Shown here in pieces: positions 1 to 64,000 of a DNA stretch of 64,000 nucleotides. A program made the translations under genes and the position numbers. The notes beneath the pieces were generated by a model. It was not told the DNA's origin. It made no database searches and saw only the letters and a program-made list of their open reading frames with translations. The stretch is from the NCBI GenBank assembly GCA_947034895.1, contig OX344763.1:3226501-3290500 (forward strand), in the 5' to 3' direction. Every line of letters begins with the position of its first letter. Position 1 is the first letter of the stretch. Origin of the DNA: Rhytidiadelphus loreus (taxonomy: Eukaryota > Streptophyta > Bryopsida > Hypnales > Hylocomiaceae).

Positions 1-202
1 TCTAACCATAATATGCAAACATAGGAGACCTATGAAGAAGCCATCATCTCAAAACATGCGTAGTCCTTCCAAATCTCTTGAACAAACCCACCAGCAAACA
101 CAACTTGTGTAGGTTTTGGACTAGCCATGTCTACATAAATACCTCTCAAATTACCATCCATTACTGGCTTTGTTCATCCATGTAAATTCATTCATCAAGG
201 AT

Positions 203-450
203 GATTTTTGTGGCATCCAATGGGAAAGAAGGAATTCAAATTCCCAAACTTGGGCCACAAGTTGTCAAAAAAGGCAGGATCTAATTTCAAATTGCCTCAC
301 CAACCAAATAAATGAAGCACATCATGGTTGAATTTTGTGGTATCCAATGAGAGGGCAGGATTTCAAATTCCCAAACTTGGGCCACAAGTTAAATTAATCA
401 AAATGGCGGGTTCTCATTCAAACTACTTCACCAACCCAATAAATTAAGCC
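203..450. repeat. Two-copy direct repeat, unit about 125 bp
   Basis: Bases 203-309 and 331-450 are diverged copies. Both carry 'ttcccaaacttgggccacaa' followed by a stretch about calves of 'caccaaccNaataaat'. The repeat is non-coding and its family is unknown. Confidence 0.6.
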
Positions 451-1083
451 CACAATTTCACAGCCCAAGCCCCCAATCATAAATATGGTTTGGGTTTACC
501 ATGTAACCTGGCATGGCAAATTAGGGCCACCAATAATAGAGTTTGGGACATGTCAAGTCAAAAAGTATTGTACTTGAACAATTACCAAATGGAAGGTCTC
601 AATTCAAGTGCCAGCACTCTAAAATTGAGCCAAGTCCACAAATTAAAAAATACCTGCCATCATGTAGAAGACAAGGGAAAGCCAAGTGAAAGCAAAACAT
701 CATGGCTAAAAGATCTAATGTATATTGGCATCAAAGATCTTGGTTTGAACTTAAGCTATCAGCATAAGTACCAAATTGTGACTTATTTAACTAATTAGAG
801 AGTAAAAATATATATATGACCCAGTCTTGGAAATGCTATAGACATAGCTATAATTCCCAAAGAAACTAAAAGGAAGGGAAGGTGGGAGGGGCATTTCTAT
901 CACAAAAATAAAACTTTAGCATCTAAAATATTTTACAAGTCTCCTAGTAATTGTAATAAATGACCATATATTTATTAAATTACTCAAGTATTTATAGAAA
1001 ATAAAATTTCAATATAAATACATTATAAAGTTTTTCCAAAGAGGTATAACTACTCTAACCTTTGTAAAAACTAAGCAAAATTG

Positions 1084-1107
1084 AGGGTTTAGGGTTTAGG
1101 GTTTAGA
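1084..1107 (+). repeat. Short interstitial telomere-like run (TTTAGGG)3
   Basis: About three perfect copies of the plant telomere heptamer lie in AT-rich DNA. This may be a remnant of break repair, or a telo-box as found in some plant promoters; no gene start can be tied to it. Confidence 0.7.
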
Positions 1108-3400
1108 GTTTATTGCTTTAGGAGCAACAATAATGTCTTCACAAAATGTAAATTACATGTTCACAAATTCAATGTTCTTAAACATTGTGATTTTGCAAAT
1201 TATATTGCAAATTCATATTTGTTTTTGAAATTCCAATATCCAAAAATTTAAGGATTTTCTTATTTAAAATTTATTGGGTTTAGGGTATTTTTTAAATAAA
1301 AGCGGTCGATAAAACTTAATACCCTTTATTATAAATATTATTTATTTCAACTGATAAATGATCTCCAATTTTGTGGACTTCTAAATGACCGTACATGTTC
1401 AAAATTTCTCGAAACATTGTACAATCTCTAATTTCATGTTATAAAAAATATATACAACTTTGAGTTTCGTTTTCCAAAACAAAGAACAATGTACAATTGT
1501 GAATTTTTGAACATTCAATTCTATAAAATGTAGTACTTGTTATATTTTATTTCCCATAATGTTGTAACACATTCTAATGAGTTTGCATTTATAGAGGAGC
1601 ACATTAAATACTTACTATTCTTCTTGTAGAGTATGTTGGAAACCAAAGAAGAAATGAAGCCGTTCATGCTGTACTGTATATAATTAAAATCACTGAAGCT
1701 TAAAATTTTAATGAAGATAACTATAGGAGAACAACAAAATAATGTACTAGTTAAATTATGATAAAATTTGAAAGAAAAATGATTCTTCAACATAGTTTAT
1801 TATTCTGTTCAATTGTTTTTTAAATTATAATGATTTGGGGGGGAAAACCTAAAATTTGCACAACACTGTAAAGAACTACAATAAAAAAAAAGCCAAAATC
1901 TTTTATGAAGATGAAGGAAATAAAAAACAAATGTTTAAAATATTTCAAAAAGAAAGTAGGAGACCAGACTATACAAAGTAGGACACCTATTTTTACAAGC
2001 TTCGTAATTATGTAAAGAGTAAAAAATACAAAGACCTTTGTTCTAAGAAGTCATCATGTCCACCTTCATGGCATCCCAAGCCATGATTCGAAGCATAATT
2101 GGCTTCAAATGGGTCTACTTTGTTAGTACATTAAAATGAATGATGGACTTTGCATTCATTTGCTACCAATCATTATTATGAACTCCATCATGGTTTAGAG
2201 ACTTGAACCACTTCAATGTCTCATAAATAATCATTATGTCTGAGAGGTTCACCTCCTAGAAATGAATGTATTACAATGTATCCCATACAATGACTTTCTA
2301 AATTCTACAAAAATACTATATTCTACAAGTTTTAGAAATTCTTTACATCTTGTGTTTTTAAAACATATAATTATTCAATAAGTGCAAGTTCTGTATAAAT
2401 GAAAGACATATCTTCTAACTACTATGAACAATTTTGAGTGCTATACTTTTATAATTTTGTCATGATAACTTTTCAATAAACAAAATTTTATATCGAACTA
2501 ATTCTTAATCTTTTTAACATGGAATTAAGAAGTAAAACAAGCCAAGCGTACGTTGTACTTTAAAAACTAAATCCAATGCACAACTTTCATGGAATTTTAA
2601 TGAAGAGGGTCAAGTGGAAAAAATGTAGAAGTTGCATTTTTTTTGTCATTCTACCCTAAATCCTATTCCATGAATTCAGAAATAATAGTTCTTTAAACTA
2701 AAAAACATGAATACTTAATTTTAATGTATTGTTGTGAAGTACCAAACAAATGGCACCAAATTAATTTACACAAGAATCATAAATTCATGTTCAAAATATT
2801 TTCAAATTTTACATTTTATTTCTTGTTCCATTTAATGGTTGTTCCATACCTTTTCAAATGTTAAATCTTTAAAAAATGGTGTTTAGACCTTGATGGGTTA
2901 GAATCATCTAAATAGTAAAAGTTCTTTATAATTTTTTTTAAAAAAAATGTAAAAACTAAATACTTTATTATTTAATTATTCTTTTATTCATGACAATACT
3001 TTAGCAGTTTAGCAAAATTTACTAAATTTTTTATTTCATATAAAATTTTAGTATATGGAATGCCCTAAATGTAACGTAAGCTTTGAATAGGGTATGGAAT
3101 TTCGGAATTGTGTTTTAGTGTATAAGTTTGAAAAATGCACGATTCATTTGATACTTTAGTTATAGTGAATTCCAAGAAGCTCAAAAAACACGTTGGTCAT
3201 TTAGAGGGTTAGATACATAACAAATTAGAAATACTATATATTAAATTCTATTCAAATTTGTTTAAATTAGAAAATATGAAAACCCCCAATGGATATGGAA
3301 TATTTTCCTATATTTTTGTGGTAAGAAAAAGTCTACATTAAATGGAAAAGTCTAAAAGAGATGAATTATCCCATTATGTGGACTCTTTACCTTCCTTAAT

Positions 3401-3990
3401 CCATAAACAACTCCAAAGCCATCTCCTAGTCAATGAATGACAAAAAATCTTGTCGTATAGGACACAAATATAAGTATTCATCATCCAAAATTTAGGGTGA
3501 AAAGGAAAGATCATCTACAATAGTTTGTCTTTCGATTACTATTTTTTCATTTTTATAAGCCAACAATTTACACGGTGACAAAACAAATGATTTCCATAAT
3601 GATTAGCCTCGCATTCATGGTTTAACATTTTTTTAATAGCAACATTTAGAGAGCTCAAATGTCATGGGGTATAATTTTGTGGTTGAATTTTCAATTCTTC
3701 AAAATCAAATGTTGCTTCTTTGAAAAATAGGAACCTACAAAAACTTAACTGGATGAAGTTCTCTTACATTCTTCATACCATACATAACGCCAAGGCCATT
3801 TTCTGGTTGATGAATGATAAAAATTTCTCCGTGTAGGACAAAAATGCAACTATTCATCCTCCAAAATTTGAGTGGAAAGGAAAGTTCATCTATAGTAGTT
3901 TGTCTTCTAATGAGAACATTATAATTTTCTTAAGCCATCAATTCCCACATTGAAAAAATAGATGATTTCCACGTTGATCCGCCTATGGTT
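3401..3990. repeat. Direct duplication of about 210 bp
   Basis: Bases 3401-3611 and 3777-3990 are diverged copies, with matching blocks such as 'atgatttcca' and 'tagtttgtctt' in the same order. No coding potential is seen in either copy. Confidence 0.6.
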
Positions 3991-4049
3991 CAAGGGTTCA
4001 AGACATATACGTGTATAGGACTTGAAGCTTAGAAAGAGCAAGTTTTTGG

Positions 4050-4330
4050 CAGGCAGGTTTGGCGACGTACATTCAACAAAGTAGATTCTGGGAAGTTAGC
4101 AGGCTTGGTGAGGTAGGTTCGAGGAGGCCGGGAGGTTGGGAAAGTAGGTTCGGGGAAACAAAAAGGTTGGGGAAGTAGGTTCAAGAAGGCCCAAAGCTCG
4201 GGAAGTAGGTTCGGCAAGGCCCGAAGCTCAAGAAGTAGGTTTGGAGAGGCTCAAAGCTGGGGAAGTAGATTTGGAGGAGGCCCGAAGCTGGGGAAGTAGG
4301 TTCGGGGGAGGCTTGGAACCAGGTTCGGTC
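4050..4330. repeat. Degenerate minisatellite, unit about 30 bp
   Basis: Variants of 'ggggaagtaggttcggg' recur roughly every 30 bp, mixed with 'aggcccgaagct'. Several frames stay open only because of this composition. The GC content is clearly higher than in the flanks. Confidence 0.7.
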
Positions 4331-4483
4331 CATCATCCCCCCACCAACGCGAGGGTTCCAATTGCTGCACGCGTCCTTGTTTTCCAATCATCTGTAGGTG
4401 TTTCCTCTTGTCGCGCTGTTGTAGATAGTGTGTCAAGCTGTGTCGAGCTGTGTTTGGAGTGTGAACAACGTGTGGGCTTGGTC

Positions 4484-4545
4484 ATGGTGTGGTCATGGTC
4501 GTGGTCGTGGTGTGGTCGTGGTCGTGGTCGTGGTGCAGGCGTGGT
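4484..4545. repeat. (GTGGTC)n microsatellite
   Basis: Runs of gtggtc/gtggtg continue through this stretch and create an artefactual Trp/Ser/Arg-rich open frame. Confidence 0.8.
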
Positions 4546-4589
4546 TGTGAAGTGCAAGCGTGGGCGGAGGCGCGGGTAATCTTCTAGAT

Positions 4590-5122
4590 CACGCCAAGTT
4601 CAGTAGGTGCAACTAGGCTTTAGGGTTTCCAGCTTTTTTATTTAGGATTTCCTTCTTCTTTTTTCTGTTCTATTTTCTCTATTCCATTGTTGTTGTGTGC
4701 ATCAATTCTTCCACCTTCTGCAATTTGAATGCAACTATGATTGGATTTTTAGGGTGTGAAACTTCTGTTCATATATTCTTGGATTAGTGTTTTCAACGTC
4801 TACAGGTCCCACCAGAATTGGAAAAGTCTAGGAATTTTGTAGCATTCTAGAATCTGCTGTAGTCAGTGTGAAACTAGATTAATTTGAAGGTGAGTAAGTG
4901 TTCAGTTGCAGAATTTTGTTGCTTCTACCATTGTTCTTTCTATTGGTTTGAATGTGTGATTTCAATTTCATTCTTATGCATGTGTTGTTTGAATTTGGAC
5001 TATCTTGCTGTGGTATAGTGTGTTTGTCTATGTTTGTATTCAGAGTGTGCCCAAATGATTAGTATTACGAATAGGGTTTTCGTCACAATTCTCACCAATT
5101 ATTATTGAATTAACAACAAAAA
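4590..5122 (+). other. Leader-like region upstream of element 1 gene
   Basis: This pyrimidine-rich stretch has a telo-box-like 'tttagggttt' near 4620. It lies directly upstream of the palindromes and exons of element 1 and could be the promoter and 5' leader of that gene. No coding sequence is visible and no splice site can be assigned with confidence. Confidence 0.35.
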
Positions 5123-5446
5123 TTATCCTCGGGTCGAAGATAATCACCACCGGGACAACGTTGAACATCAGTCTACAAAAGCTAAGAACCCAAAAGACTA
5201 ATGAAAAACCCGCGTTTCAGTAAAAATTATCCTCGATTCGAGGATAAAGAACAACGAAAATTACACAAATACAATATACATAAATAATAATAAAAAACAC
5301 TTATCCTCGGCTCGAGGATAAATCAACAACTGAGACCCAAAAAAATATGAAAAAGTTATCCTCGAGCCGAGGATAAACCAATGAACAAGACACAAAAACA
5401 ATAAAATAAAAAAATAAAAAAATAGTTATCCTCAAGGCGAAGATGT
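5123..5446. repeat. Cluster of five 21-bp palindromes, TTATCCTCG-N3-CGAGGATAA
   Basis: Copies lie at 5123-5143, 5227-5247, 5301-5321, 5356-5376 and 5426-5446. The second, third and fourth have perfect 9-bp arms around a 3-nt centre (att, gct, agc). The first and fifth each have changes in the right arm. The A-rich DNA between copies is not conserved, so the palindromes are separate sites rather than units of a longer tandem repeat. A sixth copy is at 5603-5623. Confidence 0.9.
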
Positions 5447-6372
5447 TCCTCTCCCACTTGCCCAAGAGGATATTGCTCCCCCTCCTCCTCCTCCTATGGA
5501 TCAAGAACACGGGTCCTGTCTTCCAATTGGATCAGATCAATAGATCCAAGAAGAGATTGCTCCCTCTAGAACTAGGACAGAAGGAGCTAATAATGTTGTG
5601 GGTTATCTTCGAGGCGAGGATAATTTGAGCCACCCCCCTGCATTGGAGGCGCAAGCGGAGTTAGTCCCAGAGACACAAGAAGAGGGTGATGTTGTAACGG
5701 ATCCTATCTCCCCTCTGACTGAGCCGCATGTACTGGAGACGGAGATAGAGTTCGAAAATCCCCCAAACGACGACGAAGAGACTGTTGACTATGGGGATTA
5801 TTTGGATGATGAGTTCGGCCAGGTACTCTCTCGTCCATCCTCAGACCCCTATAATATTTCATGAGTCTGTCCAATCACTGCAATGTGATGTGATGGATGT
5901 TTGTTTTGGCTTCCTTCATGATCATATTTATAGTGAGAGACTCTCATGTCAATTCCTTCTGTTTGATAGGAGGAAGTGTACAATCTCTGATTGTGAAGCG
6001 TGGAAGAACTGCCACTCTGTAACTACGTTGTAGCATAGTGTAGATACCAGAACGGACTGTAGTTGGTACTTGTATACAATCGGCTAGAGATCAACAAAAT
6101 CGTTAGACCGGGTGTATCACAAATTATTTTGAAATAAATATATGTCAAACTTTTCTTCAATGCGTGTAGTGTCTAATGAATTGATATTGTCCATGTTTGT
6201 ACCCAGCGCGGACAACTTAGAAGTGTGCACCGCCCGTTGGCACTCAAACAATCACTTAACGGAGGGGTTCTGCAGTTGCTTAGTGGGGTTCAATGTTTTT
6301 CTCCGTTTTATGGATCGCCTGATTCTGCCTTTCAACAGGTAACTACATCTCTTTCGTGTTTTGTTTGATTAG

Positions 6373-7194
6373 GTAGTAACGGCTGGTTGCAAAAAGAGAG
6401 TACTGTGGACTGTGTCCTCGTTAGTGGTCCAACCGCGACAGAAGTGGTTGAATATCGTGTTCGATTTGAACGGAGTACTGTGTGAAAGCCAGGGTCAAGG
6501 GCCCTATAAGAAGAAAAAACATTACAAAGTCCGAGATAATATATTCTCCCATCGAACCCCCACCCTCATTGGGACGAAGGCTGCCTTCGTTCGTCCTAAT
6601 GTGCGCGAGTTCTTAGACGAGGTTTCAAAGATTTCAAACCGCGTCGTAGTTTGGAGCTTCATGTTCAAGAAGACGGTGGAGCCCGTTGCAAGTTTCCTCT
6701 TCCAGAATTGCAAGGCTCCCTACCATATCCTAGGTCAGGACAACTGCAGGAGGGTAGAAACCTCAGAAGGGAAATTTCTTCATCAGGTTGGGAGTCCGTG
6801 GAAGACTCTGCTCTTCAAAGTGCTTGATGAAGAATTGTTCCTGTACCCTCAGGATCCCAACTCCTTCAACAAGGACAACACCATTCTCATTGATGATTCT
6901 CCGCAAAAGGGCATCCTCAATGAGAACGAGAATTGCATATACCTTGAGAGTTGGAACCCGTACATGCGTGGAGACAATGTGCTCGTCGGCACTCTCATTC
7001 CGTGGCTGAAGAAACTACACGAGGAGTGTCTACTCGGACGCCTTCGTGAGTTCGTAGATTGGAACCACATAGGTGTGGCACCCTTGGTTGCATCAGATGA
7101 TCAAACCCATTATATATTGGATGGGATGAGGATGTCCGCCAAGGCATTCGAGTCCCGATTCGTATTGCGGGGGATGAATCTAGTGATTGAATAA
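6373..7194 (+). CDS. FCP1/NIF-type HAD phosphatase-like domain (element 1)
   Basis: About 260 residues resemble the catalytic domain of FCP1/SCP-type phosphatases, which dephosphorylate protein Ser/Thr such as the RNA polymerase II tail. Motif I reads VFDLNGVL: the nucleophile Asp is kept, but the second Asp of the usual DxDx[T/V] is Asn. Motif II is VVWSFM and motif III is ILIDDSPQKG. Blocks shared with the copy at 36853-37668 include KWLN, FVRPN, LGQD-C, DDSP-K and IPWL. Overall identity looks low but the order is the same. DLNG-type FCP1 homologues occur in plants, and whether they are active phosphatases is unclear. The exon start is chosen from the acceptor gattag|gta; caaaaag|aga at 6397 is the alternative. 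Confidence 0.75.
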   Translation, partial: VVTAGCKKRVLWTVSSLVVQPRQKWLNIVFDLNGVLCESQGQGPYKKKKHYKVRDNIFSHRTPTLIGTKAAFVRPNVREFLDEVSKISNRVVVWSFMFKKTVEPVASFLFQNCKAPYHILGQDNCRRVETSEGKFLHQVGSPWKTLLFKVLDEELFLYPQDPNSFNKDNTILIDDSPQKGILNENENCIYLESWNPYMRGDNVLVGTLIPWLKKLHEECLLGRLREFVDWNHIGVAPLVASDDQTHYILDGMRMSAKAFESRFVLRGMNLVIE

Positions 7195-7388
7195 GAACAA
7201 CGAAGGAAGAAATAGACTTCTCAGTGTCTCAGTCAATCATAGAATTCGTTGTACATTATTTTTGTGAATACGGATTTTTATATACATTTCATTCTTATGA
7301 ATTAGTAAAATTTTGAAATTTAATCAAGATTTTTGGCCTCTTTCGGGGGTACTATTTTGTTCAACATGTGTTTGTCTTCTATGTTGAG

Positions 7389-7610
7389 TTATCTTTGGGT
7401 CAAGGACAATTGTAGAGGATGTGTGTTATCTTTGGGTCGAGGATAATTGTGAAAGATGTGTTTTATCTTTGGGTCAAGGATAATTGTGGAAGATGTGTGT
7501 TATCTTTGGGTCAAGGATAATTGTGAAAGATGTGTTTTATCTTTGGGTCGAGGATAATTGTGGAGGATGTGTGTTATCTTTGGGTTGAGGATAGCTATGA
7601 AAGATGTTTG
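7389..7610 (+). repeat. Six-unit 37-bp tandem array derived from the element 1 palindrome
   Basis: Units start at 7389, 7426, 7463, 7500, 7537 and 7574, an exact 37-bp period. Each begins with a 21-mer (ttatctttgg-gtc-Naggataa type) that is a left-arm-degenerate form of the upstream palindrome, followed by a 16-bp spacer (ttgtgRaagatgtgtg type). The array lies between the FCP1-like exon and the tail exon. Confidence 0.9.
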
Positions 7611-7629
7611 TACACTTCCATTGCTGTAG

Positions 7630-7917
7630 GTTGGAGGATCCGTTCTACACTTTTTGCAACGGAGGGAACCACTGACGAGGAGCTTACTGACTAGATCGGA
7701 CGTGTCACTTTCAATGACGTCCGGCTCGATTGGAAGGAGCTTCGTGCTGTCCTCTTATTCTAAACCTTACCTCCTAGGCTCGACCACCGATGCAACTTTG
7801 GCGGCCATCGACTTCTCGAAGGGGAATGTGGAGGAAGGCGTGGTAGATAGCCCACCTAGTAGGGGTCCCGTGAGGACCCCGATTTTCTCACCGTCGCCGA
7901 TGAAGAGGGCCAGCTCC
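7630..7917 (+). CDS. Tail exon homologous to the element 2 tail, truncated
   Basis: After an acceptor at gctgtag|gtt, an open frame encodes a Ser/Thr-rich, low-complexity protein segment. The match to element 2 (35989-36624) covers an LGS...DFS...GVVDSPP-R-P...SPSP pattern with the same spacing. This supports a real conserved coding unit following the FCP1 domain. The frame runs out of homology at about 7917, where DUF247-locus sequence starts. No known domain is recognised. Confidence 0.55.
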
Positions 7918-8230
7918 AAATGTGGACATTAAGCATTGTACCAATCTAGTAAACGAGCTATCTATCCAAACACTTGGCCAATTGAATTCACAAGATAAAA
8001 TTTCTATTGCAAATCCCCTTTTCTTCATGGAATTTTTGGCTTCATTTTATTTGAATCAATGTAGCCACCATCACCAAAACAACTACAATTGTAGACAAAA
8101 TCACCCAAGGCTTAGAACAAAATATGATTCAAAACTCACTCCAAAGTCTATATATTCTATAATCACATCTACTCACTATTGCTTCTTTCATATCATGTTG
8201 TGTTTTGGAAGAAGGAATTCGCACTAAACC
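7918..8230 (-). pseudogene. DUF247 C-terminal fragment (unit 0 of the tandem locus)
   Basis: This sequence is homologous to 15612-15950, the 3' end of the first long DUF247 gene, including 3' flank and C-terminal codons. It has lost about 30 bp (the segment encoding the end of the membrane helix) and carries other changes. Element 1 abuts it on the left and a repeat element on the right, so it is a dead remnant. Confidence 0.75.
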
Positions 8231-8240
8231 TTTGTGCAAA

Positions 8241-9005
8241 TTTTTGACCGTACAGATTGAGAGATATGAGCATTCAAAGTTGAAAAAACAAGTTTTTCTG
8301 AACACTGGACTACAATTTTAGATGACTTTGATCTCTATTTGTGGAAAAAATGTGCATTATGGAATTTGAATTTAAAATTTATTGTGTTGAAGAATTGAGT
8401 TGGGAGTCTAGGAAAAAAATTTCAAAAAATAAAAACTTGATTTTCATACTTCAAAAAACTGTCAAGTAGAAGTAGATCCCAGATTGAAAAAAAAACTAAA
8501 TTGTTAATAGCTCTTAGATGGGATTGAAATACAATAATCCCAATGGTGAGATTGTTCTAGCAAGCAAACTTAACCTTGTCAAAAACAAAAATTTGAAAAT
8601 TTTTGAAAATTGCATTCTGAAATGAATCCTATAAGTTATTTTTTCAAAAAGATGCTTAGATTGCCCAAAAAATAAGATTGTTCATAACTTTCACATCATT
8701 AATCAAAATGGAATGAATCAAAGCTTCAGATGTAGACAAAAACATAATCTTTGAGAGATTTTTTTTGCAATTTATTTTGAATTTTTGCAATATTTTTTGT
8801 GCTACCCGCCGAGTTCAGTTCCAAGCTTTTTGTGATATAACTTTTGCTTCCGGGCACCAATTGAAATAAAAATTATTTTTTACACAAAGCTTATCAGATT
8901 TTCTATCTTCAAAAAAAGTTTTAAAAAATTAGGGTAAAATTTCAGCCCATAGGAACCTGCCCGAATTCCAAATTGTCCCCTGAGGGGACAATGGGACTTT
9001 AGGGG
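8241..9005 (-). mobile_element. Truncated copy of the TTAA-flanked element seen at 12819-13742
   Basis: The sequence is homologous to the internal and right part of the 12819-13742 element, from 'gaccgtacagatt' through the hairpin 'gtcccctgaggggac' to the end 'ctttagggg' followed by TTAA (9006-9009). The left end is missing. It sits between two DUF247 fragments, so it inserted into or beside the old DUF247 copy. No coding sequence is present. Confidence 0.6.
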
Positions 9006-9009
9006 TTAA

Positions 9010-9850
9010 TTCCACAAATATTGTCGATTACACCACGCTATTGGATCAAATTTGAAGTCATTTGACCGTGTAGATTGCAAAATTATAATGTTTTAGTGTT
9101 GAAAAAGAATGCTGAAATTTTCCTAAAAACACATTTAGAGGCCAAATTTGATTTCTAAACCTAATGAAATGAAAAAACTTTAAACTACAAAGTGATTCAA
9201 AACCATGATACAAACACATTGGTGAAAAAAATATCATTCAATTGACTCAATGTGTTTGCAAAATGGCTTGCAAATGTCAAAAATAGGCAAGAAAAGTTTC
9301 AAAAAACACATCTAGGGCTGAACCTCCTTCTACTAAAATGCTTCTCAATCATTCATAAATTCTTGTATTGATATGAAAATTCAGCCACACAAACTAGACT
9401 AGTATGCGCAACTTTTACAAAAAAATTGATTGAAAACGGACATTTTATGAAGAAGATACAAGCCGCCAAAGTTCACTATAGTCCATAAATGGCGGGATTT
9501 TGAATTTCGAATTGCTCCCAAACATTCAAAACAACTTGGATTGACATGAAAATTTCACCACAATAACTAGAATTCAAGGGAAACACAACCCAACAAATTT
9601 TATTGAAATCGAACATTGAATGAAGGAGATACAAGCCCCCAAAGTTGCAGCCATGAAGTGCACTTTGGTGAAGCAAATTGAGCCTGTGAACTTTGATTGG
9701 CTTCCAGAAAATCGTTACCTCTTGGATTGATCTGAAAATTTTAACACACAAACTAGAAGAAAAGGCGCAACTTTCCCAACAAGTTTTATTGAATTTGGAC
9801 ATCGGATGCAAAAGTTACAGTACTTTGAATTTAACTTAAAACTATGTGAA
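9010..9850. repeat. Dispersed repeat with partial copies at 34464-34610 and 55745-55910
   Basis: Bases 9513-9660 match 34464-34610 ('gaaggagatacaagcccc' block), and 9682-9846 match 55745-55910 ('gaactttgattggcttcc' block). The family is therefore dispersed rather than part of the DUF247 tandem unit. The internal phrase 'gaccgtgtagattgcaaaat' resembles part of the TTAA-flanked element, which hints at a composite origin. No coding potential is seen. Confidence 0.6.
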
Positions 9851-9924
9851 GACACTTTTTGTCCTCTTGGGCGGTCTAGGGTTAAAATACATCATTCTCA
9901 TGAACCCAAAACGGCAAAGTATCG

Positions 9925-10125
9925 GGCATCCACAATTGTCTTTTATTCTCTGGGAAACCAAAATCAATATAAGTAGCTAGAAAGAGGGCATCTAGAGCCA
10001 ACACATGTTTGATTTGTTCATCAGTTCAGTTGGTCACCCCCCTTTGAAGACCATAGCATGCTAACATAGCCATGGGATCATCCACAATTGCACTCACAAA
10101 AATGGTCCCATTTCTCTCCCCCTAA
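9925..10125 (-). pseudogene. DUF247 internal fragment (unit 0)
   Basis: This corresponds to 16670-16880 of the first long DUF247 gene, the region around 'ctagaaagaggg...tctagagccaacac' and the block encoding GLVGEKWDHF. Small indels break the frame. Together with 7918-8230 it marks a third, shredded DUF247 copy. Confidence 0.75.
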
Positions 10126-10140
10126 TCGTTCACTCTAAAA

Positions 10141-10970
10141 ATCAAGTCCCTAGTCAAGCACAATTATGCTGCAATGACTTTTTCCTACACGCTCACGGAT
10201 TGCATCCAAAAACAAAACGAAAAAAGAACACTGATTATGTACGAGGCAGTAGCACAACACTTGCCAGGGCCTGCATTGTGAAATAATGGCGTAACTTAAA
10301 CCTTTCACGACTCTTAAGTACTCTTTTCTCTCCACAGTGATATAATTAAACAGACACAACGCAATTGAAAACAGACACAATGTGATTGAACTGGAGTGGC
10401 TATGGTGCGTGCGTACGATACACCAAACCAGAAATGACGCCACAGCCGCGTGCAAGTAGCGAGGACGAGGGTGCACGGTTTAGATCTTGTAAAAGTGCAG
10501 AATAAGTGACTGCGCGCGGCAAGTGCCATGCGTACGATATCGCCGAATGACTGTAATCCGGCTGTGGTAAGCACGTGGGCTGTTGGCAAGGGAAACCAAG
10601 GAAATCCTGATCTTCGACAAAAGCAAAACTGCCCTCTACAGGTCTCTGTAGCACGATGCTCTGACCAGCTGAAAGATTGCAGCTGCATACTACTAGAACA
10701 ACAAAACACTGAAGCTCCAGTCTGAGAAAGACAAAATAGATACGACCTAAACGGCTCTTTATCTGCAGACGTTTCAAGAAACAATAATGAGAAATGAAAC
10801 GGAACCAAAACAGTAGAATCGAACATTCATGACACTTTGATCGAAGCCAGCCTTCATCTCCAACAATAGTATCAAGAAAACTGGTCGAATTGAAGAGAGC
10901 CTCGCAAATCACCCTGCTTGACACTGCAAGCCTTTCCAAGGTCAGCTCTAAAACTTAGCCCTTCAGTTCG
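10141..10970. repeat. Duplicated segment, about 800 bp, second copy at 21308-22100
   Basis: Near-collinear high similarity runs from 'gtccctagtcaagcacaatt' to 'ggtcagctctaaa'. Overlapping open frames on the minus strand (10150-10939) occur in both copies but are broken differently, so I do not call a protein. It looks like the far upstream part of the tandem DUF247 unit, probably non-coding or a relic gene. Confidence 0.7.
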
Positions 10971-10979
10971 ACGGTACCT

Positions 10980-11930
10980 TTTGCAAGAGTTTCCATGGAT
11001 CTGGAATTGGGAAGTTGTAAGTTGTAAGATTTGTTCAAATGCAAAAAAAAATGATTATATAGTTTTCAAGATAAAAAGTTGATCAAATACAATATACAAG
11101 GATATCATGTTTTTGAAGTTGATATACTATTACAAAATTTGCAGACAATATCATTTTGGTCCAATTCTTGTTTTCATATTGATATGTTCCTTTGACCTCT
11201 TGTAACAAGTGAAACCAATAACCAATAGAGTACATTCCTCCACTACATACTAATTGAACTCATACATATCCAATTTTTGAATTAATTTAAACATTGGAGG
11301 TATAGAATAAGAGATGTGGAGGCTAAAAGTTGATCTTGAGATCATCCAACTTTGAAATTTGCATGAGAAACAACTATTCTAATGTAAATCATATCCCATT
11401 AGAATAGTAGCAACTATGCAATTTTAAATGGGCATTTTTTTTAAAAGCCCTCCTAAAATACATACTGAAATTGTTTCCTAATCCATTAATATGTGAACAA
11501 AGATGAAGAGTGATAAAATAAATTGACATCTAACATTCAAAATTCAAATCAATTAGAGCTTGCGTTGAATTTTATACTTAGGTGTATTTAATCATTACCT
11601 TTCATATTATTAGCCCCACAAAGATCAAGTAGTATTTTTTAATAAAATTAATGGTGTTTTGGTCATCAAATTAGAACTGAAATTTTCAATTTTTTTTTTT
11701 GATATTTCTATACTACATGAGGTGATGGAGTGTTTTTTAGGTAGAATAATATTTATAAGTTTGACAATAAGATTAAGAATTATAGTGTGAAAAGTAATTC
11801 ATTTTAAACAAGGACACTCATGTACCTTACAAAATTTATTTTTATTTTAACATATTAGATTGAACTTGTTTTTTTAAAAATATATATAGGGAGTTTTAAT
11901 CTTTCTATACTAACTAACAAAATGAAAGTT
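10980..11930. other. AT-rich flank, paralogous to 57120-57480
   Basis: No gene is seen. Bases 11575-11930 align with 57120-57480, and this pair gives an empty site for the MITE at 11933-12209. Confidence 0.5.
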
Positions 11931-11932
11931 AC

Positions 11933-12209
11933 ATTAGATGAGATTTGAGGGCAAGAGAGGGCCATTTCAAGTCTGTTTCCCGCTCTAGGAACTAGTTAGA
12001 ATATAAATACATTAAAAGAATATTTAAATATTTAAATATTTAAAATATATCTAATTTTTTTAAAATATTAATTAATTAATTACTATTATTTGATGTGTTA
12101 CAATTGCGGCCACTTCATATCATTGTTGTGGTAGAGTTTTCAACGTTTTCCACTGTTCAAAAATACTTGGAAACTCATAATCTTCTTTTGCCCTCAAATC
12201 TCTTCTAAT
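11933..12209. mobile_element. 277-bp MITE, terminal inverted repeat ATTAGAWGAGATTTG...
   Basis: Left end ATTAGATGAGATTTGAGGGC and right end (reverse complement) ATTAGAAGAGATTTGAGGGC form inverted repeats of close to 29 bp with few mismatches around an AT-rich core. The paralogous sequence at 57470-57500 reads straight through ('gttac' joined to 'aaggag'), which is an empty site and confirms insertion. The target duplication is at most 2-3 bp. The superfamily is not certain; a PIF/Harbinger- or Stowaway-like MITE is possible. A longer relative is at 59980-60314. Confidence 0.75.
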
Positions 12210-12814
12210 GCAAGGAGTTCTGGTTTAATTGCAAACAATCAATCATGCATGAAGTTGCTTTCTCTAGAATGAAATCTAAAGTATTCCTTTTTGAATTCTA
12301 TTTTCAATAGTTTATGAAAATTAAAAAATTAAAACATGGGATTTAGATTGCTTATTACAACAATTTTGTCATCTGGATTGACAATGTTTAGTTTTATATA
12401 TAGATATATTATTAGCAATTTATTGAATTCTATCCATAAGGAAGGTAGCAAACTTTACTTGATGCACCATAAGACAAAGTGCACTACATTTCTCACATTA
12501 CACTATTCATTAGTTCACCATGTGTTAAAGTGTGAATTCAACAAATACGCATAGGCAAATTCTTATATCTTTTCCATATGCTAAAGTATTTCCAAAAAAA
12601 ATGTGATTTTACCATGTGATTCTTTATTCAGGACGTACATTATTCCATAAGAATTGTCCTTCCTTCATGTGTACATTACCTCTTATACAATACAATATAA
12701 TATTCTATATATTAAATAATGTACAATATTTGCACCATTACCTTGAGGTAATGGACACATTTTTACCTCCAAGTAATTTTGTTGTTATTCAAGGAAAGAG
12801 TAGGAAATGTTTCA
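12210..12814. other. AT-rich, no gene seen
   Basis: Sequence continuing the 57500-57640 paralogy, then a join to the start of tandem unit 1: 'atattattagcaattt' near 12410 matches 22555. Only short, unconserved open frames occur. Confidence 0.4.
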
Positions 12815-12818
12815 TTAA

Positions 12819-13742
12819 CCCCTAAAGGACCAGGGCCGTTCTTCTGTCAAAAACTACTCAAAACTGCCATTTTTGCTGCATTCATCCAAAAAAACAAAAA
12901 AAATACTTTTTTTAGAATCTAACCGTAGGATCTTGTACTTTACTAGTCTAGTATCATGTGGTAAAAATTTCATGGAGTTTGACCGTACAGATTGGAAGAT
13001 ATTAGCATTCAAAGTTGAAAAAAGAAAGTTTTTTTGAACACTAGCCTGCAATTTCAGATGACTTTGAATGCCATTTGGGGAAAAAAATTACACCATGGAC
13101 CTTGAATTTAAAATTTTTTGTGTTGAAGAATTGAGTTGAAAGTCTAGAAAAAAAAATAAAAAAAAAACATGATTGATTTTCATTCTTTAAAAAATTGTTC
13201 AGTACAAGTAGGTCCAAGATTGAAAGAAAAACTAAATCTTTAATAGCTCTAAAATGGGATAGAAACACAATAATCTCAACGGTGAGATTGTTCTAAATAG
13301 AAAAGTTAACCTTGTCAAACAATTTTTGTTGAAAAATTGTGAAAATTGCATTCAGAATTGAATCCTATAAGTTATTTTTTCAAGAAGATGCTCAAATTGC
13401 CCAAAAAACAAGATTGTTCATAACTTTCACATTACTAATCCAAATGGAATGAATCAAAGCTTCACATGTAGACAAAAATATGATCTTTAAGAAAAAGAAA
13501 ATTAAAAATTTAATTTCAAATTTTTGTAGATTTATTTTTCTGCCCGGTGACATGTAAATTATGTTTAAGATGCCATAACTTTTGCTCTCGGGCACCAATT
13601 GAAATAAAATTTATATTCCCACGAAGCTCATAAGTTTTCCTATCTTATGGGAAAGTTTCAAAAAAATTCACTGAAAATTGAGATCATAGGAACTTCCCCG
13701 AAATCCATTTTGTCCCCCAAGGGGACAATGGTCCTTTAGGAG
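12819..13742. mobile_element. 924-bp TTAA-flanked non-autonomous element (piggyBac-like ends)
   Basis: TTAA at 12815-12818 and 13743-13746 flank inverted ends CCCCTAAAGGACCA and TGGTCCTTTAGGAG, which match at 13 of 14 positions. TTAA target duplication with CCC-starting ends is the hallmark of piggyBac transposons. The interior is AT-rich and non-coding, with a hairpin 'gtcccccaaggggac' near the right end. A truncated relative lies at 8241-9005. The superfamily assignment rests only on the ends. Confidence 0.6.
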
Positions 13743-13746
13743 TTAA

Positions 13747-15610
13747 ATCCCATGAGGAATTCAACTCTACCTCCCCTTTAATTATGAAAATCCTCCATCT
13801 ATTCTATATATTTACCAAGGAAATTAAAGGCTTTTATTTGAATTTGATACATGTATTTCCTACTTTGCACTTTTTTTACAAATATTTCAAAAGATGTAAT
13901 TTAACCATTTAGGAAGATATAAAAATTGCTATTCTTGAAATTCAAGCACCATGATCTTGCACTTGTAATGGGATTTTTTTGAAATTTTAGAGAGGTAAAT
14001 TATAACAAGGAAAGTAGGTGATGTCATGGTTAGATCTACCAAATAACAAAGATTTTAGCATTTTTTTTAAAGAGAGATGATTTGAGATCATTTTTGGTCA
14101 AAACACATCCTTTGAAGTAATTTAGAAGTTAACCCTATTAGGTTGGAGGCTCTAAAATGCAATTTACAATTGATTTCAAATGAACATTATAGGATGAAGA
14201 ATTGTGAATTGTCATTCATTTTTTGTCCACTTCCTTGACTATGTATATGATGTAGATGTTGGAAGAGTATCCCCCATCAAGCTATTCTTGATTTATCTAT
14301 AAAAAAAATGCTTAAGACCAAAAAGTGACTATTGATAATTTCTAAGATTATAGTATAGAAATGAAGAGTACATATGTATCATAAAAGATACAATCTCTTA
14401 TAAATTTTGGCAATCTCTAATTGTAGATTTCATTTTTGACCATGAAAATGATATTTTTTGAATTTGAACCTAACTATTGAAATGAAGTTAATCAAGTCTT
14501 GTTTCTACTCTAATGTTCAAATTTTTCAAGATTACTAAAATTGAATATTAAATTGTAATTTGAACTTAAGGCCTATCAAATGCCATGAATAAAAGCCCTT
14601 GTACTCCTTGTAGAAAGCTTTCTATTTGTACCAATTTCATAGCATTTGGACCTATAATGTGAAAGTTATGGATTTTTTTAAATTAGAAAATTTAATTAAG
14701 TTATCTTTTATTTTGGAAAAACCATAACTTTCACATAGCATGCACAAAACAAAACCTTGCACTCTTTTGTGCATAAAGCTTTCTATTCATACCAAGAACA
14801 ACTTCTTACACTATAGTGTAAAAGTTATTGAATTTTGAAGTTTTTATGAATTAAGAAATTAAGAAATTATTCTTACTTTTATTTTGGTTGGACAACATCA
14901 TAGGGCACACTAGTCTATACTAGTCTATAGGTTATGTTTTTATTTTGAAAAAAACATAACTTTCACATCGCATATTCAAATGCCACAAATAAAGCCCTGG
15001 TACTCTTTCGTGAATAAAATTTTCTATTTGTATAAAGAGTGCAACCTTTCACACCGCAACAAAGCTCGCAACAAAGCCCTTGACTTGCACTCGTTCATGC
15101 ATAAAAGATATTTAGATATTGAATTTCAAAGTTTTTACAAATTAGAAAATTAGAAAATTAATTTTATTTTTATTTTGGTTGTGTCAACAACACATTGCCC
15201 ACTAGTACACATTAAGTTAGGTTTGTTGTTTGTTTTATTTGTTATAGTGAGATCTTTGGAACCATTGAATTTTGAAGTTTTTATGAATTAAAAAATTAAA
15301 AAATTACTTTTACTTTTATTTTATTATGTTGTGGCAATGTCACAAGGCACACTAGTGCCTATAATGAATGCTTTGAAAATTCATAATTTATTCTTACAAT
15401 GTCTCATACAATGTTCAAATAATACAAATTATGACCTTCATAAGGTCTGGCTTCAATGTGGAGTTGGGAGCCAGTGAAGCCCATCAATTAGCGATGGAAT
15501 GGGAGTTTTAGAACAACTAGACTCCCATTCCACCACTAATTGGTAGTCTTCACCGGCCCCAACTCTACAAGGAAGCCCACCTAAGAGGTCTTAGAAAGTA
15601 AGAGGCTTCC
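13747..15610. other. 3' flank of DUF247 unit 1, with about 220-bp degenerate tandem repeats
   Basis: Bases 13750-14550 align in patches with 22575-24480, the 3' flank of unit 2. From about 14570 to 15350 a diverged unit of about 220 bp recurs three to four times ('aacataactttcacat', 'ttgaagtttttatgaatta', 'cacactagt'). No coding sequence is seen. Confidence 0.55.
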
Positions 15611-15718
15611 TCAAATGTGGACATAGAGCATTGTATCAATCTAATATACAAACTCTTGATCCAAACACTTGGCCAAATGGATTCGCAAGATAAAACTTCT
15701 ATTGTGATCCCCTTTTCC

Positions 15719-17380
15719 TCATGGAAATTTTGGCTTCATTTTATTGGAACCAATGATAGCTATATAGGTTTGAACCAATGTAGCCATTGTCACCAAAACA
15801 ACAGCAATTGTAGACAAAACCACCCAAGGCTTAGAGCAAAATATGATTTTGAACTCACTCCAAAGTCTATATCTCCTACAGCCACATCTACTCACTATGG
15901 TTTCTTTCATATCATGGTGTATTTCAAAAGAAGAAATTTCCAATAAACCTTCCTTCAAAGCAATCCACATTTCAAAATCCTTGATTCCACAAGCATTATA
16001 AATCACACCACACTTAATAAGAAGATCTAAATCTTCAGGAGCTTGAATGAGATCACTCATAAAGATAATATAATCATGGAACAAACAACCGCTTGGAATG
16101 CTTCTGTTTTCATACCATGCCATGTTTCGAATGAAGGAAAAAGTTCCATCAAATATTTTCATCTTAGGAAGGGATAAATGGTTCTTCTTGTAAGACATTG
16201 TGCACAATGGCCCATCAACTCCAACTAATTTGATCCCAAATTGTTTCAACTTCGTTGCTGATGGAATGTGAATATATTCATCTCTGTACACTGTTTGATT
16301 CATGAGTACACCTTTGGATCCACAAATGGTTTTGTATACAGCTCCAAGAATATGCGTTTTCTCACCAAATAAACTTAATTGATTGTCAATTTTGAAAGCT
16401 TCACTTGAAGTGAACATAAAACAATTGACTACTTTATTCACCGCAATTTTGAAACTTTTGTGTTGATATTGTAAATCACCAATGAGGGATTCATTGCCTT
16501 CAGTGGTATGAAAAACAACATAATTGCTAATATATTCAACCACTTTGTCAATGAGAACTAAAGGGATTTGATTTTCAACTCGGAAAAGATCACTAAGCAC
16601 AATTTGTACCCACATCTCATATCTTGTATGAAACACATCGTTCGCATTAAATCCAAATGGCACCGTGTTGCATGTCCACAATTGTCTTTCATTTTGTGGA
16701 AAAGCTAAGTCAATGTAAGTAGCTAGAAAGAGGGAATCTAGAGCCAACACGTGTTTGATCTGTTCGTTAGTCCAACTAGTCCCCCCATTTTGAAGACCAT
16801 AGCATACCAACATAGCCCTGGGATCATCCACAATTGCATCACAAAAATGATCCCATTTCTCTCCCACTAATCCATATTGCACTGCAATACCAAGCTTTAT
16901 AGCCTCTGAACCACTGCTGTCCAAATTTTCTCGATTATGGAGTCCAAATCGCCATCCCACTGGAGAAAATGTTGTGGGAGGCTGGCGCCAATACTCGGGC
17001 ACTTTCAATATATCATATCCCAATTTGTTGGCTTCACCCTCTTGATTGGGGCGGAGCATGAATTTGTGGTTCACAAACCAATTTGGATTGTGTTGTTGTG
17101 CTTCAATGTCACCTATGTATATTGAAGTACAAATATTAGTCCAAATAAAGTGAAAGTGATAATCTCTAAAAAGGGAAGAGAATATGAATGCATGCCAACA
17201 ACATGGAAAATGAAACCTACAATTACCTGTGATCACAACATCCATGTTGGAGCTGCCCATTTGTATGATGTGAATAAATTCAATCTTCCACACCTCCAAT
17301 AAATGTAATCGTTTGCACAAAAGATAGAGAGGACACCTTCTAAGGAATAGGAAGTTTGCAAGTTGCCACGGATGTTGCAC
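15719..17380 (-). CDS. DUF247 family protein (tandem copy 1)
   Basis: This is a plant DUF247 (UPF0481) protein. Family landmarks are visible in order: ILKVP near the N-terminus, GLVGEKWDHF, a block around LALDSLFLATYID, DLFRVENQIPLVLIDKVVEYI, IPSATKLKQFGIK, LSLPKM...FIRNMAWYE, DLLIKCGVI, and a C-terminal hydrophobic membrane segment starting at PWVVLSTIAVVLV. Exon 2 is 17112-15719. A 114-bp intron (17226-17113, ACAG|GTAATT to CATAG|GTGACA) is supported by the same junction in copy 2. That intron is open and divisible by three, so the frame also reads through it. Upstream, the frame has no ATG equivalent to that of copy 2 because of an indel, so the start is uncertain and may lie in exon 2. 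Many DUF247 proteins are membrane-anchored; some act in grass self-incompatibility. Confidence 0.8.
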   Translation of the reverse strand: MQHPWQLANFLFLRRCPLYLLCKRLHLLEVWKIEFIHIIQMGSSNMDVVITGNCRFHFPCCWHAFIFSSLFRDYHFHFIWTNICTSIYIGDIEAQQHNPNWFVNHKFMLRPNQEGEANKLGYDILKVPEYWRQPPTTFSPVGWRFGLHNRENLDSSGSEAIKLGIAVQYGLVGEKWDHFCDAIVDDPRAMLVCYGLQNGGTSWTNEQIKHVLALDSLFLATYIDLAFPQNERQLWTCNTVPFGFNANDVFHTRYEMWVQIVLSDLFRVENQIPLVLIDKVVEYISNYVVFHTTEGNESLIGDLQYQHKSFKIAVNKVVNCFMFTSSEAFKIDNQLSLFGEKTHILGAVYKTICGSKGVLMNQTVYRDEYIHIPSATKLKQFGIKLVGVDGPLCTMSYKKNHLSLPKMKIFDGTFSFIRNMAWYENRSIPSGCLFHDYIIFMSDLIQAPEDLDLLIKCGVIYNACGIKDFEMWIALKEGLLEISSFEIHHDMKETIVSRCGCRRYRLWSEFKIIFCSKPWVVLSTIAVVLVTMATLVQTYIAIIGSNKMKPKFP

Positions 17381-17433
17381 CCAAGCTTATATGACGGAAG
17401 ACCTGGCAACAGTGCATGACGACAACAGTTCAA

Positions 17434-19010
17434 TTCTTTAAATAAAGAACAAATAGTGAGTGACCTTATGATCTAGGAATAGCTGCAAAGCTCTGAAGCC
17501 GAAATGAAATTCAAGCATCACAGTTGGAACAATTCAAAGGAAGTAGGCGAGGAGCTCACAATGTCAACAAATGGAAAAACAAAAAAATCAATGATCAAAC
17601 GACTCTCACCGAATACGGAAGGAACAAATTCAAAGCAACCTGAGAGCAACTTAGACTCATTATACTGAAAAAAGGGGATCAGCACGAGAAAGACTCACGA
17701 GTGTGTCTCTCTTCATACACCCAATTGCAAGCACTGTCCATGCATGCACTTTGGAACTGTGCCCGCCTAAACAACCACAACACTAACACTCTATTTCTTT
17801 CCACAACTGACTTGCAACTCTAAGCTCAGGTTTTCTTAACGGCATATGGATCACTCCATCTCGTGTAAGAAAACCATATAATTATCATTCTGTAGCTGCA
17901 TCGTATTTAAAAAACTTCAGGGGAAAGATCTTACCTTAAGCCACTCGAGAGGTGCCGAAAAATAGCAGTTGTAAGAGCATGCGGCTTGTGCTATAGAAGC
18001 ATCCCCAGCAGGCGAAAGTGAAAACGAGAGAGACGGGAGTAGGAAGCTCGATCTTGAATCACAAAATGTAACGCCAAGGGAGTCTGCTCTCCACCAGCCT
18101 TGACTGGAACGGAATCTCAACAAGTGTCCAAGCCAAACTCTCCTCCAACACATGCTGTGCACAAAGAGACCCTGGTGGTGCAGCTGAAGTAGAAGCAAAG
18201 AGGACGCAGACGAGCACTGCTTTCCTTGGGTGCAACCTGTATTGTGGTCATGCATGTGGACGGGGCTCAAGTTGTCGTTTTTTTTTTATGAAACCCCAAT
18301 GGCTCAGCAGCATGTGAAGAACAATGTGCCACCATGTGGGGTCTAGTTCTAATAATAGCCTTTTTAGGCCGTTGAAATCGATTTCAATGTGTGGAAAATA
18401 GAACGGAGCAGCACATTAAAAAAATGGAAAGAAACAGAACTCATTGCCGTGTGCGAGACGTTACGTACCCCCCATCGAGCAATTCACGCGGGCTGGGCCC
18501 CAGCTCCAGCTGCACATCTTCAATCCTGCCGGGAGCTCATCTTCTTCTGTCATCTATAAGTTCATGCTGTTTTTCATTTCTTCTCATTGATATGAAGTGT
18601 GAGCAAGGAAGTTTAGGTGGAAGGCTGCGACATGCTTTCTTCTCTTTTGCCAATAACAACGATGAATTCATCAGTTTGCAAGTAATAATTCACTTCTCTC
18701 AAAATCTTCGTTGCGAAATGCAGAGTACTGTTGCAATTGATTGTCTGTCATCGCAGCAATCTAGAGCGTCTTTGTAGTGGAGAGGAATAAGCGACACTTG
18801 GGTACACCTCGTTCTTTGAGGTGGTCCTGCCTCATTTCTAGAATAAAATTTTGCAACATGTCAAATTCTCCACTTGTCTAGGAAACCGTCTCCAACTTAG
18901 TTGTAACTGGACTTGCGTGTAAAATTTGGGAAAAGAAAACTCGGCCCCACTTGCATTAGTCCTAAACTGAAAATTGTGAACCACTTCACACCAAACATAT
19001 CGACCTACTG
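17434..19010. other. 5' flank of DUF247 copy 1
   Basis: The stretch is homologous to 27290-28150 upstream of copy 2 and contains the likely promoter and leader. Matching blocks include 'gaccttatgatctaggaatag' and 'ggggaaagatcttacctta'. Open frames in it are not conserved between the copies. Confidence 0.6.
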
Positions 19011-21190
19011 ATGGAGTTTATCTCCAAATGTCTCTTTTGAGCACATTCAATTGAAAAAGTGGCAGCACCAATGTGAATTGTGCCCTGCAATTAAAATGCC
19101 TTTCTCGTGAAATGTGTTTTTGTTGTAAGCTGAGGACACAGTGCAAGGCCTTCGTGTAAGGTACCTGCACCTAAAGGTGTCTGAATAACCAATTCAACAT
19201 CATTCTTATAATTAAATTGCCTAAATTTTGGTTGGATCTTGATGGAAGTGAAAAGAGTATTTGAGATTCTCTTCTTGTGCATTTTTAGTGAAACTTGTTT
19301 TTTAAACTCAAGACACAATGGAAGGTCTTTGTATAAGGTAGCTACACTTAAAGGTGACCAAATAAGCACATCGACATCATTCTTATAATTAAATTGCCTA
19401 AAGTTTGGTTGAATCTTGATGAAAGTCACAAGAGTATTGTAGATTCTCTTTTTATATATTTATTGGACACCAAATGAAAAAACTATGAATCTTCAAAGCT
19501 ATAAAAATAGGTGTTTCTCAAACCAAGTGAATCCTAAACTCTCATGAATAGAGGGAATACATTTTAGGCCAAACTTTGTAGGGGGTTCTATAAAGGGGTT
19601 ACAATGAAGTGCAATTCGTCTAACTTTTGTTTGATTCTTTGATTTAACCACTCCTTGGTCCTCTGCATCTACACCATCACAATACCATAAGCTAATTGCA
19701 CCTATTTGTAACATGTTTTTAAATTGGACCCAAGTAATGTTTCCTTACTAAAATGTACAACCTCTATTCATGAAAGTCTCCAATCGATTTCGGGAACATT
19801 TAGTTTTCACAAGAGTTTTCAACACTTTGAAAATTCATTGTTTATTTGTATGGTTTCCAAAAGAAGCATTCTAAGAAAATCTAGGCACATCTTTTGACTG
19901 CTAACATGACCCCACAGAAACTTGTACAGTCAGTCAAGAATTGGAACGAGCTCAAACCCTTATTCAGACGATTTTAGGTGCTCACAAAAACTGCTGGAGA
20001 TGGCGAAACACTGTTAAGCAATAATGTGCTTGGGTGTTTGGTGGTAATGGCCTTTGAAGTATGAACTTCCGAGAATCAAACAATCCAGAGTGGGTCTCTT
20101 CCAGAGATTCCGACCAATATCACATTCCAAGAACTTCGTCCTACAAACACGTTTGCACTTATAGAATTGCACTTCTTTGTTTCGCTCTTGTATTTAATGC
20201 AAGGAATACCGATATTCCACTCTCCTATTACTCCGTAAAATTTACTGAAACAAATGCATATATATATTCTGCACTCGTTTGTTCGAGTTTTACACCATTC
20301 AGTGTTTCAAAAGCCCAGGGATCAATTCCGAATCGTATAGTACGGGCATTCCTGACAGACTCCACGTTCGTGCTGCATCGACTGTCTGTAATAAGGCTGA
20401 TAAGAAAATTTAGATGCTACCATATCAGATATGAAGCTGTGATGCCCACTGCAGAACCTTAGATATTCAATTTGAGATTCTTCAGCAGTAAGTAGACGAC
20501 TGATAGTTTCTCTGTGAGGACTTGTAGAACCGCTTGTGTGCTCAGCGGCATGTGCAGAATAGTACTCCTCCAAGTGGTTTTTACGCCGTTGAAATCAATT
20601 TCAATGTGTGGAAAATAGTACTCCGTAGCATATTAAGAAAATGGGAAGAACAGAACTCAATGCGGTACTGCATGTGGAAAACTGTAGTCGGTGTCCTCTG
20701 GGCGATCCTCTTCTAGCACCGGCTCACTCACAACGTCCCATCCAGCTCCCGACTCCCAGACTCTCTGCCAGGCAGCATTTTTGAACCCGCCACAACCGAG
20801 ACGCAACTTCATACCCCTAGAACTCTGCAATTCAAGGCTGCAATTCAAGGCGTCACTCTAAAAATCTTCGTTGCTAAATACAGAGTACTGTTGCAATTGA
20901 TTGTCTGTCATAGCAGCAATCTAGCTAGAGCGCCTTTGTAGTGGTGAGGAGTAAGAAAGGAATGCAACACTTGGGTACACCTCGTTCTTCAAGGCGGTCC
21001 CACCTCATCTCTAGATTAAAATTTTGCAACATGTCAAATTCTCCACTTGTCTGGGAACCTGTCTCCAACTGAATTGTAACCGGACTTGCGTGTAAAATTT
21101 GAGAAAATATAAGAACCTTGGCCCCACTTGCATTGGTCCCAAACAGAAAATTGTGGACCACTAACACCAAATATTTCGAAAAGTGTCGCA
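18390..21190. repeat. Internal duplication within unit 1
   Basis: Bases 18390-19010 and 20560-21190 are diverged copies ('cacttgggtacacctcgttctt', 'ttttgcaacatgtcaaattc'). Between them, 19091-19280 and 19281-19450 are a second smaller duplication. Relatives of the promoter-like block 'gaaatNgatttcaatgtgtgg' recur at 18375, 20593, 30035 and 32985. Confidence 0.65.
19450..20550. repeat. Segment shared with unit 2 (30300-31270)
   Basis: Long stretches are collinear with 30300-31270 ('aaaataggtgtttct', 'tgctggagatg', 'gattcttcagcagta'). No coding sequence is conserved. This supports duplication of a unit of about 10 kb. Confidence 0.6.
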
Positions 21191-21307
21191 CTAAATTTAA
21201 AGGCCCTTGCTTCGAAGGTGGTCAAAAAGTGTCAGACTAAAATTACAATTTGAGATTGGAAACGGACGAGAACTAACACACAATATAACCTCCCTTGGGC
21301 GCCCTCG

Positions 21308-22100
21308 CTTGTCCCTAGTCAAGCACAATTCTGCTGCAGTGACTCTTTCAATTCTTACATGCAATGTTCACAGATTGCATCCAAAAACAAAACGAAAAAA
21401 GAACATTGATTACGTATGAGGCAATAGCACAACACTTGCCAGGGTCTGCATTGTGAAACAATGGCGTAACTTAAATCTTTCACGACTCTTACTCTTTTCT
21501 ATCCGTAGTGAAATAAAACAGACACAGTGTGATTGAACTAGAGTGGCTATGGTGCGTACGATACACCAGACCAGAAATCACGCCACAACCGCATGCAAGT
21601 TGCGAGGACAACGGTGCACGGTTTAGATCTTGTAAAAGTGCACGGTAAATGTCCGCGCGGTAAGTGGCATACGTACGATATCGGCACTGTTGCCCAATGA
21701 CTGATCCGGATGCATGTGGGCTGTTGGCAAGGGAAACCTAGGAAATCCGTATCTTTGACAAAAGCAAAACTGCCCTCTTGCAGGTCTCTGTAGCACGATG
21801 CTCTGACCAGCTGCAAGATTGCAGCTGCATACTACTAGAACAATAGAACACTGAAGCTCCAGTCTCAAAAAGACAAAACAGATATAACCTAGCCTGCTCT
21901 CTTTCTGGAGACGTTTCAAGAAACAATAATGAGAAATGAAACGGGACCAAAACAATAGAATCGAACATTCATGACACTCGGATCGAAGCCAGCCTTCATT
22001 TCCAACAATAGTATCAAGAAAAAGGCTCGAAGAGAGCCACACAAATCACCCTGCGTGCCACTACAAGTTTTTCAGGGTCAGCTCTAAACTTAACCTCGAT
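21308..22100. repeat. Second copy of the 10141-10970 segment
   Basis: See 10141-10970. The copy has separate small indels, so reading frames differ. It is followed by about 400 bp of moderately GC-rich sequence (22100-22500) in which I recognise nothing. Confidence 0.7.
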
Positions 22101-23275
22101 TTCTAGTGAACAGTAGCCTGAAGACCTTGTGGGATGCCACCTGATGACCCTGGATACGCTGTTGATGTTTTCCTGTGCGGAACCCACTTGCACGTCAGTA
22201 CATTTCCACTGCACAGTGATGATTCACTAGCATCTTCACCTGGAAAATTTGAAGACTAAAAAGGAGAAACCACCCGGTTCTTCGGTTTCGGACAACCCTA
22301 ATTCCATAAACTGCCGAATTGAGCAACAACAAGTCCCCTCCAGAATCCAACAAATGTAGCCGCGCAACGTGCCAGACTTGGACTGACGTGAGCCTAGCAC
22401 ACAAAAGGAAACGCTAACCTTCCAGACAGCAAGCCATCCTGGCCACTGTGAAGCTCCAAAAAAACTCCCGGAGCACGCAGCGTCTGAAAAATTAAAAGAG
22501 TGTCAGATGAGTTTTCTAACAGAAAAAGGATTGAAAATTTCGGTTTAATAGGCATATTATTAGCAATTTCTTGAATTCTATCATGATGAACCTCCTTCTA
22601 TTCAATATTTACTGAGAAGGAAATTAATTAAAGGTTTTTTTAGTTGAGTTTGATAGATGTATTTCCAACTTATTTTTCTGAAAGTAAGAGTATTTTGTAT
22701 AAATTGTAGTACATGCACTTTAAATTTTTGCAAATATTTTAAAAGATGTAATTTGACCCACATTTGGGAAGATATAAAAATGTTATTCTTGAAATTCAAG
22801 CGCCTTGAAGTTGAACTTGCACTTGTGATGGGCTTCTTATTTTGAAATTTGGGAAGATAAATTGTAACAAGGAAAGTTTCATTGTTGGTGATGTCATAGT
22901 TAGATCCACAAATAGATAAATAAAGTACACAAGTTTTAACATTGTTTTAGAGAAAGGTGATTTGAAACCATTTTTGGTCAAAACACATCATTTGAGGTAA
23001 TTTAGAAGTTAAACCTACTAGGTCACAAGCTCTAAAATGCCTCTTACAATTCATTTCAAATGAACGAAAATTGTGAATTGTCATTCATCTTTTTGTTCAC
23101 TTCCTTCAGTTCCTTGATTGTATATGATGTGGACGATGTTAAAGCATCTCCTATAAAGGTATTCTAATTTTTCTATAGAAAGAGATGCTAGAGGCCCCAA
23201 AGTGGCCAATGGATAACTTTTAAGATTATTGTACAAATGAAGAGAACATATTAGTCAAAACTTGAATCATTTGGG

Positions 23276-23633
23276 GGCAACGACGCTAGCATGTGAACCT
23301 AGAAATGTGAGCCTATGAGCTCTAAGCCTAGGTGTAAGTAGGTGTTCTACAACTATTGAAGGTATCTATAAGATACATACTTATAATATAAGTACCCTAT
23401 AACCATAGAAGGTGCTTATAACATAGGTACCTCTAACATAGATACCTATAATATAATTAGGCACTTATAATATAACATCCTATAACCATGGAAGGTGCTT
23501 ATAACATAAGCACCTATAATATAAATATCCTATAACTATAGAAGGTGCCTATAATATAAGTACCTATAACTTAGGAGCCTAGGCTCTTAGGCTTATGGGC
23601 TCAAGATCTTAAGCTCACATACTAGCAACCGTG
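23276..23633. mobile_element. 358-bp element flanked by 8-bp direct repeats, interior a degenerate satellite
   Basis: The direct repeat 'catttggg' occurs at 23268-23275 and 23634-23641. Ends carry the related inverted motifs 'gctagcatgtgaac' and (reverse complement) 'gctagtatgtgagc'. The interior is a degenerate tandem repeat of 'cctataaccatRgaaggtgcNtataa' type. Eight-bp duplications fit the hAT superfamily. A related end ('caacgatgctagcgtgcgag') occurs at 59913. Confidence 0.6.
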
Positions 23634-23752
23634 CATTTGGGAGTACCTACCTTTGTGAGAGATCTCATCCTTTCATGGTTAATCCATGGATCACAAAAGA
23701 TACAATCTCTAGTACATTTTGGCAATCTCTAATGTATAGATTTGATTTTTGA

Positions 23753-24336
23753 CACGGGGAGGACACTCCCCACGTTTTAGCAACCCACGTGCAGCGGAAA
23801 AAGTAATACAAGTAATACACCTTAAAATTTAATTTTTTTTTCAAAAAAATAAATATGGATAGATTTTACTACTTTAGAAGTTTATGTTTTGAATTATTGG
23901 TATTTTTTTATGCTAATAGTAATTAGTTATAAATTTTTGATGAAAAAAGATACACTGTAAAGCTGAAAATAACTTTCACACCTCTATATTATATAAGAAT
24001 TTCTTTTTGAAAAATGAAAAAAAAAATTCTATAGGATAACTTTCTATTGAAAGTTTATTTTAGTTGAATATTGATGCAATAGTCATCTTCATGTGAGCTC
24101 TATAAATATTTTAGTTGGAGAACATGCCATTTTAGTTCATTTTTCAACCTTTTCTAGACAATATATCTTATGTTATTTGGAATTTAAATTTTTGTCAATA
24201 GAAACCTTTAGTCATTGTTAAATAAAACTCAAAATTTTAGGATGAAATTATAGTTTATTCAAGGTGTATTACATGTATTACTTTTTCCTCCGCCACACGT
24301 GGGTATCCCAAATGTAGTGAGAGTGTCTTCCCCGTG
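23753..24336 (+). mobile_element. 584-bp hAT-like MITE, copy A
   Basis: The end CACGGGGAGGACACTC and its inverted partner GAGTGTCTTCCCCGTG are bounded by an 8-bp duplication 'atttttga' (23745-23752, 24337-24344). The interior is AT-rich and non-coding. Copy B at 48644-49226 is the same family in the opposite orientation. Confidence 0.85.
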
Positions 24337-24344
24337 ATTTTTGA

Positions 24345-25480
24345 CTATGAAAATGATATTTTGTAAATTCAAACCTAACTATTGAGATGAATGTAATGAA
24401 GTCTTGTTTCTACTTTAATTTTAAAATTTTAAAGCTCACTAAAATTGAATATTTAATTACAATTTGAACTTAAGACCTATCACATACTATAGTATACTTA
24501 TATTGTAATTATAGAAGGGCATGAAAATTTATTTGACACTATAATATTCATTACTACAATTTGCTAATTTACACATATTAAAGAAAATTAAGGTTCTTCA
24601 ACTTCTTCCCGTGTTTGATGTGAATTTTCATTATTTTTCTTCTAAAATTCAAGATAAATTGAAATAATTATATCTCCCCTACTTTCAACCCATTCTAATC
24701 ATATTACCATATAGAAGGAAAAATTTGCTCCTTCCGTTGATGTTCATGACTTGACATCTATATATTGTTCGAAAAATCTATAATAAACAACAATTGAATC
24801 AATTTTTTATTTTCATGTACTTTTAGTTTTTTTGGTGGTCATTGAAGTGGTTAAGCATTAATCTACTAAGCCTTTTTTTAAAGTAGTTGGTTTCAATGAA
24901 TGATTAATTATAATCCTGAGGTCATTTCTAGTACTCTATATGATCTTGCCTAATACTACTTTTTTGTATAGTGATAAGCACATAATTCACTATCTACTAC
25001 AATAATTTAGGACTAACATTCAATATGGGTCAAACTAATGTGGATACAATACAATGGATTCTCAAAATGCACTAGCAATGTGCAATTATCTTAAAGAGAG
25101 TTTTTGTAAAGTGCCTACATTTAACTGTTGCAAAAATGTCCCACATAGTCATCTACCTACAATATATACCTTGTGAATATGATCAAATAGAGTCTATTTT
25201 TGGACTGACATCCAACATGTGCCAAACTAGTGTAGATACAATATAATGGATTCTCATGATACATTGGTAATGTGCAATGATCTTAAAGAGAATCTCACTA
25301 AAATAACTACACTTATTGTTTGCAAACCTTTTGAATACAAGTGCATAGAATCTATTCTAAACACCCATATTATCAACACATTGAAAACTCATAATTTATT
25401 CTTATAGTGTTCAAATAATACACTTTGTGACCTATATAAGAGGTCTAGGAAAGTAAGTGGGCTTCCTCAAATGAGGACAT
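24345..25480. other. 3' flank of DUF247 unit 2, no gene
   Basis: The region is AT-rich. It includes a two-copy direct repeat of about 110 bp (25010-25115 and 25200-25310, 'gtgcaatNatcttaaagaga'). Confidence 0.5.
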
Positions 25481-25573
25481 TTGCCAATGTGTACACAAAC
25501 TATCTATCCAAAGTCCAAACACTTGGCCGAATGGATTTACAAGATAAAACTTCTCTTGAAAAAAACCTTTTCC

Positions 25574-27270
25574 TCATGGAAACTTTGGTTTCATTTTATT
25601 GGAACCAATGATAGCTATGTAGGTTTGAACCAATGTAGCCATTGTCACCAAAACAACAACAATTGTAGACAAAACCAACCAAGGCTTTGAACAAAATATG
25701 ATTTTGAACTCACTCCAAAGTCTATATCTTTGAAGTTTACATCTATTTTCTATGCCTTCTTTCATTTTATGGTGTCTTTCAGAAGAAGGAATTTGCGCTA
25801 AACCTTCCTTCAAAGTTGTCCACATTTCAAAACCCTTAATTCCACAAGTATTATCAATCACTTTACACTTGATAAGAAGATTCAAATCTTCATGAGTTTG
25901 AATGAGATCTGTCATAAGGAAAATGTAATCACTGAACACACAACTGCCAGTAATGGTATTGAACTCATACCATGCCATGTTTCGAATGAAGGAAATTGTT
26001 TCATCATATATTACCATCTTAGGAAGGGATAAATGTCTCTTCTTGTAAGACATTGTGCACAATGGCCCAAGAACTCCAACTATTTTGATGCCAGATTGTT
26101 TCAAATTTGTTGCCGATGGAATTCGAATATATGCACTTCTCTTCACTCGTGTCATGAGTAAACCTTCGGATCCACAAATGACTTTGTATGCAGCTCCAAG
26201 AATATGTGTTTTCTCACCAAAGTGACTTGAATTGTTACTTTCGAAAGCATCACGTGGATTGGCCATGAAAGAAGAGATCAAGTCAATGATCACAAATTCT
26301 ATACTTCTTTGTCGATATTGTACATCATCAATGAAGGGTTCATTCTCTTTGGAGGTCTCTGAAGCAACAAAATTGCGAATATACTCAACCACTTTTTCAA
26401 TGAGAACAAAAGGAATTTGATTTTCAACTCGGAAAAGATCACTACGCACAATCCCCATCCATGCTGTAAATGTTGAAAAAAAAACATCGTTCATATTAAT
26501 CCCCGATGTAAACGAGTTGCACATCCACAATCGACTTTCATTTTGGGGGAATTCCATGTCAATGTAAGTAGCCAAGAAGAGGGCATCTAGAGCCAACACA
26601 TGTTTGATGTGTTCATCAGTCCAATTGGTCACTCCATTGTGAAGACCATAGCATGCCAACATAGTCTTGGGATCATCCACAATTTCATCACAAAAATGGT
26701 CCCATTTCTCTCCCACTAATCCATATCGCACTGCAATATCAAGCTTTAGAGCCTCTGCCCCATTGATGTCCAAATTTTCCCGATTGTGGAGCCCAAATGC
26801 AAATCCATGTGGAGAGAATGCTTGGGAAGGTTGAGGCGTACACTTAGGCACTTTCAATATAAAATATCCCAATTTATTCGCTTCATCCTTTCGATTGGGG
26901 CGGAGCATGTGTTTGTGGTTGGCAAACCAATTTGACCTGTGTTGTTGTGCTTCAACATCACCTATACATATGGAAGGACAAAAATCAGTCTAAGTCAAAT
27001 GAAAATGATCTTTGTAAAACAAAATATCAAAGCATGCCAACAATATGGAAAATGAAACCTCCAGTGAGTACCTGTGGTCACGATATCCAAGTTGGAGCTG
27101 CCCATTGGTGCCATGTGCATAAATTCAATCTTCCACACCTCCAATAAATGTAAGCGCTTGCAGAAAACATAGAGAGGACACCTTTTAAGGAATAGGAAGT
27201 CTGCAAGTTGGCAAGTTGGCACAAATGCTGCACCCAAGCTTATATGATGAAAGAGCTGGCAACAATGCAC
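25574..27270 (-). CDS. DUF247 family protein (tandem copy 2)
   Basis: Exon 1 is 27270-27072 and exon 2 is 26961-25574, with donor CCACAG|GTACTC and acceptor GTATAG|GTGATG in phase 1. Together they encode about 528 residues. The same DUF247 landmarks as copy 1 are present: ILKVP, GLVGEKWDHF, LALDALFLATYID, DLFRVENQIPFVLIEKVVEYI, IPSATNLKQSGIK, LSLPKM...FIRNMAWYE, LLIKCKVI, and a C-terminal helix from PWLVLSTIVVVLV. No stop or frameshift is seen. The ATG at 27270 is the first in frame, but the first 60 residues are Cys/Leu-rich and unlike the family, so translation may begin later. Copy 2 looks like the intact member of the array. Confidence 0.85.
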
Positions 27271-27289
27271 ACGGACACCTTAAAGTTTT

Positions 27290-28150
27290 AATAAAGAACA
27301 AACAATGACCTTATGATCTAGGAATAGTTGCAAAGCTTTCAAGCCAAAATGAAATTCAAGCATCACAATTAGAACAATTCATAGGAAACAGGTGAAGAGC
27401 TCACAATGTCAACAAATGAAAAAACAAAAAAATCAATGATCAAACGACTCTCACCCAATACGGAAGGAACAAACAAAACAAGCTGACAACAACTTAGACT
27501 CACAACACTCAAAGAGGGGATCATCACGAGAAAGCCTCACAACAGAGTCTTTCTCCTTACACCCAATTGCAAGCACTGTCCACTAACCAGCTCTGTCCAT
27601 TGGAACAACAGCACTAACACTCTAACCCTTTCCCCAGCTGACTTGCGACTCTAAGCACAGGCTTTCGTAACGGCACAAGTATCACTCCATCTCGTGCAAG
27701 AAACCCTATATCATTCTGTAGCTGCATCAAATTCGAGAAACTTCAGGGGAAAGATCTTACCTTAAACCACCCCAAGAGCTGCCCAGAAATAACAGTTGCA
27801 TCAGCATGCGGCTTGGGCTGCTAGAAGCGTCCCCAACAGGCGAAAGTGAAAACCAGAGAGACGGGAGTAGGAAGTTCGATCTTGAATCCCAGAAGGCAAC
27901 GCCAAGGAAGTCAGGTCTCCACCAGCCTTGACTGGGACGTTATCTGAAGAAGTGGCCAAGCGAAACCCTGTGCACAAAGAGACCGTAGCCTGGGGGTGCA
28001 GCTGCAATCGAAGCATGAAGCAAGAGGATACAGACGGGCACTGCTGTTCGTGGGCGCAAACTTATAGTGGAGTTAGGAAGTGGTGTTGCGGTCAAGCGGA
28101 TGAGCCTCAAATTGTCGGTATTTCGATGAAGACCCCACACGGTCAGCGGC
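27290..28150. repeat. 5' flank of DUF247 copy 2, paralogous to 17440-18290
   Basis: The block is collinear with the upstream region of copy 1, including 'gggatcaNcacgagaaag' and 'ggggaaagatcttacctta'. It probably holds the promoter and leader. Conserved splice-like 'aagatcttacctta' on the minus strand may be a leader intron donor (TAAG|GTAAGATC). Confidence 0.6.
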
Positions 28151-31100
28151 ATACGATTTGAAAAGCATATGTGTCCAGGAGGGTGTGTATAAGTACGTGT
28201 ACTGTATCAATTTTTTACCACTGAAATAATTTTCGACGCGTAGATCGAAGGACAGCACTCATTCGGGTGTATGGCGTTTCGCATTCGGTGTCAGCAGAGC
28301 GATCCTCTGTGGCTGCAGGGTCCCATGATCCCATCCAGCTCTCATGCTCCAGGATTCTCCGTCAGACAGCGATGTATGAACGATAATCGGTAAACTCATA
28401 AGTCCATGGGCCAGACACTGCTCGTACCAGCATGTTGACTGTGGGGTCTGCCAGCCCTTGGAGTAAAGACTCCTCGTCTGTTTAATCGTCTCTACAATGA
28501 AATTTTCTTTCCATTTATGCCAAAACAATTTAGTTTTTTTACTCTGAGTCAGAGGAAAACACAGGAACATATGATTTACACTTAATTACGTGCTCAAATT
28601 TGGAACATTTGAATTTACATTTAAACTCAAGGGACCCCAAAATTTCTTCTGGACGATCAGCATACAAAATGGACCAACCACAAATAGGAGCAGATCTTGA
28701 TATTTATCAGCTACGGTAAAACATGAAGAGTTGTGCACCCCGGGGTCCACAGGCTGGTACGAGCAGGGTCCTTTGTCTAGTACAGTCGAAAGGGATCGAG
28801 TGCAATTGGCCACATATTTCAATGTATGAACATGAAATGAAATTGCTTGTTTGGGCATTATCACTGTAGTGAAGCCACGTAATAAACCCTGAAGAAAATC
28901 AAGGTTCCTCCACCAGGGGCGAGGGCACCTCGAACTTAATTACAGCAGCACTATTGGAGCATCTTTACAGATGAAGTGAAAGTAGCGCCCAGGACTCTCG
29001 CATTGCCCATGAGAGGAACAATTGAAATTCTCCATTTACTCGTACGTACGTACATCAAATGTTCTCATATTTCGATTAAACGATTCAGCATTTACTTCAA
29101 CCATCCAAGTATCGTATGGTGTGCAGTGTTCACATGACACTTTCACTCACCTTGTGCTGGTGAAGAATCCGCCGCTGCAGTTTCATGGTGGCCCTTTGGA
29201 ATGTTCAGCAAGGCCCGGCCAGACCACGCAATGCACTATTTTGGGGATGATCGTACGCCAGGGTCATCATCTTCACAACCAGAAACCTATGGGACACTTT
29301 GAGACCCCGCTAATCAGAGATGTGGATGAACCGAGATGTCACCACCAGCACCTTACATTGCTTCTTCACCGGGTTTTGTTTGTTTGTTATTTGAAACAAA
29401 TGAAACGAAATTTCATTGTCAAGGCAAGAGTACAAGCACAAGTGGCCTGGCAGGGAGAACACGACAGAGGAACAACAAACAAACAACCACCCCTAGTAAG
29501 CGCCCCCAAGGCCCTTCACATAGCAGATGCCACTAGCAAAAGCAGCCTAGAAATGGGAGTCATGATAATTCCAGGCAAGATTCGGAAGATTTGAGCGACC
29601 ACGAGAAATCAATTCCATCCGTAACACTTCCATCAGATGGAGCAGGTCCTAAATTCTTGGCAGTTGATTTTCTTTTTTTGGAAACATATGAAACGGAATT
29701 TCATTGGGCACCAGAGAAACTGAAGTCACGATACAAACCTGCCAGCCACAAGTGGCCTGGCAGGGTTGACAGTTGATTGAATGCTGTTTCTGAGCGCGAA
29801 AAAAGGGGTACGGTTCGATAGATCGTGCCCCAGCAAATGAATTCAAACCGAGTCAAGCCCACCAACCGATCTTGGACCCCGGAACGCCTGATGCAGCGCG
29901 CACATTTGCAGTGGCATGCTCAATTATGGGAGAGCGGAATGCGAAAGTGTGCACAGCAAGCGTCCCCGCGCCGGTCTATGGAAATTCAGCGGCAGTTTTT
30001 TGGATAACTTTATGAAATACGCCGCTGAAATCGACTTCAATCATGTGTGGAAAACAGAAGCATATTAAAAAATGGGAAGAACAGTCGGAGTGAGAGGCCA
30101 CATCATGGCCGCTACTTGTGCTCCAGCTGCTGCTGCGGAGGCCAGACTGCGGGAGAGCTGGTCACCGTGCGGAAAATGCCCTTCTCGTGAAATGTGTTTT
30201 GGTGAGCCGAGGACAGAGTGCAAGGCCTTTGTGTAAAGTAACTACACCTAAAGGCGTGTGAATATCCAATTCGACATCCTTCTTGCAATTAAATTGTCAA
30301 GGAGTACTTTACACTCTCTTCTTATGTATGTATTGGACACCACATGAATAAACTATGTATTGTCAAAGCTATGAAAATAGGTGTTTCTAAAATCAACCCT
30401 AAACTCTCAAGAATAAAGGGAATACATTATAGGCAAGACTTTCTAGGGGGGTAGAATGGGGATACAATTAAGCGCAATTACCTTAGCTTTAGTTTGATTC
30501 TTTGGTTAAACCTTCACTTGTTGGTCCTGTGCATGTACGCCACAAGGGAACTAAACCTATTTCATGACATGTTTCTAAACCAAACCTAGGTTGCATCTCC
30601 TTGCCTAAAATGTACAACCTCTAATAACGGTCTCCAAATAAAGCATTGTAAGAGATTCTAAAAACATCTTCTGACTCGGAACAAGACTCTACAAAAGCTT
30701 ATACTGTACAGTCAGTCAAGAATTGGAGCGAGATCAACTTTAGGTGCTGACGAAAACTGCTGGAGATGCCCCCAAACAGGCAAACACTGTAAGCAATAAT
30801 GTGTTTTGGGGTTTTGGTGGTAATTTGACTTTGAAATATGAACTTCCGACAACTGAATCAAACAAGCAAGACGGTGGGTCTCTTCCAGAGATTCCTACCA
30901 ATAAGTTACAGATCACATTCCGAGGTCTTCGTCCGGCCTACAGTCAGTCAATCACGTTTGCACTTAAATAGAATTGCACTTCTCTTGTTTCGCTCTTTGT
31001 CTTTAATGCAAGGAGAACCGATATTCTACTCGCCTTTTAAAAAAATTTAAAAGAAATGCATATATATTCTACACTTATTTTTGTTTGAGTTTTACACCAC

Positions 31101-31300
31101 TTGTCTCGAAGCCCAGGGATCAATTCCAGAATCGAACGGAATCGGTGACTGTCTGTAACAAGATTGATAAGAATATTTAGATGCTGCCACATTCAATATG
31201 AAGCTTCGATGCCTAACTTTGACTCTTATTTGACATTCAATTAGAGATTCTTCAGCAGTAGCTTGATAGTTTGTCTGTTAAGACACGGTAATGTTTGATT
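28151..31300. other. Unit 2 upstream region, no supported gene
   Basis: The stretch contains diverged copies of the 'gaaat-ttcaatgtgtggaaaa' block (30035), a local repeat around 'gaaacNaatttcattg' (29400 and 29695) and 'cacaagtggcctggcaggg' (29437 and 29748), and the 30170-31270 segment shared with unit 1. A 190-codon open frame at 29022-29594 shows no domain and I do not call it. Confidence 0.5.
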
Positions 31301-31426
31301 ACATGCAACGGACGGATGAGAGCAGTGTTCAGTCTTTTACATTTGAGGCTTCCGTCAGTTGAAAACCTGGATGTGGCTACACACGCATTCTGCCTCTGAG
31401 TAAATGTTGCAGACTGAAATCTCAGG

Positions 31427-31800
31427 TTAAGGTAGAACTGCCCATTACCACATAAATTTGCTATCTAGGTACTTTGGAGAAGCTATTTGTCAACTCTCAT
31501 ACTTTTCACAAATAGAAAAGTTTGAGGGAAGTCAATTGCAAAAAGAATGAAGGCATTCCAACAAGAAGTGAATTTTTTGTGATTTTTCAAAGCTCAAATG
31601 TTAAATTATGAGTAGCCCCGTGGTGAAGCATGAGCAGGTGGGTGGGCTGATGTGTCTGCTCCCCAAGTGCATTGCCATCATGATCAAGAGTTGTAAAGCT
31701 GTGGTAATAGATTTTGGTTACTGACACAATTGGGAGGATCCTATAGGTGACGGAATTCAGTGGATGGTGGTATATATTATATTAGGTAGTTCTACCTTAA
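31427..31800. mobile_element. 374-bp inverted-repeat element bounded by TTAA
   Basis: The left end TTAAGGTAGAACTGCC is inverted as GGTAGTTCTACCTTAA at the right. TTAA at both outer edges could be the target site or part of the repeat. The interior has no coding sequence. Confidence 0.55.
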
Positions 31801-32050
31801 TTGGGACTTTGAGGTGGTCAAATGGTGACCAATATGATTTCAAAATTTGCATTAAATAAGTGCTCCAAACTACAATGTTGGCACAGGGAAAGCAATGACT
31901 AGATTATTATTTATGAATTTTTAAACTTAGCAATGCGAGGCATATATGATATAATCTTTGAAAAGGTTTGTGAAGTCATAGTCCACGCACAAAATTGGCT
32001 TACAACTCCAAGTATACAAAAAATTATCTTTAGTGTCATCCATACTAACT

Positions 32051-32596
32051 AAGGTAAACCAGCCTATGACAGGCAAATTTCCTATGACAGGCTCCTAGAG
32101 AACTACCCATTACAGTCTTAAATCAACCCATGACAAACTTTTTCCAATAAATGGGGTTAGAACTGCATTTGATTAATTTGTGGCCATAATCAAAGCCTTG
32201 GGAAATGGTCATGAAGTTATTGGTAACTGTCTTAGGACACTTACCCATTTTCAGTGTAAACTGGTAGTAAAAAGTTATTTTGTAATTCTTTCATGTCATG
32301 TCCATATTAGGAAATCTTGGAGCCATGTTAGAAAATGTTTTGACTGCATTAGGTGGTTAGATGACCATCCTGGAAACACTTTTCTGCTGATTTGGGGTAG
32401 TCTACAGACTCTTTTAAGCCAACTACATAGCAGACTTCAAAAATTCATAAAAAATTCATTTTTTGTCCAAAAAATAAAATTTCAGTTGCCCTCTGCATTC
32501 CTCATGTTTATCTTCATATAGAAAAAAATTTAATTTTTTTCAAAAATGTAAACATGGCAAACCAGCCATTCTGCCTATCATAGGCTAATTTACCTT
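32051..32596. mobile_element. 546-bp inverted-repeat element with ACT duplication
   Basis: Ends AAGGTAAACCAGCCTATGAC and (reverse complement) AAGGTAAATTAGCCTATGAT match over about 25 bp with four differences. 'act' flanks both ends (32048-32050, 32597-32599). A 3-bp duplication fits PIF/Harbinger-type MITEs. The open frame inside it (32180-32521) has no recognisable domain. Confidence 0.6.
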
Positions 32597-32699
32597 ACTC
32601 ACTCCAAGTCATAACTTGTTATGATAGATTAATATTTTTACCAACTATGTTTATAGAGATCTTCTTCTTTGATATCTATGCTCTCCACTAAACCTTGAA

Positions 32700-33180
32700 T
32701 GGAACATAATCTCATCAACTAGTCAATCCTCCATCACACATTGTACGCAAAAAGAGACGTTAGTGGTGTAGATGCATGATAGGAAGTACGAAGCAAAAGG
32801 ATGCAGAAGTAAATTGTTGTTCTCGGGTGCAAACTTAATAGTACAACAACTTCTGTTGTGTTGTGGTCATGTGGACGGGACCCAAATTGTTACGTTATTT
32901 ATGAGAACCACAAAGGCTCAGCAGCATGTAAAGAACACTACGCCTCCAAGTGGGGTCTAATTACATTGTTTCTATGCCCTTTGAAATTGATTTCAATGTG
33001 TGGAAAACAGAAGCATTTAAAAAAAATGAGAAGAATACAACTCAATGTTGTAAATTATATGGAGTATTGTAGTCTGTGTCAAGTGTCAACTAGGCGGCCT
33101 TCTTCTTTGGCTCACTTGTTAAGTCCGATCCAACTTACATCCTCCCCGGACTCAATGTCAAACAACATTTTTTAATCCCT
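32700..33180. pseudogene. Relic of the DUF247 upstream region
   Basis: The sequence resembles 18150-18480 and 28000-28260 ('ggctcagcagcatgt', 'gatttcaatgtgtggaaaa'). No DUF247 coding sequence is attached, so this is the decayed edge of another tandem unit. Confidence 0.5.
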
Positions 33181-35030
33181 AAACATTGGACTGGTCACCA
33201 TGGAAATCATCCTTTTGGGTACAGTGTGAATCATTTGTTTAAAGAAATTCAAGAGCACCTATTGGAGGTCAAACTAGTGTGGGAGACCTCCCCTTTTCTC
33301 ACAAAATTCCAAAGAACATTTGCAATTTTATCCTATATAGAAGAATTTTTGTCATCCATTGCAAAGTTGGTGTTTGTAGCATCCTTCTAGGGTAACCATG
33401 TTATGCTAAGTTGGTCACCATAAAAATCATCCTTTTTTGTATTGTTTAAAACATTAGCTAGAAAAAACCAAGAGCACTCATTGGAGGTCAAAATATTGTG
33501 CAAGACTTCACCTTTTTGCAAAAAATTCTAAGGATGAACATTCGGTATCCAATGACTACTTTGTGACTAAGTGTCCTATATAACTACATTGCAACTGTAA
33601 TCCCTCTCTATTTGCACCAAATTCAACATGTACGTTGTTGTAGTTGCAGAGTAGTTATAGAATGAAGTGCAAGATTATAGAACCGTAACAGAGTAGTCAT
33701 TTAGAATTAACGTGAGGTATTCTACATCCAGTATTCATTAGAGTTGTTGATGGGACAACTTCACGTTCTGTGGAATCCACTTTGTCAAAGACCAGTCACA
33801 TGTTACCTATTAATTTCACTGTAAATTCTATAGAAAACAACTATAGTTCAATTAGAAAATAACTGAAGTTTGACTTGAAAACAACTACAATGGCAACTAT
33901 AAATCAACTGAAAGACGACTAGAAAACAACTAGAAAACAATTTGAATTCAACTAAGGTACAACTACAAAACAACTACAAGAAGACTACTCATGCAACTAG
34001 AAAACAACTACATTGCAACTAGAAAATAACTATAACACAACTAGAAAATGACTACTGATGGCAACTAGAAAACAACTACAAAATGATTGGAAAACCAATA
34101 TAGAACGACTATAATACTACTGAGAACCGACTGCAAAACAACAAGAATTCGACTACAAAACAACTATAGTTAGGATTGTTAGTCGAATTGCTATGGAACT
34201 GGGAGTTTAGCAACTACAACAACATTGTTTTGCTAAACAATTATAGATGCAAGTTCACAATAAATTGTTCTGTTGCATGAGATGCAATGTATTATTTCCT
34301 TACATCAAGCTTGTTTTTATTCAAAGCCACACTACCAAATAATGGCTACCATGCTTTACGGTAATATTTATCTACAGTCTATCATAGTATATTTGATTTT
34401 TGGTTACCTCTTTCTTTCATGAATGGCAGAATATTGCATACAACTATGTATGAAGTGTGTGAATTTATTGTTAACATTCAAACAATTTGGATTGACATGA
34501 AAATTCTACCACAATAACTAGAATTGAAGGGGAATATAACTCAACAAAGTTTATAGAAAACAAACATTACATGAAGGAGATACAAGCCCCCGAAGTTATA
34601 GCCATGAAGTATAGTTAACATCATATTCATTAAAATGGGAGTTTTCTAGTGAAATGAGAGATTGGCACTCACTAGAAATTATGAACTTAAGAGAAGTTAC
34701 TGGTAATTATTACTAAATCAACAAAGCAATCAACCATAAAACACATATGTAGGTGCTATATTTAGAAATTGGAATCAAATATTTTAGAAATGATAACTCC
34801 TTCATAGAATGTCATCATTGAATTCAGAAATTTATAGGATGTATACACTTTCCTTGTCGATATACATGCACTGGCCTTGTACATATGTAGACACATTGAC
34901 ACTCATAAGTTCTAGCATTCCTATTTCTAGGATACATGACATTTGAATTGAAGTTGTATTGATCATTATTGGGAATGGATGAGTGTAATGCATATACGGC
35001 ATCCACAAACATCACAAAGTAGAAAGGAAG
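33181..35030. other. Repetitive flank left of element 2
   Basis: The region includes a diverged direct repeat ('ggtcaccatNNaaatcatcctttt' at 33193 and 33413), a short-period repeat of 'aactagaaaacaactac' (33850-34160), and the 34464-34610 copy of the 9513-9660 repeat. No gene is supported. Confidence 0.5.
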
Positions 35031-35034
35031 GTCT

Positions 35035-35262
35035 CCAAATCAACTAATTCCATAGCAGAGGCGAACCGAAAGAAGCAAAAATACAAGATTCCATAGAAAC
35101 AATTGCCTGACATGACGATTGAGAGTGACCCTCAAACATTGCGTTGTGTGCAGCGCAAGGAGTGAGTGTCATTCTCAATGACCATGCCGGCAATTGTTTG
35201 TATGGATTCTCCTATTTTTGCTTCCTACAATTCGCCTTCACTATAGAACTAACTCATTCGAA
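35035..35262. repeat. Long foldback 1: about 113-nt arms, almost no loop
   Basis: Bases 35035-35147 pair with 35149-35262 as diverged inverted arms. Examples are 'gaagcaaaaata' with 'tatttttgcttc', 'aacaattgcc' with 'ggcaattgtt', and 'gagagtgac' with 'gtcattctc'. Transcribed, this would be one long imperfect hairpin, similar in shape to young plant MIRNA genes or foldback transposons. Confidence 0.75.
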
Positions 35263-35418
35263 GGCCTACATGACCCCTTCAATCATTAGATGCCCTCTTC
35301 CCAAGATCCTTTCTACAAAGTCTCCAAGTACCGAGTGTTATATCCACTCCCTGTGTACAACTATATGTACTATTGATGCCTAGCGTCACTCTGTTTGCAG
35401 TGCAGGACCTCATCGTCT

Positions 35419-35752
35419 CCAACTGTGTTGGCCTTGTGAGTAGAAGTTTCAAACGAAGGGGCCATGGTTATTGGAGAAGGAACTGCACGATGGTCACCGA
35501 TATAGATGTAAGCAACAGCATCATAGAACCGAAAACATGAAGGCGCCACTCCGGAGTTCCTCGAACGGCAATTTCACGCATGGTAGTGTTTGGATTGCCC
35601 GCTCATGGAGCTCTTAAGAGCGACGCCTAGATGTTTAGGTCTCTACAGTTCTTGTGCTTAGATGTACATCGGAGGCCATCGTCCAGTTCCTTCTCCTATA
35701 TCCACGATCTCATTGTTTGGAACTCCTACTCACAAGGCCATCACAATCGAAG
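35419..35752. repeat. Long foldback 2: about 160-nt arms
   Basis: Arms 35419-35582 and 35590-35752 are inverted, diverged copies, for example 'ggccttgtgagtag' with 'ctactcacaaggcc' and 'ggagaaggaactg' with 'cagttccttctcc'. Pairing continues into the centre. It sits 150 bp from foldback 1 and just beyond the 3' end of the element 2 minus-strand gene. Confidence 0.75.
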
Positions 35753-35988
35753 AAAACAAGGAACTTAGACTACCAAATCTATCAAAATTGAACTGATTGC
35801 ATCCAATGGATCTAATACAATCTCCAAGCATCATGTCTATAATGTTCGTTGGATTGTCGCTACCTACATCAATTACACTATATATATATACTTGGCGACT
35901 ATGTAAATGGCAGTGCCTCAGAACTATGAACCATTCTAAAACAGTTGACCGTGTCTATTCTAGAATATACATTTATCATAGGGAACTA

Positions 35989-36624
35989 CTACTGGAGCGA
36001 TTTACTCTTCATCTTCTCCAAGGCCTTGAGAATTTCAGGCCCACGACTATATCCTTCTGCAATTTTTCCACCCTCGCGGATGTGTTCGAGCCGTTGTGCC
36101 CTCAAGGACTGTCGCTCCTAGGAATCCCATGATAGCACTGAGCATTGACTGCTTGAAGGTCCACCATACTTCCTCTTTCTCATATCGCCTCGAGACAACA
36201 ACCTCTGCCGCGGAAGTACGGTCGGATCAACAAGGTGGGCTATGTCATCCTCGTGTTTCATTTCCAGGACCGGGGACAAAGTTCCTAGTGCAGACATAGG
36301 ATAATTGGCGTCTCCATATAGCTTCCTTTGAATCCCCTTCTCTGAAGTATACGGATCCAGAGTAGACAGAGAAGGCTCTCTGGAACGTAAAGGCGACGGC
36401 GAGGCTGACACTGGGGGGCGAGGTTTCCGGTCTGGAGGGCTGTCTACCACCCCATCATGAATGGGTTTGGTAGAGAAATCCATAGAGGAATTCACCGTGG
36501 GTGCCGAGCCCAAGAAGTTCCCTGTGTTTAGGATGATGTATTGTCCGTAGTCAAGAATGGAGTCCTCGGACGCTCGGCAATGGTGACCAACACTTGGTGT
36601 CCGGCAGGTCGAAGTGCTGACCAT
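35989..36624 (-). CDS. Element 2 tail exon (exon 6), low-complexity then charged
   Basis: After acceptor GTTTCAG|ATGGTC (36624), the frame runs 212 codons to a double TAG at 35991-35986. It encodes a Ser/Pro-rich stretch with GVVDSPP-R-P...SPSP, which aligns with the element 1 tail exon, then a basic segment and a charged helical end (ERQSLRAQRLEHIREGG after the amber codon). An in-frame TAG at 36120-36118 splits it, yet coding-like sequence continues beyond for about 42 codons. No known domain is recognised. It joins exon 5 in phase 0. Confidence 0.55.
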
Positions 36625-36852
36625 CTGAAACACAGCCAAAAACAATTAGAACCCATTTAATCAAGCATTTCACCGTAGCAAGGTGAACTCAAACAAGAAC
36701 CACTGAAATCGAGGTTTCTCAACATTGTCACAATCCATCTTATCATACAACATTTCAGCTCGACCCTAGCTGAAATGCAGAATCCTATAGACTATTTGTG
36801 ATTTGCGTATGCAAGTGCTTTAAATTCGCTCAATTCCAGCTAATCTACATAC

Positions 36853-37668
36853 CTCGGTAGGCCTTCCTAACTAACATAGACTCGTTGATCCTCGCACAAC
36901 CTCCATGAGCTTGTCATACTCGCGACGATTCCTCTCGTCACAAAGCATTCGTCGTCCGATCCTCCCTTGCTTATTATCGCGAAATAACTTCAGCCCCACA
37001 TCGCAATGGACGTGCAATTGCTGAAACCAGGGTAGTAGTGATGCGAGGAGGAAATTGTCCCTGTCGCCATTTCCCCGGTTACTCCAAGACTCTGCGAGCA
37101 CTACGTTCTCTGCCTTGTTCATTATGTGCTTACGCGGGCTGTCATCTACTATCACAGTATTTTCAGTAGTGAATGCCCCCCCTGGCTGCCCGAAAAGCAC
37201 GTCTAAGTTCTTTAAGAACAAGTCCTTATTCGTGCCGGGTTCCTTGAAGGATGTAAGCCTTCCAGATCTATCCCTGCATTTGACGGTCTTGCAGGAGTCC
37301 TGCCCGAGAACTAGGACTGGCATATGCCCGCCCCTAAAAAGATATTCACAAATATCCTCAACTGTGGAAATCTTCATGGAACTCCACACTGAGATGAATG
37401 CTATCTTTTCTAGCTTCGCAAGGAAAGTTGAGCAATTGGGCCGCACGTAGACGGCTTTCGGACCCACAACGGCGGCCATCGTGGCAGAGTGTGGCTCCGA
37501 GCGGTTGCTGAACTGCCTGATCGACCCCTTTGACTTCCAGTCTTCGCTCAGATATAGAATGCCATTGAGATCCAGGACGACGTTGATCCACTTCTTCGTC
37601 AACCCAGACCTCAATGGCCGATCGACGCCCTGCGACATCCCCCCACGAGCTACTGGAGGGCCGGAATC
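36853..37668 (-). CDS. FCP1/NIF-type HAD phosphatase-like domain (element 2, exon 5)
   Basis: The acceptor TTTTTTTATCAG|GATTCC at 37668 and donor ACCGAG|GTATGT after 36853 are both strong. Motif I is VVLDLNGIL (second catalytic Asp replaced by Asn), motif II is SVWSSM, and motif III is VIVDDSPRKHIMN. Shared blocks with element 1 are KWINVV, VYVRPN, VLGQDSC, DDSPRK and LPWF. FCP1-family enzymes remove phosphate from proteins, but the missing acid/base Asp makes catalysis doubtful, so a binding or scaffold role is possible. A TAG at 36873-36871 follows SLC, and the frame stays open for six more codons to the donor. An internal ATG at 37638 could start a separate protein. Confidence 0.75.
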
Positions 37669-37823
37669 CTGATAAAAAAAGGAGGAAAGCGCAACCAGTT
37701 ATCAAACGCGAAACTGGCACATTACGGACGCCACACAAAATCCAAACGACACACCACACCGAATCCTGGTTAAAATAGACAATCGAATACATCCTGTATT
37801 TAGCAAGAAAGATCAATTTGTAC

Positions 37824-38026
37824 CTCCCGTTGGGCGTATTCACAGAGTTGTTCGGCTTCTTGTAAATTTGCAGGTGTACAAACAGGGCTACAGGCATTTG
37901 CTTCCGATGTTGTGGCGTCACCTCTTAGTTTGTGGTCAACGTATGGAATGCCGCTGGGTGGCAATGGAGGAGTAAGAGCAGTGGGATGGCACACAGAATC
38001 ATGCAATTTCTCATCATTTGAAGGGC
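37824..38026 (-). CDS. Linker exon (exon 4) between coiled coil and FCP1-like domain
   Basis: Acceptor TTTGTATTGCAG|GCCC (38026) and donor CGGGAG|GTACAA (37824) bound 203 nt, open throughout. The upstream donor is in phase 1 and the exit is in phase 0, which fits both neighbours. It encodes a Pro-rich segment ending in a charged helix (LQEAEQLCEYAQRE). No domain is recognised. The equivalent exon in element 1 is 6207-6338, with no clear sequence similarity. Confidence 0.55.
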
Positions 38027-38274
38027 CTGCAATACAAAATATTGTGAACCATTTCTCTGTGAGAATTGTATATTACAAACTCAGAATCTGAGTGTCAAAA
38101 CACAAAATTCAGTTAAAAATCGACAAACTCTACGGTTCTCCCCATTGATGGTGGGGCTCCGCCAAAATTGAGTCAGTCTACAAAAACTCTACAACCGAGC
38201 GGTCGCTATACAAGTTAGCTCGAGTCGAGCTAAAACTACAGAAAAATAGAAATGGAGTTATCATTGGGCACAAC

Positions 38275-39196
38275 TTGTTGGTGGATCTCCAGTGGGCAGG
38301 GAACCACTTCCGAGTTCCATCTCGGAAGCATCCACAGTCAGGTTGTGCCCAATCTTTACGGCATCCTCTGCCGTTGACGTTGCTTCTGCTTCTTCTTCCT
38401 TGCTCTCCGTGAATGCCTTCTCCAGTTCCTTGTCTAAGGAGGTCTCCGACATGATTTCCTCCGATGGGGGAAGAGGCGTTGATATGGGAGACTCTAGCGG
38501 TATCGGAGGCACCTCATTGACGATAAGAGGGGGAGTTGATGCATTGCTGTTGTGGGAGCCCGATGCCTGGCCTAGCAACATCTGAGGTAGAGAGGTAGAC
38601 GCGGGTTCGACAGATAAGAGTGGCTTCACTCCAGATCTATCCAACAACAAGGCTAAAATTTCCCTGTTCGCCCTTGCTTCTTCTCGGTTCGCCCTCGCCT
38701 CCTCCCACATCCACTCATACGTGTTCTTGTTCATTTCTATGCTTGCCTCCCGGTCCTGTGCCTGGTCTGCCCTCAATTGAGCCATCGCGAGATCGTTTTT
38801 CTGTTGTGCGATGGCTGCCTGCGCTTGCATTAGGGTGACGGACTCCATGTGCGCTTTCTGCAGCTCGGCAATTTGCTTCACAACACTTGTAATAGTCTCC
38901 CTCTTTCGCTTTTTCTCCGGCCTACCCGTTCGCGTTGGTGTCAAAGGAGTGTGGATAGCAGGCGGCAGCATGGAAGACGCAGAGGACCTTGGGATATCAG
39001 TAAATGGACGACTTGTCGGCGTTGGAAAGTCATCCAACCCACCATCACCGTCAAATTCATCATCGTCATCCTCCTCCTCTTCCTCCTCAGACATATCCTC
39101 ATGATCATCGAAGATGGGTACAGGCCTCCTCCTCCCTTGACCTCCTGGAGAATCATTGCTGGACCGGAGCTTTCTTTTGGACGACGAGGGCTCCGA
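38275..39196 (-). CDS. Acidic and coiled-coil linker (second part of exon 3)
   Basis: Directly after the TAG at 39199-39197, in the same frame, comes a basic nuclear-localisation-like patch (SSSKRKLRSS). It is followed by a long acidic run (EEEEEEDDDDEFDGDGG, from about 39090), a Pro/Thr-rich stretch, then a heptad-like helix with Ala/Gln/Glu and the repeated unit EEARANREEARANRE. The exit donor ACCAACAA|GTTG (38275) gives phase 1. It could begin its own protein at the ATG at 39094, or continue the methyltransferase-like reading through the amber codon. No enzymatic domain is visible. Confidence 0.6.
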
Positions 39197-40871
39197 CTAC
39201 GAGCCCGGAGCGGCATCTAAGGACTGAATTTTGTACGCATTGTCAAGGAAGTCGCTCTTGTCCAAGGTCATTGCCTTACCGCAGATCTCCTCCCACCAAC
39301 TAGAATCCTCTAATGGACCAGTGGCATATACATCGACACAACTCATCTGCGTCACAAAACCTCCAATGTTAGAGAACTTGTGAGACTCTACAGCGCTATT
39401 TAGGTCGATTCGAGCTAAAAGAACATGCTTACAGATATGTACAAATATATAAGCAAACTGCATTTCTTGGAGTACGGTGTAACTGTGATTCAGCTCGATT
39501 CGAGCTAAAGTGATAGGAAAAGACTTATGATGGCAGCACAGGTGAGTTTTCCGCCAGCGAATCCCGAGAATACAGACATTCCCGGATTACAAAATGTCCT
39601 CATCAACCACAAGTAAAACTCCATCCGCAGCTCTAAGTTATTCAACCGATACTCTAGTTCATTGTATGAACGCGCCTTCAAGTACCTTGCTGTTTCTGGA
39701 CAATGGAACTCTTCAGGAATATCAATCTTCATGGCATTCATCGGATTCTGCAAGAACACGAGAGAAACCTTTTTTGGTGTCCTGGCCGCCGTGAGATCCC
39801 CGAGCCGATCATTCTTCCCCGCATAATAGTCGGCATATGCAATGTCGTAGGTGTCCAGAACCTTATTGGTCTCATGTATCTCAAGACCTGCGCTTGTTCT
39901 TTTTCATCAGCACATATGAAGAGCCAAGCACAAAGATCTTCAACTTTGGGTTCTTTCTTAAACATTGAGCTTAGCACTTCTACAAAATATGGATTGTCCA
40001 CAGTGGACTTCTCTTTCTTATTGATCCCTGGCACTGTACGAAAGTCTATCACCCCCAGACCCATTCGCTTCGCGCTCTCCGCCTTCCATGCACCCGAGGG
40101 CCAGTCTGAGAGACGATTCATGTTGTCATCGTAAGTCCTATGATGACCTGTTGCCGTGGGCTTCACGAACTTGTTCTTTTGTTCTAAAAAGACTTGAAAG
40201 AAAGCATACGCTTCAGGGGAGAGCTGGGCGCATGTTTTGTTCCTCGATCTGACCAGCTTGGCTTCGCTGAAGTATCTCTCCCCTGGTCGATCGAGGAGGA
40301 CGTCCATGGTGGCTCTTGAAAACATTCTATCTTTCTTGAACGCCTTCCAATTTTCTACAATGATCTCGTTCTTGGCGTTCAACAATCCCAGTTCAGGATT
40401 GATTTGGTGAAGTTCCTTCTTCACTAGATGTTTCCGTTTTCGTCTCTCAGCCCACTCCTTCGTTGTGTAGCAGCTATCAAGCACCGACGTTATTGCTTTA
40501 ATTGTTACCTTCAGATAACAATGTTTCCGCCCCTCACCCGTTTGGTTTAGAATATGGTTGGCAAGTTTTGCCAGCTCTTCGTAGCTTAGATTCCCCAAAA
40601 ACTTGAAGAATTCACGACTAAGCATACAATTATCTGGATTCCAATCCGTTCTAGCGTTGTACAACTTCTCCGTCTCCGGATTAAAGAGCTCTCCGTGTGC
40701 GGCAGCCGTGATAACATCCCTCCAAAGATTATATACATCGTCTGGTGCGGTGATTAGCTTCAGCTCGTTTGTCAACTTCAGCTTTTCCTCTTTATCCTTG
40801 GTTTTAGACAACTTTAGGTTCTTATTTACATCAATCATCGAAAATTGGATGTAGATAGCCTTTTCGAATTC
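39197..40871 (-). pseudogene. Methyltransferase-like region (exon 2 and first part of exon 3), frameshifted
   Basis: Exon 2 is 40871-39525 (acceptor TGTCTACAG|GAATTC, donor ATCATAA|GTCTTT) and exon 3 starts at 39360 (GGAG|GTTTTG). Exon 2 continues exon 1 in phase 0, and a 1-bp loss near 39882 shifts the frame; with that base counted, the 2-to-3 junction fits phase 1. Near the end, FCNPGMSVFSGFAGGKLTCAAI followed by a strand ending MSCVDVYATG resembles motif I and the next strand of beta-class DNA N6/N4 methyltransferases (FxGxGTT...AA...G.D). No canonical DPPY motif is seen; VFLQNPMN may be a degenerate form. The region stops at TAG 39199-39197. The rest is charged and unrecognised. The methyltransferase call is tentative. 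Confidence 0.45.
39872..39892 (-). other. Frameshift site in element 2 exon 2
   Basis: Upstream frame ...EKEQAQVL and downstream frame IHETNKVLDTYDIAYADYY are both coding-like and meet here one base out of step. A splice would need an intron of about 26 nt, too short for a plant. A 1-bp deletion is the simplest reading. Confidence 0.6.
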
Positions 40872-40975
40872 CTGTAGACAGCAAGCAATGCACAATGTTA
40901 AGCATGTCGGGTTTAGCTCGATTCGAGCTAAATTACATCCTAAACCACAAACATCATACAACCTGGGAGACGTAC

Positions 40976-42427
40976 ATTGAATTTGTCTCGGTTGCGAATG
41001 TTCTCTATTGTCCGTCTCATGCTCGATGTTGTCCCAACGGAGGAGACCTCCTTCGGATTTCGGGGCCGACCCATGGCTAACCACACTGACCGGGCTCCCA
41101 AAATGTTCGTCACCCAGGACGGCTGCGTAGCCACAAAGTGATTTGTGCGGTTATAATAGGCGGATATATTGCGCAACTTTTCTGCATTCGCAGACCACAC
41201 AATGAAACAATCCCACTTCCGGAAATGATTCTTCATCTCCTCGGTTATACCGTTTGCGTCGTCCAACATCCACTTGCTGGCTTCCACGTTGTGCTGCCCG
41301 TTGATAATGTAAAACTTACCCTCTTGGATTGCCTCCCATGTAGCTGGCTTCTCCGTGTGACCGACGGGCATTACGCATAGTGTTTGTTTATTTGTTTTGT
41401 CAGGAATATTTAGAAGCCAGGTGACCATGTCCTCGACAATTCGATTCTCTTTTGACCGTATGTTGAATGTTGAGGGGGCAGCAATCAGTTTCGAGATGTC
41501 TATCTCCTTCTTTTGGCCGACTGGAAGCACATAAGCGTCTTCGCATGTTGTCCAAAATCTTTGATAAACCTCGCTCACGGATTTGAAGTCCATTTTTTTC
41601 TCGGTCTTTCGTGAATGAGGAACATTCTGCATTTCGTCCACATAACTCCCCTCAACGACTTCCGATCCCTCTGTTGATTTTGTTGGCATCACCCGGTTTG
41701 ATCTGGAAGCGCCAGACTTCTTTCCATGCTTCTGAATGGAGGGTTTTGCTGGCTTTTGTGTCGATCTTTTCCCTCTGCCTGACCCCGACTCAATAACTGA
41801 GTTACGTTTGGAGCTCTCACTCCCACCTGGGGTACCTGTATTCAAGGAGATGGAACGAGCTTTCTTCAACTCGTTCTGTAAATCTAGCTTCCCTTTCAGA
41901 GTGCTCAAATCACTGAACATGAATCGAAGCTTAGCAACAAGGCGCCTGCAATTAATCGGTGTACCATCCTTGTTATGCCACTCTTTGTTGTCTAGCTTCT
42001 TTTCAAGCTCTTTTACCTCATCCACGAAAATTGAAGTTTCAAGACTTTTGAGGAAGGGAGTCAAACTAAATGGAATGAGCATGGAGTCCAAAACTATCGT
42101 AAAATGATACTGCTGGTCTCTTGGAATCTCCGGGACCATTGTCATGCATTTTATCTTAATGACGGGATGAGCGTCCGCTTCAACATCTTTGACTTTCTCC
42201 TCAAAGGAAAGCTGTATATAAACGGTTGAGTTTTTGAACTTGTAGGAGAAAGACAGGTCGTTTTTGAACGGGATGATCTGGAAACTCCAGCCTTCGACCT
42301 TGTCCGGGTCTTTAAACTCCCAGAACTCTCCGTCACTAAGCATCATGTCCTCGGCATTAGTATCTGCTGGATTTTGGATCTCGCACCGCTGAAAGTATTG
42401 CTCGAGGCTTGCAACTTGCTCTTCCAT
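40976..42427 (-). CDS. ParB/sulfiredoxin-like domain protein (exon 1)
   Basis: The ATG at 42427 opens 484 codons to the donor AATTCAAT|GTACGT (40976), phase 0. Residues about 306-415 look like a ParB N-terminal domain: IDISKLIAAP-FNIRS at the start, then a helix, a strand (LCVMPVG) and the signature GKFYIINGQHNVEASK in place of the usual G-hhR..A. ParB-type domains bind nucleotide and, in bacteria, clamp onto palindromic parS DNA; relatives occur fused to methyltransferases in mobile elements. The N-terminal 200 residues are unrecognised, and about 200-290 is a basic Ser/Lys-rich linker. The protein continues into exon 2. Palindromes lie just upstream of the start and in the next intron. Confidence 0.7.
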
Positions 42428-43091
42428 CCTACATGATAGTTTCTAGTTAGATGATGTGTGTGTTCAACTCGAATCGAGCTAAAATGACAATTGCTCTCTT
42501 ATTTGCTGAATAATTTTTATTAGCATTGTTGTTGTTCTTTATTTCATATCTTGAATTGCGGTTATCGGACATGGTCGTATGCTTTTATGTGAAAATTGTG
42601 TGCGGACATCTGAGACTGTATATGATGAATACTTGCATTCAATTTGACTACTTGTTTTCCTATCTTTTCTGTTGTTTTAGCTCAGGTCGAGCTAAACCTA
42701 CTGAGACTGAAGTGATTAATTCTTTATTTAAAATGAATTAGTTATTGCTCTTTGTTTCTGGTGTAATTCTAGGTTTTTAATAGTTAATTTCTATGCTATG
42801 TGTTTTTTAGTTAATGTCTTTTAATGATTTTGCGCTTAATCATATACTAGGTTAATTTATCTTTTCCTTGTAAGTGATTCAGCTCGATTCGAGCTGAATC
42901 GTGTTATTGGTCTTGATATCTTCGTTCATTCGTTTTTTGTTCTGTGTGTTTTTTTGTAACGTTACGTCATAATCTTCTAATGGAGAGTTGTAAGGTGTCC
43001 ATACAGTTTAGCTCGAGTCGAGCTAAACTGTATGTGAGTACATAATTTTTTTTTGATTTATTTGATTTTTAGCTTACGATTGTTTTTTGAA

Positions 43092-43164
43092 GCTCTGATC
43101 GTGGTTTTCCTCTGCAATTTAGCTCGGGTCGAGCTAAATTGTAGGGAAGAACCACGACCAGAGC
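43092..43164. repeat. Extended 73-bp inverted repeat centred on a palindrome
   Basis: 'gctctgatcgtggtt' at the left pairs with 'aaccacgaccagagc' at the right, enclosing the palindrome at 43118-43138. The whole could fold into a long hairpin. Confidence 0.8.
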
Positions 43165-43199
43165 GTATATGATGTGGAAGTCATTTTTACTGTGATTAG

Positions 43200-44667
43200 G
43201 TTTAGGGCTTCATATCTACACTTCCTAAAGTTCTTTAGTTTAGGACTTCTAATACTGCACTAGAATTCACTTCCAGACGAACTTAGCACTTATTTTTCAA
43301 GCCTAAAACTTTAGGGTTTTCAGACAGGAATCCAAAAACAAAATTCTTTTATTCTTATGCAGTCTGGAATGCCAATTTCTTCACCAAAAATATGCTACTG
43401 TAGCTCTTCAATTATAGAAACATGCGTATCTTCTGAGTACGAAAACATAACACGTTCAATTGGCAAGTTTATGACACTTACCTCAAGGAAAAAGGTGTAC
43501 AATCTTGAACACCTTACTGTATACACAGCTAGATCCAAAATCTGTAGGTTACAAGGCATTTGCAAGATATCAAAACACTATTGAAGGTGACAAATGAATG
43601 AATCCAACGATTAGGTAATACTACAATTTATTTAGGGTTCCACATTTACAATAAAGAAATTCATGAATTAGAAATCTACAGAGCTGGTACATAAAAATTC
43701 ATGAAGCTTCATATCATTCACGTAAACTAATAGAAAGTGAAACTATGAAACATAACCTGTCAACAATGAAGAAGACAATATGAAGCATTCAAGCAATGAA
43801 ACAATGAACTAGTAGTTTCCTCACCTGTATGTTAAAGTTGCAGGTGATGCACTTCGTGATGTTCAGCGAAATAATCCTACTGCATCCGTAAACTGTGGAA
43901 TATTCCAATCATGATGATTTCAGCAATACCGAAATAAAAAATTTCAGAACACGGAATCCCAAATGACGAAGTGAAACCCGAAACTCCAATGTCGATAAAG
44001 CACACTGCAGAAATTCGGGGGACAAAGCAGAAATTCACGGCATGCAAACATTCTGCTCAAAGAGGTTTAAGAAGCCTACAATTGATATCAGGCAAAGAAA
44101 TTTAGAGAAGGAGATGACGTCCAATACATGTACACAGTCACACGGTGTAACACAAACTTGAAACTAGAAGGTAAGAGATTGAACTTACAACGTTCAATTG
44201 ACACTTTCTTCACGCCAGCCACAATCATCCTAGACCACGGAGCTGCACTTTCTTCAAGCCAGAAATCTGCACAGACCACCAATTAGCAAAGATCAGGAAT
44301 CTCAACAGGCCATGAAGCTCACCACGAGAAACAAGAAAACCTAATTCAAAGCGAAACACTTCAATTGGCGTTTCGGAGACGCCCTAAACCTCCAGCTGAA
44401 ACACCTCACTCACAGCAAAACATTTCAATTGCGCCAAACATGTGACAAATCCTGACAAGCAAAACCCTCGAACACAAACCCTGACTAGCCAACCCTTGAA
44501 TTGGCAGACCCTGACGGCAATTTCAACAAACAGATTGCGAACCCTTGCAAAAGCCTACTTAACGCAAACCCTATACGCAATTGCCGATCCAATTACTGGG
44601 AAATGCGAGAACTGAACTGAACGGAATTAGAAGATCAACGCTGGATTGGAGAAGCAGTAACAAACCT
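43200..44667. other. Intron-like region upstream of the ParB-like gene
   Basis: No palindromes or coding exons are visible. If the leader at 44668-44964 is real, this would be mostly a long 5' intron of the minus-strand gene. Confidence 0.35.
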
Positions 44668-44964
44668 GAAGTCAACCCGAAAAAGAAGCGCTGGAATGAT
44701 GTCCGAAGTTGAAACCGCACCCGCAAACTAGCGCGCCCCGACGCTCCAATGACGTCCGACGATGAAACCGCACCCTCGAAATGAAGAAACAATGAACGTG
44801 CACCGACGAGGTGGAAGCACACAGAAACGAAGAACACGCCCCGACGAAGTGGAAGCACAGAATCACGTACACAAACAGTCTCTACAAGTGGAGATCGGAC
44901 GCATCGTGTACTACTCGGAAACTGAGAATACACGGAAGAGAGACAGGTGCGCACCAAACCCTAG
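44668..44964 (-). promoter_or_regulatory. Candidate 5' leader of the minus-strand element 2 gene
   Basis: The sequence is moderately GC-rich and pyrimidine-rich on the minus strand, with a telo-box-like TAGGGTTT at 44957-44964 and a donor-like TTCAG|GTTTGT at 44668. The open frames in it are short and repetitive (the 'gcttccacctcgtcgg' block occurs twice). It is placed upstream of the ParB-like gene, so I read it as a non-coding first exon. Confidence 0.35.
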
Positions 44965-45112
44965 CTCCCCGTTTACTCTGTTGCAATAGATAGAATCCTC
45001 ATCCGTAAACTGTGGTCTTCATCCAGAGACCCGGCCCCTCCCCTTACCGAAGATTCATGTTATCGAAGATTCATCTTACCTTCATCTTACCGAAGATTCA
45101 GGTTATCCTAAT

Positions 45113-45337
45113 TTAACCCCTTAACGCCTCAATCCTTTTTCAAAATTTGGCACATTTTTGCTTATATTTTTGTACGGTAATACCATTTACCAAAATTTCA
45201 TGAAATGGAGCATAAAATAAAGTTGTCTTTTCAAGATTCAAGTGTTACTTTGGATGATTGACAAGGTTGTTGGATGAAATAGTGATGCAAACCCTCTGTT
45301 CATCGCCAGAATATGGACGTCGAAGTGTTTAAGGGTA
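45113..45337. mobile_element. Possible small inverted-repeat element
   Basis: The start TTAACCCCTTAACGCC and end (reverse complement) TTTACCCTTAAACACT are loosely similar. The interior is non-coding. No clear target duplication is seen, so the call is weak. Just to its left, 45040-45110 has short repeats of 'cgaagattcatNtta'. Confidence 0.3.
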
Positions 45338-48300
45338 AAAACTTTGCTCATCATATACTCATCCATTATTGGTAACCTCTACTACTGTCATGTTTGTTTT
45401 TTAAGGAAGAAATACTAAAGAAGTTTGTTTAAACCATAAATACCATAAAACTTCCTTTCGTAAACTAATAGTTCATGTTGGTAACTGCGGTCAATTTTGT
45501 AGGTTGATATCACCTAATATCTAAAACCTTCTTCATATGGAATTCCATGTTGAATGCATAGTTGCATTCCTTAATTTCTGAAGAGGGATTGAAAATGAGT
45601 CATTTTCTTCTTTTAAGTACAAACTAGTGCCATAGAAATTATTCTTTTCTTTACCATGTGAATCAGTGACTTTGGAAATACTGAAAACATTCATTTGTGT
45701 ACTACCTTTGACCAACTAGAGCAGACCTCACAATTTGACAAAAACAAATTACAATGATTAATCGCAATGCAATTTGGCTCGATATCTTCTAACAACCTTT
45801 GGATTGAGAACATGCTTATCTTTTTCGTTGGTGATGATGGTAATTATTTCTTTCCTTCATTGTTTGACATAGTCAATGTATATTTTTTAAACTAGAAGTA
45901 TACATTATAGATCCAACAATTCTATACAATGGTTCCTTCAAGACTAGAATAAAAAAAAAAGGACAAATGCACTTCCATGCTATGTAGTAAAAGAAATTGT
46001 CATAAATAGCCCATAAGAATGGGCACTTGTTACCTTATGATCTTGTACAAAATGAGGGGAACTACACTTCAATTATTCTTTTGTGTATGAAAAAGTGTCC
46101 AAGTCTTAATTTTTGTTTAGCTTACATTTATTGAAAGCTTTTTATTTGTAGAAATCCAAATATTGCCCTAAACTTTGCTAAATCGTAAACATTGGTCACA
46201 TTTCATTAGATTAGAGTTTAGGGAACATTTTTTTGGGCTACTATCCAAAATTTACCTCTGAATAGATTACTCAAGAAAGACACTTTTCAAATATTATTTA
46301 TTAATTAACTGAGTATAAGTATACGATATACCTAAAAACAACTTCCACAAATAAATAATCTTAGAAAAATAAAAATAAAAAGCATTAAATTCATATATTT
46401 TGAAATCTACATATAAGCCAAAAGAATTTTTTGAAAAATACAAATATTGATGGAAAATTTAATGTAGAAGGAGCTTTAAATTTTTGCCTTCATATTCTTC
46501 ATCTAAAAATGTTGGTAAAAGGAGTAAATACAAATATAATGATGCATATGAATATAAGAATGTGATTCAAAAGTTCTTGTTAGGAACTTTTTGTAGAAAG
46601 AAATTATAATTATTTTAAATTTTACTTTATTGTAGAACTTTACATTTTCTTATGTTTAGAATATTAATCCATTCAGAAGTGAATGGATAAACTCTACATT
46701 TAAAAGATAAAGTATGAGGTTCATAAAGAAACAATGAAATATTTCATTTGTAATTTTGAAAGAGTTTTAATTCTTGAAATATTTTTCTATAAACTTTCAT
46801 TGGATGAAATTAGAATTTGTAAAATGACTACATGTTTTCCATATGTTTTAGATGAAAGTTTCAGATGCCTTTTGATCGGACCCCTTACATATTCGAAGGT
46901 AGGAAATTCTTGTATTGAATACACTTTGAGGTTAACGAAACCCTTTTTGAAACACAAACCATTTTTAGATTATTTTTAGATCAATAGCCTTTTAATACTA
47001 TTTTATTCACTTAAAAATACAGGATATTGAGGTACACATCTGTATGGGATGTGAACAGATGTATCGAAGGCAATATTAAATCCAAACTATATTTTAGTCA
47101 TTCACTAAAATCAGTCTAGAATTGTTATGAGGAAATTTATTTGTATGATGCTTTCTGTAATATTCTAATAAATATTATATACATATAGAGAGAGAAAGTT
47201 TTTTTTTAAAATAAAAAAATATTGGAACTATTTTTCATTAGGGAGGAAATTTTTGTGTTCAAATAATGAACAAAAAATGTTTGATTATTTTAAACATGAA
47301 AGGTTTACTCCCTTTCAATGATACATGTTGGTTTCTATCCACTAAAAGTTCCATTTCCAACATAATAGTGCATGTAAGGTGTCTCACTATTAGTGCATGT
47401 AAGGTGTCCTTCTATTACGCCATGATTATGGCTTCATGCTAGAGTCTATCATTGATTTGTAATAATAGTGCATGTAAAGTGTCCCACTTTCATGCAATGA
47501 TTATGGCTTCATGCTAAAGGCCATCATTGATTTGTAATGAAGCCAACTACAAACATAGAGAAATACACAAAGACCCTTATCAAAATTATGTTGGTTTTTG
47601 AAAGTTTGTATATTTCAAACTTAAGTCGTAACTCATATGAGGTTCTACATTTATAAAATAGATGAGCTTTTGTCTTCATTACTTTTTGAACATTACAATT
47701 CTAAAATAAAGGTTTCATTCTAAGATTCATTTCTTTGGTAATTATAGGTAATTCACTATGAATTTTTGGTGCTAACAAACGCGAAGTTCGGAAATTATTC
47801 CCAACTTACCTCCAAGAATGACTACCAAACCATTTTGCATTTCATGAGTTTAACAATGTGCATTTTTTGGATCTTTCACGAATCCAAGGTTCACTATTAT
47901 TTTGGGTGGTTGTCTAGGAGAAAAAAAAATACCCTAAACTATATGTGCTATTACAACCCACATCTTTTAAACTTCTACATTTTTTTCCCATCAAAAAATG
48001 TCTTATATTTCCTCAATTCTAGAATAATAGTTGTATAAACTACAACAAAGGGTTCTGACTTATTTTTGGGGGGTTTATTTTGTACAGAGGGTAAATGATC
48101 ATGTCTTTTGTTATTTTTTATTTAATCTTTACATTTCTTTTAAGTCCTTCATTTTATTCCCCACCCCATTTTTTTTTCCATGACTTTTGGAATTATAGTT
48201 TTCTAAACTACATTGGAGATTCCCTAGAAAAAAAATTCGTTCACGTTGTATGAAAAAAAATTAGCATTATTTATGTGTAGTTCTGTACTATTGTAATTTA

Positions 48301-48635
48301 GTCTTAACTTTATTTCCAACTTCATTTTTCTCATCCAAGAGTGTGTATTACTTAAAGAAGTTGGAGAAAGTTAGAAAAATAAAAGATGAATCATTCAACA
48401 TTTCAAATGTTTAAGGATCTCATAATTCAGAATATTCCGCCACTTCAAAAGAAATAATTTTTTTAATTAAAAAAATGCCATGAATGCATCAAATTGTAGT
48501 AAGAGCAATAATCTATTCATTTGTAAATGCATGAAATGAATCTCTACATTAAAGGCAAACAAGAATGAGTAGAATTTCTTTTTGGTTCTATCAATAAGTT
48601 GCACAGAAAAAAAAATAAGGATAATAGCAGGTTTA
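45338..48635. other. AT-rich central region of element 2, no gene seen
   Basis: Only short unconserved open frames occur. A diverged direct repeat of about 100 bp lies at 47370-47545 ('gtgcatgtaaNgtgtc', 'attatggcttcatgcta'). Confidence 0.45.
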
Positions 48636-48643
48636 CAAACTCT

Positions 48644-49226
48644 CTAGGGGAGGACACTCTCACTACATTTAGGGTACCTACGTGCGGCGGTGGAAAAAGT
48701 AATTCATGTAATTCACCTTGAATAAACTATAATTTCATTCTAAAATTTTGAGCTTTGTTTAACAATGACTAAAGGTTTCTATTGACAAAAAATTCAATTC
48801 CAAATAACATAAGATATATTGTCTAGAAAGGGTTGAAAAATGAACTAAAATGGCATGTTCTCCAACTAAAATATTTATAGAGCTCACATGAAGATGACTA
48901 TTGCATCAATATTCAACCAAAATAAACTTTCAATAGAAAGCTATTCTATATAATTTTTTTTTCATTTTTCAAATTTTTTTTCTTATATAATATAGAGGTG
49001 TGAAAGTTATTTTCAGCTTTACAGTGTATCTTTTTTCTTCAAAAATTTATAACTAATTACTATTAGCACAAAAAAATACCAATAATTCAAAACATAAACT
49101 TATAAAGTAGTAAAATCTATCCATAATTTTTTTTTTGAAAAAGAAATTAAATTTTAAGGTGTATTACTTGTTTTACTTTTTCCGCCGCACGTAGTTTGCT
49201 AAAACATAGGGAGTGTCCTCCCCGGG
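48644..49226 (-). mobile_element. 583-bp hAT-like MITE, copy B
   Basis: Ends CTAGGGGAGGACACTC and GAGTGTCCTCCCCGGG are flanked by a perfect 8-bp duplication 'caaactct' (48636-48643, 49227-49234). It is the reverse-orientation homologue of 23753-24336 and is nested in element 2. Confidence 0.88.
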
Positions 49227-49234
49227 CAAACTCT

Positions 49235-50070
49235 AGTAGTAATTGCTTTGCAAGTGGAACATGTTCATTCATTTTTTCATGTATATCATAAGAATCACTA
49301 ATTTTATGGCTACTAAAATCACATTTCCTTACAGCTAACAATTAGAGTAAAGATATAGAGTACATGAAAGTAATTTCTTCATTTCTGATTTCTGATTTTA
49401 AGTAAAATACACACAAAAGTAATTTCTGAATTCATCAGTAGATGAAATTTCTATTTCTATTGATTATTGAAGCCTATCTAGAAGTATTTATATCATATTT
49501 GAAACTTTGGAGAAGCTAATTGCATCAATGAATGACTTTATCTAATGCTTGGAGCACTAATTTTAAAAACTTAATGAAAGCACGCATTTTTTTATTTTCC
49601 AAGGAAAATTTATTATTGCCCCTCACTTCTAGAAGTGTGCACATCATTTGTAAAACTCAATCATGAGAATTTACTTAAAGTAGCCATTGTATTCAATAGT
49701 TCTTTCCAACCATTTTAAATAATACATTAGTTGTTAAAGTGTTTTGGTTAAGAATAAATTGACACAGAAGTTGTTAATTTTTTGGGAGGTTAAATTCATA
49801 TTCATATTGAAGCATTGAAGCAATTAGATGATTTTGAGCATTCATAACAAGTTATTCAAAGGATCTATTGTATTTAGTACTTTGATCCAATTTAAATAGT
49901 ATAATATATGCAGTGTTTTCTTCTTAGATAAAAAATTTACACACGACGTATACATTTTTCGGAGGGTGGCATTTTAGTTTTTTAGAAAGCTTGATAGTGC
50001 TTAGATCATAAAAGAAACAATTAGGGGACTCGTAATTTGCAAAAGTTTCATTTTATTTCATTCAGATCCG
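49235..50070. other. AT-rich stretch, no gene seen
   Basis: No open frame, repeat or palindrome stands out between the MITE and the telomere-like run. Confidence 0.45.
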
Positions 50071-50077
50071 GACATTT

Positions 50078-50105
50078 AAACCCTAAACCCTAAACCCTAA
50101 ACCCT
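50078..50105 (+). repeat. Four perfect AAACCCT telomere-type repeats
   Basis: This is either an interstitial telomeric tract or a multimeric telo-box. A TATA-like box follows about 100 bp downstream, which favours a promoter role. Confidence 0.8.
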
Positions 50106-50205
50106 ACAGAAAACATGGAACTTACAAAGTGGGACTTCCTTTCATTATTATATGCGCATTATTCTTTTTCTGGACTGTGGCGATGGATAAAACATTCCCG
50201 CTCCC

Positions 50206-50213
50206 TATAAATA
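50206..50213 (+). promoter_or_regulatory. TATA-like box upstream of the DUF7869-like gene
   Basis: 'CCCTATAAATAAG' lies 100 bp after the telo-box tract and 1.86 kb before the ATG at 52074. A leader with at least one intron (containing palindromes) would be needed to connect them. Confidence 0.4.
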
Positions 50214-50596
50214 AGATGGCGTAGACAATGAAAGTCCATCATTACTTGAAATAACCTGGACCCCTTTTTTGGAGTTCAAACAGGAAAACCGCACGAAATA
50301 ACAATGAAAATGCAAATAGTCTTTGAACTTTGTGATTTAGGAATCTGGCATTATTGGTAGAAGGGCACAATACCTGAATTGGAAAGAGTAGGTGAACGTT
50401 AATATTACGAATGCCCTGCAGCCACGATAGTCTTCAAAAGTCAACAAGTCATCATGAGAGGAATCCCTCAGTAATAGACAAGGCCACAATTTTCGTGGCT
50501 TTACTTTATGTATAGTCTCCACTACTATCATGATTCCTGGGTTTTTCAAAATTGAAAGTTATGTGGTTGAAAACGCGCGATGAATTGGCGCTCTTC

Positions 50597-50607
50597 TTTT
50601 CCCGCGC
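50597..50607 (+). promoter_or_regulatory. E2F-like site TTTTCCCGCGC
   Basis: It matches the E2F consensus TTTSSCGC and lies between the TATA-like box and the coding sequence. Expression linked to S phase is a possible reading, but one site in a 64-kb window is weak evidence. Confidence 0.3.
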
Positions 50608-51175
50608 AAGAAGTTGTGTGCAAGTGACCATCCCATTTGCAAACACCTCTTCCGACCGTACTCCTCATCTCTATCAACGTTGGCGTTCATTCGTATCTTG
50701 CGCAGCTCCTTATTAGACTTGTGTCGTTACGCCGTGTGAATTCTGTGAGGAGTTTGTTTATTGTTTTGCTGTATTCTCCCGTCCTCTTCGAGAAAGCATT
50801 TGTTGCAAGCAGTTTGTGGTTAGTCATTCAGACCTGTGCGGTCACTTTTACTTGTCCATTCAACACAATGTATTCGATGCGGCGCTTACACGTTACCAAT
50901 ATTCTTTCACTGTCAATGACTTGTACAATGTGTTTTCTCAACTTCTGTGTATTAGACTCTATCATCAGTTGTAAATGTACAACTTCCGTCAAGCTCCATT
51001 TCGATAGTTTATTGTACAATGAATCTGTACCTGTGTTTGAGTGTCTCATATTTGTCGCCGGAATTTACGGGCCATTGAATGTCGAATTATTTGGGAATAA
51101 CTACGTAGATGTTGAACTCTGGAAATCACGGAATGTTTTAGCCTGAACTGTCTTCTTTGCATGACTTCATCGCAA

Positions 51176-52006
51176 TTCAGCTTGATTCGAGCTAAATCAA
51201 CACATGAGATTCTCTTTAAGACTAACGTCATTACAAATTAACTGAACTCAAGCTAAATGGAGATCAATCACTTCTAGGATTAATTTTTTAATAAGTGATT
51301 CGGAATGAATTATATTAGATTTCATTTGGCTTATACATTTGTGAATTGCAGAACATAATCTATCTATATTTGCAGTTTAGCTCGATTCGAGCTAAACTGA
51401 TACATTACATTTTGGACTTGCCTAAATAACAATATTTAAAATCATGAATTTCTTTATACTCTGACGATGTCATACATAATTCCTATTATGAGATTTGGAC
51501 ATTGAAAAAGGTCCTATATTTAATATTGCAGTTCAACTCCATTCGAGCTAAACTGACATATGGCGCACATCATCACATTCTGTTTCGACGTCTAAATCAG
51601 ACTAGACTGATTATGTGATATGTCAGAACTATTGCAAGATCCAACTTCTGATCCAAAATCATTATGAAAAAATATCAAGAATGTTTAACAGATTGAAATT
51701 CAACAATGTAAAAGAGGATTGGTTCTGAGAATGCAAGGGACTAGACCAGCAGTTTAGCTCGATTCGAGCTGAACAGCTGGTTCGGGCGTTGGTATTTCTC
51801 AGAAGCAAATATTTATTCCAGGTTTAATACCCAATCGTTTTGAAATTCTTTCTTGTTTACTATATTCTACAGTCGTACAGGTTACATTTGTTCCCTATTA
51901 CATTGATATACTAGTAGTCATCACGATATGATATCATGAGAGATATTAGTTCTTTTCTGTATCGCAATATTCATTCGGAATTAAATTTAGCTCGAGTCGA
52001 GCTGAT
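51176..52006. repeat. Five or six 21-bp palindromes upstream of the DUF7869-like gene
   Basis: Copies of TTTAGCTCG-N3-CGAGCTAAA type are at 51176, 51378 (perfect), 51532, 51753 and 51986, with a weak one at 51238-51257. They lie in the non-coding leader or intron immediately before the ATG at 52074, mirroring their position before the ParB-like gene. Confidence 0.88.
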
Positions 52007-52073
52007 TTGTGACTATTTTAATTTCTGTCTATTATACTTATTCTTTATGTCTACCTCGTCATAAATAGGTACC

Positions 52074-54959
52074 ATGAGTTCTACAGAGGATCCAATCAAC
52101 ATGATCTTATCATCAGACGATGAGATCCTGGATTTTGAAGAGATGAATGTTGGCGTCCCAGAGTGTGAAGGTCTTCCGCGTCGACTGTGGATTACAAAGT
52201 GTGTGACTTTGTACAACAACCAGGGTGTATTCGTGGGTGAAGGTACTTGCCACAGTGTGAACTCTGACTTGGTTCTTGGCGCGAACGGTCCACTCGGAGA
52301 CACGCACGTTGGGATCCACATTTCCAAGACACATTGTGAAGAGGACATCCCCCAAGAGCAGGTGTACTTGCTAGTAGCATGGCCTATCAAACTAGTCCAC
52401 TGCCGCGGAGCAAGTCTATACGATCATGATGCCCGAGACACGTTCAATCGTCTTCAAGCTAGTCTATACGATCATGATGCCCGAGACACGTTCAATCGTC
52501 TTCAAGCTAGTCTGCAGAATCCACCCTCTACGTCCACGGCCCGACCATATACAAGTATCATACGGAATGCACCTCGCGATACTGGCTTGAAGGCAAAAGA
52601 ACTCCTCACAACAGACTCTATCAACATGGTGTCTAGCAATGTCTGCTGCAGCAAGAATTGTGTGCAGCCATTTCCAAGGGAAAAAATTCGTGCCTTCCGT
52701 GAACGCATGTACCAACGATCGAGCTTTAAGTTCAGAGCCCACATGAAGACAGATGTTCATAGGTCCACTCATCATGACTCGCGTGGGAGGAAGATGGTTA
52801 CGGTGGAAGGGATCAATGTTTGCATGCGAGCATGGATGCTTATTGCTGGAGTCCCTGAAGCGACGTTCTACCGTTACCAAGCATATGCGAAGAATCAACG
52901 AGAAGCCAGGGATCATGGTAATTCGGGATTGCTTAAGCCAAGGAAGCACACAGAACAAGCTGCTGCAACGCTGAAGTGCATTCTAGACAAGGAGGCTGAT
53001 CACATGCCACATAAGACTAGGACCTTGAAGTCAGGAGACAAAGTTGTGTCTATGATTCTCCCGGCTACCTTTCAATGGAAGGATCAGATTCCGAAAATCA
53101 ATGAGGCCAATGTTGCTTTTGGACTCAAGGAGGTCTCCGCTTCCAACTTAAGTAAGATTAGATCTACCAAGTTCCCAGAGTATGACGTCAAGAGGCCAGG
53201 TGATAATTTCGCTAGGTGCGGCACTTGTGACAAATTGCAAGAGCTTAGGAAGGGTGCATTGGCCGGCTCCCAAACTGCTTTGAAATGGTCGATCAGGTTG
53301 GACAAGCATCTTGCAGTTGCTCGCGCTCACAGAGAGTTGTATTATGCCAACCGTTATATGTCACATACTTATCCGCATGAGTGCCTTACAATTATGCACG
53401 ACAAGATGGATCATGCCAAGACCGCTTCTCCAGTCTTTTCTCATAAGAGCAAAGAGACGGATGGTTTAGTGAAGTTGCCCGTTTCTGTCACTGGCATGAT
53501 TGCGCATGGTCATGGAGATGTTCGTTATGCACATTATGGCTTGGATATCTTCCCCCACGATTCGAATTATACTATAGGATCAATGGCAAAGTTGTTGCGA
53601 GACTTAGAGGAACCACCAAAGTCTTCTTCTCGCCAATTGTTTGTGGGGTCTGCGTCGGCGCCTTTATTTCGCAATGTCCTCAAAGGTGCAGAGATGTGCG
53701 AAGCGTCGCTACCCCCCACCCCGGCAACATTAGTTCCGGCAACACAATTGCCACCCATTCTTAACGTGCAAATGGATAATGCCACTGGGGACAATAAAAA
53801 TAGATATGTCTTTTGTTTCTGGTCTCTACTTGTGGCAAACAAGATTTTTCGTGAAGTGTACGTGAACTTCATGATTGTGGGTCACACGCATGACGATATT
53901 GATGCATTGTTTGGAAGATGGAGTATGTTATTGAAGAAGGAGAATTTCCCAACAATCCCAGCTCTCATGAAGTCTTTTATGGATGTAGAGTCCATTCCCA
54001 CTATCCCTCACCTCATTGAGGAGGTGCCAGACTTCAAGGGATTCATTGCAGGTGCATTTGAGGATGGTGATGATATCCTTGTCGGACATACAAAGCCGCA
54101 ACAAGTGAAGTTCTATTTGGATTCAAATGGAACTCCAGTCATGAAGTACAAATTGTTGTGCACTGATGTGGAATGGTTGGGAGGAGATGGAAGAGGTATT
54201 AAGTTGTGGAAGGAGGATTCTGAGGGGCATAGTATGTGGCCTCGTGGAGTGCCATTGCCAATTCCTCCAAAGCCAATGAGAGGTGTCGAGGACATTATGA
54301 AGGGCATATCTGGGTTTGTAAAGTATTGGGAGAACTTGTGCAATGCAGATGTCACAGGAGAGTGCCGAAGGCGTTATGAGCATTTGGTTTACTATTGGCG
54401 CAATGTGAGGGATGCTTTGCTGGAACCAATCACTGCCTCTCATGTTCTGAAGAATGGGTTTTGGCCCGCTACCCGTATTCAAGCAAATGCGGTAGATCGA
54501 TTAGGAGAAGATGGCGAGGATCGTGAAGAATTCGGGGAGGATGACGTGTATGTCGGGCCTTTGAGGGGTCGTCCCCAACCATCCTTCAGGGTCGGTCGTG
54601 ATGTCTTTGAAGGATATTTTGTCGCAGTTCGTCCTGCAGATGGTGACACACGACCGGTTTGGATTGCACGGGCTTTGTCCAATCCAGATTGTAACCCTGA
54701 GAAACCGAATTGTGTTCTCATTCAATACTTTCGCCTGACATCAAGGAGTCAAGATGTTCAAGACTACTACACTGGATGGGATAGTGAAAGAGGTTTACGT
54801 TGGAAGGTTGATATAGCTGATCCACCTATTTGGGAAGAAATCAACGCTCTCATGACAGAATGGAAATCTCAAATTCGAAAGGATACTCGACAATGTTTGC
54901 TCAAGATCCCAACTCCACAAATTGAAATCATCAACCACAGCCTCGCTTCATATGTTTGA
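52074..54959 (+). CDS. DUF7869-like, transposase-like protein, 961 residues, intact
   Basis: A single uninterrupted frame from ATG 52074 to TGA. An N-terminal acidic region precedes a Cys cluster (VCCSKNC) and a helix-rich segment that may bind DNA, then CGTCDKL. The core has acidic residues in an RNase H-fold-like order: IMHDKMDH (D443/D446), VQMDNATGDNKNR (D568), and GHTHDDIDALFGRW (D607/D608/D610). The last two blocks are the conserved ones of the DUF7869 group. The C-terminal 130 residues include VWIARAL...VLIQYF, which may be a small chromatin-reader-like barrel. It is probably the mobility protein of element 2; catalysis is inferred, not shown. The start is supported by conserved-looking sequence from residue 1, and an upstream acceptor-like 'aaatag' sits at 52067. 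Confidence 0.65.
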   Translation: MSSTEDPINMILSSDDEILDFEEMNVGVPECEGLPRRLWITKCVTLYNNQGVFVGEGTCHSVNSDLVLGANGPLGDTHVGIHISKTHCEEDIPQEQVYLLVAWPIKLVHCRGASLYDHDARDTFNRLQASLYDHDARDTFNRLQASLQNPPSTSTARPYTSIIRNAPRDTGLKAKELLTTDSINMVSSNVCCSKNCVQPFPREKIRAFRERMYQRSSFKFRAHMKTDVHRSTHHDSRGRKMVTVEGINVCMRAWMLIAGVPEATFYRYQAYAKNQREARDHGNSGLLKPRKHTEQAAATLKCILDKEADHMPHKTRTLKSGDKVVSMILPATFQWKDQIPKINEANVAFGLKEVSASNLSKIRSTKFPEYDVKRPGDNFARCGTCDKLQELRKGALAGSQTALKWSIRLDKHLAVARAHRELYYANRYMSHTYPHECLTIMHDKMDHAKTASPVFSHKSKETDGLVKLPVSVTGMIAHGHGDVRYAHYGLDIFPHDSNYTIGSMAKLLRDLEEPPKSSSRQLFVGSASAPLFRNVLKGAEMCEASLPPTPATLVPATQLPPILNVQMDNATGDNKNRYVFCFWSLLVANKIFREVYVNFMIVGHTHDDIDALFGRWSMLLKKENFPTIPALMKSFMDVESIPTIPHLIEEVPDFKGFIAGAFEDGDDILVGHTKPQQVKFYLDSNGTPVMKYKLLCTDVEWLGGDGRGIKLWKEDSEGHSMWPRGVPLPIPPKPMRGVEDIMKGISGFVKYWENLCNADVTGECRRRYEHLVYYWRNVRDALLEPITASHVLKNGFWPATRIQANAVDRLGEDGEDREEFGEDDVYVGPLRGRPQPSFRVGRDVFEGYFVAVRPADGDTRPVWIARALSNPDCNPEKPNCVLIQYFRLTSRSQDVQDYYTGWDSERGLRWKVDIADPPIWEEINALMTEWKSQIRKDTRQCLLKIPTPQIEIINHSLASYV
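52413..52508 (+). repeat. Perfect 48-bp tandem duplication inside the coding frame
   Basis: Bases 52413-52460 and 52461-52508 are identical and keep the frame, duplicating the 16-residue peptide SLYDHDARDTFNRLQA. This is a recent event in the N-terminal region. Confidence 0.92.
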
Positions 54960-55744
54960 TATTTTTGGATTAGATTCATTTAATTTGTTTTAGTTTTTGA
55001 ATTTATAGTGTTTTGTATTGAATATTTCATATATTCCTTTGATAGTAGTTTTGTTCTATGGAGATAGTGTGCCTCTATATATTTTATTATATTCACTATT
55101 ATATTTTTCCGTGTTGTTTTCTGTATAATTCTTGAAATTGTTTTTTTTGTTTTTTTGTAAAAATTGTATTTAGAAATAAGTCAAATAACAAGTGATTACA
55201 AAAAAATGATTAGTAGATTTGAAAAAATGATTAGTAGATACAACCACTTTTAATTTTGTCAATGTGTTGAGCACTTGTCACCTTTTCAGGAAGGGAGGTG
55301 GTTGGTTGGTGCAATTTTCCTACCTATAAATCTCACTTAGGTACTTCGATTCATGTATTTTTTCAGCTGCTCATACGAATTCAATGTGAATGGAACTCAA
55401 ACCGCCTGAAGAAGATAAATTGCCTCATTCAACCAACCATTCAACTCATGCCTTGGTGTTCATTAAAAAGTACAGTATTTACTTGTATGAATCAGACCAC
55501 TACTTCTACAATAAATTGAAACTACAAAAAGACTCTCAAATTTTGCAAAACTATCATTTTAATGGAAATTGTTGTTATCTAAAAAAGAGAATTTGGTGTT
55601 CATTAGATAATTTGGTTTGCAATTGCGCTAAATCTAATGGTACTAGAATGCAAGTTTTGGGAGTCCCATAGGTAATATGATTTTGAGAGGGTCCTAAGGT
55701 CTCAAAATATTGAATATGATGTTAGTTTGGTAAACTCAAATTGA
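54960..55744. other. 3' flank of the DUF7869-like gene
   Basis: AT-rich; it presumably contains the 3' UTR, but no clear terminator or element end is seen. The open frames at 55298-55671 lack recognisable features. Confidence 0.4.
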
Positions 55745-55910
55745 AGTTGTGAACTTTGATTGGCTTCCAAAAAATCAGTTTATCTTGAATTGATTTGAAA
55801 ATTTTACCACATAAATAAGAAGAAAGAGTGCAAATTTTCCAACAAGTCTTATTGAATTCGGACCTTGGCTGCAAAAGTTATAGCACCTTGAATTGAACTT
55901 GAAACTATAT
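55745..55910. repeat. Partial copy of the 9682-9846 repeat
   Basis: The blocks 'gaactttgattggcttcc' and 'tcttattgaattcggac' match 9682-9846. No coding sequence is present. It lies just beyond element 2 and helps bound it on the right. Confidence 0.65.
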
Positions 55911-56459
55911 GGGATTACCACAAACTACACATTTTACATGTCCCACATTGTGTGCCATTCCATCTACCACCACACTCCTACAAAACCCTGGCTTCTCATC
56001 CCATCTTTAGTGTCTCTTCAAGCCATCATTAATAAACATCAAATGTGGTATATGTTGTATTGCATAATGTTTGGGGTATTGTACATGTTCTATAATTTGT
56101 GGTGTGCTGTTTGGATGTCCATTGCATGGTGTATTAATTTTGATGTTATATCTGAATACAATGTTGTCTCAATTGGAATCATGTGGTTGTTGTTTTGGGA
56201 AATCTTTAGATCTTGTGGTGGACATTTGTATTAACAATTCCAAAGTCATCTGTTTGTTGTATGCGGTGTCTCCCATGATGTGCATATGTTGCAAGTTGAT
56301 ATTTTGAAGAACAAAATTGGAATGCTAAGGAGCTGAAAATGTATGTTGATGTGACATGCCATGTTAGTTGCCATGTCTCAAAATGTAGTTGCAAATAAGT
56401 TATACATATGATCCATATGAATGAAATCAAATGTAATCAATTGTAAGAAGTGGACCACA

Positions 56460-56931
56460 TATTGTCAATGAGTCACAAACTAGTGATGACTAAGTTGCCT
56501 TGAAGTTGCGCATACACCAAATCTTGTTGCAAAGTAGTCGGAGTTAAGTTGAAATGAAGTTGCACACCAATTGCATCCAAATCACAATGAAGTCACAAAA
56601 AAATTGCAAGTTATTCACAAGTTGCAAAATGAGTCAGAAGCAAGTTATGCACTAGTCACCATAAAGTTGCAAAGAAGTGAATTCCACCACCAACTTTTTG
56701 CCATAGTGAAAACCACGTAAGCAACCATGTCATAAAGTGCATCGATGAAGTTCCTAGTAAGCAACCAAATGAGAAACTAAATCGTTTCACCTTGCAAATA
56801 CGATGCAACTAAAAAACTTGTTTACAACAACTAGAGCCCTCCAGATTCTCACTACAGTAGTCGCAAATGACCACTACAACTAAAAACCAGTTGCTCTTTG
56901 TAGTCGCAAAACCCCTCATTTTCTTCTAGTG
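56460..56931 (-). mobile_element. Possible CACTA-type terminus with subterminal repeats
   Basis: On the minus strand the sequence starts CACTAGAAGAAAATGAGGGG at 56931 and is followed by repeats of 'ttgcgactac' and further in 'agttgcaa'. CACTA elements begin CACTA and carry subterminal repeats. The opposite end was not found, so the extent is a guess. Confidence 0.4.
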
Positions 56932-57119
56932 TTTTTATCGTACACAGAAGGATTCTCAATCCTTCATTGACATGTTAAAGACTCTCAACAATGATTAAAA
57001 AACACATGAATGAAGACATTGTTGAGACCAACATTTGGACAATGGCCAAGTATAAAGAGTCATGTTTAGGCTTGGTTGTTTCCACCCCTTGTTTGTATTG
57101 ACATTTTCATTTCATTTTG

Positions 57120-57640
57120 AGTTTAATACTCAATTATATCAATATTTAATCATTATTTTTAAGGATTAAGTAGAATTTTTTCTACAAAATTAATAGTGTT
57201 TGTTGTCATCCAAGTAAAAAAATATTTTCTAATTTATTTTTTTATATTTCTACAAAAACATCTGTTGGAAGAGTAGTTTGTAGATGGACTAAAATTCATT
57301 TGATTTGACAATATGTTAAGAATTCTTGTATGAAAAGTAGAGTTTTTTTCCAACAAGAACATTTGTGCTACTTACCATATTTGTTTTTATTTTAACAATT
57401 TAAGATTGAACTTAATTCTTAGATTTATGAATATATATAGGGAGATTTAATCTTTTTATACAAACTAAAAAAATGGAAGTTACAAGGAGTTTTAGTTTGC
57501 AAAAAATTAATCATGGAATTTTTCCTCGAGACTAAATTAAAAGGGTTTTATTTTCACTATATTTTCTAGAATTTTGAAAAATTAAAAATTAGAGAATGAG
57601 ATTCAAATTGCTTAATACAAAATTAATAAAGATAGTTTAA
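57120..57640. repeat. Paralogue of 11575-12350 lacking the MITE
   Basis: The segment is collinear with the flank of tandem unit 0 ('tatatatagggagNttttaatctttN'). At 57478-57490 it runs straight through the position of the 277-bp MITE, giving the empty site. Confidence 0.75.
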
Positions 57641-57649
57641 TCTACCTTA

Positions 57650-59905
57650 AATGACATTCTAATCAAATAAAAATAAAAAAGACACAAGAATTTGAAACAC
57701 TAGTATCTCAAATAGTGATTTTTATTTTTACATGATTCAAAGTCGTAATGAAACTAGAGAAGAAAATCCAAATTTACATCTTAGGGATGCTTTACACTAC
57801 TAGGCAAGACAATTTGTTGTGTAAGAGGTCCAAAATGCTCACTTGTAATTGGACAAAAGGCTGAAATAGTTTCCAATCCTTTACACCTAAAGGCCCAGAC
57901 AATTTGGTAAAATGAATTTTTTATTCAAAAAAACCCCGATCTAACATGGCCTGAGCTTGATGAATTGGGTGCTCCAAGAATAGGATTCCAATTCTTGGCC
58001 TTGGGGGCCATCAATTTGTACTAAACTACCATAGGAAAGTGTAGAAAGAATTGTAGCATAGTTTGACTCAATTTTGTGAAGGAAGCACCATCCAACTTTG
58101 AAAATTTTCACCATTGTGTAGGTACTAGTTATGTTAGTTACTTGCATGTCAATTTTCAAAAATAATAGAGGTGTCTAACATACCCAAAATTGTCTTGCAT
58201 TGAAAAGACATCCCGACTATATAAGCAAGATTTCACTTTTTTCTTGTGAATTTATTCTATAAGAGAATCAAAATCTCAATGGAAAATGAAAATCTTTCCT
58301 TCTTTTAAATCAAGTATAAAAAATATAAAATATAAAAAATCTCATGAATGTACACCAAAATTTGAGGTAATAGTTCTACAAATATTCTAGGACTGCTATT
58401 TTTAATGCATTGAGTGAAAATCGGATTTTATTTATTTACTTTCATTTCCTACTATAAATTTTTGACCTATACTACTATAAGAATGTATGAAATATTTTTT
58501 AGTACATGCAACTTTGTAGACTATGAGATATAAGCATATAAATTTAATGAAAAAAATTGACAACATGTCTGACTTCTTGCCCTCTCTATTAGCACTCATC
58601 GTGAGCTACCTCTAGACTTTGGGGCACCGTTATTTTTTATATAGGACCCTCATTGAAAAAATAATAATTTAGGAAAGCTTATACAAATTTGCATCTTTAG
58701 TAAAATATTCACTTTCATCTATTAAAAATTGATCGCATGTGAGCCTACCCAAACTTTCAATAACCTTGTAAAAAAATTTTGCTCGTTGTTTGAGCTACCT
58801 CTCAATCTCAAGAAGAATACTTATCTTCATATGAATTATGTTTTAAATTCTTATTACCACCATGAGGTTAAATTTATACTTTGCCTTTTATTCACCCTTG
58901 ACTTGAATGTACCTAAAAATTGCATCAAGTTGTATGGTGATCTCTTGGGGTACCAAATTGAGTTGAAAATACATGAATTTTTTTTCACAATCACCATTAT
59001 GAAGTATTTGGGTGCTTCAAAATGAAATAATTAATTATTTCCAAGAGTATTAGAATCATCTCAAATACCAATGCATATGTGAAGAAGGAAACTAATTCAA
59101 AGGTCATGATATGGTCTATGTCCAAACCTTTCTACATATTCAATATCAAGATTATTGGTACAATCTTCTATCAATCCAAACATTTTCAACAAGATTAATG
59201 ATTCACCACAATTTTTTATCTAGTAGGACTCAAATATTCTAAGAACTTCGCCACCATTACATAGAAGAGATGTCTCATGTAGCTCTAGCACATTCGAGTT
59301 ATAAATGCACTTCCTAACTCACATGCTAGAAATGAAGTTCTTGAGTGCCCTCCAAACATTGAGCTTAGCACAAAATCTTGCCATATTGTTTATCACCTTT
59401 TCTATGCCCCCCAATTTGAGATTGAATATTGAGATCTCACCATTCCAACAATTTATTGGACAAATGATAGTGGTGGCATGAATAGTAGCCTTCATTGCAT
59501 GAATAATAGCCTACATATTGTTGATTGTGTTGGATATCCCACCTCATGGTGGGAACTTGACAAGTGGAATCAACAAAGTGATTTGTAAAGCCTATCATGA
59601 GAGATTTTGCAAGTTAGATTTTGTTGAGTAATGGTGTAGATGCTCCAAAGTAATTTCACCTTATTGTGCCCCTTTTTTGAAACTACCCCCTAGATATTCT
59701 TGCCTAAAATGTAATCCAACTACATGAGAGTCTAGGGTCACATATAGAAACACCTATAGTCTAATGCTTAGAAAATTTGTAGTTTATTCATTTGATATTC
59801 ATAAATGCACAAAAAGATATTCTATATTATTTTTTGACTTCTAACATGATCCAACCAAAAATTAGGCAATTTAATAATGAAAAGAATGCTCAATTGCTAT
59901 TTGGA
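57650..59905. other. AT-rich region, no supported gene
   Basis: A 98-codon frame at 58729-59025 lacks any recognisable feature. Bases 59700-59870 loosely resemble 19440-19750. Nothing else stands out. Confidence 0.4.
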
Positions 59906-59979
59906 CCCAATTCAACGATGCTAGCGTGCGAGCTTGGAGCAGCAAGCTTGTGAACTGCGAGTAGGAAGCTTGTAAGCAC

Positions 59980-60314
59980 ATTAGGGGAGATTTCAGCTAG
60001 TTGGGAGACTGTTTCAGGGCTGTTCCCATTGCTAGGAACCAGTCCTGTACAGTCAGAATATAATAATAATAAATTAAAAAATTAAAATTAAAAAATTAAA
60101 AAATTAAATATTAAATATTAAAATTTTAATAAAAAAATAAAAAAATATTAAAAAAATATTTTTTTAAAATAAAAATAATATTAAAAAATAATATCTGACG
60201 TGGCCGTCTCCTGGCCACGTCAGATCAGCGTTCTCACAGCGTTCCTGCAGCGTTCCCACAGTTCCCATAGTCCGGGAACTCACAGTCTTCTAAAACGCAG
60301 GAATCTCTTCTAAT
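59980..60314. mobile_element. 335-bp MITE related to 11933-12209
   Basis: Ends ATTAGGGGAGATT and (reverse complement) ATTAGAAGAGATT match the family. The core is AT-rich with a short GC-rich hairpin ('ctgacgtggcc' with 'ggccacgtcag'). The sequence immediately left (59913-59979, 'caacgatgctagcgtgcgag') resembles one end of the 23276-23633 element. Confidence 0.6.
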
Positions 60315-62570
60315 GGGGAGCCTTGAAATTATTTTTTTCCAACTTTTTTACCAACAAATTTTGTTTTTGGAAAAATAATTTTGATGGAGAAGAAAATTTA
60401 TTATTTTTAGTAAATTTCAAGACCTATGACTGCTATTCCTATAACCGTGGATTTGAAGATTTTTTTTCAAAAATTGCCACTTGCCATTTCTAGTAGAAAA
60501 ACAACTTCATATTGTAGTACAGAATTCAATTTTCAATTCAACTACTACAATTTTTATGTTTAGCCACTTACAAATTATTTCAAGAACACAATAGAATATA
60601 TTAGGCTAATATGACTCACAAACACAATTATGGATATAACCTAGCCTTCACTAATGCTACAATTATGGATATAACCTAGCCTTCATCAATACTTTGCTTT
60701 AAGCTCATTATAGACATCTTGTGCACTAGCATAATTTGGGGCCTTATAGGATTTGAAGCTAGGCCTCTACATTCAAGTCTCATGGACTTCTCTCAAATGT
60801 ATTCCAACCTAATGGAGTGATCATAACTTAGGAAAAAATATATATAAATGAAAAAAGGCATCTTTCCCAAAAATTGAAAAAAATTGAAAAACAAATAGTG
60901 GACTAATAAATAAAAAAAGTAATGACTAAGCAATGGAATGTAAAGAAATCAATACTAAAAAAAATAAAGTCTCCTAAATTAGAGAATGAAGAAAAAAATG
61001 AGAGCACAATAAAAGAAAAATGGAGAGAAAAATGAGAAAAATGAGAAAAATGAGAAATAAAAAGAAGATGTTGAATAAACTCAAGTTTGCCCCAATCAAT
61101 GTGAAGAGGAGATCGCCTTTCACAATGCACAAACAAAGAAGTTTTTTCAAGAAAAAAGTTGGTTAGGTAGTAGAGGACTTAACCCTACGTTTGTTGAAAA
61201 TATTGCCTTCAATACTGATGCAAATGTTGAGGACTTGTTTGGAAAGTACTCCAAATTGAGCACAACCTACACATTATTAAATCTAGATGCAAATTTTATT
61301 TTCATAGAGTTGTACTATTATACTATTATATACTATAATTTATGGATCTAAGTAGGTTACCAACAATGAATTTGTTGTTTGGTTGGTGAAGGGTTACATT
61401 GCAAATATGAAAAAGAAGAAGATTAATTGGAGATTGGTTGCTTAGACAACTACTTTAGAATTTTTTTATCAAGTGCAACAACTCTTATTTCGGCTTTCAA
61501 ATCCACTAATGGAGATACAACAAGTTTGGGTGACAACCATAGTAGTTGTAAGATTACTCAACCTGTAACAAGCCAACCTTGGATCAGCCTAATGTAGGCC
61601 CAAAAATTAATTAGTTTTACATGTGTCTTGTGAAATTTACTTCACAAGAATTCTTTTGTTTGCATTAGGCTGGGCCAAAGTTGTCATGTTATAGGCTAAG
61701 TTACCTTACATTCCAAGGATGTAGAGTAAGCTTTAGTAGTCTAGAAGCAATAGTAAAAAAAGAGGGAACAAAGGTTATGCCAAGTAGTGCTAGGTCTTGT
61801 GATCCCTTTAACAACCTTTGTCCTTACTAGGTATTACAAAGTGATTTAGATCTAGTTTGGAATGTTGTTGAAATTGAGAGTGAGGTTTTTGTGATTGCTG
61901 GGATTAAGTTAAATGCATAAAGCCATAAAAGTAGACTATAAAAATCACAAACAAGCTTCTTGGATTAAAGTTTAACATGGATGATTATCATAGTACAATA
62001 AAAGAAAATGAAGATAAGGTAGTACAATTCCGACTAGTATTCTAGAGAGTTGTACATGCAATACTTGAATAGAAGATGCAGGTAGGTTTTCATATTTACT
62101 TGTTATAGTTTTCCACGTGTGTTGATTTGGATTGTTTCCATTGTTTAAATTTTGTAATGGATTAACAATATTTTTTTAGAGCTCACTATCTCATTGTTGA
62201 TTCATGAGTAAGCTATTGGCATTTCTAAAGGCTATATTGAGCATGAATAGTATAAAAAAACATAGGTGTCCTAAGTGGTAACATACATTATCTTGAAAGA
62301 AAGTTGAATGGTTGTCAATCAATAGTAAAGTCTAATTGATAGAGGGCAATCAAAAGTGAAAACTTATATGAAGACATTGAAATAAAGTAGTTCAGAGCAA
62401 AATGAAATATTCAAATTTTGAGGAGGAAGATTACAAAGATGAAGAGATATAACACCATTGTTCACAAACAATGTGTGGAGATGAAAAAAAGTGGTGGATT
62501 GTCATTGTACCCAAAACAAACATCCCATCCAGCATTGACAAAAAATCTAGATTTAAATATTCCTACCTTA
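60315..62570. other. AT-rich region, no supported gene
   Basis: Local features only: a duplicated 'acaattatggatataacctagcc' (60630, 60660), an 'aaaaatgag' micro-repeat (61020-61055), and an imperfect foldback around 61575-61690 ('cagcctaatg' with 'cattaggctg'). Confidence 0.45.
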
Positions 62571-62589
62571 CACACTTGACTAAGGTTTT

Positions 62590-63330
62590 CAAGGTACCAA
62601 CTGGACCCCCTGTTTTTGGTCAATAAAATAAAATAAAATAATTCTTTTTTATTCAAAATTTCTTTTCAGAATTTTTTATTCTGGGAAAAACATGGAGGTG
62701 CTACTAGGTACTCCCCAGACCATTGTCGGGTCCGATGGTGGTTCTGGAGGTACCAATTGGACTTCCTATTTTCAGTCAAAGAAAGAAAAAAAATAAATAA
62801 ATAAGTCTTTAGAAATACGAGTTGGACCCCCTATTTTTGGTCCAGGAAGAGAAATAAATTCAAATTTTTATTTTCTAGTATCAAAAATAGGGGTACTACT
62901 TGGTACTCCCTAAACCACCGTCGGACCCGACGGTGGTTTTGGAGGTATCAGCTGGACCCCTAATTTTGATACCGGAAAAGAGAAAAAGAAAAATATTCAA
63001 TTTTTTTTTCAAGTACCAAAAACGGGGGTACTACCTAGTACCTCCAAACCACTGTCGGATCCACCGTTTTTGGTATTGAACTTTTTTTTTTCAAATTTTT
63101 TTTCAATATAAAAAACGGGGGTACTACCTAGTACTCTCCAAACCACTGTCGGACTTGATAGTGGTTTTGGAGGTACCAGTCGGATCCTTTTTTTTTTGTC
63201 TAAAACAAAATAAAATAAAATTTAAATTTAAATTTTGAGCACCAAAAACAAGGGTATCACTTGGCATTCCCAAAACCGCAGTTGAATCCCTTTTAGGTCT
63301 TGGATGTACCAATTGGACCTCCCATTTTTG
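62590..63330. repeat. Degenerate minisatellite with a third palindrome type
   Basis: Units of about 100-190 bp alternate a GC-richer block ('gggtactacctNgtactcc', 'ggaggtaccaattgga') with A/T runs. Each GC block carries a palindrome, best at 62912-62941: AAACCACCGTCGG-AC-CCGACGGTGGTTT, a 13-bp stem that is a perfect match. Diverged copies are near 62722 and 63142, with a half copy near 63046. Confidence 0.8.
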
Positions 63331-64000
63331 GTATATGAAAAGCAAACAAACAAATTTGGAAATGTCTTTTCCTAATTCCAAGTTTTAAAATGGGTATTTT
63401 GAATAATGTATGGATTCCTATGTTTCTAATGATAATGCATTTCATGTTTAATTTCTTAATAAAATCCAAATTTGATTTGATTTCAGAAGGTCAAGTAGAG
63501 ACTTTTACAAGTTTGGTTGGGTCCAATTGACCTTGGAAGAGTCTCTCCTAGATCTCTTGGAATTGGGTTAAGGTTTGTTATCCTTGTTGTAGATCTCAAA
63601 GTTATATTTGAGATAATAAAACAATATGGATGCTTCTTTGTTTTGCCTCAAGGCTAATGGAATTTGAATTCCTAGTTTCAAATTTTAGTTCAAATTAGTG
63701 ATTGTGACTTGGATTGAAGAGTATGAAGCTTGGCAGTTTTGGATTTAAGTTTAATATTTTTTGAAAATGAAATGAAATGGATGTATGAAAATTTAATCAA
63801 AAATCAATTGTTTACCAATTCTTGGGGGTGCATTGAAATCTTTTCCTAGGTCAGTCGGATCCAACTGACTTTAGACAAGCCTTTGCTAGGCCCCTAGAAT
63901 TTGTACCTTTTTCAAGAATTTAGGAATATTCTATGTTGGAGTCAATTGGCAAGGCGTAGTGGGGTTATTGTAGGCATGGTGCATCATGCTTTCAAATTTT
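63331..64000. other. AT-rich window edge, no gene seen
   Basis: No open frame, repeat or palindrome was recognised. A diverged phrase 'gggtccaattgacc'/'ggatccaactgac' (63520, 63860) may continue the neighbouring repeat. Confidence 0.4.

Follow-up and report, generated by a model that had tools for sequence, protein, structure and literature searches.

The closest known systems to the moss elements described here are VANC with the VANDAL elements, which are Mutator-like, and, judged from the part of its description considered here, the Ectocarpus transposon Sola1-1_Ec32. The targets of VANC in Arabidopsis VANDAL elements are short motifs, private to each of the related families and read by a protein of the element; they are 8-9 bp long, non-palindromic and arrayed in one orientation, lie in non-coding DNA (introns, intergenic stretches and termini), frequently as tandem repeats, and differ between related elements (PMC5735166). 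In the part of its report used here, Sola1-1_Ec32 is a giant transposon of about 21 kb with a ParB-like domain gene opposite the transposase; this gene has a predicted DNA methyltransferase domain, and according to the authors' suggestion, proteins of this kind may act on the transposon that encodes them, binding and modifying it (PMC12477816).

We analysed 64,000 nucleotides of the moss Rhytidiadelphus loreus (the window; contig OX344763.1, positions 3,226,501 to 3,290,500), which hold part of one element (element 1) and the whole of another (element 2). As in VANDAL/VANC, the moss elements have private motifs in their non-coding parts, partly in tandem. The original prediction knew of no plant transposon with this layout; in VANDAL/VANC, introns and upstream regions hold private motifs, and the layout therefore has a precedent (PMC5735166). 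Unlike in VANDAL/VANC, the candidate sites are palindromes of 20-21 bp, the target-site duplication has 4 bp and the proteins are DUF7869 and ParB-like/NIF; a Pfam scan of 10 reading frames gave only DUF7869 and NIF above the cut-off, and neither the Mutator-like transposase nor the VANC protein (DUF1985) of that system. Element 2 is similar in size to Sola1-1_Ec32, as described in the part of the report used here, and likewise has its ParB-like gene on the strand opposite the transposase; the moss protein differs by an added FCP1-like part, and its homologue P0097 gave no Pfam match to a DNA methyltransferase domain, with that region modelled below pLDDT 50. Binding sites go unmentioned in that part of the report, and the moss palindromes are concrete candidates for sites at which ParB-type transposon proteins may, as proposed for the alga, bind their own element (PMC12477816).

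Bacterial ParB and KorB offer a further parallel, as the moss element combines a ParB/Srx-fold domain with repeated palindromes (parS/OB in bacteria). The KorB operator is TTTAGC-S-GCTAAA, which resembles the outer part of the element 2 palindrome. In contrast to these systems, the moss sites belong to a eukaryotic transposon, are longer and occur many per element, and the usual ParB Arg motif appears to be replaced in the moss protein by GQHS/GQHN, found at the expected position of the CTP-binding motif. In CACTA (En/Spm) elements, the accessory protein TNPA recognises repeated internal motifs; the moss element shares such motifs, an accessory reader being only proposed, but TNPA sites are subterminal, whereas element 2 is free of E2-type sites (at up to 6 mismatches) over 2.1 kb from its left end and 3.7 kb from its right end. 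A literature search found no paper on DUF7869, none joining moss, NLI interacting factor and transposon, none joining Zisupton with Physcomitrella, and none joining palindromic with anti-silencing.

Structure and genes of element 2

Element 2 is a DNA transposon with 13-bp terminal inverted repeats, an AGTT target-site duplication and an empty site on C5, where a copy of the flanking repeat lacks the insertion, with a 4-base overlap (a random control involving C5 assumed its length). A 4-bp duplication is compatible with Sola1. Close copies occur elsewhere in the same 407-Mb genome; the four closest (95-99%) start exactly at 34617, and copies stop at 55723 or 55724.

34617..55723, no strand: element 2, whole DNA transposon, 21,107 bp, ends from copy boundaries
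34613..34616, + strand: target-site duplication AGTT, left copy, 4 bp
34617..34629, + strand: left terminal inverted repeat AACATCATATTCA, 13 bp, perfect inverse of 55711-55723
55711..55723, - strand: right terminal inverted repeat, 13 bp, perfect inverse of 34617..34629
55724..55727, + strand: target-site duplication AGTT, right copy, 4 bp
52074..54959, + strand: DUF7869 protein, 961 aa, probable DDE/D transposase (Pfam PF25273, E 2.7e-43; fold comparison)
40976..42427, - strand: ParB-like gene, exon 1 (homology; fold of homologue P0097)
39873..40871, - strand: ParB-like gene, exon 2, 3' limit approximate (homology to P0097/P0112)
39532..39843, - strand: ParB-like gene, next coding stretch, in a different frame (homology)
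38264..39364, - strand: ParB-like gene, last stretch, coiled-coil-like region (homology to 39218 only; the remainder is open frame)
36871..37698, - strand: FCP1-like (NIF) domain exon (Pfam PF03031, E 1.4e-15)
36118..36645, - strand: probable last exon of the NIF part (open frame; tail like that of element 1 by eye)

The DUF7869 gene is divergent from the ParB-like/FCP1-like gene, on opposite strands. Its product has an RNase H-like core with three conserved acidic residues, as in DDE/D transposases, and an N-terminal part with an HTH-like helix pair and Cys/His residues that appear conserved by eye. Intron 1 of the ParB-like gene (40975-40872) has GT..AG ends, and the last stretch of this gene contains an in-frame TAG at about 39197; in Physcomitrium patens, the NIF and ParB-like parts form one protein. 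The predicted fold of P0097 has a ParB/Srx-fold N-terminal domain, followed by helices of low model confidence. Against Pfam and PHROG, the ParB-like proteins gave weak matches (those in Pfam all below the cut-off), one of them to a ParB-like partition family at E 0.11, and sequence searches against solved structures returned nothing usable. No viral relatives of either protein were confirmed in IMG/VR; exact palindrome matches there (3 and 1 contigs) were single sites only and were taken as chance.

Palindrome types and their distribution

Element 1 carries TTATCCTCG-N3-CGAGGATAA, exact at 5227, 5301 and 5356, with 12 sites in the window at up to 4 mismatches, 6 of them in a tandem array; element 2 carries TTTAGCTCG-N3-CGAGCTAAA, exact at 40912, 43007, 43118 and 51376, with 15 sites of 21 bp at up to 3 mismatches. 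Two types in many copies had been noted beforehand; the pattern is confirmed and proves larger than first described. In five dinucleotide shuffles, neither type gave a site at 0-3 mismatches, and the means at 4 mismatches were 0 (E1) and 0.2 (E2). The features, palindromes and array being without strand, are as follows.

5123..5143: E1-type palindrome, upstream of the NIF gene in element 1 (pattern match)
5227..5247: E1-type palindrome (exact match)
5301..5321: E1-type palindrome (exact match)
5356..5376: E1-type palindrome (exact match)
5426..5446: degenerate E1-type site, 4 mismatches (pattern match)
5603..5623: E1-type palindrome, 1 mismatch, inside an open frame that may or may not be coding (pattern match)
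6373..7191, + strand: NIF domain exon of element 1 (PF03031, E 7.4e-15; 36% identity with its counterpart in element 2)
7389..7594: tandem array of a 37-bp unit with 6 degenerate E1-type sites (pattern match)
7630..7932, + strand: probable final exon of the NIF gene in element 1 (open frame whose tail was compared by eye)
36754..36774: E2-type palindrome (pattern match)
38214..38234: E2-type palindrome (pattern match)
39399..39419: E2-type palindrome, intron (pattern match)
39489..39509: E2-type palindrome, intron (pattern match)
40912..40932: E2-type palindrome, ParB-like gene intron 1 (exact match)
42463..42483: E2-type palindrome, ParB-like gene leader (pattern match)
42676..42696: E2-type palindrome, leader (pattern match)
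42878..42898: E2-type palindrome, leader, change in both arms, TTCAG/CTGAA (pattern match)
43007..43027: E2-type palindrome, leader, 7 more symmetric pairs outward (exact match)
43118..43138: E2-type palindrome, leader (exact match)
51176..51196: E2-type palindrome, DUF7869 leader (pattern match)
51376..51396: E2-type palindrome, DUF7869 leader (exact match)
51532..51552: E2-type palindrome, DUF7869 leader (pattern match)
51753..51773: E2-type palindrome, DUF7869 leader (pattern match)
51986..52006: E2-type palindrome, DUF7869 leader (pattern match)

The proposed 9-bp arms with a 3-nt centre need correction: most sites of elements 1 and 2 have R-N-Y at the centre, so the symmetry is nearer to 10-bp arms with a 1-nt centre. 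Symmetry also continues outside the 21 bp: of 180 flank pairs, 84 are complementary, against a mean of 57 in shuffles (1 in 10000 as high). Introns and leaders had been named as the main location, and in element 2 the 15 palindromes lie in leaders, introns and spacers, with 0/15 in homology-recognised exons, whose limits were set by hand; this count leaves out elements 1 and 3, where one site (5603, in the uncertain open frame) and several sites, respectively, fall in long open frames. Element 1 also carries degenerate, less symmetric copies and extends left beyond the window; there, the same TTATCCTCG palindrome accompanies a DUF7869 gene from a different lineage; homology comparison recognised no ParB-like gene in element 1.

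A third element, right of the window, has its own type, TTCAGACCG-CG-CGGTCTGAA, at 37 places (up to 5 mismatches), so that the 264 kb around and including the window hold three elements with three types. Two element-3-like palindromes lie away from recognised genes at window coordinate 84384 (84000-84700). That the sites would be confined to the elements was confirmed for the window, where 13/13 CTCG-N3-CGAG occurrences are inside elements 1 and 2; over the 264 kb, the outer 5 pairs show no more than 1 mismatch in 13 of 17, of which 11 are in the window's elements and 2 in element 1, 1.4-1.5 kb left of the window.

That the type follows the element also agrees with further DUF7869 leaders, of which 16/16 hold palindrome families with both arms spelled GCTCG, GGTCG or GCGCG; these leaders were hand-picked, non-randomly, from the 48 best matches to the window protein listed, of 2180 candidates. 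Sites were present in 20/20 leaders examined, which are not independent because some of the 16 are near-copies of one another. Equal frequency away from such genes was not observed, since related families of 3 occurred in 0/125 background tiles, compared at finder settings fixed after the leaders were seen and drawn outside four stretches (the three elements and window coordinates 84000-84700). The shared inner CTCG/CGAG is present in elements 1 and 2, but was rejected as the defining core: the half-site consensus, built from both arms pooled, differs in 7/20 leaders (GGTCG in 5, GCGCG in 1, ACCG in 1), and two lineages spell their half-sites, for instance, TTTAGCTCG and TTCAGGTCG. Common to the families is CG-N2/3-CG, from a list made without demanding CG.

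Palindrome divergence goes with protein divergence (Mantel rho 0.53; 52/5000 permutations as high; n=14), a test that rests partly on the distant elements 1 and 3 and on a finder that demanded CG near the centre. The predicted co-divergence is loose, because a DUF7869 gene on another moss contig, 54-55% identical, retains the element 2 type.

Candidate role of the palindromes

In our view, the palindromes are likely to serve a giant moss DNA transposon family as recognition sites private to each lineage, read by a dimer of an element-encoded protein. Such a dimer would read the inverted half-sites; the likeliest reader would be the ParB-like protein, followed by the DUF7869 transposase with its HTH-like N-terminal part. 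The sites would label the DNA as the element's own, for control of its expression or to shield it from silencing, as in VANC/VANDAL. Recognition of the ends by palindromes was rejected, as no sites lie near the ends of element 2, and the role is probably self-marking rather than guidance of end cleavage, because the sites are spread over both genes, in leaders, introns and spacers, away from the transposon ends. We tentatively propose a ParB-type system, in which ParB-like proteins would load on private parS-like palindromes in non-coding stretches, spread and keep the element expressed or unsilenced, while palindrome and reader would change together and split the family into mutually blind lineages in one genome.

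It is possible, if rather unlikely, that only the DUF7869 transposase binds the sites, as internal sites for synapsis or autoregulation, the ParB-like protein having another task. Element 1, with sites and a DUF7869 gene and no recognised ParB-like gene, agrees with this, as do the N-terminal helix pair with its Cys/His residues and the sites in every DUF7869 leader examined; however, end recognition needs sites at the ends, which element 2 lacks over the distances given above, and the introns of the ParB-like/NIF gene are also filled with sites.

Recognition of DNA by an element protein also has to be weighed against RNA hairpins in leaders and introns, acting in splicing, stability or dsRNA, which we regard as improbable. 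The non-coding, probably transcribed position and the symmetry past 21 bp are what such structures would favour, yet pairing suffices for hairpins, whereas one arm spelling is common to many sites of an element, that of element 2 recurs on another moss contig, and CG flanks the centre in the listed families. Functionless, tiny mobile or tandem-spreading repeats hitch-hiking in the elements seem very improbable: tandem arrays with 37- and 40-bp units, similar arrays among the E1-pattern places listed and the two palindromes away from recognised genes would fit, but homology-defined coding is avoided, each element has one private type, arm changes are mirrored, and background tiles hold no families of 3. 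That such palindromes arise by chance or are common to moss DNA at large is practically excluded and already contradicted by the controls, for single near-palindromes occur in 61/125 background tiles but related families of 3 in none, shuffles hold zero or hardly any sites, and the pattern count is 1781 versus 0 for the reversed pattern.

With these candidate sites and several palindrome types coexisting in one genome, a long-standing question becomes testable: how a transposon distinguishes its DNA from that of its relatives and its host, and how the sites of a DNA-binding protein evolve along with it. Physcomitrium patens, which is easy to engineer, has relatives of both the DUF7869 and the ParB-like proteins.

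Palindromes in the window and their placement

A sequence search of the window recovered both 21-bp palindromes (9-bp arms, 3-nt centre) as originally described; the feature is real, rich and larger than first reported. The E1 type, the spelling of element 1 (the leftmost element, NIF gene at 6373-7191), has 12 sites between 5123 and 7594 (≤4 mismatches), six of them held by a tandem array of 37-bp units absent from the earlier description. The E2 type, that of element 2, has 15 sites from 36754 to 52006 (≤3 mismatches from the strict consensus). Five shuffles gave no sites of either type at ≤3 mismatches. The centre is mostly R-N-Y in both elements. The symmetry continues past the 21 bp: for 45 sites at ≤3 mismatches from the window and the compared contigs L010, L011 and L012, 84 of 180 flanking pairs were complementary versus 57 (sd 6.4) with right flanks redealt, a level reached in 1 of 10000 re-deals. 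This extension is due to the E2-type sites, with little of it in the E1-type ones.

The E2-type sites occupy leaders (the stretches upstream of genes), introns and the stretch separating the ParB-like and NIF parts. None of the 15 touches the homology-defined coding stretches of element 2 (35% of the element), and the same was found for the eight sites of L010 (65.3% coding) and the eight of L011 (64.5%); these counts cover element 2, L010 and L011. Open frames of uncertain coding status contain one site of element 1 and several of element 3. The outermost 2.1 kb at the left end of element 2 and 3.7 kb at its right end are free of E2-type sites, and the rest of the window holds six matches to the E2 consensus, all at 5-6 mismatches. 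Across the whole 407-Mb assembly there are 1781 exact matches to the E1 pattern (reversed control, 0). The first 62 listed places form seven clusters (12-kb linking); uniform scatter gave a mean of 41.9 and never fewer than 31 in 2000 trials.

A further perfect palindrome, ATTGTCCCCTGAGGGGACAAT, lies at 8972-8992, and the right flank has a similar one (window coordinate 159027), clear of the elements' coding parts. An array of degenerate ~50-bp units with internal inverted symmetry occupies 23346-23577.

Element 2 as a DNA transposon

Element 2 (34617-55723; 21,107 bp) is a transposon by its ends, inverted repeat, AGTT duplication and genomic copies, and the proposed tie of the palindromes to mobile elements was correct. 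In a DNA search of its own genome with flanks, the four closest copies (95-99%) start exactly at 34617, related copies stop at 55723 or 55724, and copies of the interrupted host repeat break off and resume at these two positions. Each terminus carries one arm of a perfect inverted repeat of 13 bp, AACATCATATTCA, with AGTT on each side. In an uninterrupted host repeat on C5, the left part ends at 20012282 and the right part starts at 20012279, the 4-base overlap thus being the target duplication counted once; a second such copy (C3, near 3477160) fits this to about one base. A search with the DUF7869 protein (the probable transposase), in which 48 places were scored from 2180 first-look candidates, gave, besides the copy in the window itself, five places at 94-98% identity, a single one at 84% and the remainder at 78-80%, and by these sequences the family looks recently active and high-copy.

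The DUF7869 gene of this copy carries a 48-bp tandem duplication (16 aa, 52409-52513), where 24 aligned relatives have a gap. Inverted copies of one repeat, 93% alike, lie at 23755-24333 and 48647-49224; since the second sits within element 2, in its central spacer, it is a possible nested insertion.

Palindrome type across elements

With 100 kb of flank analysed on each side (264 kb in all), element 1 was found to extend left of the window, where its DUF7869 gene lies in opposite orientation and in two frames, 50% identical to that of element 2 and 62% to the relative P0033. Four E1-type sites lie beside the start of this gene (-1404, -1444, -1484 and -1927, counted from the window start), and three of the four are spaced 40 bp apart. 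Element 3, at window coordinates 132-157 kb, repeats the gene order of element 2 (NIF, ParB-like, DUF7869) in far-diverged form and has no E1- or E2-type site at ≤4 mismatches. A dedicated search for a palindrome of its own found TTCAGACCGCGCGGTCTGAA: of 40 places in the 264 kb at ≤5 mismatches, 37 fall within 128.6-153.6 kb. Of the other three, two are at 84.4-84.5 kb and one, carrying 5 mismatches, is at 28.4 kb; three shuffles gave 0, 0 and 1. The pair in the right flank (C3, window coordinates 84384 and 84488), near which no DUF7869, ParB-like or NIF match was detected, is perhaps a small derivative element.

Related palindromes were also present in all 16 further DUF7869 leaders (1.4-1.5 kb upstream, 16 of the 48 scored copies), spelled as TTTAGCTCG or TTCAGCTCG types, ATCAGCTCG, TTCAGCGCG, TTYAGGTCG with an ANT centre, or [AT]TCAGGTCG with other centres. 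Together with elements 1, 2 and 3 and contig L001, at least two related sites occur in 20 of 20 leaders and at least three in 19. Equal frequency away from such genes, which the original prediction had named as counting against it, was not observed: among 125 background tiles (1.5 kb each), 61 had one site, one had two and none had three, and none of 100 shuffled leaders had two. Of 102 leader sites, 94 have matching arms at position 6 and 95 at position 7, although both positions vary between elements. This agreement is partly inherent in site picking; the different mirrored bases of whole families are not. The shared plan is wider than proposed, approximately TTYAG-N2-CG-(2-3 nt)-CG-N2-CTRAA: CG is the consensus at arm positions 8-9 in 20/20 leaders, the CTCG core was too narrow, and element 1 (TTATCCTCG) deviates most.

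Where the source names an organism, DUF7869 and ParB-like relatives come from the mosses Physcomitrium patens and Ceratodon purpureus, most matches carrying no name. The window, C3:3226501-3290500 of the 407-Mb assembly, is likewise taken to be moss DNA. Contigs L001 (4.3 kb), L010 and L011 belong to AVDCRST_MAG81, a cyanobacterial metagenome assembly; they resemble moss DNA and are probably moss contamination. The DUF7869 protein of L001 is 54-55% identical to that of the window, with three TTTAGCTCG-type palindromes upstream of its gene and weaker ones past it. L010 and L011 carry a ParB-like gene (L010 the NIF part too) and sites of the TTCAGCTCG type, placed much as in element 2. This suggests that the sites are old and that a type can stay fixed as its proteins change, a point against tight co-divergence. 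The co-divergence originally proposed is thus loose, with a moderate correlation between protein and half-site distance across 14 elements (Spearman 0.53, as high in 52 of 5000 permutations; protein distances from ~150 residues).

A candidate element-encoded reader

The long, near-perfect palindrome, in which a change in one arm is mirrored in the other, points to a dimeric reader, and the spelling common to an element's many sites, across its two genes, points to self-recognition at the DNA level. An element-encoded reader, as first proposed, is a sensible guess and a candidate only. Against the ParB-like protein, the likeliest reader, stands element 1, where sites are present and no ParB-like gene was detected; element 1 may have been reduced, or the reader may instead be the DUF7869 protein. 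Speculatively, the CG steps could permit reading of CG methylation.

The claim that no described plant transposon has this layout gives way to a conceptual precedent, the Arabidopsis anti-silencing protein VANC and its VANDAL transposons. According to two reports, VANC21 binds non-coding DNA of its own VANDAL elements (introns, intergenic and terminal regions), where its targets form tandem repeats and differ between related elements (PMC5735166, PMC10398659). The placement of the moss palindromes, in non-coding parts and away from the ends of element 2, matches this behaviour.

Both NIF domains (37596-36976 and 6439-7059) carry a DLNG motif. As DxDxT is the usual motif of this phosphatase family, catalysis may be altered in elements 1 and 2.
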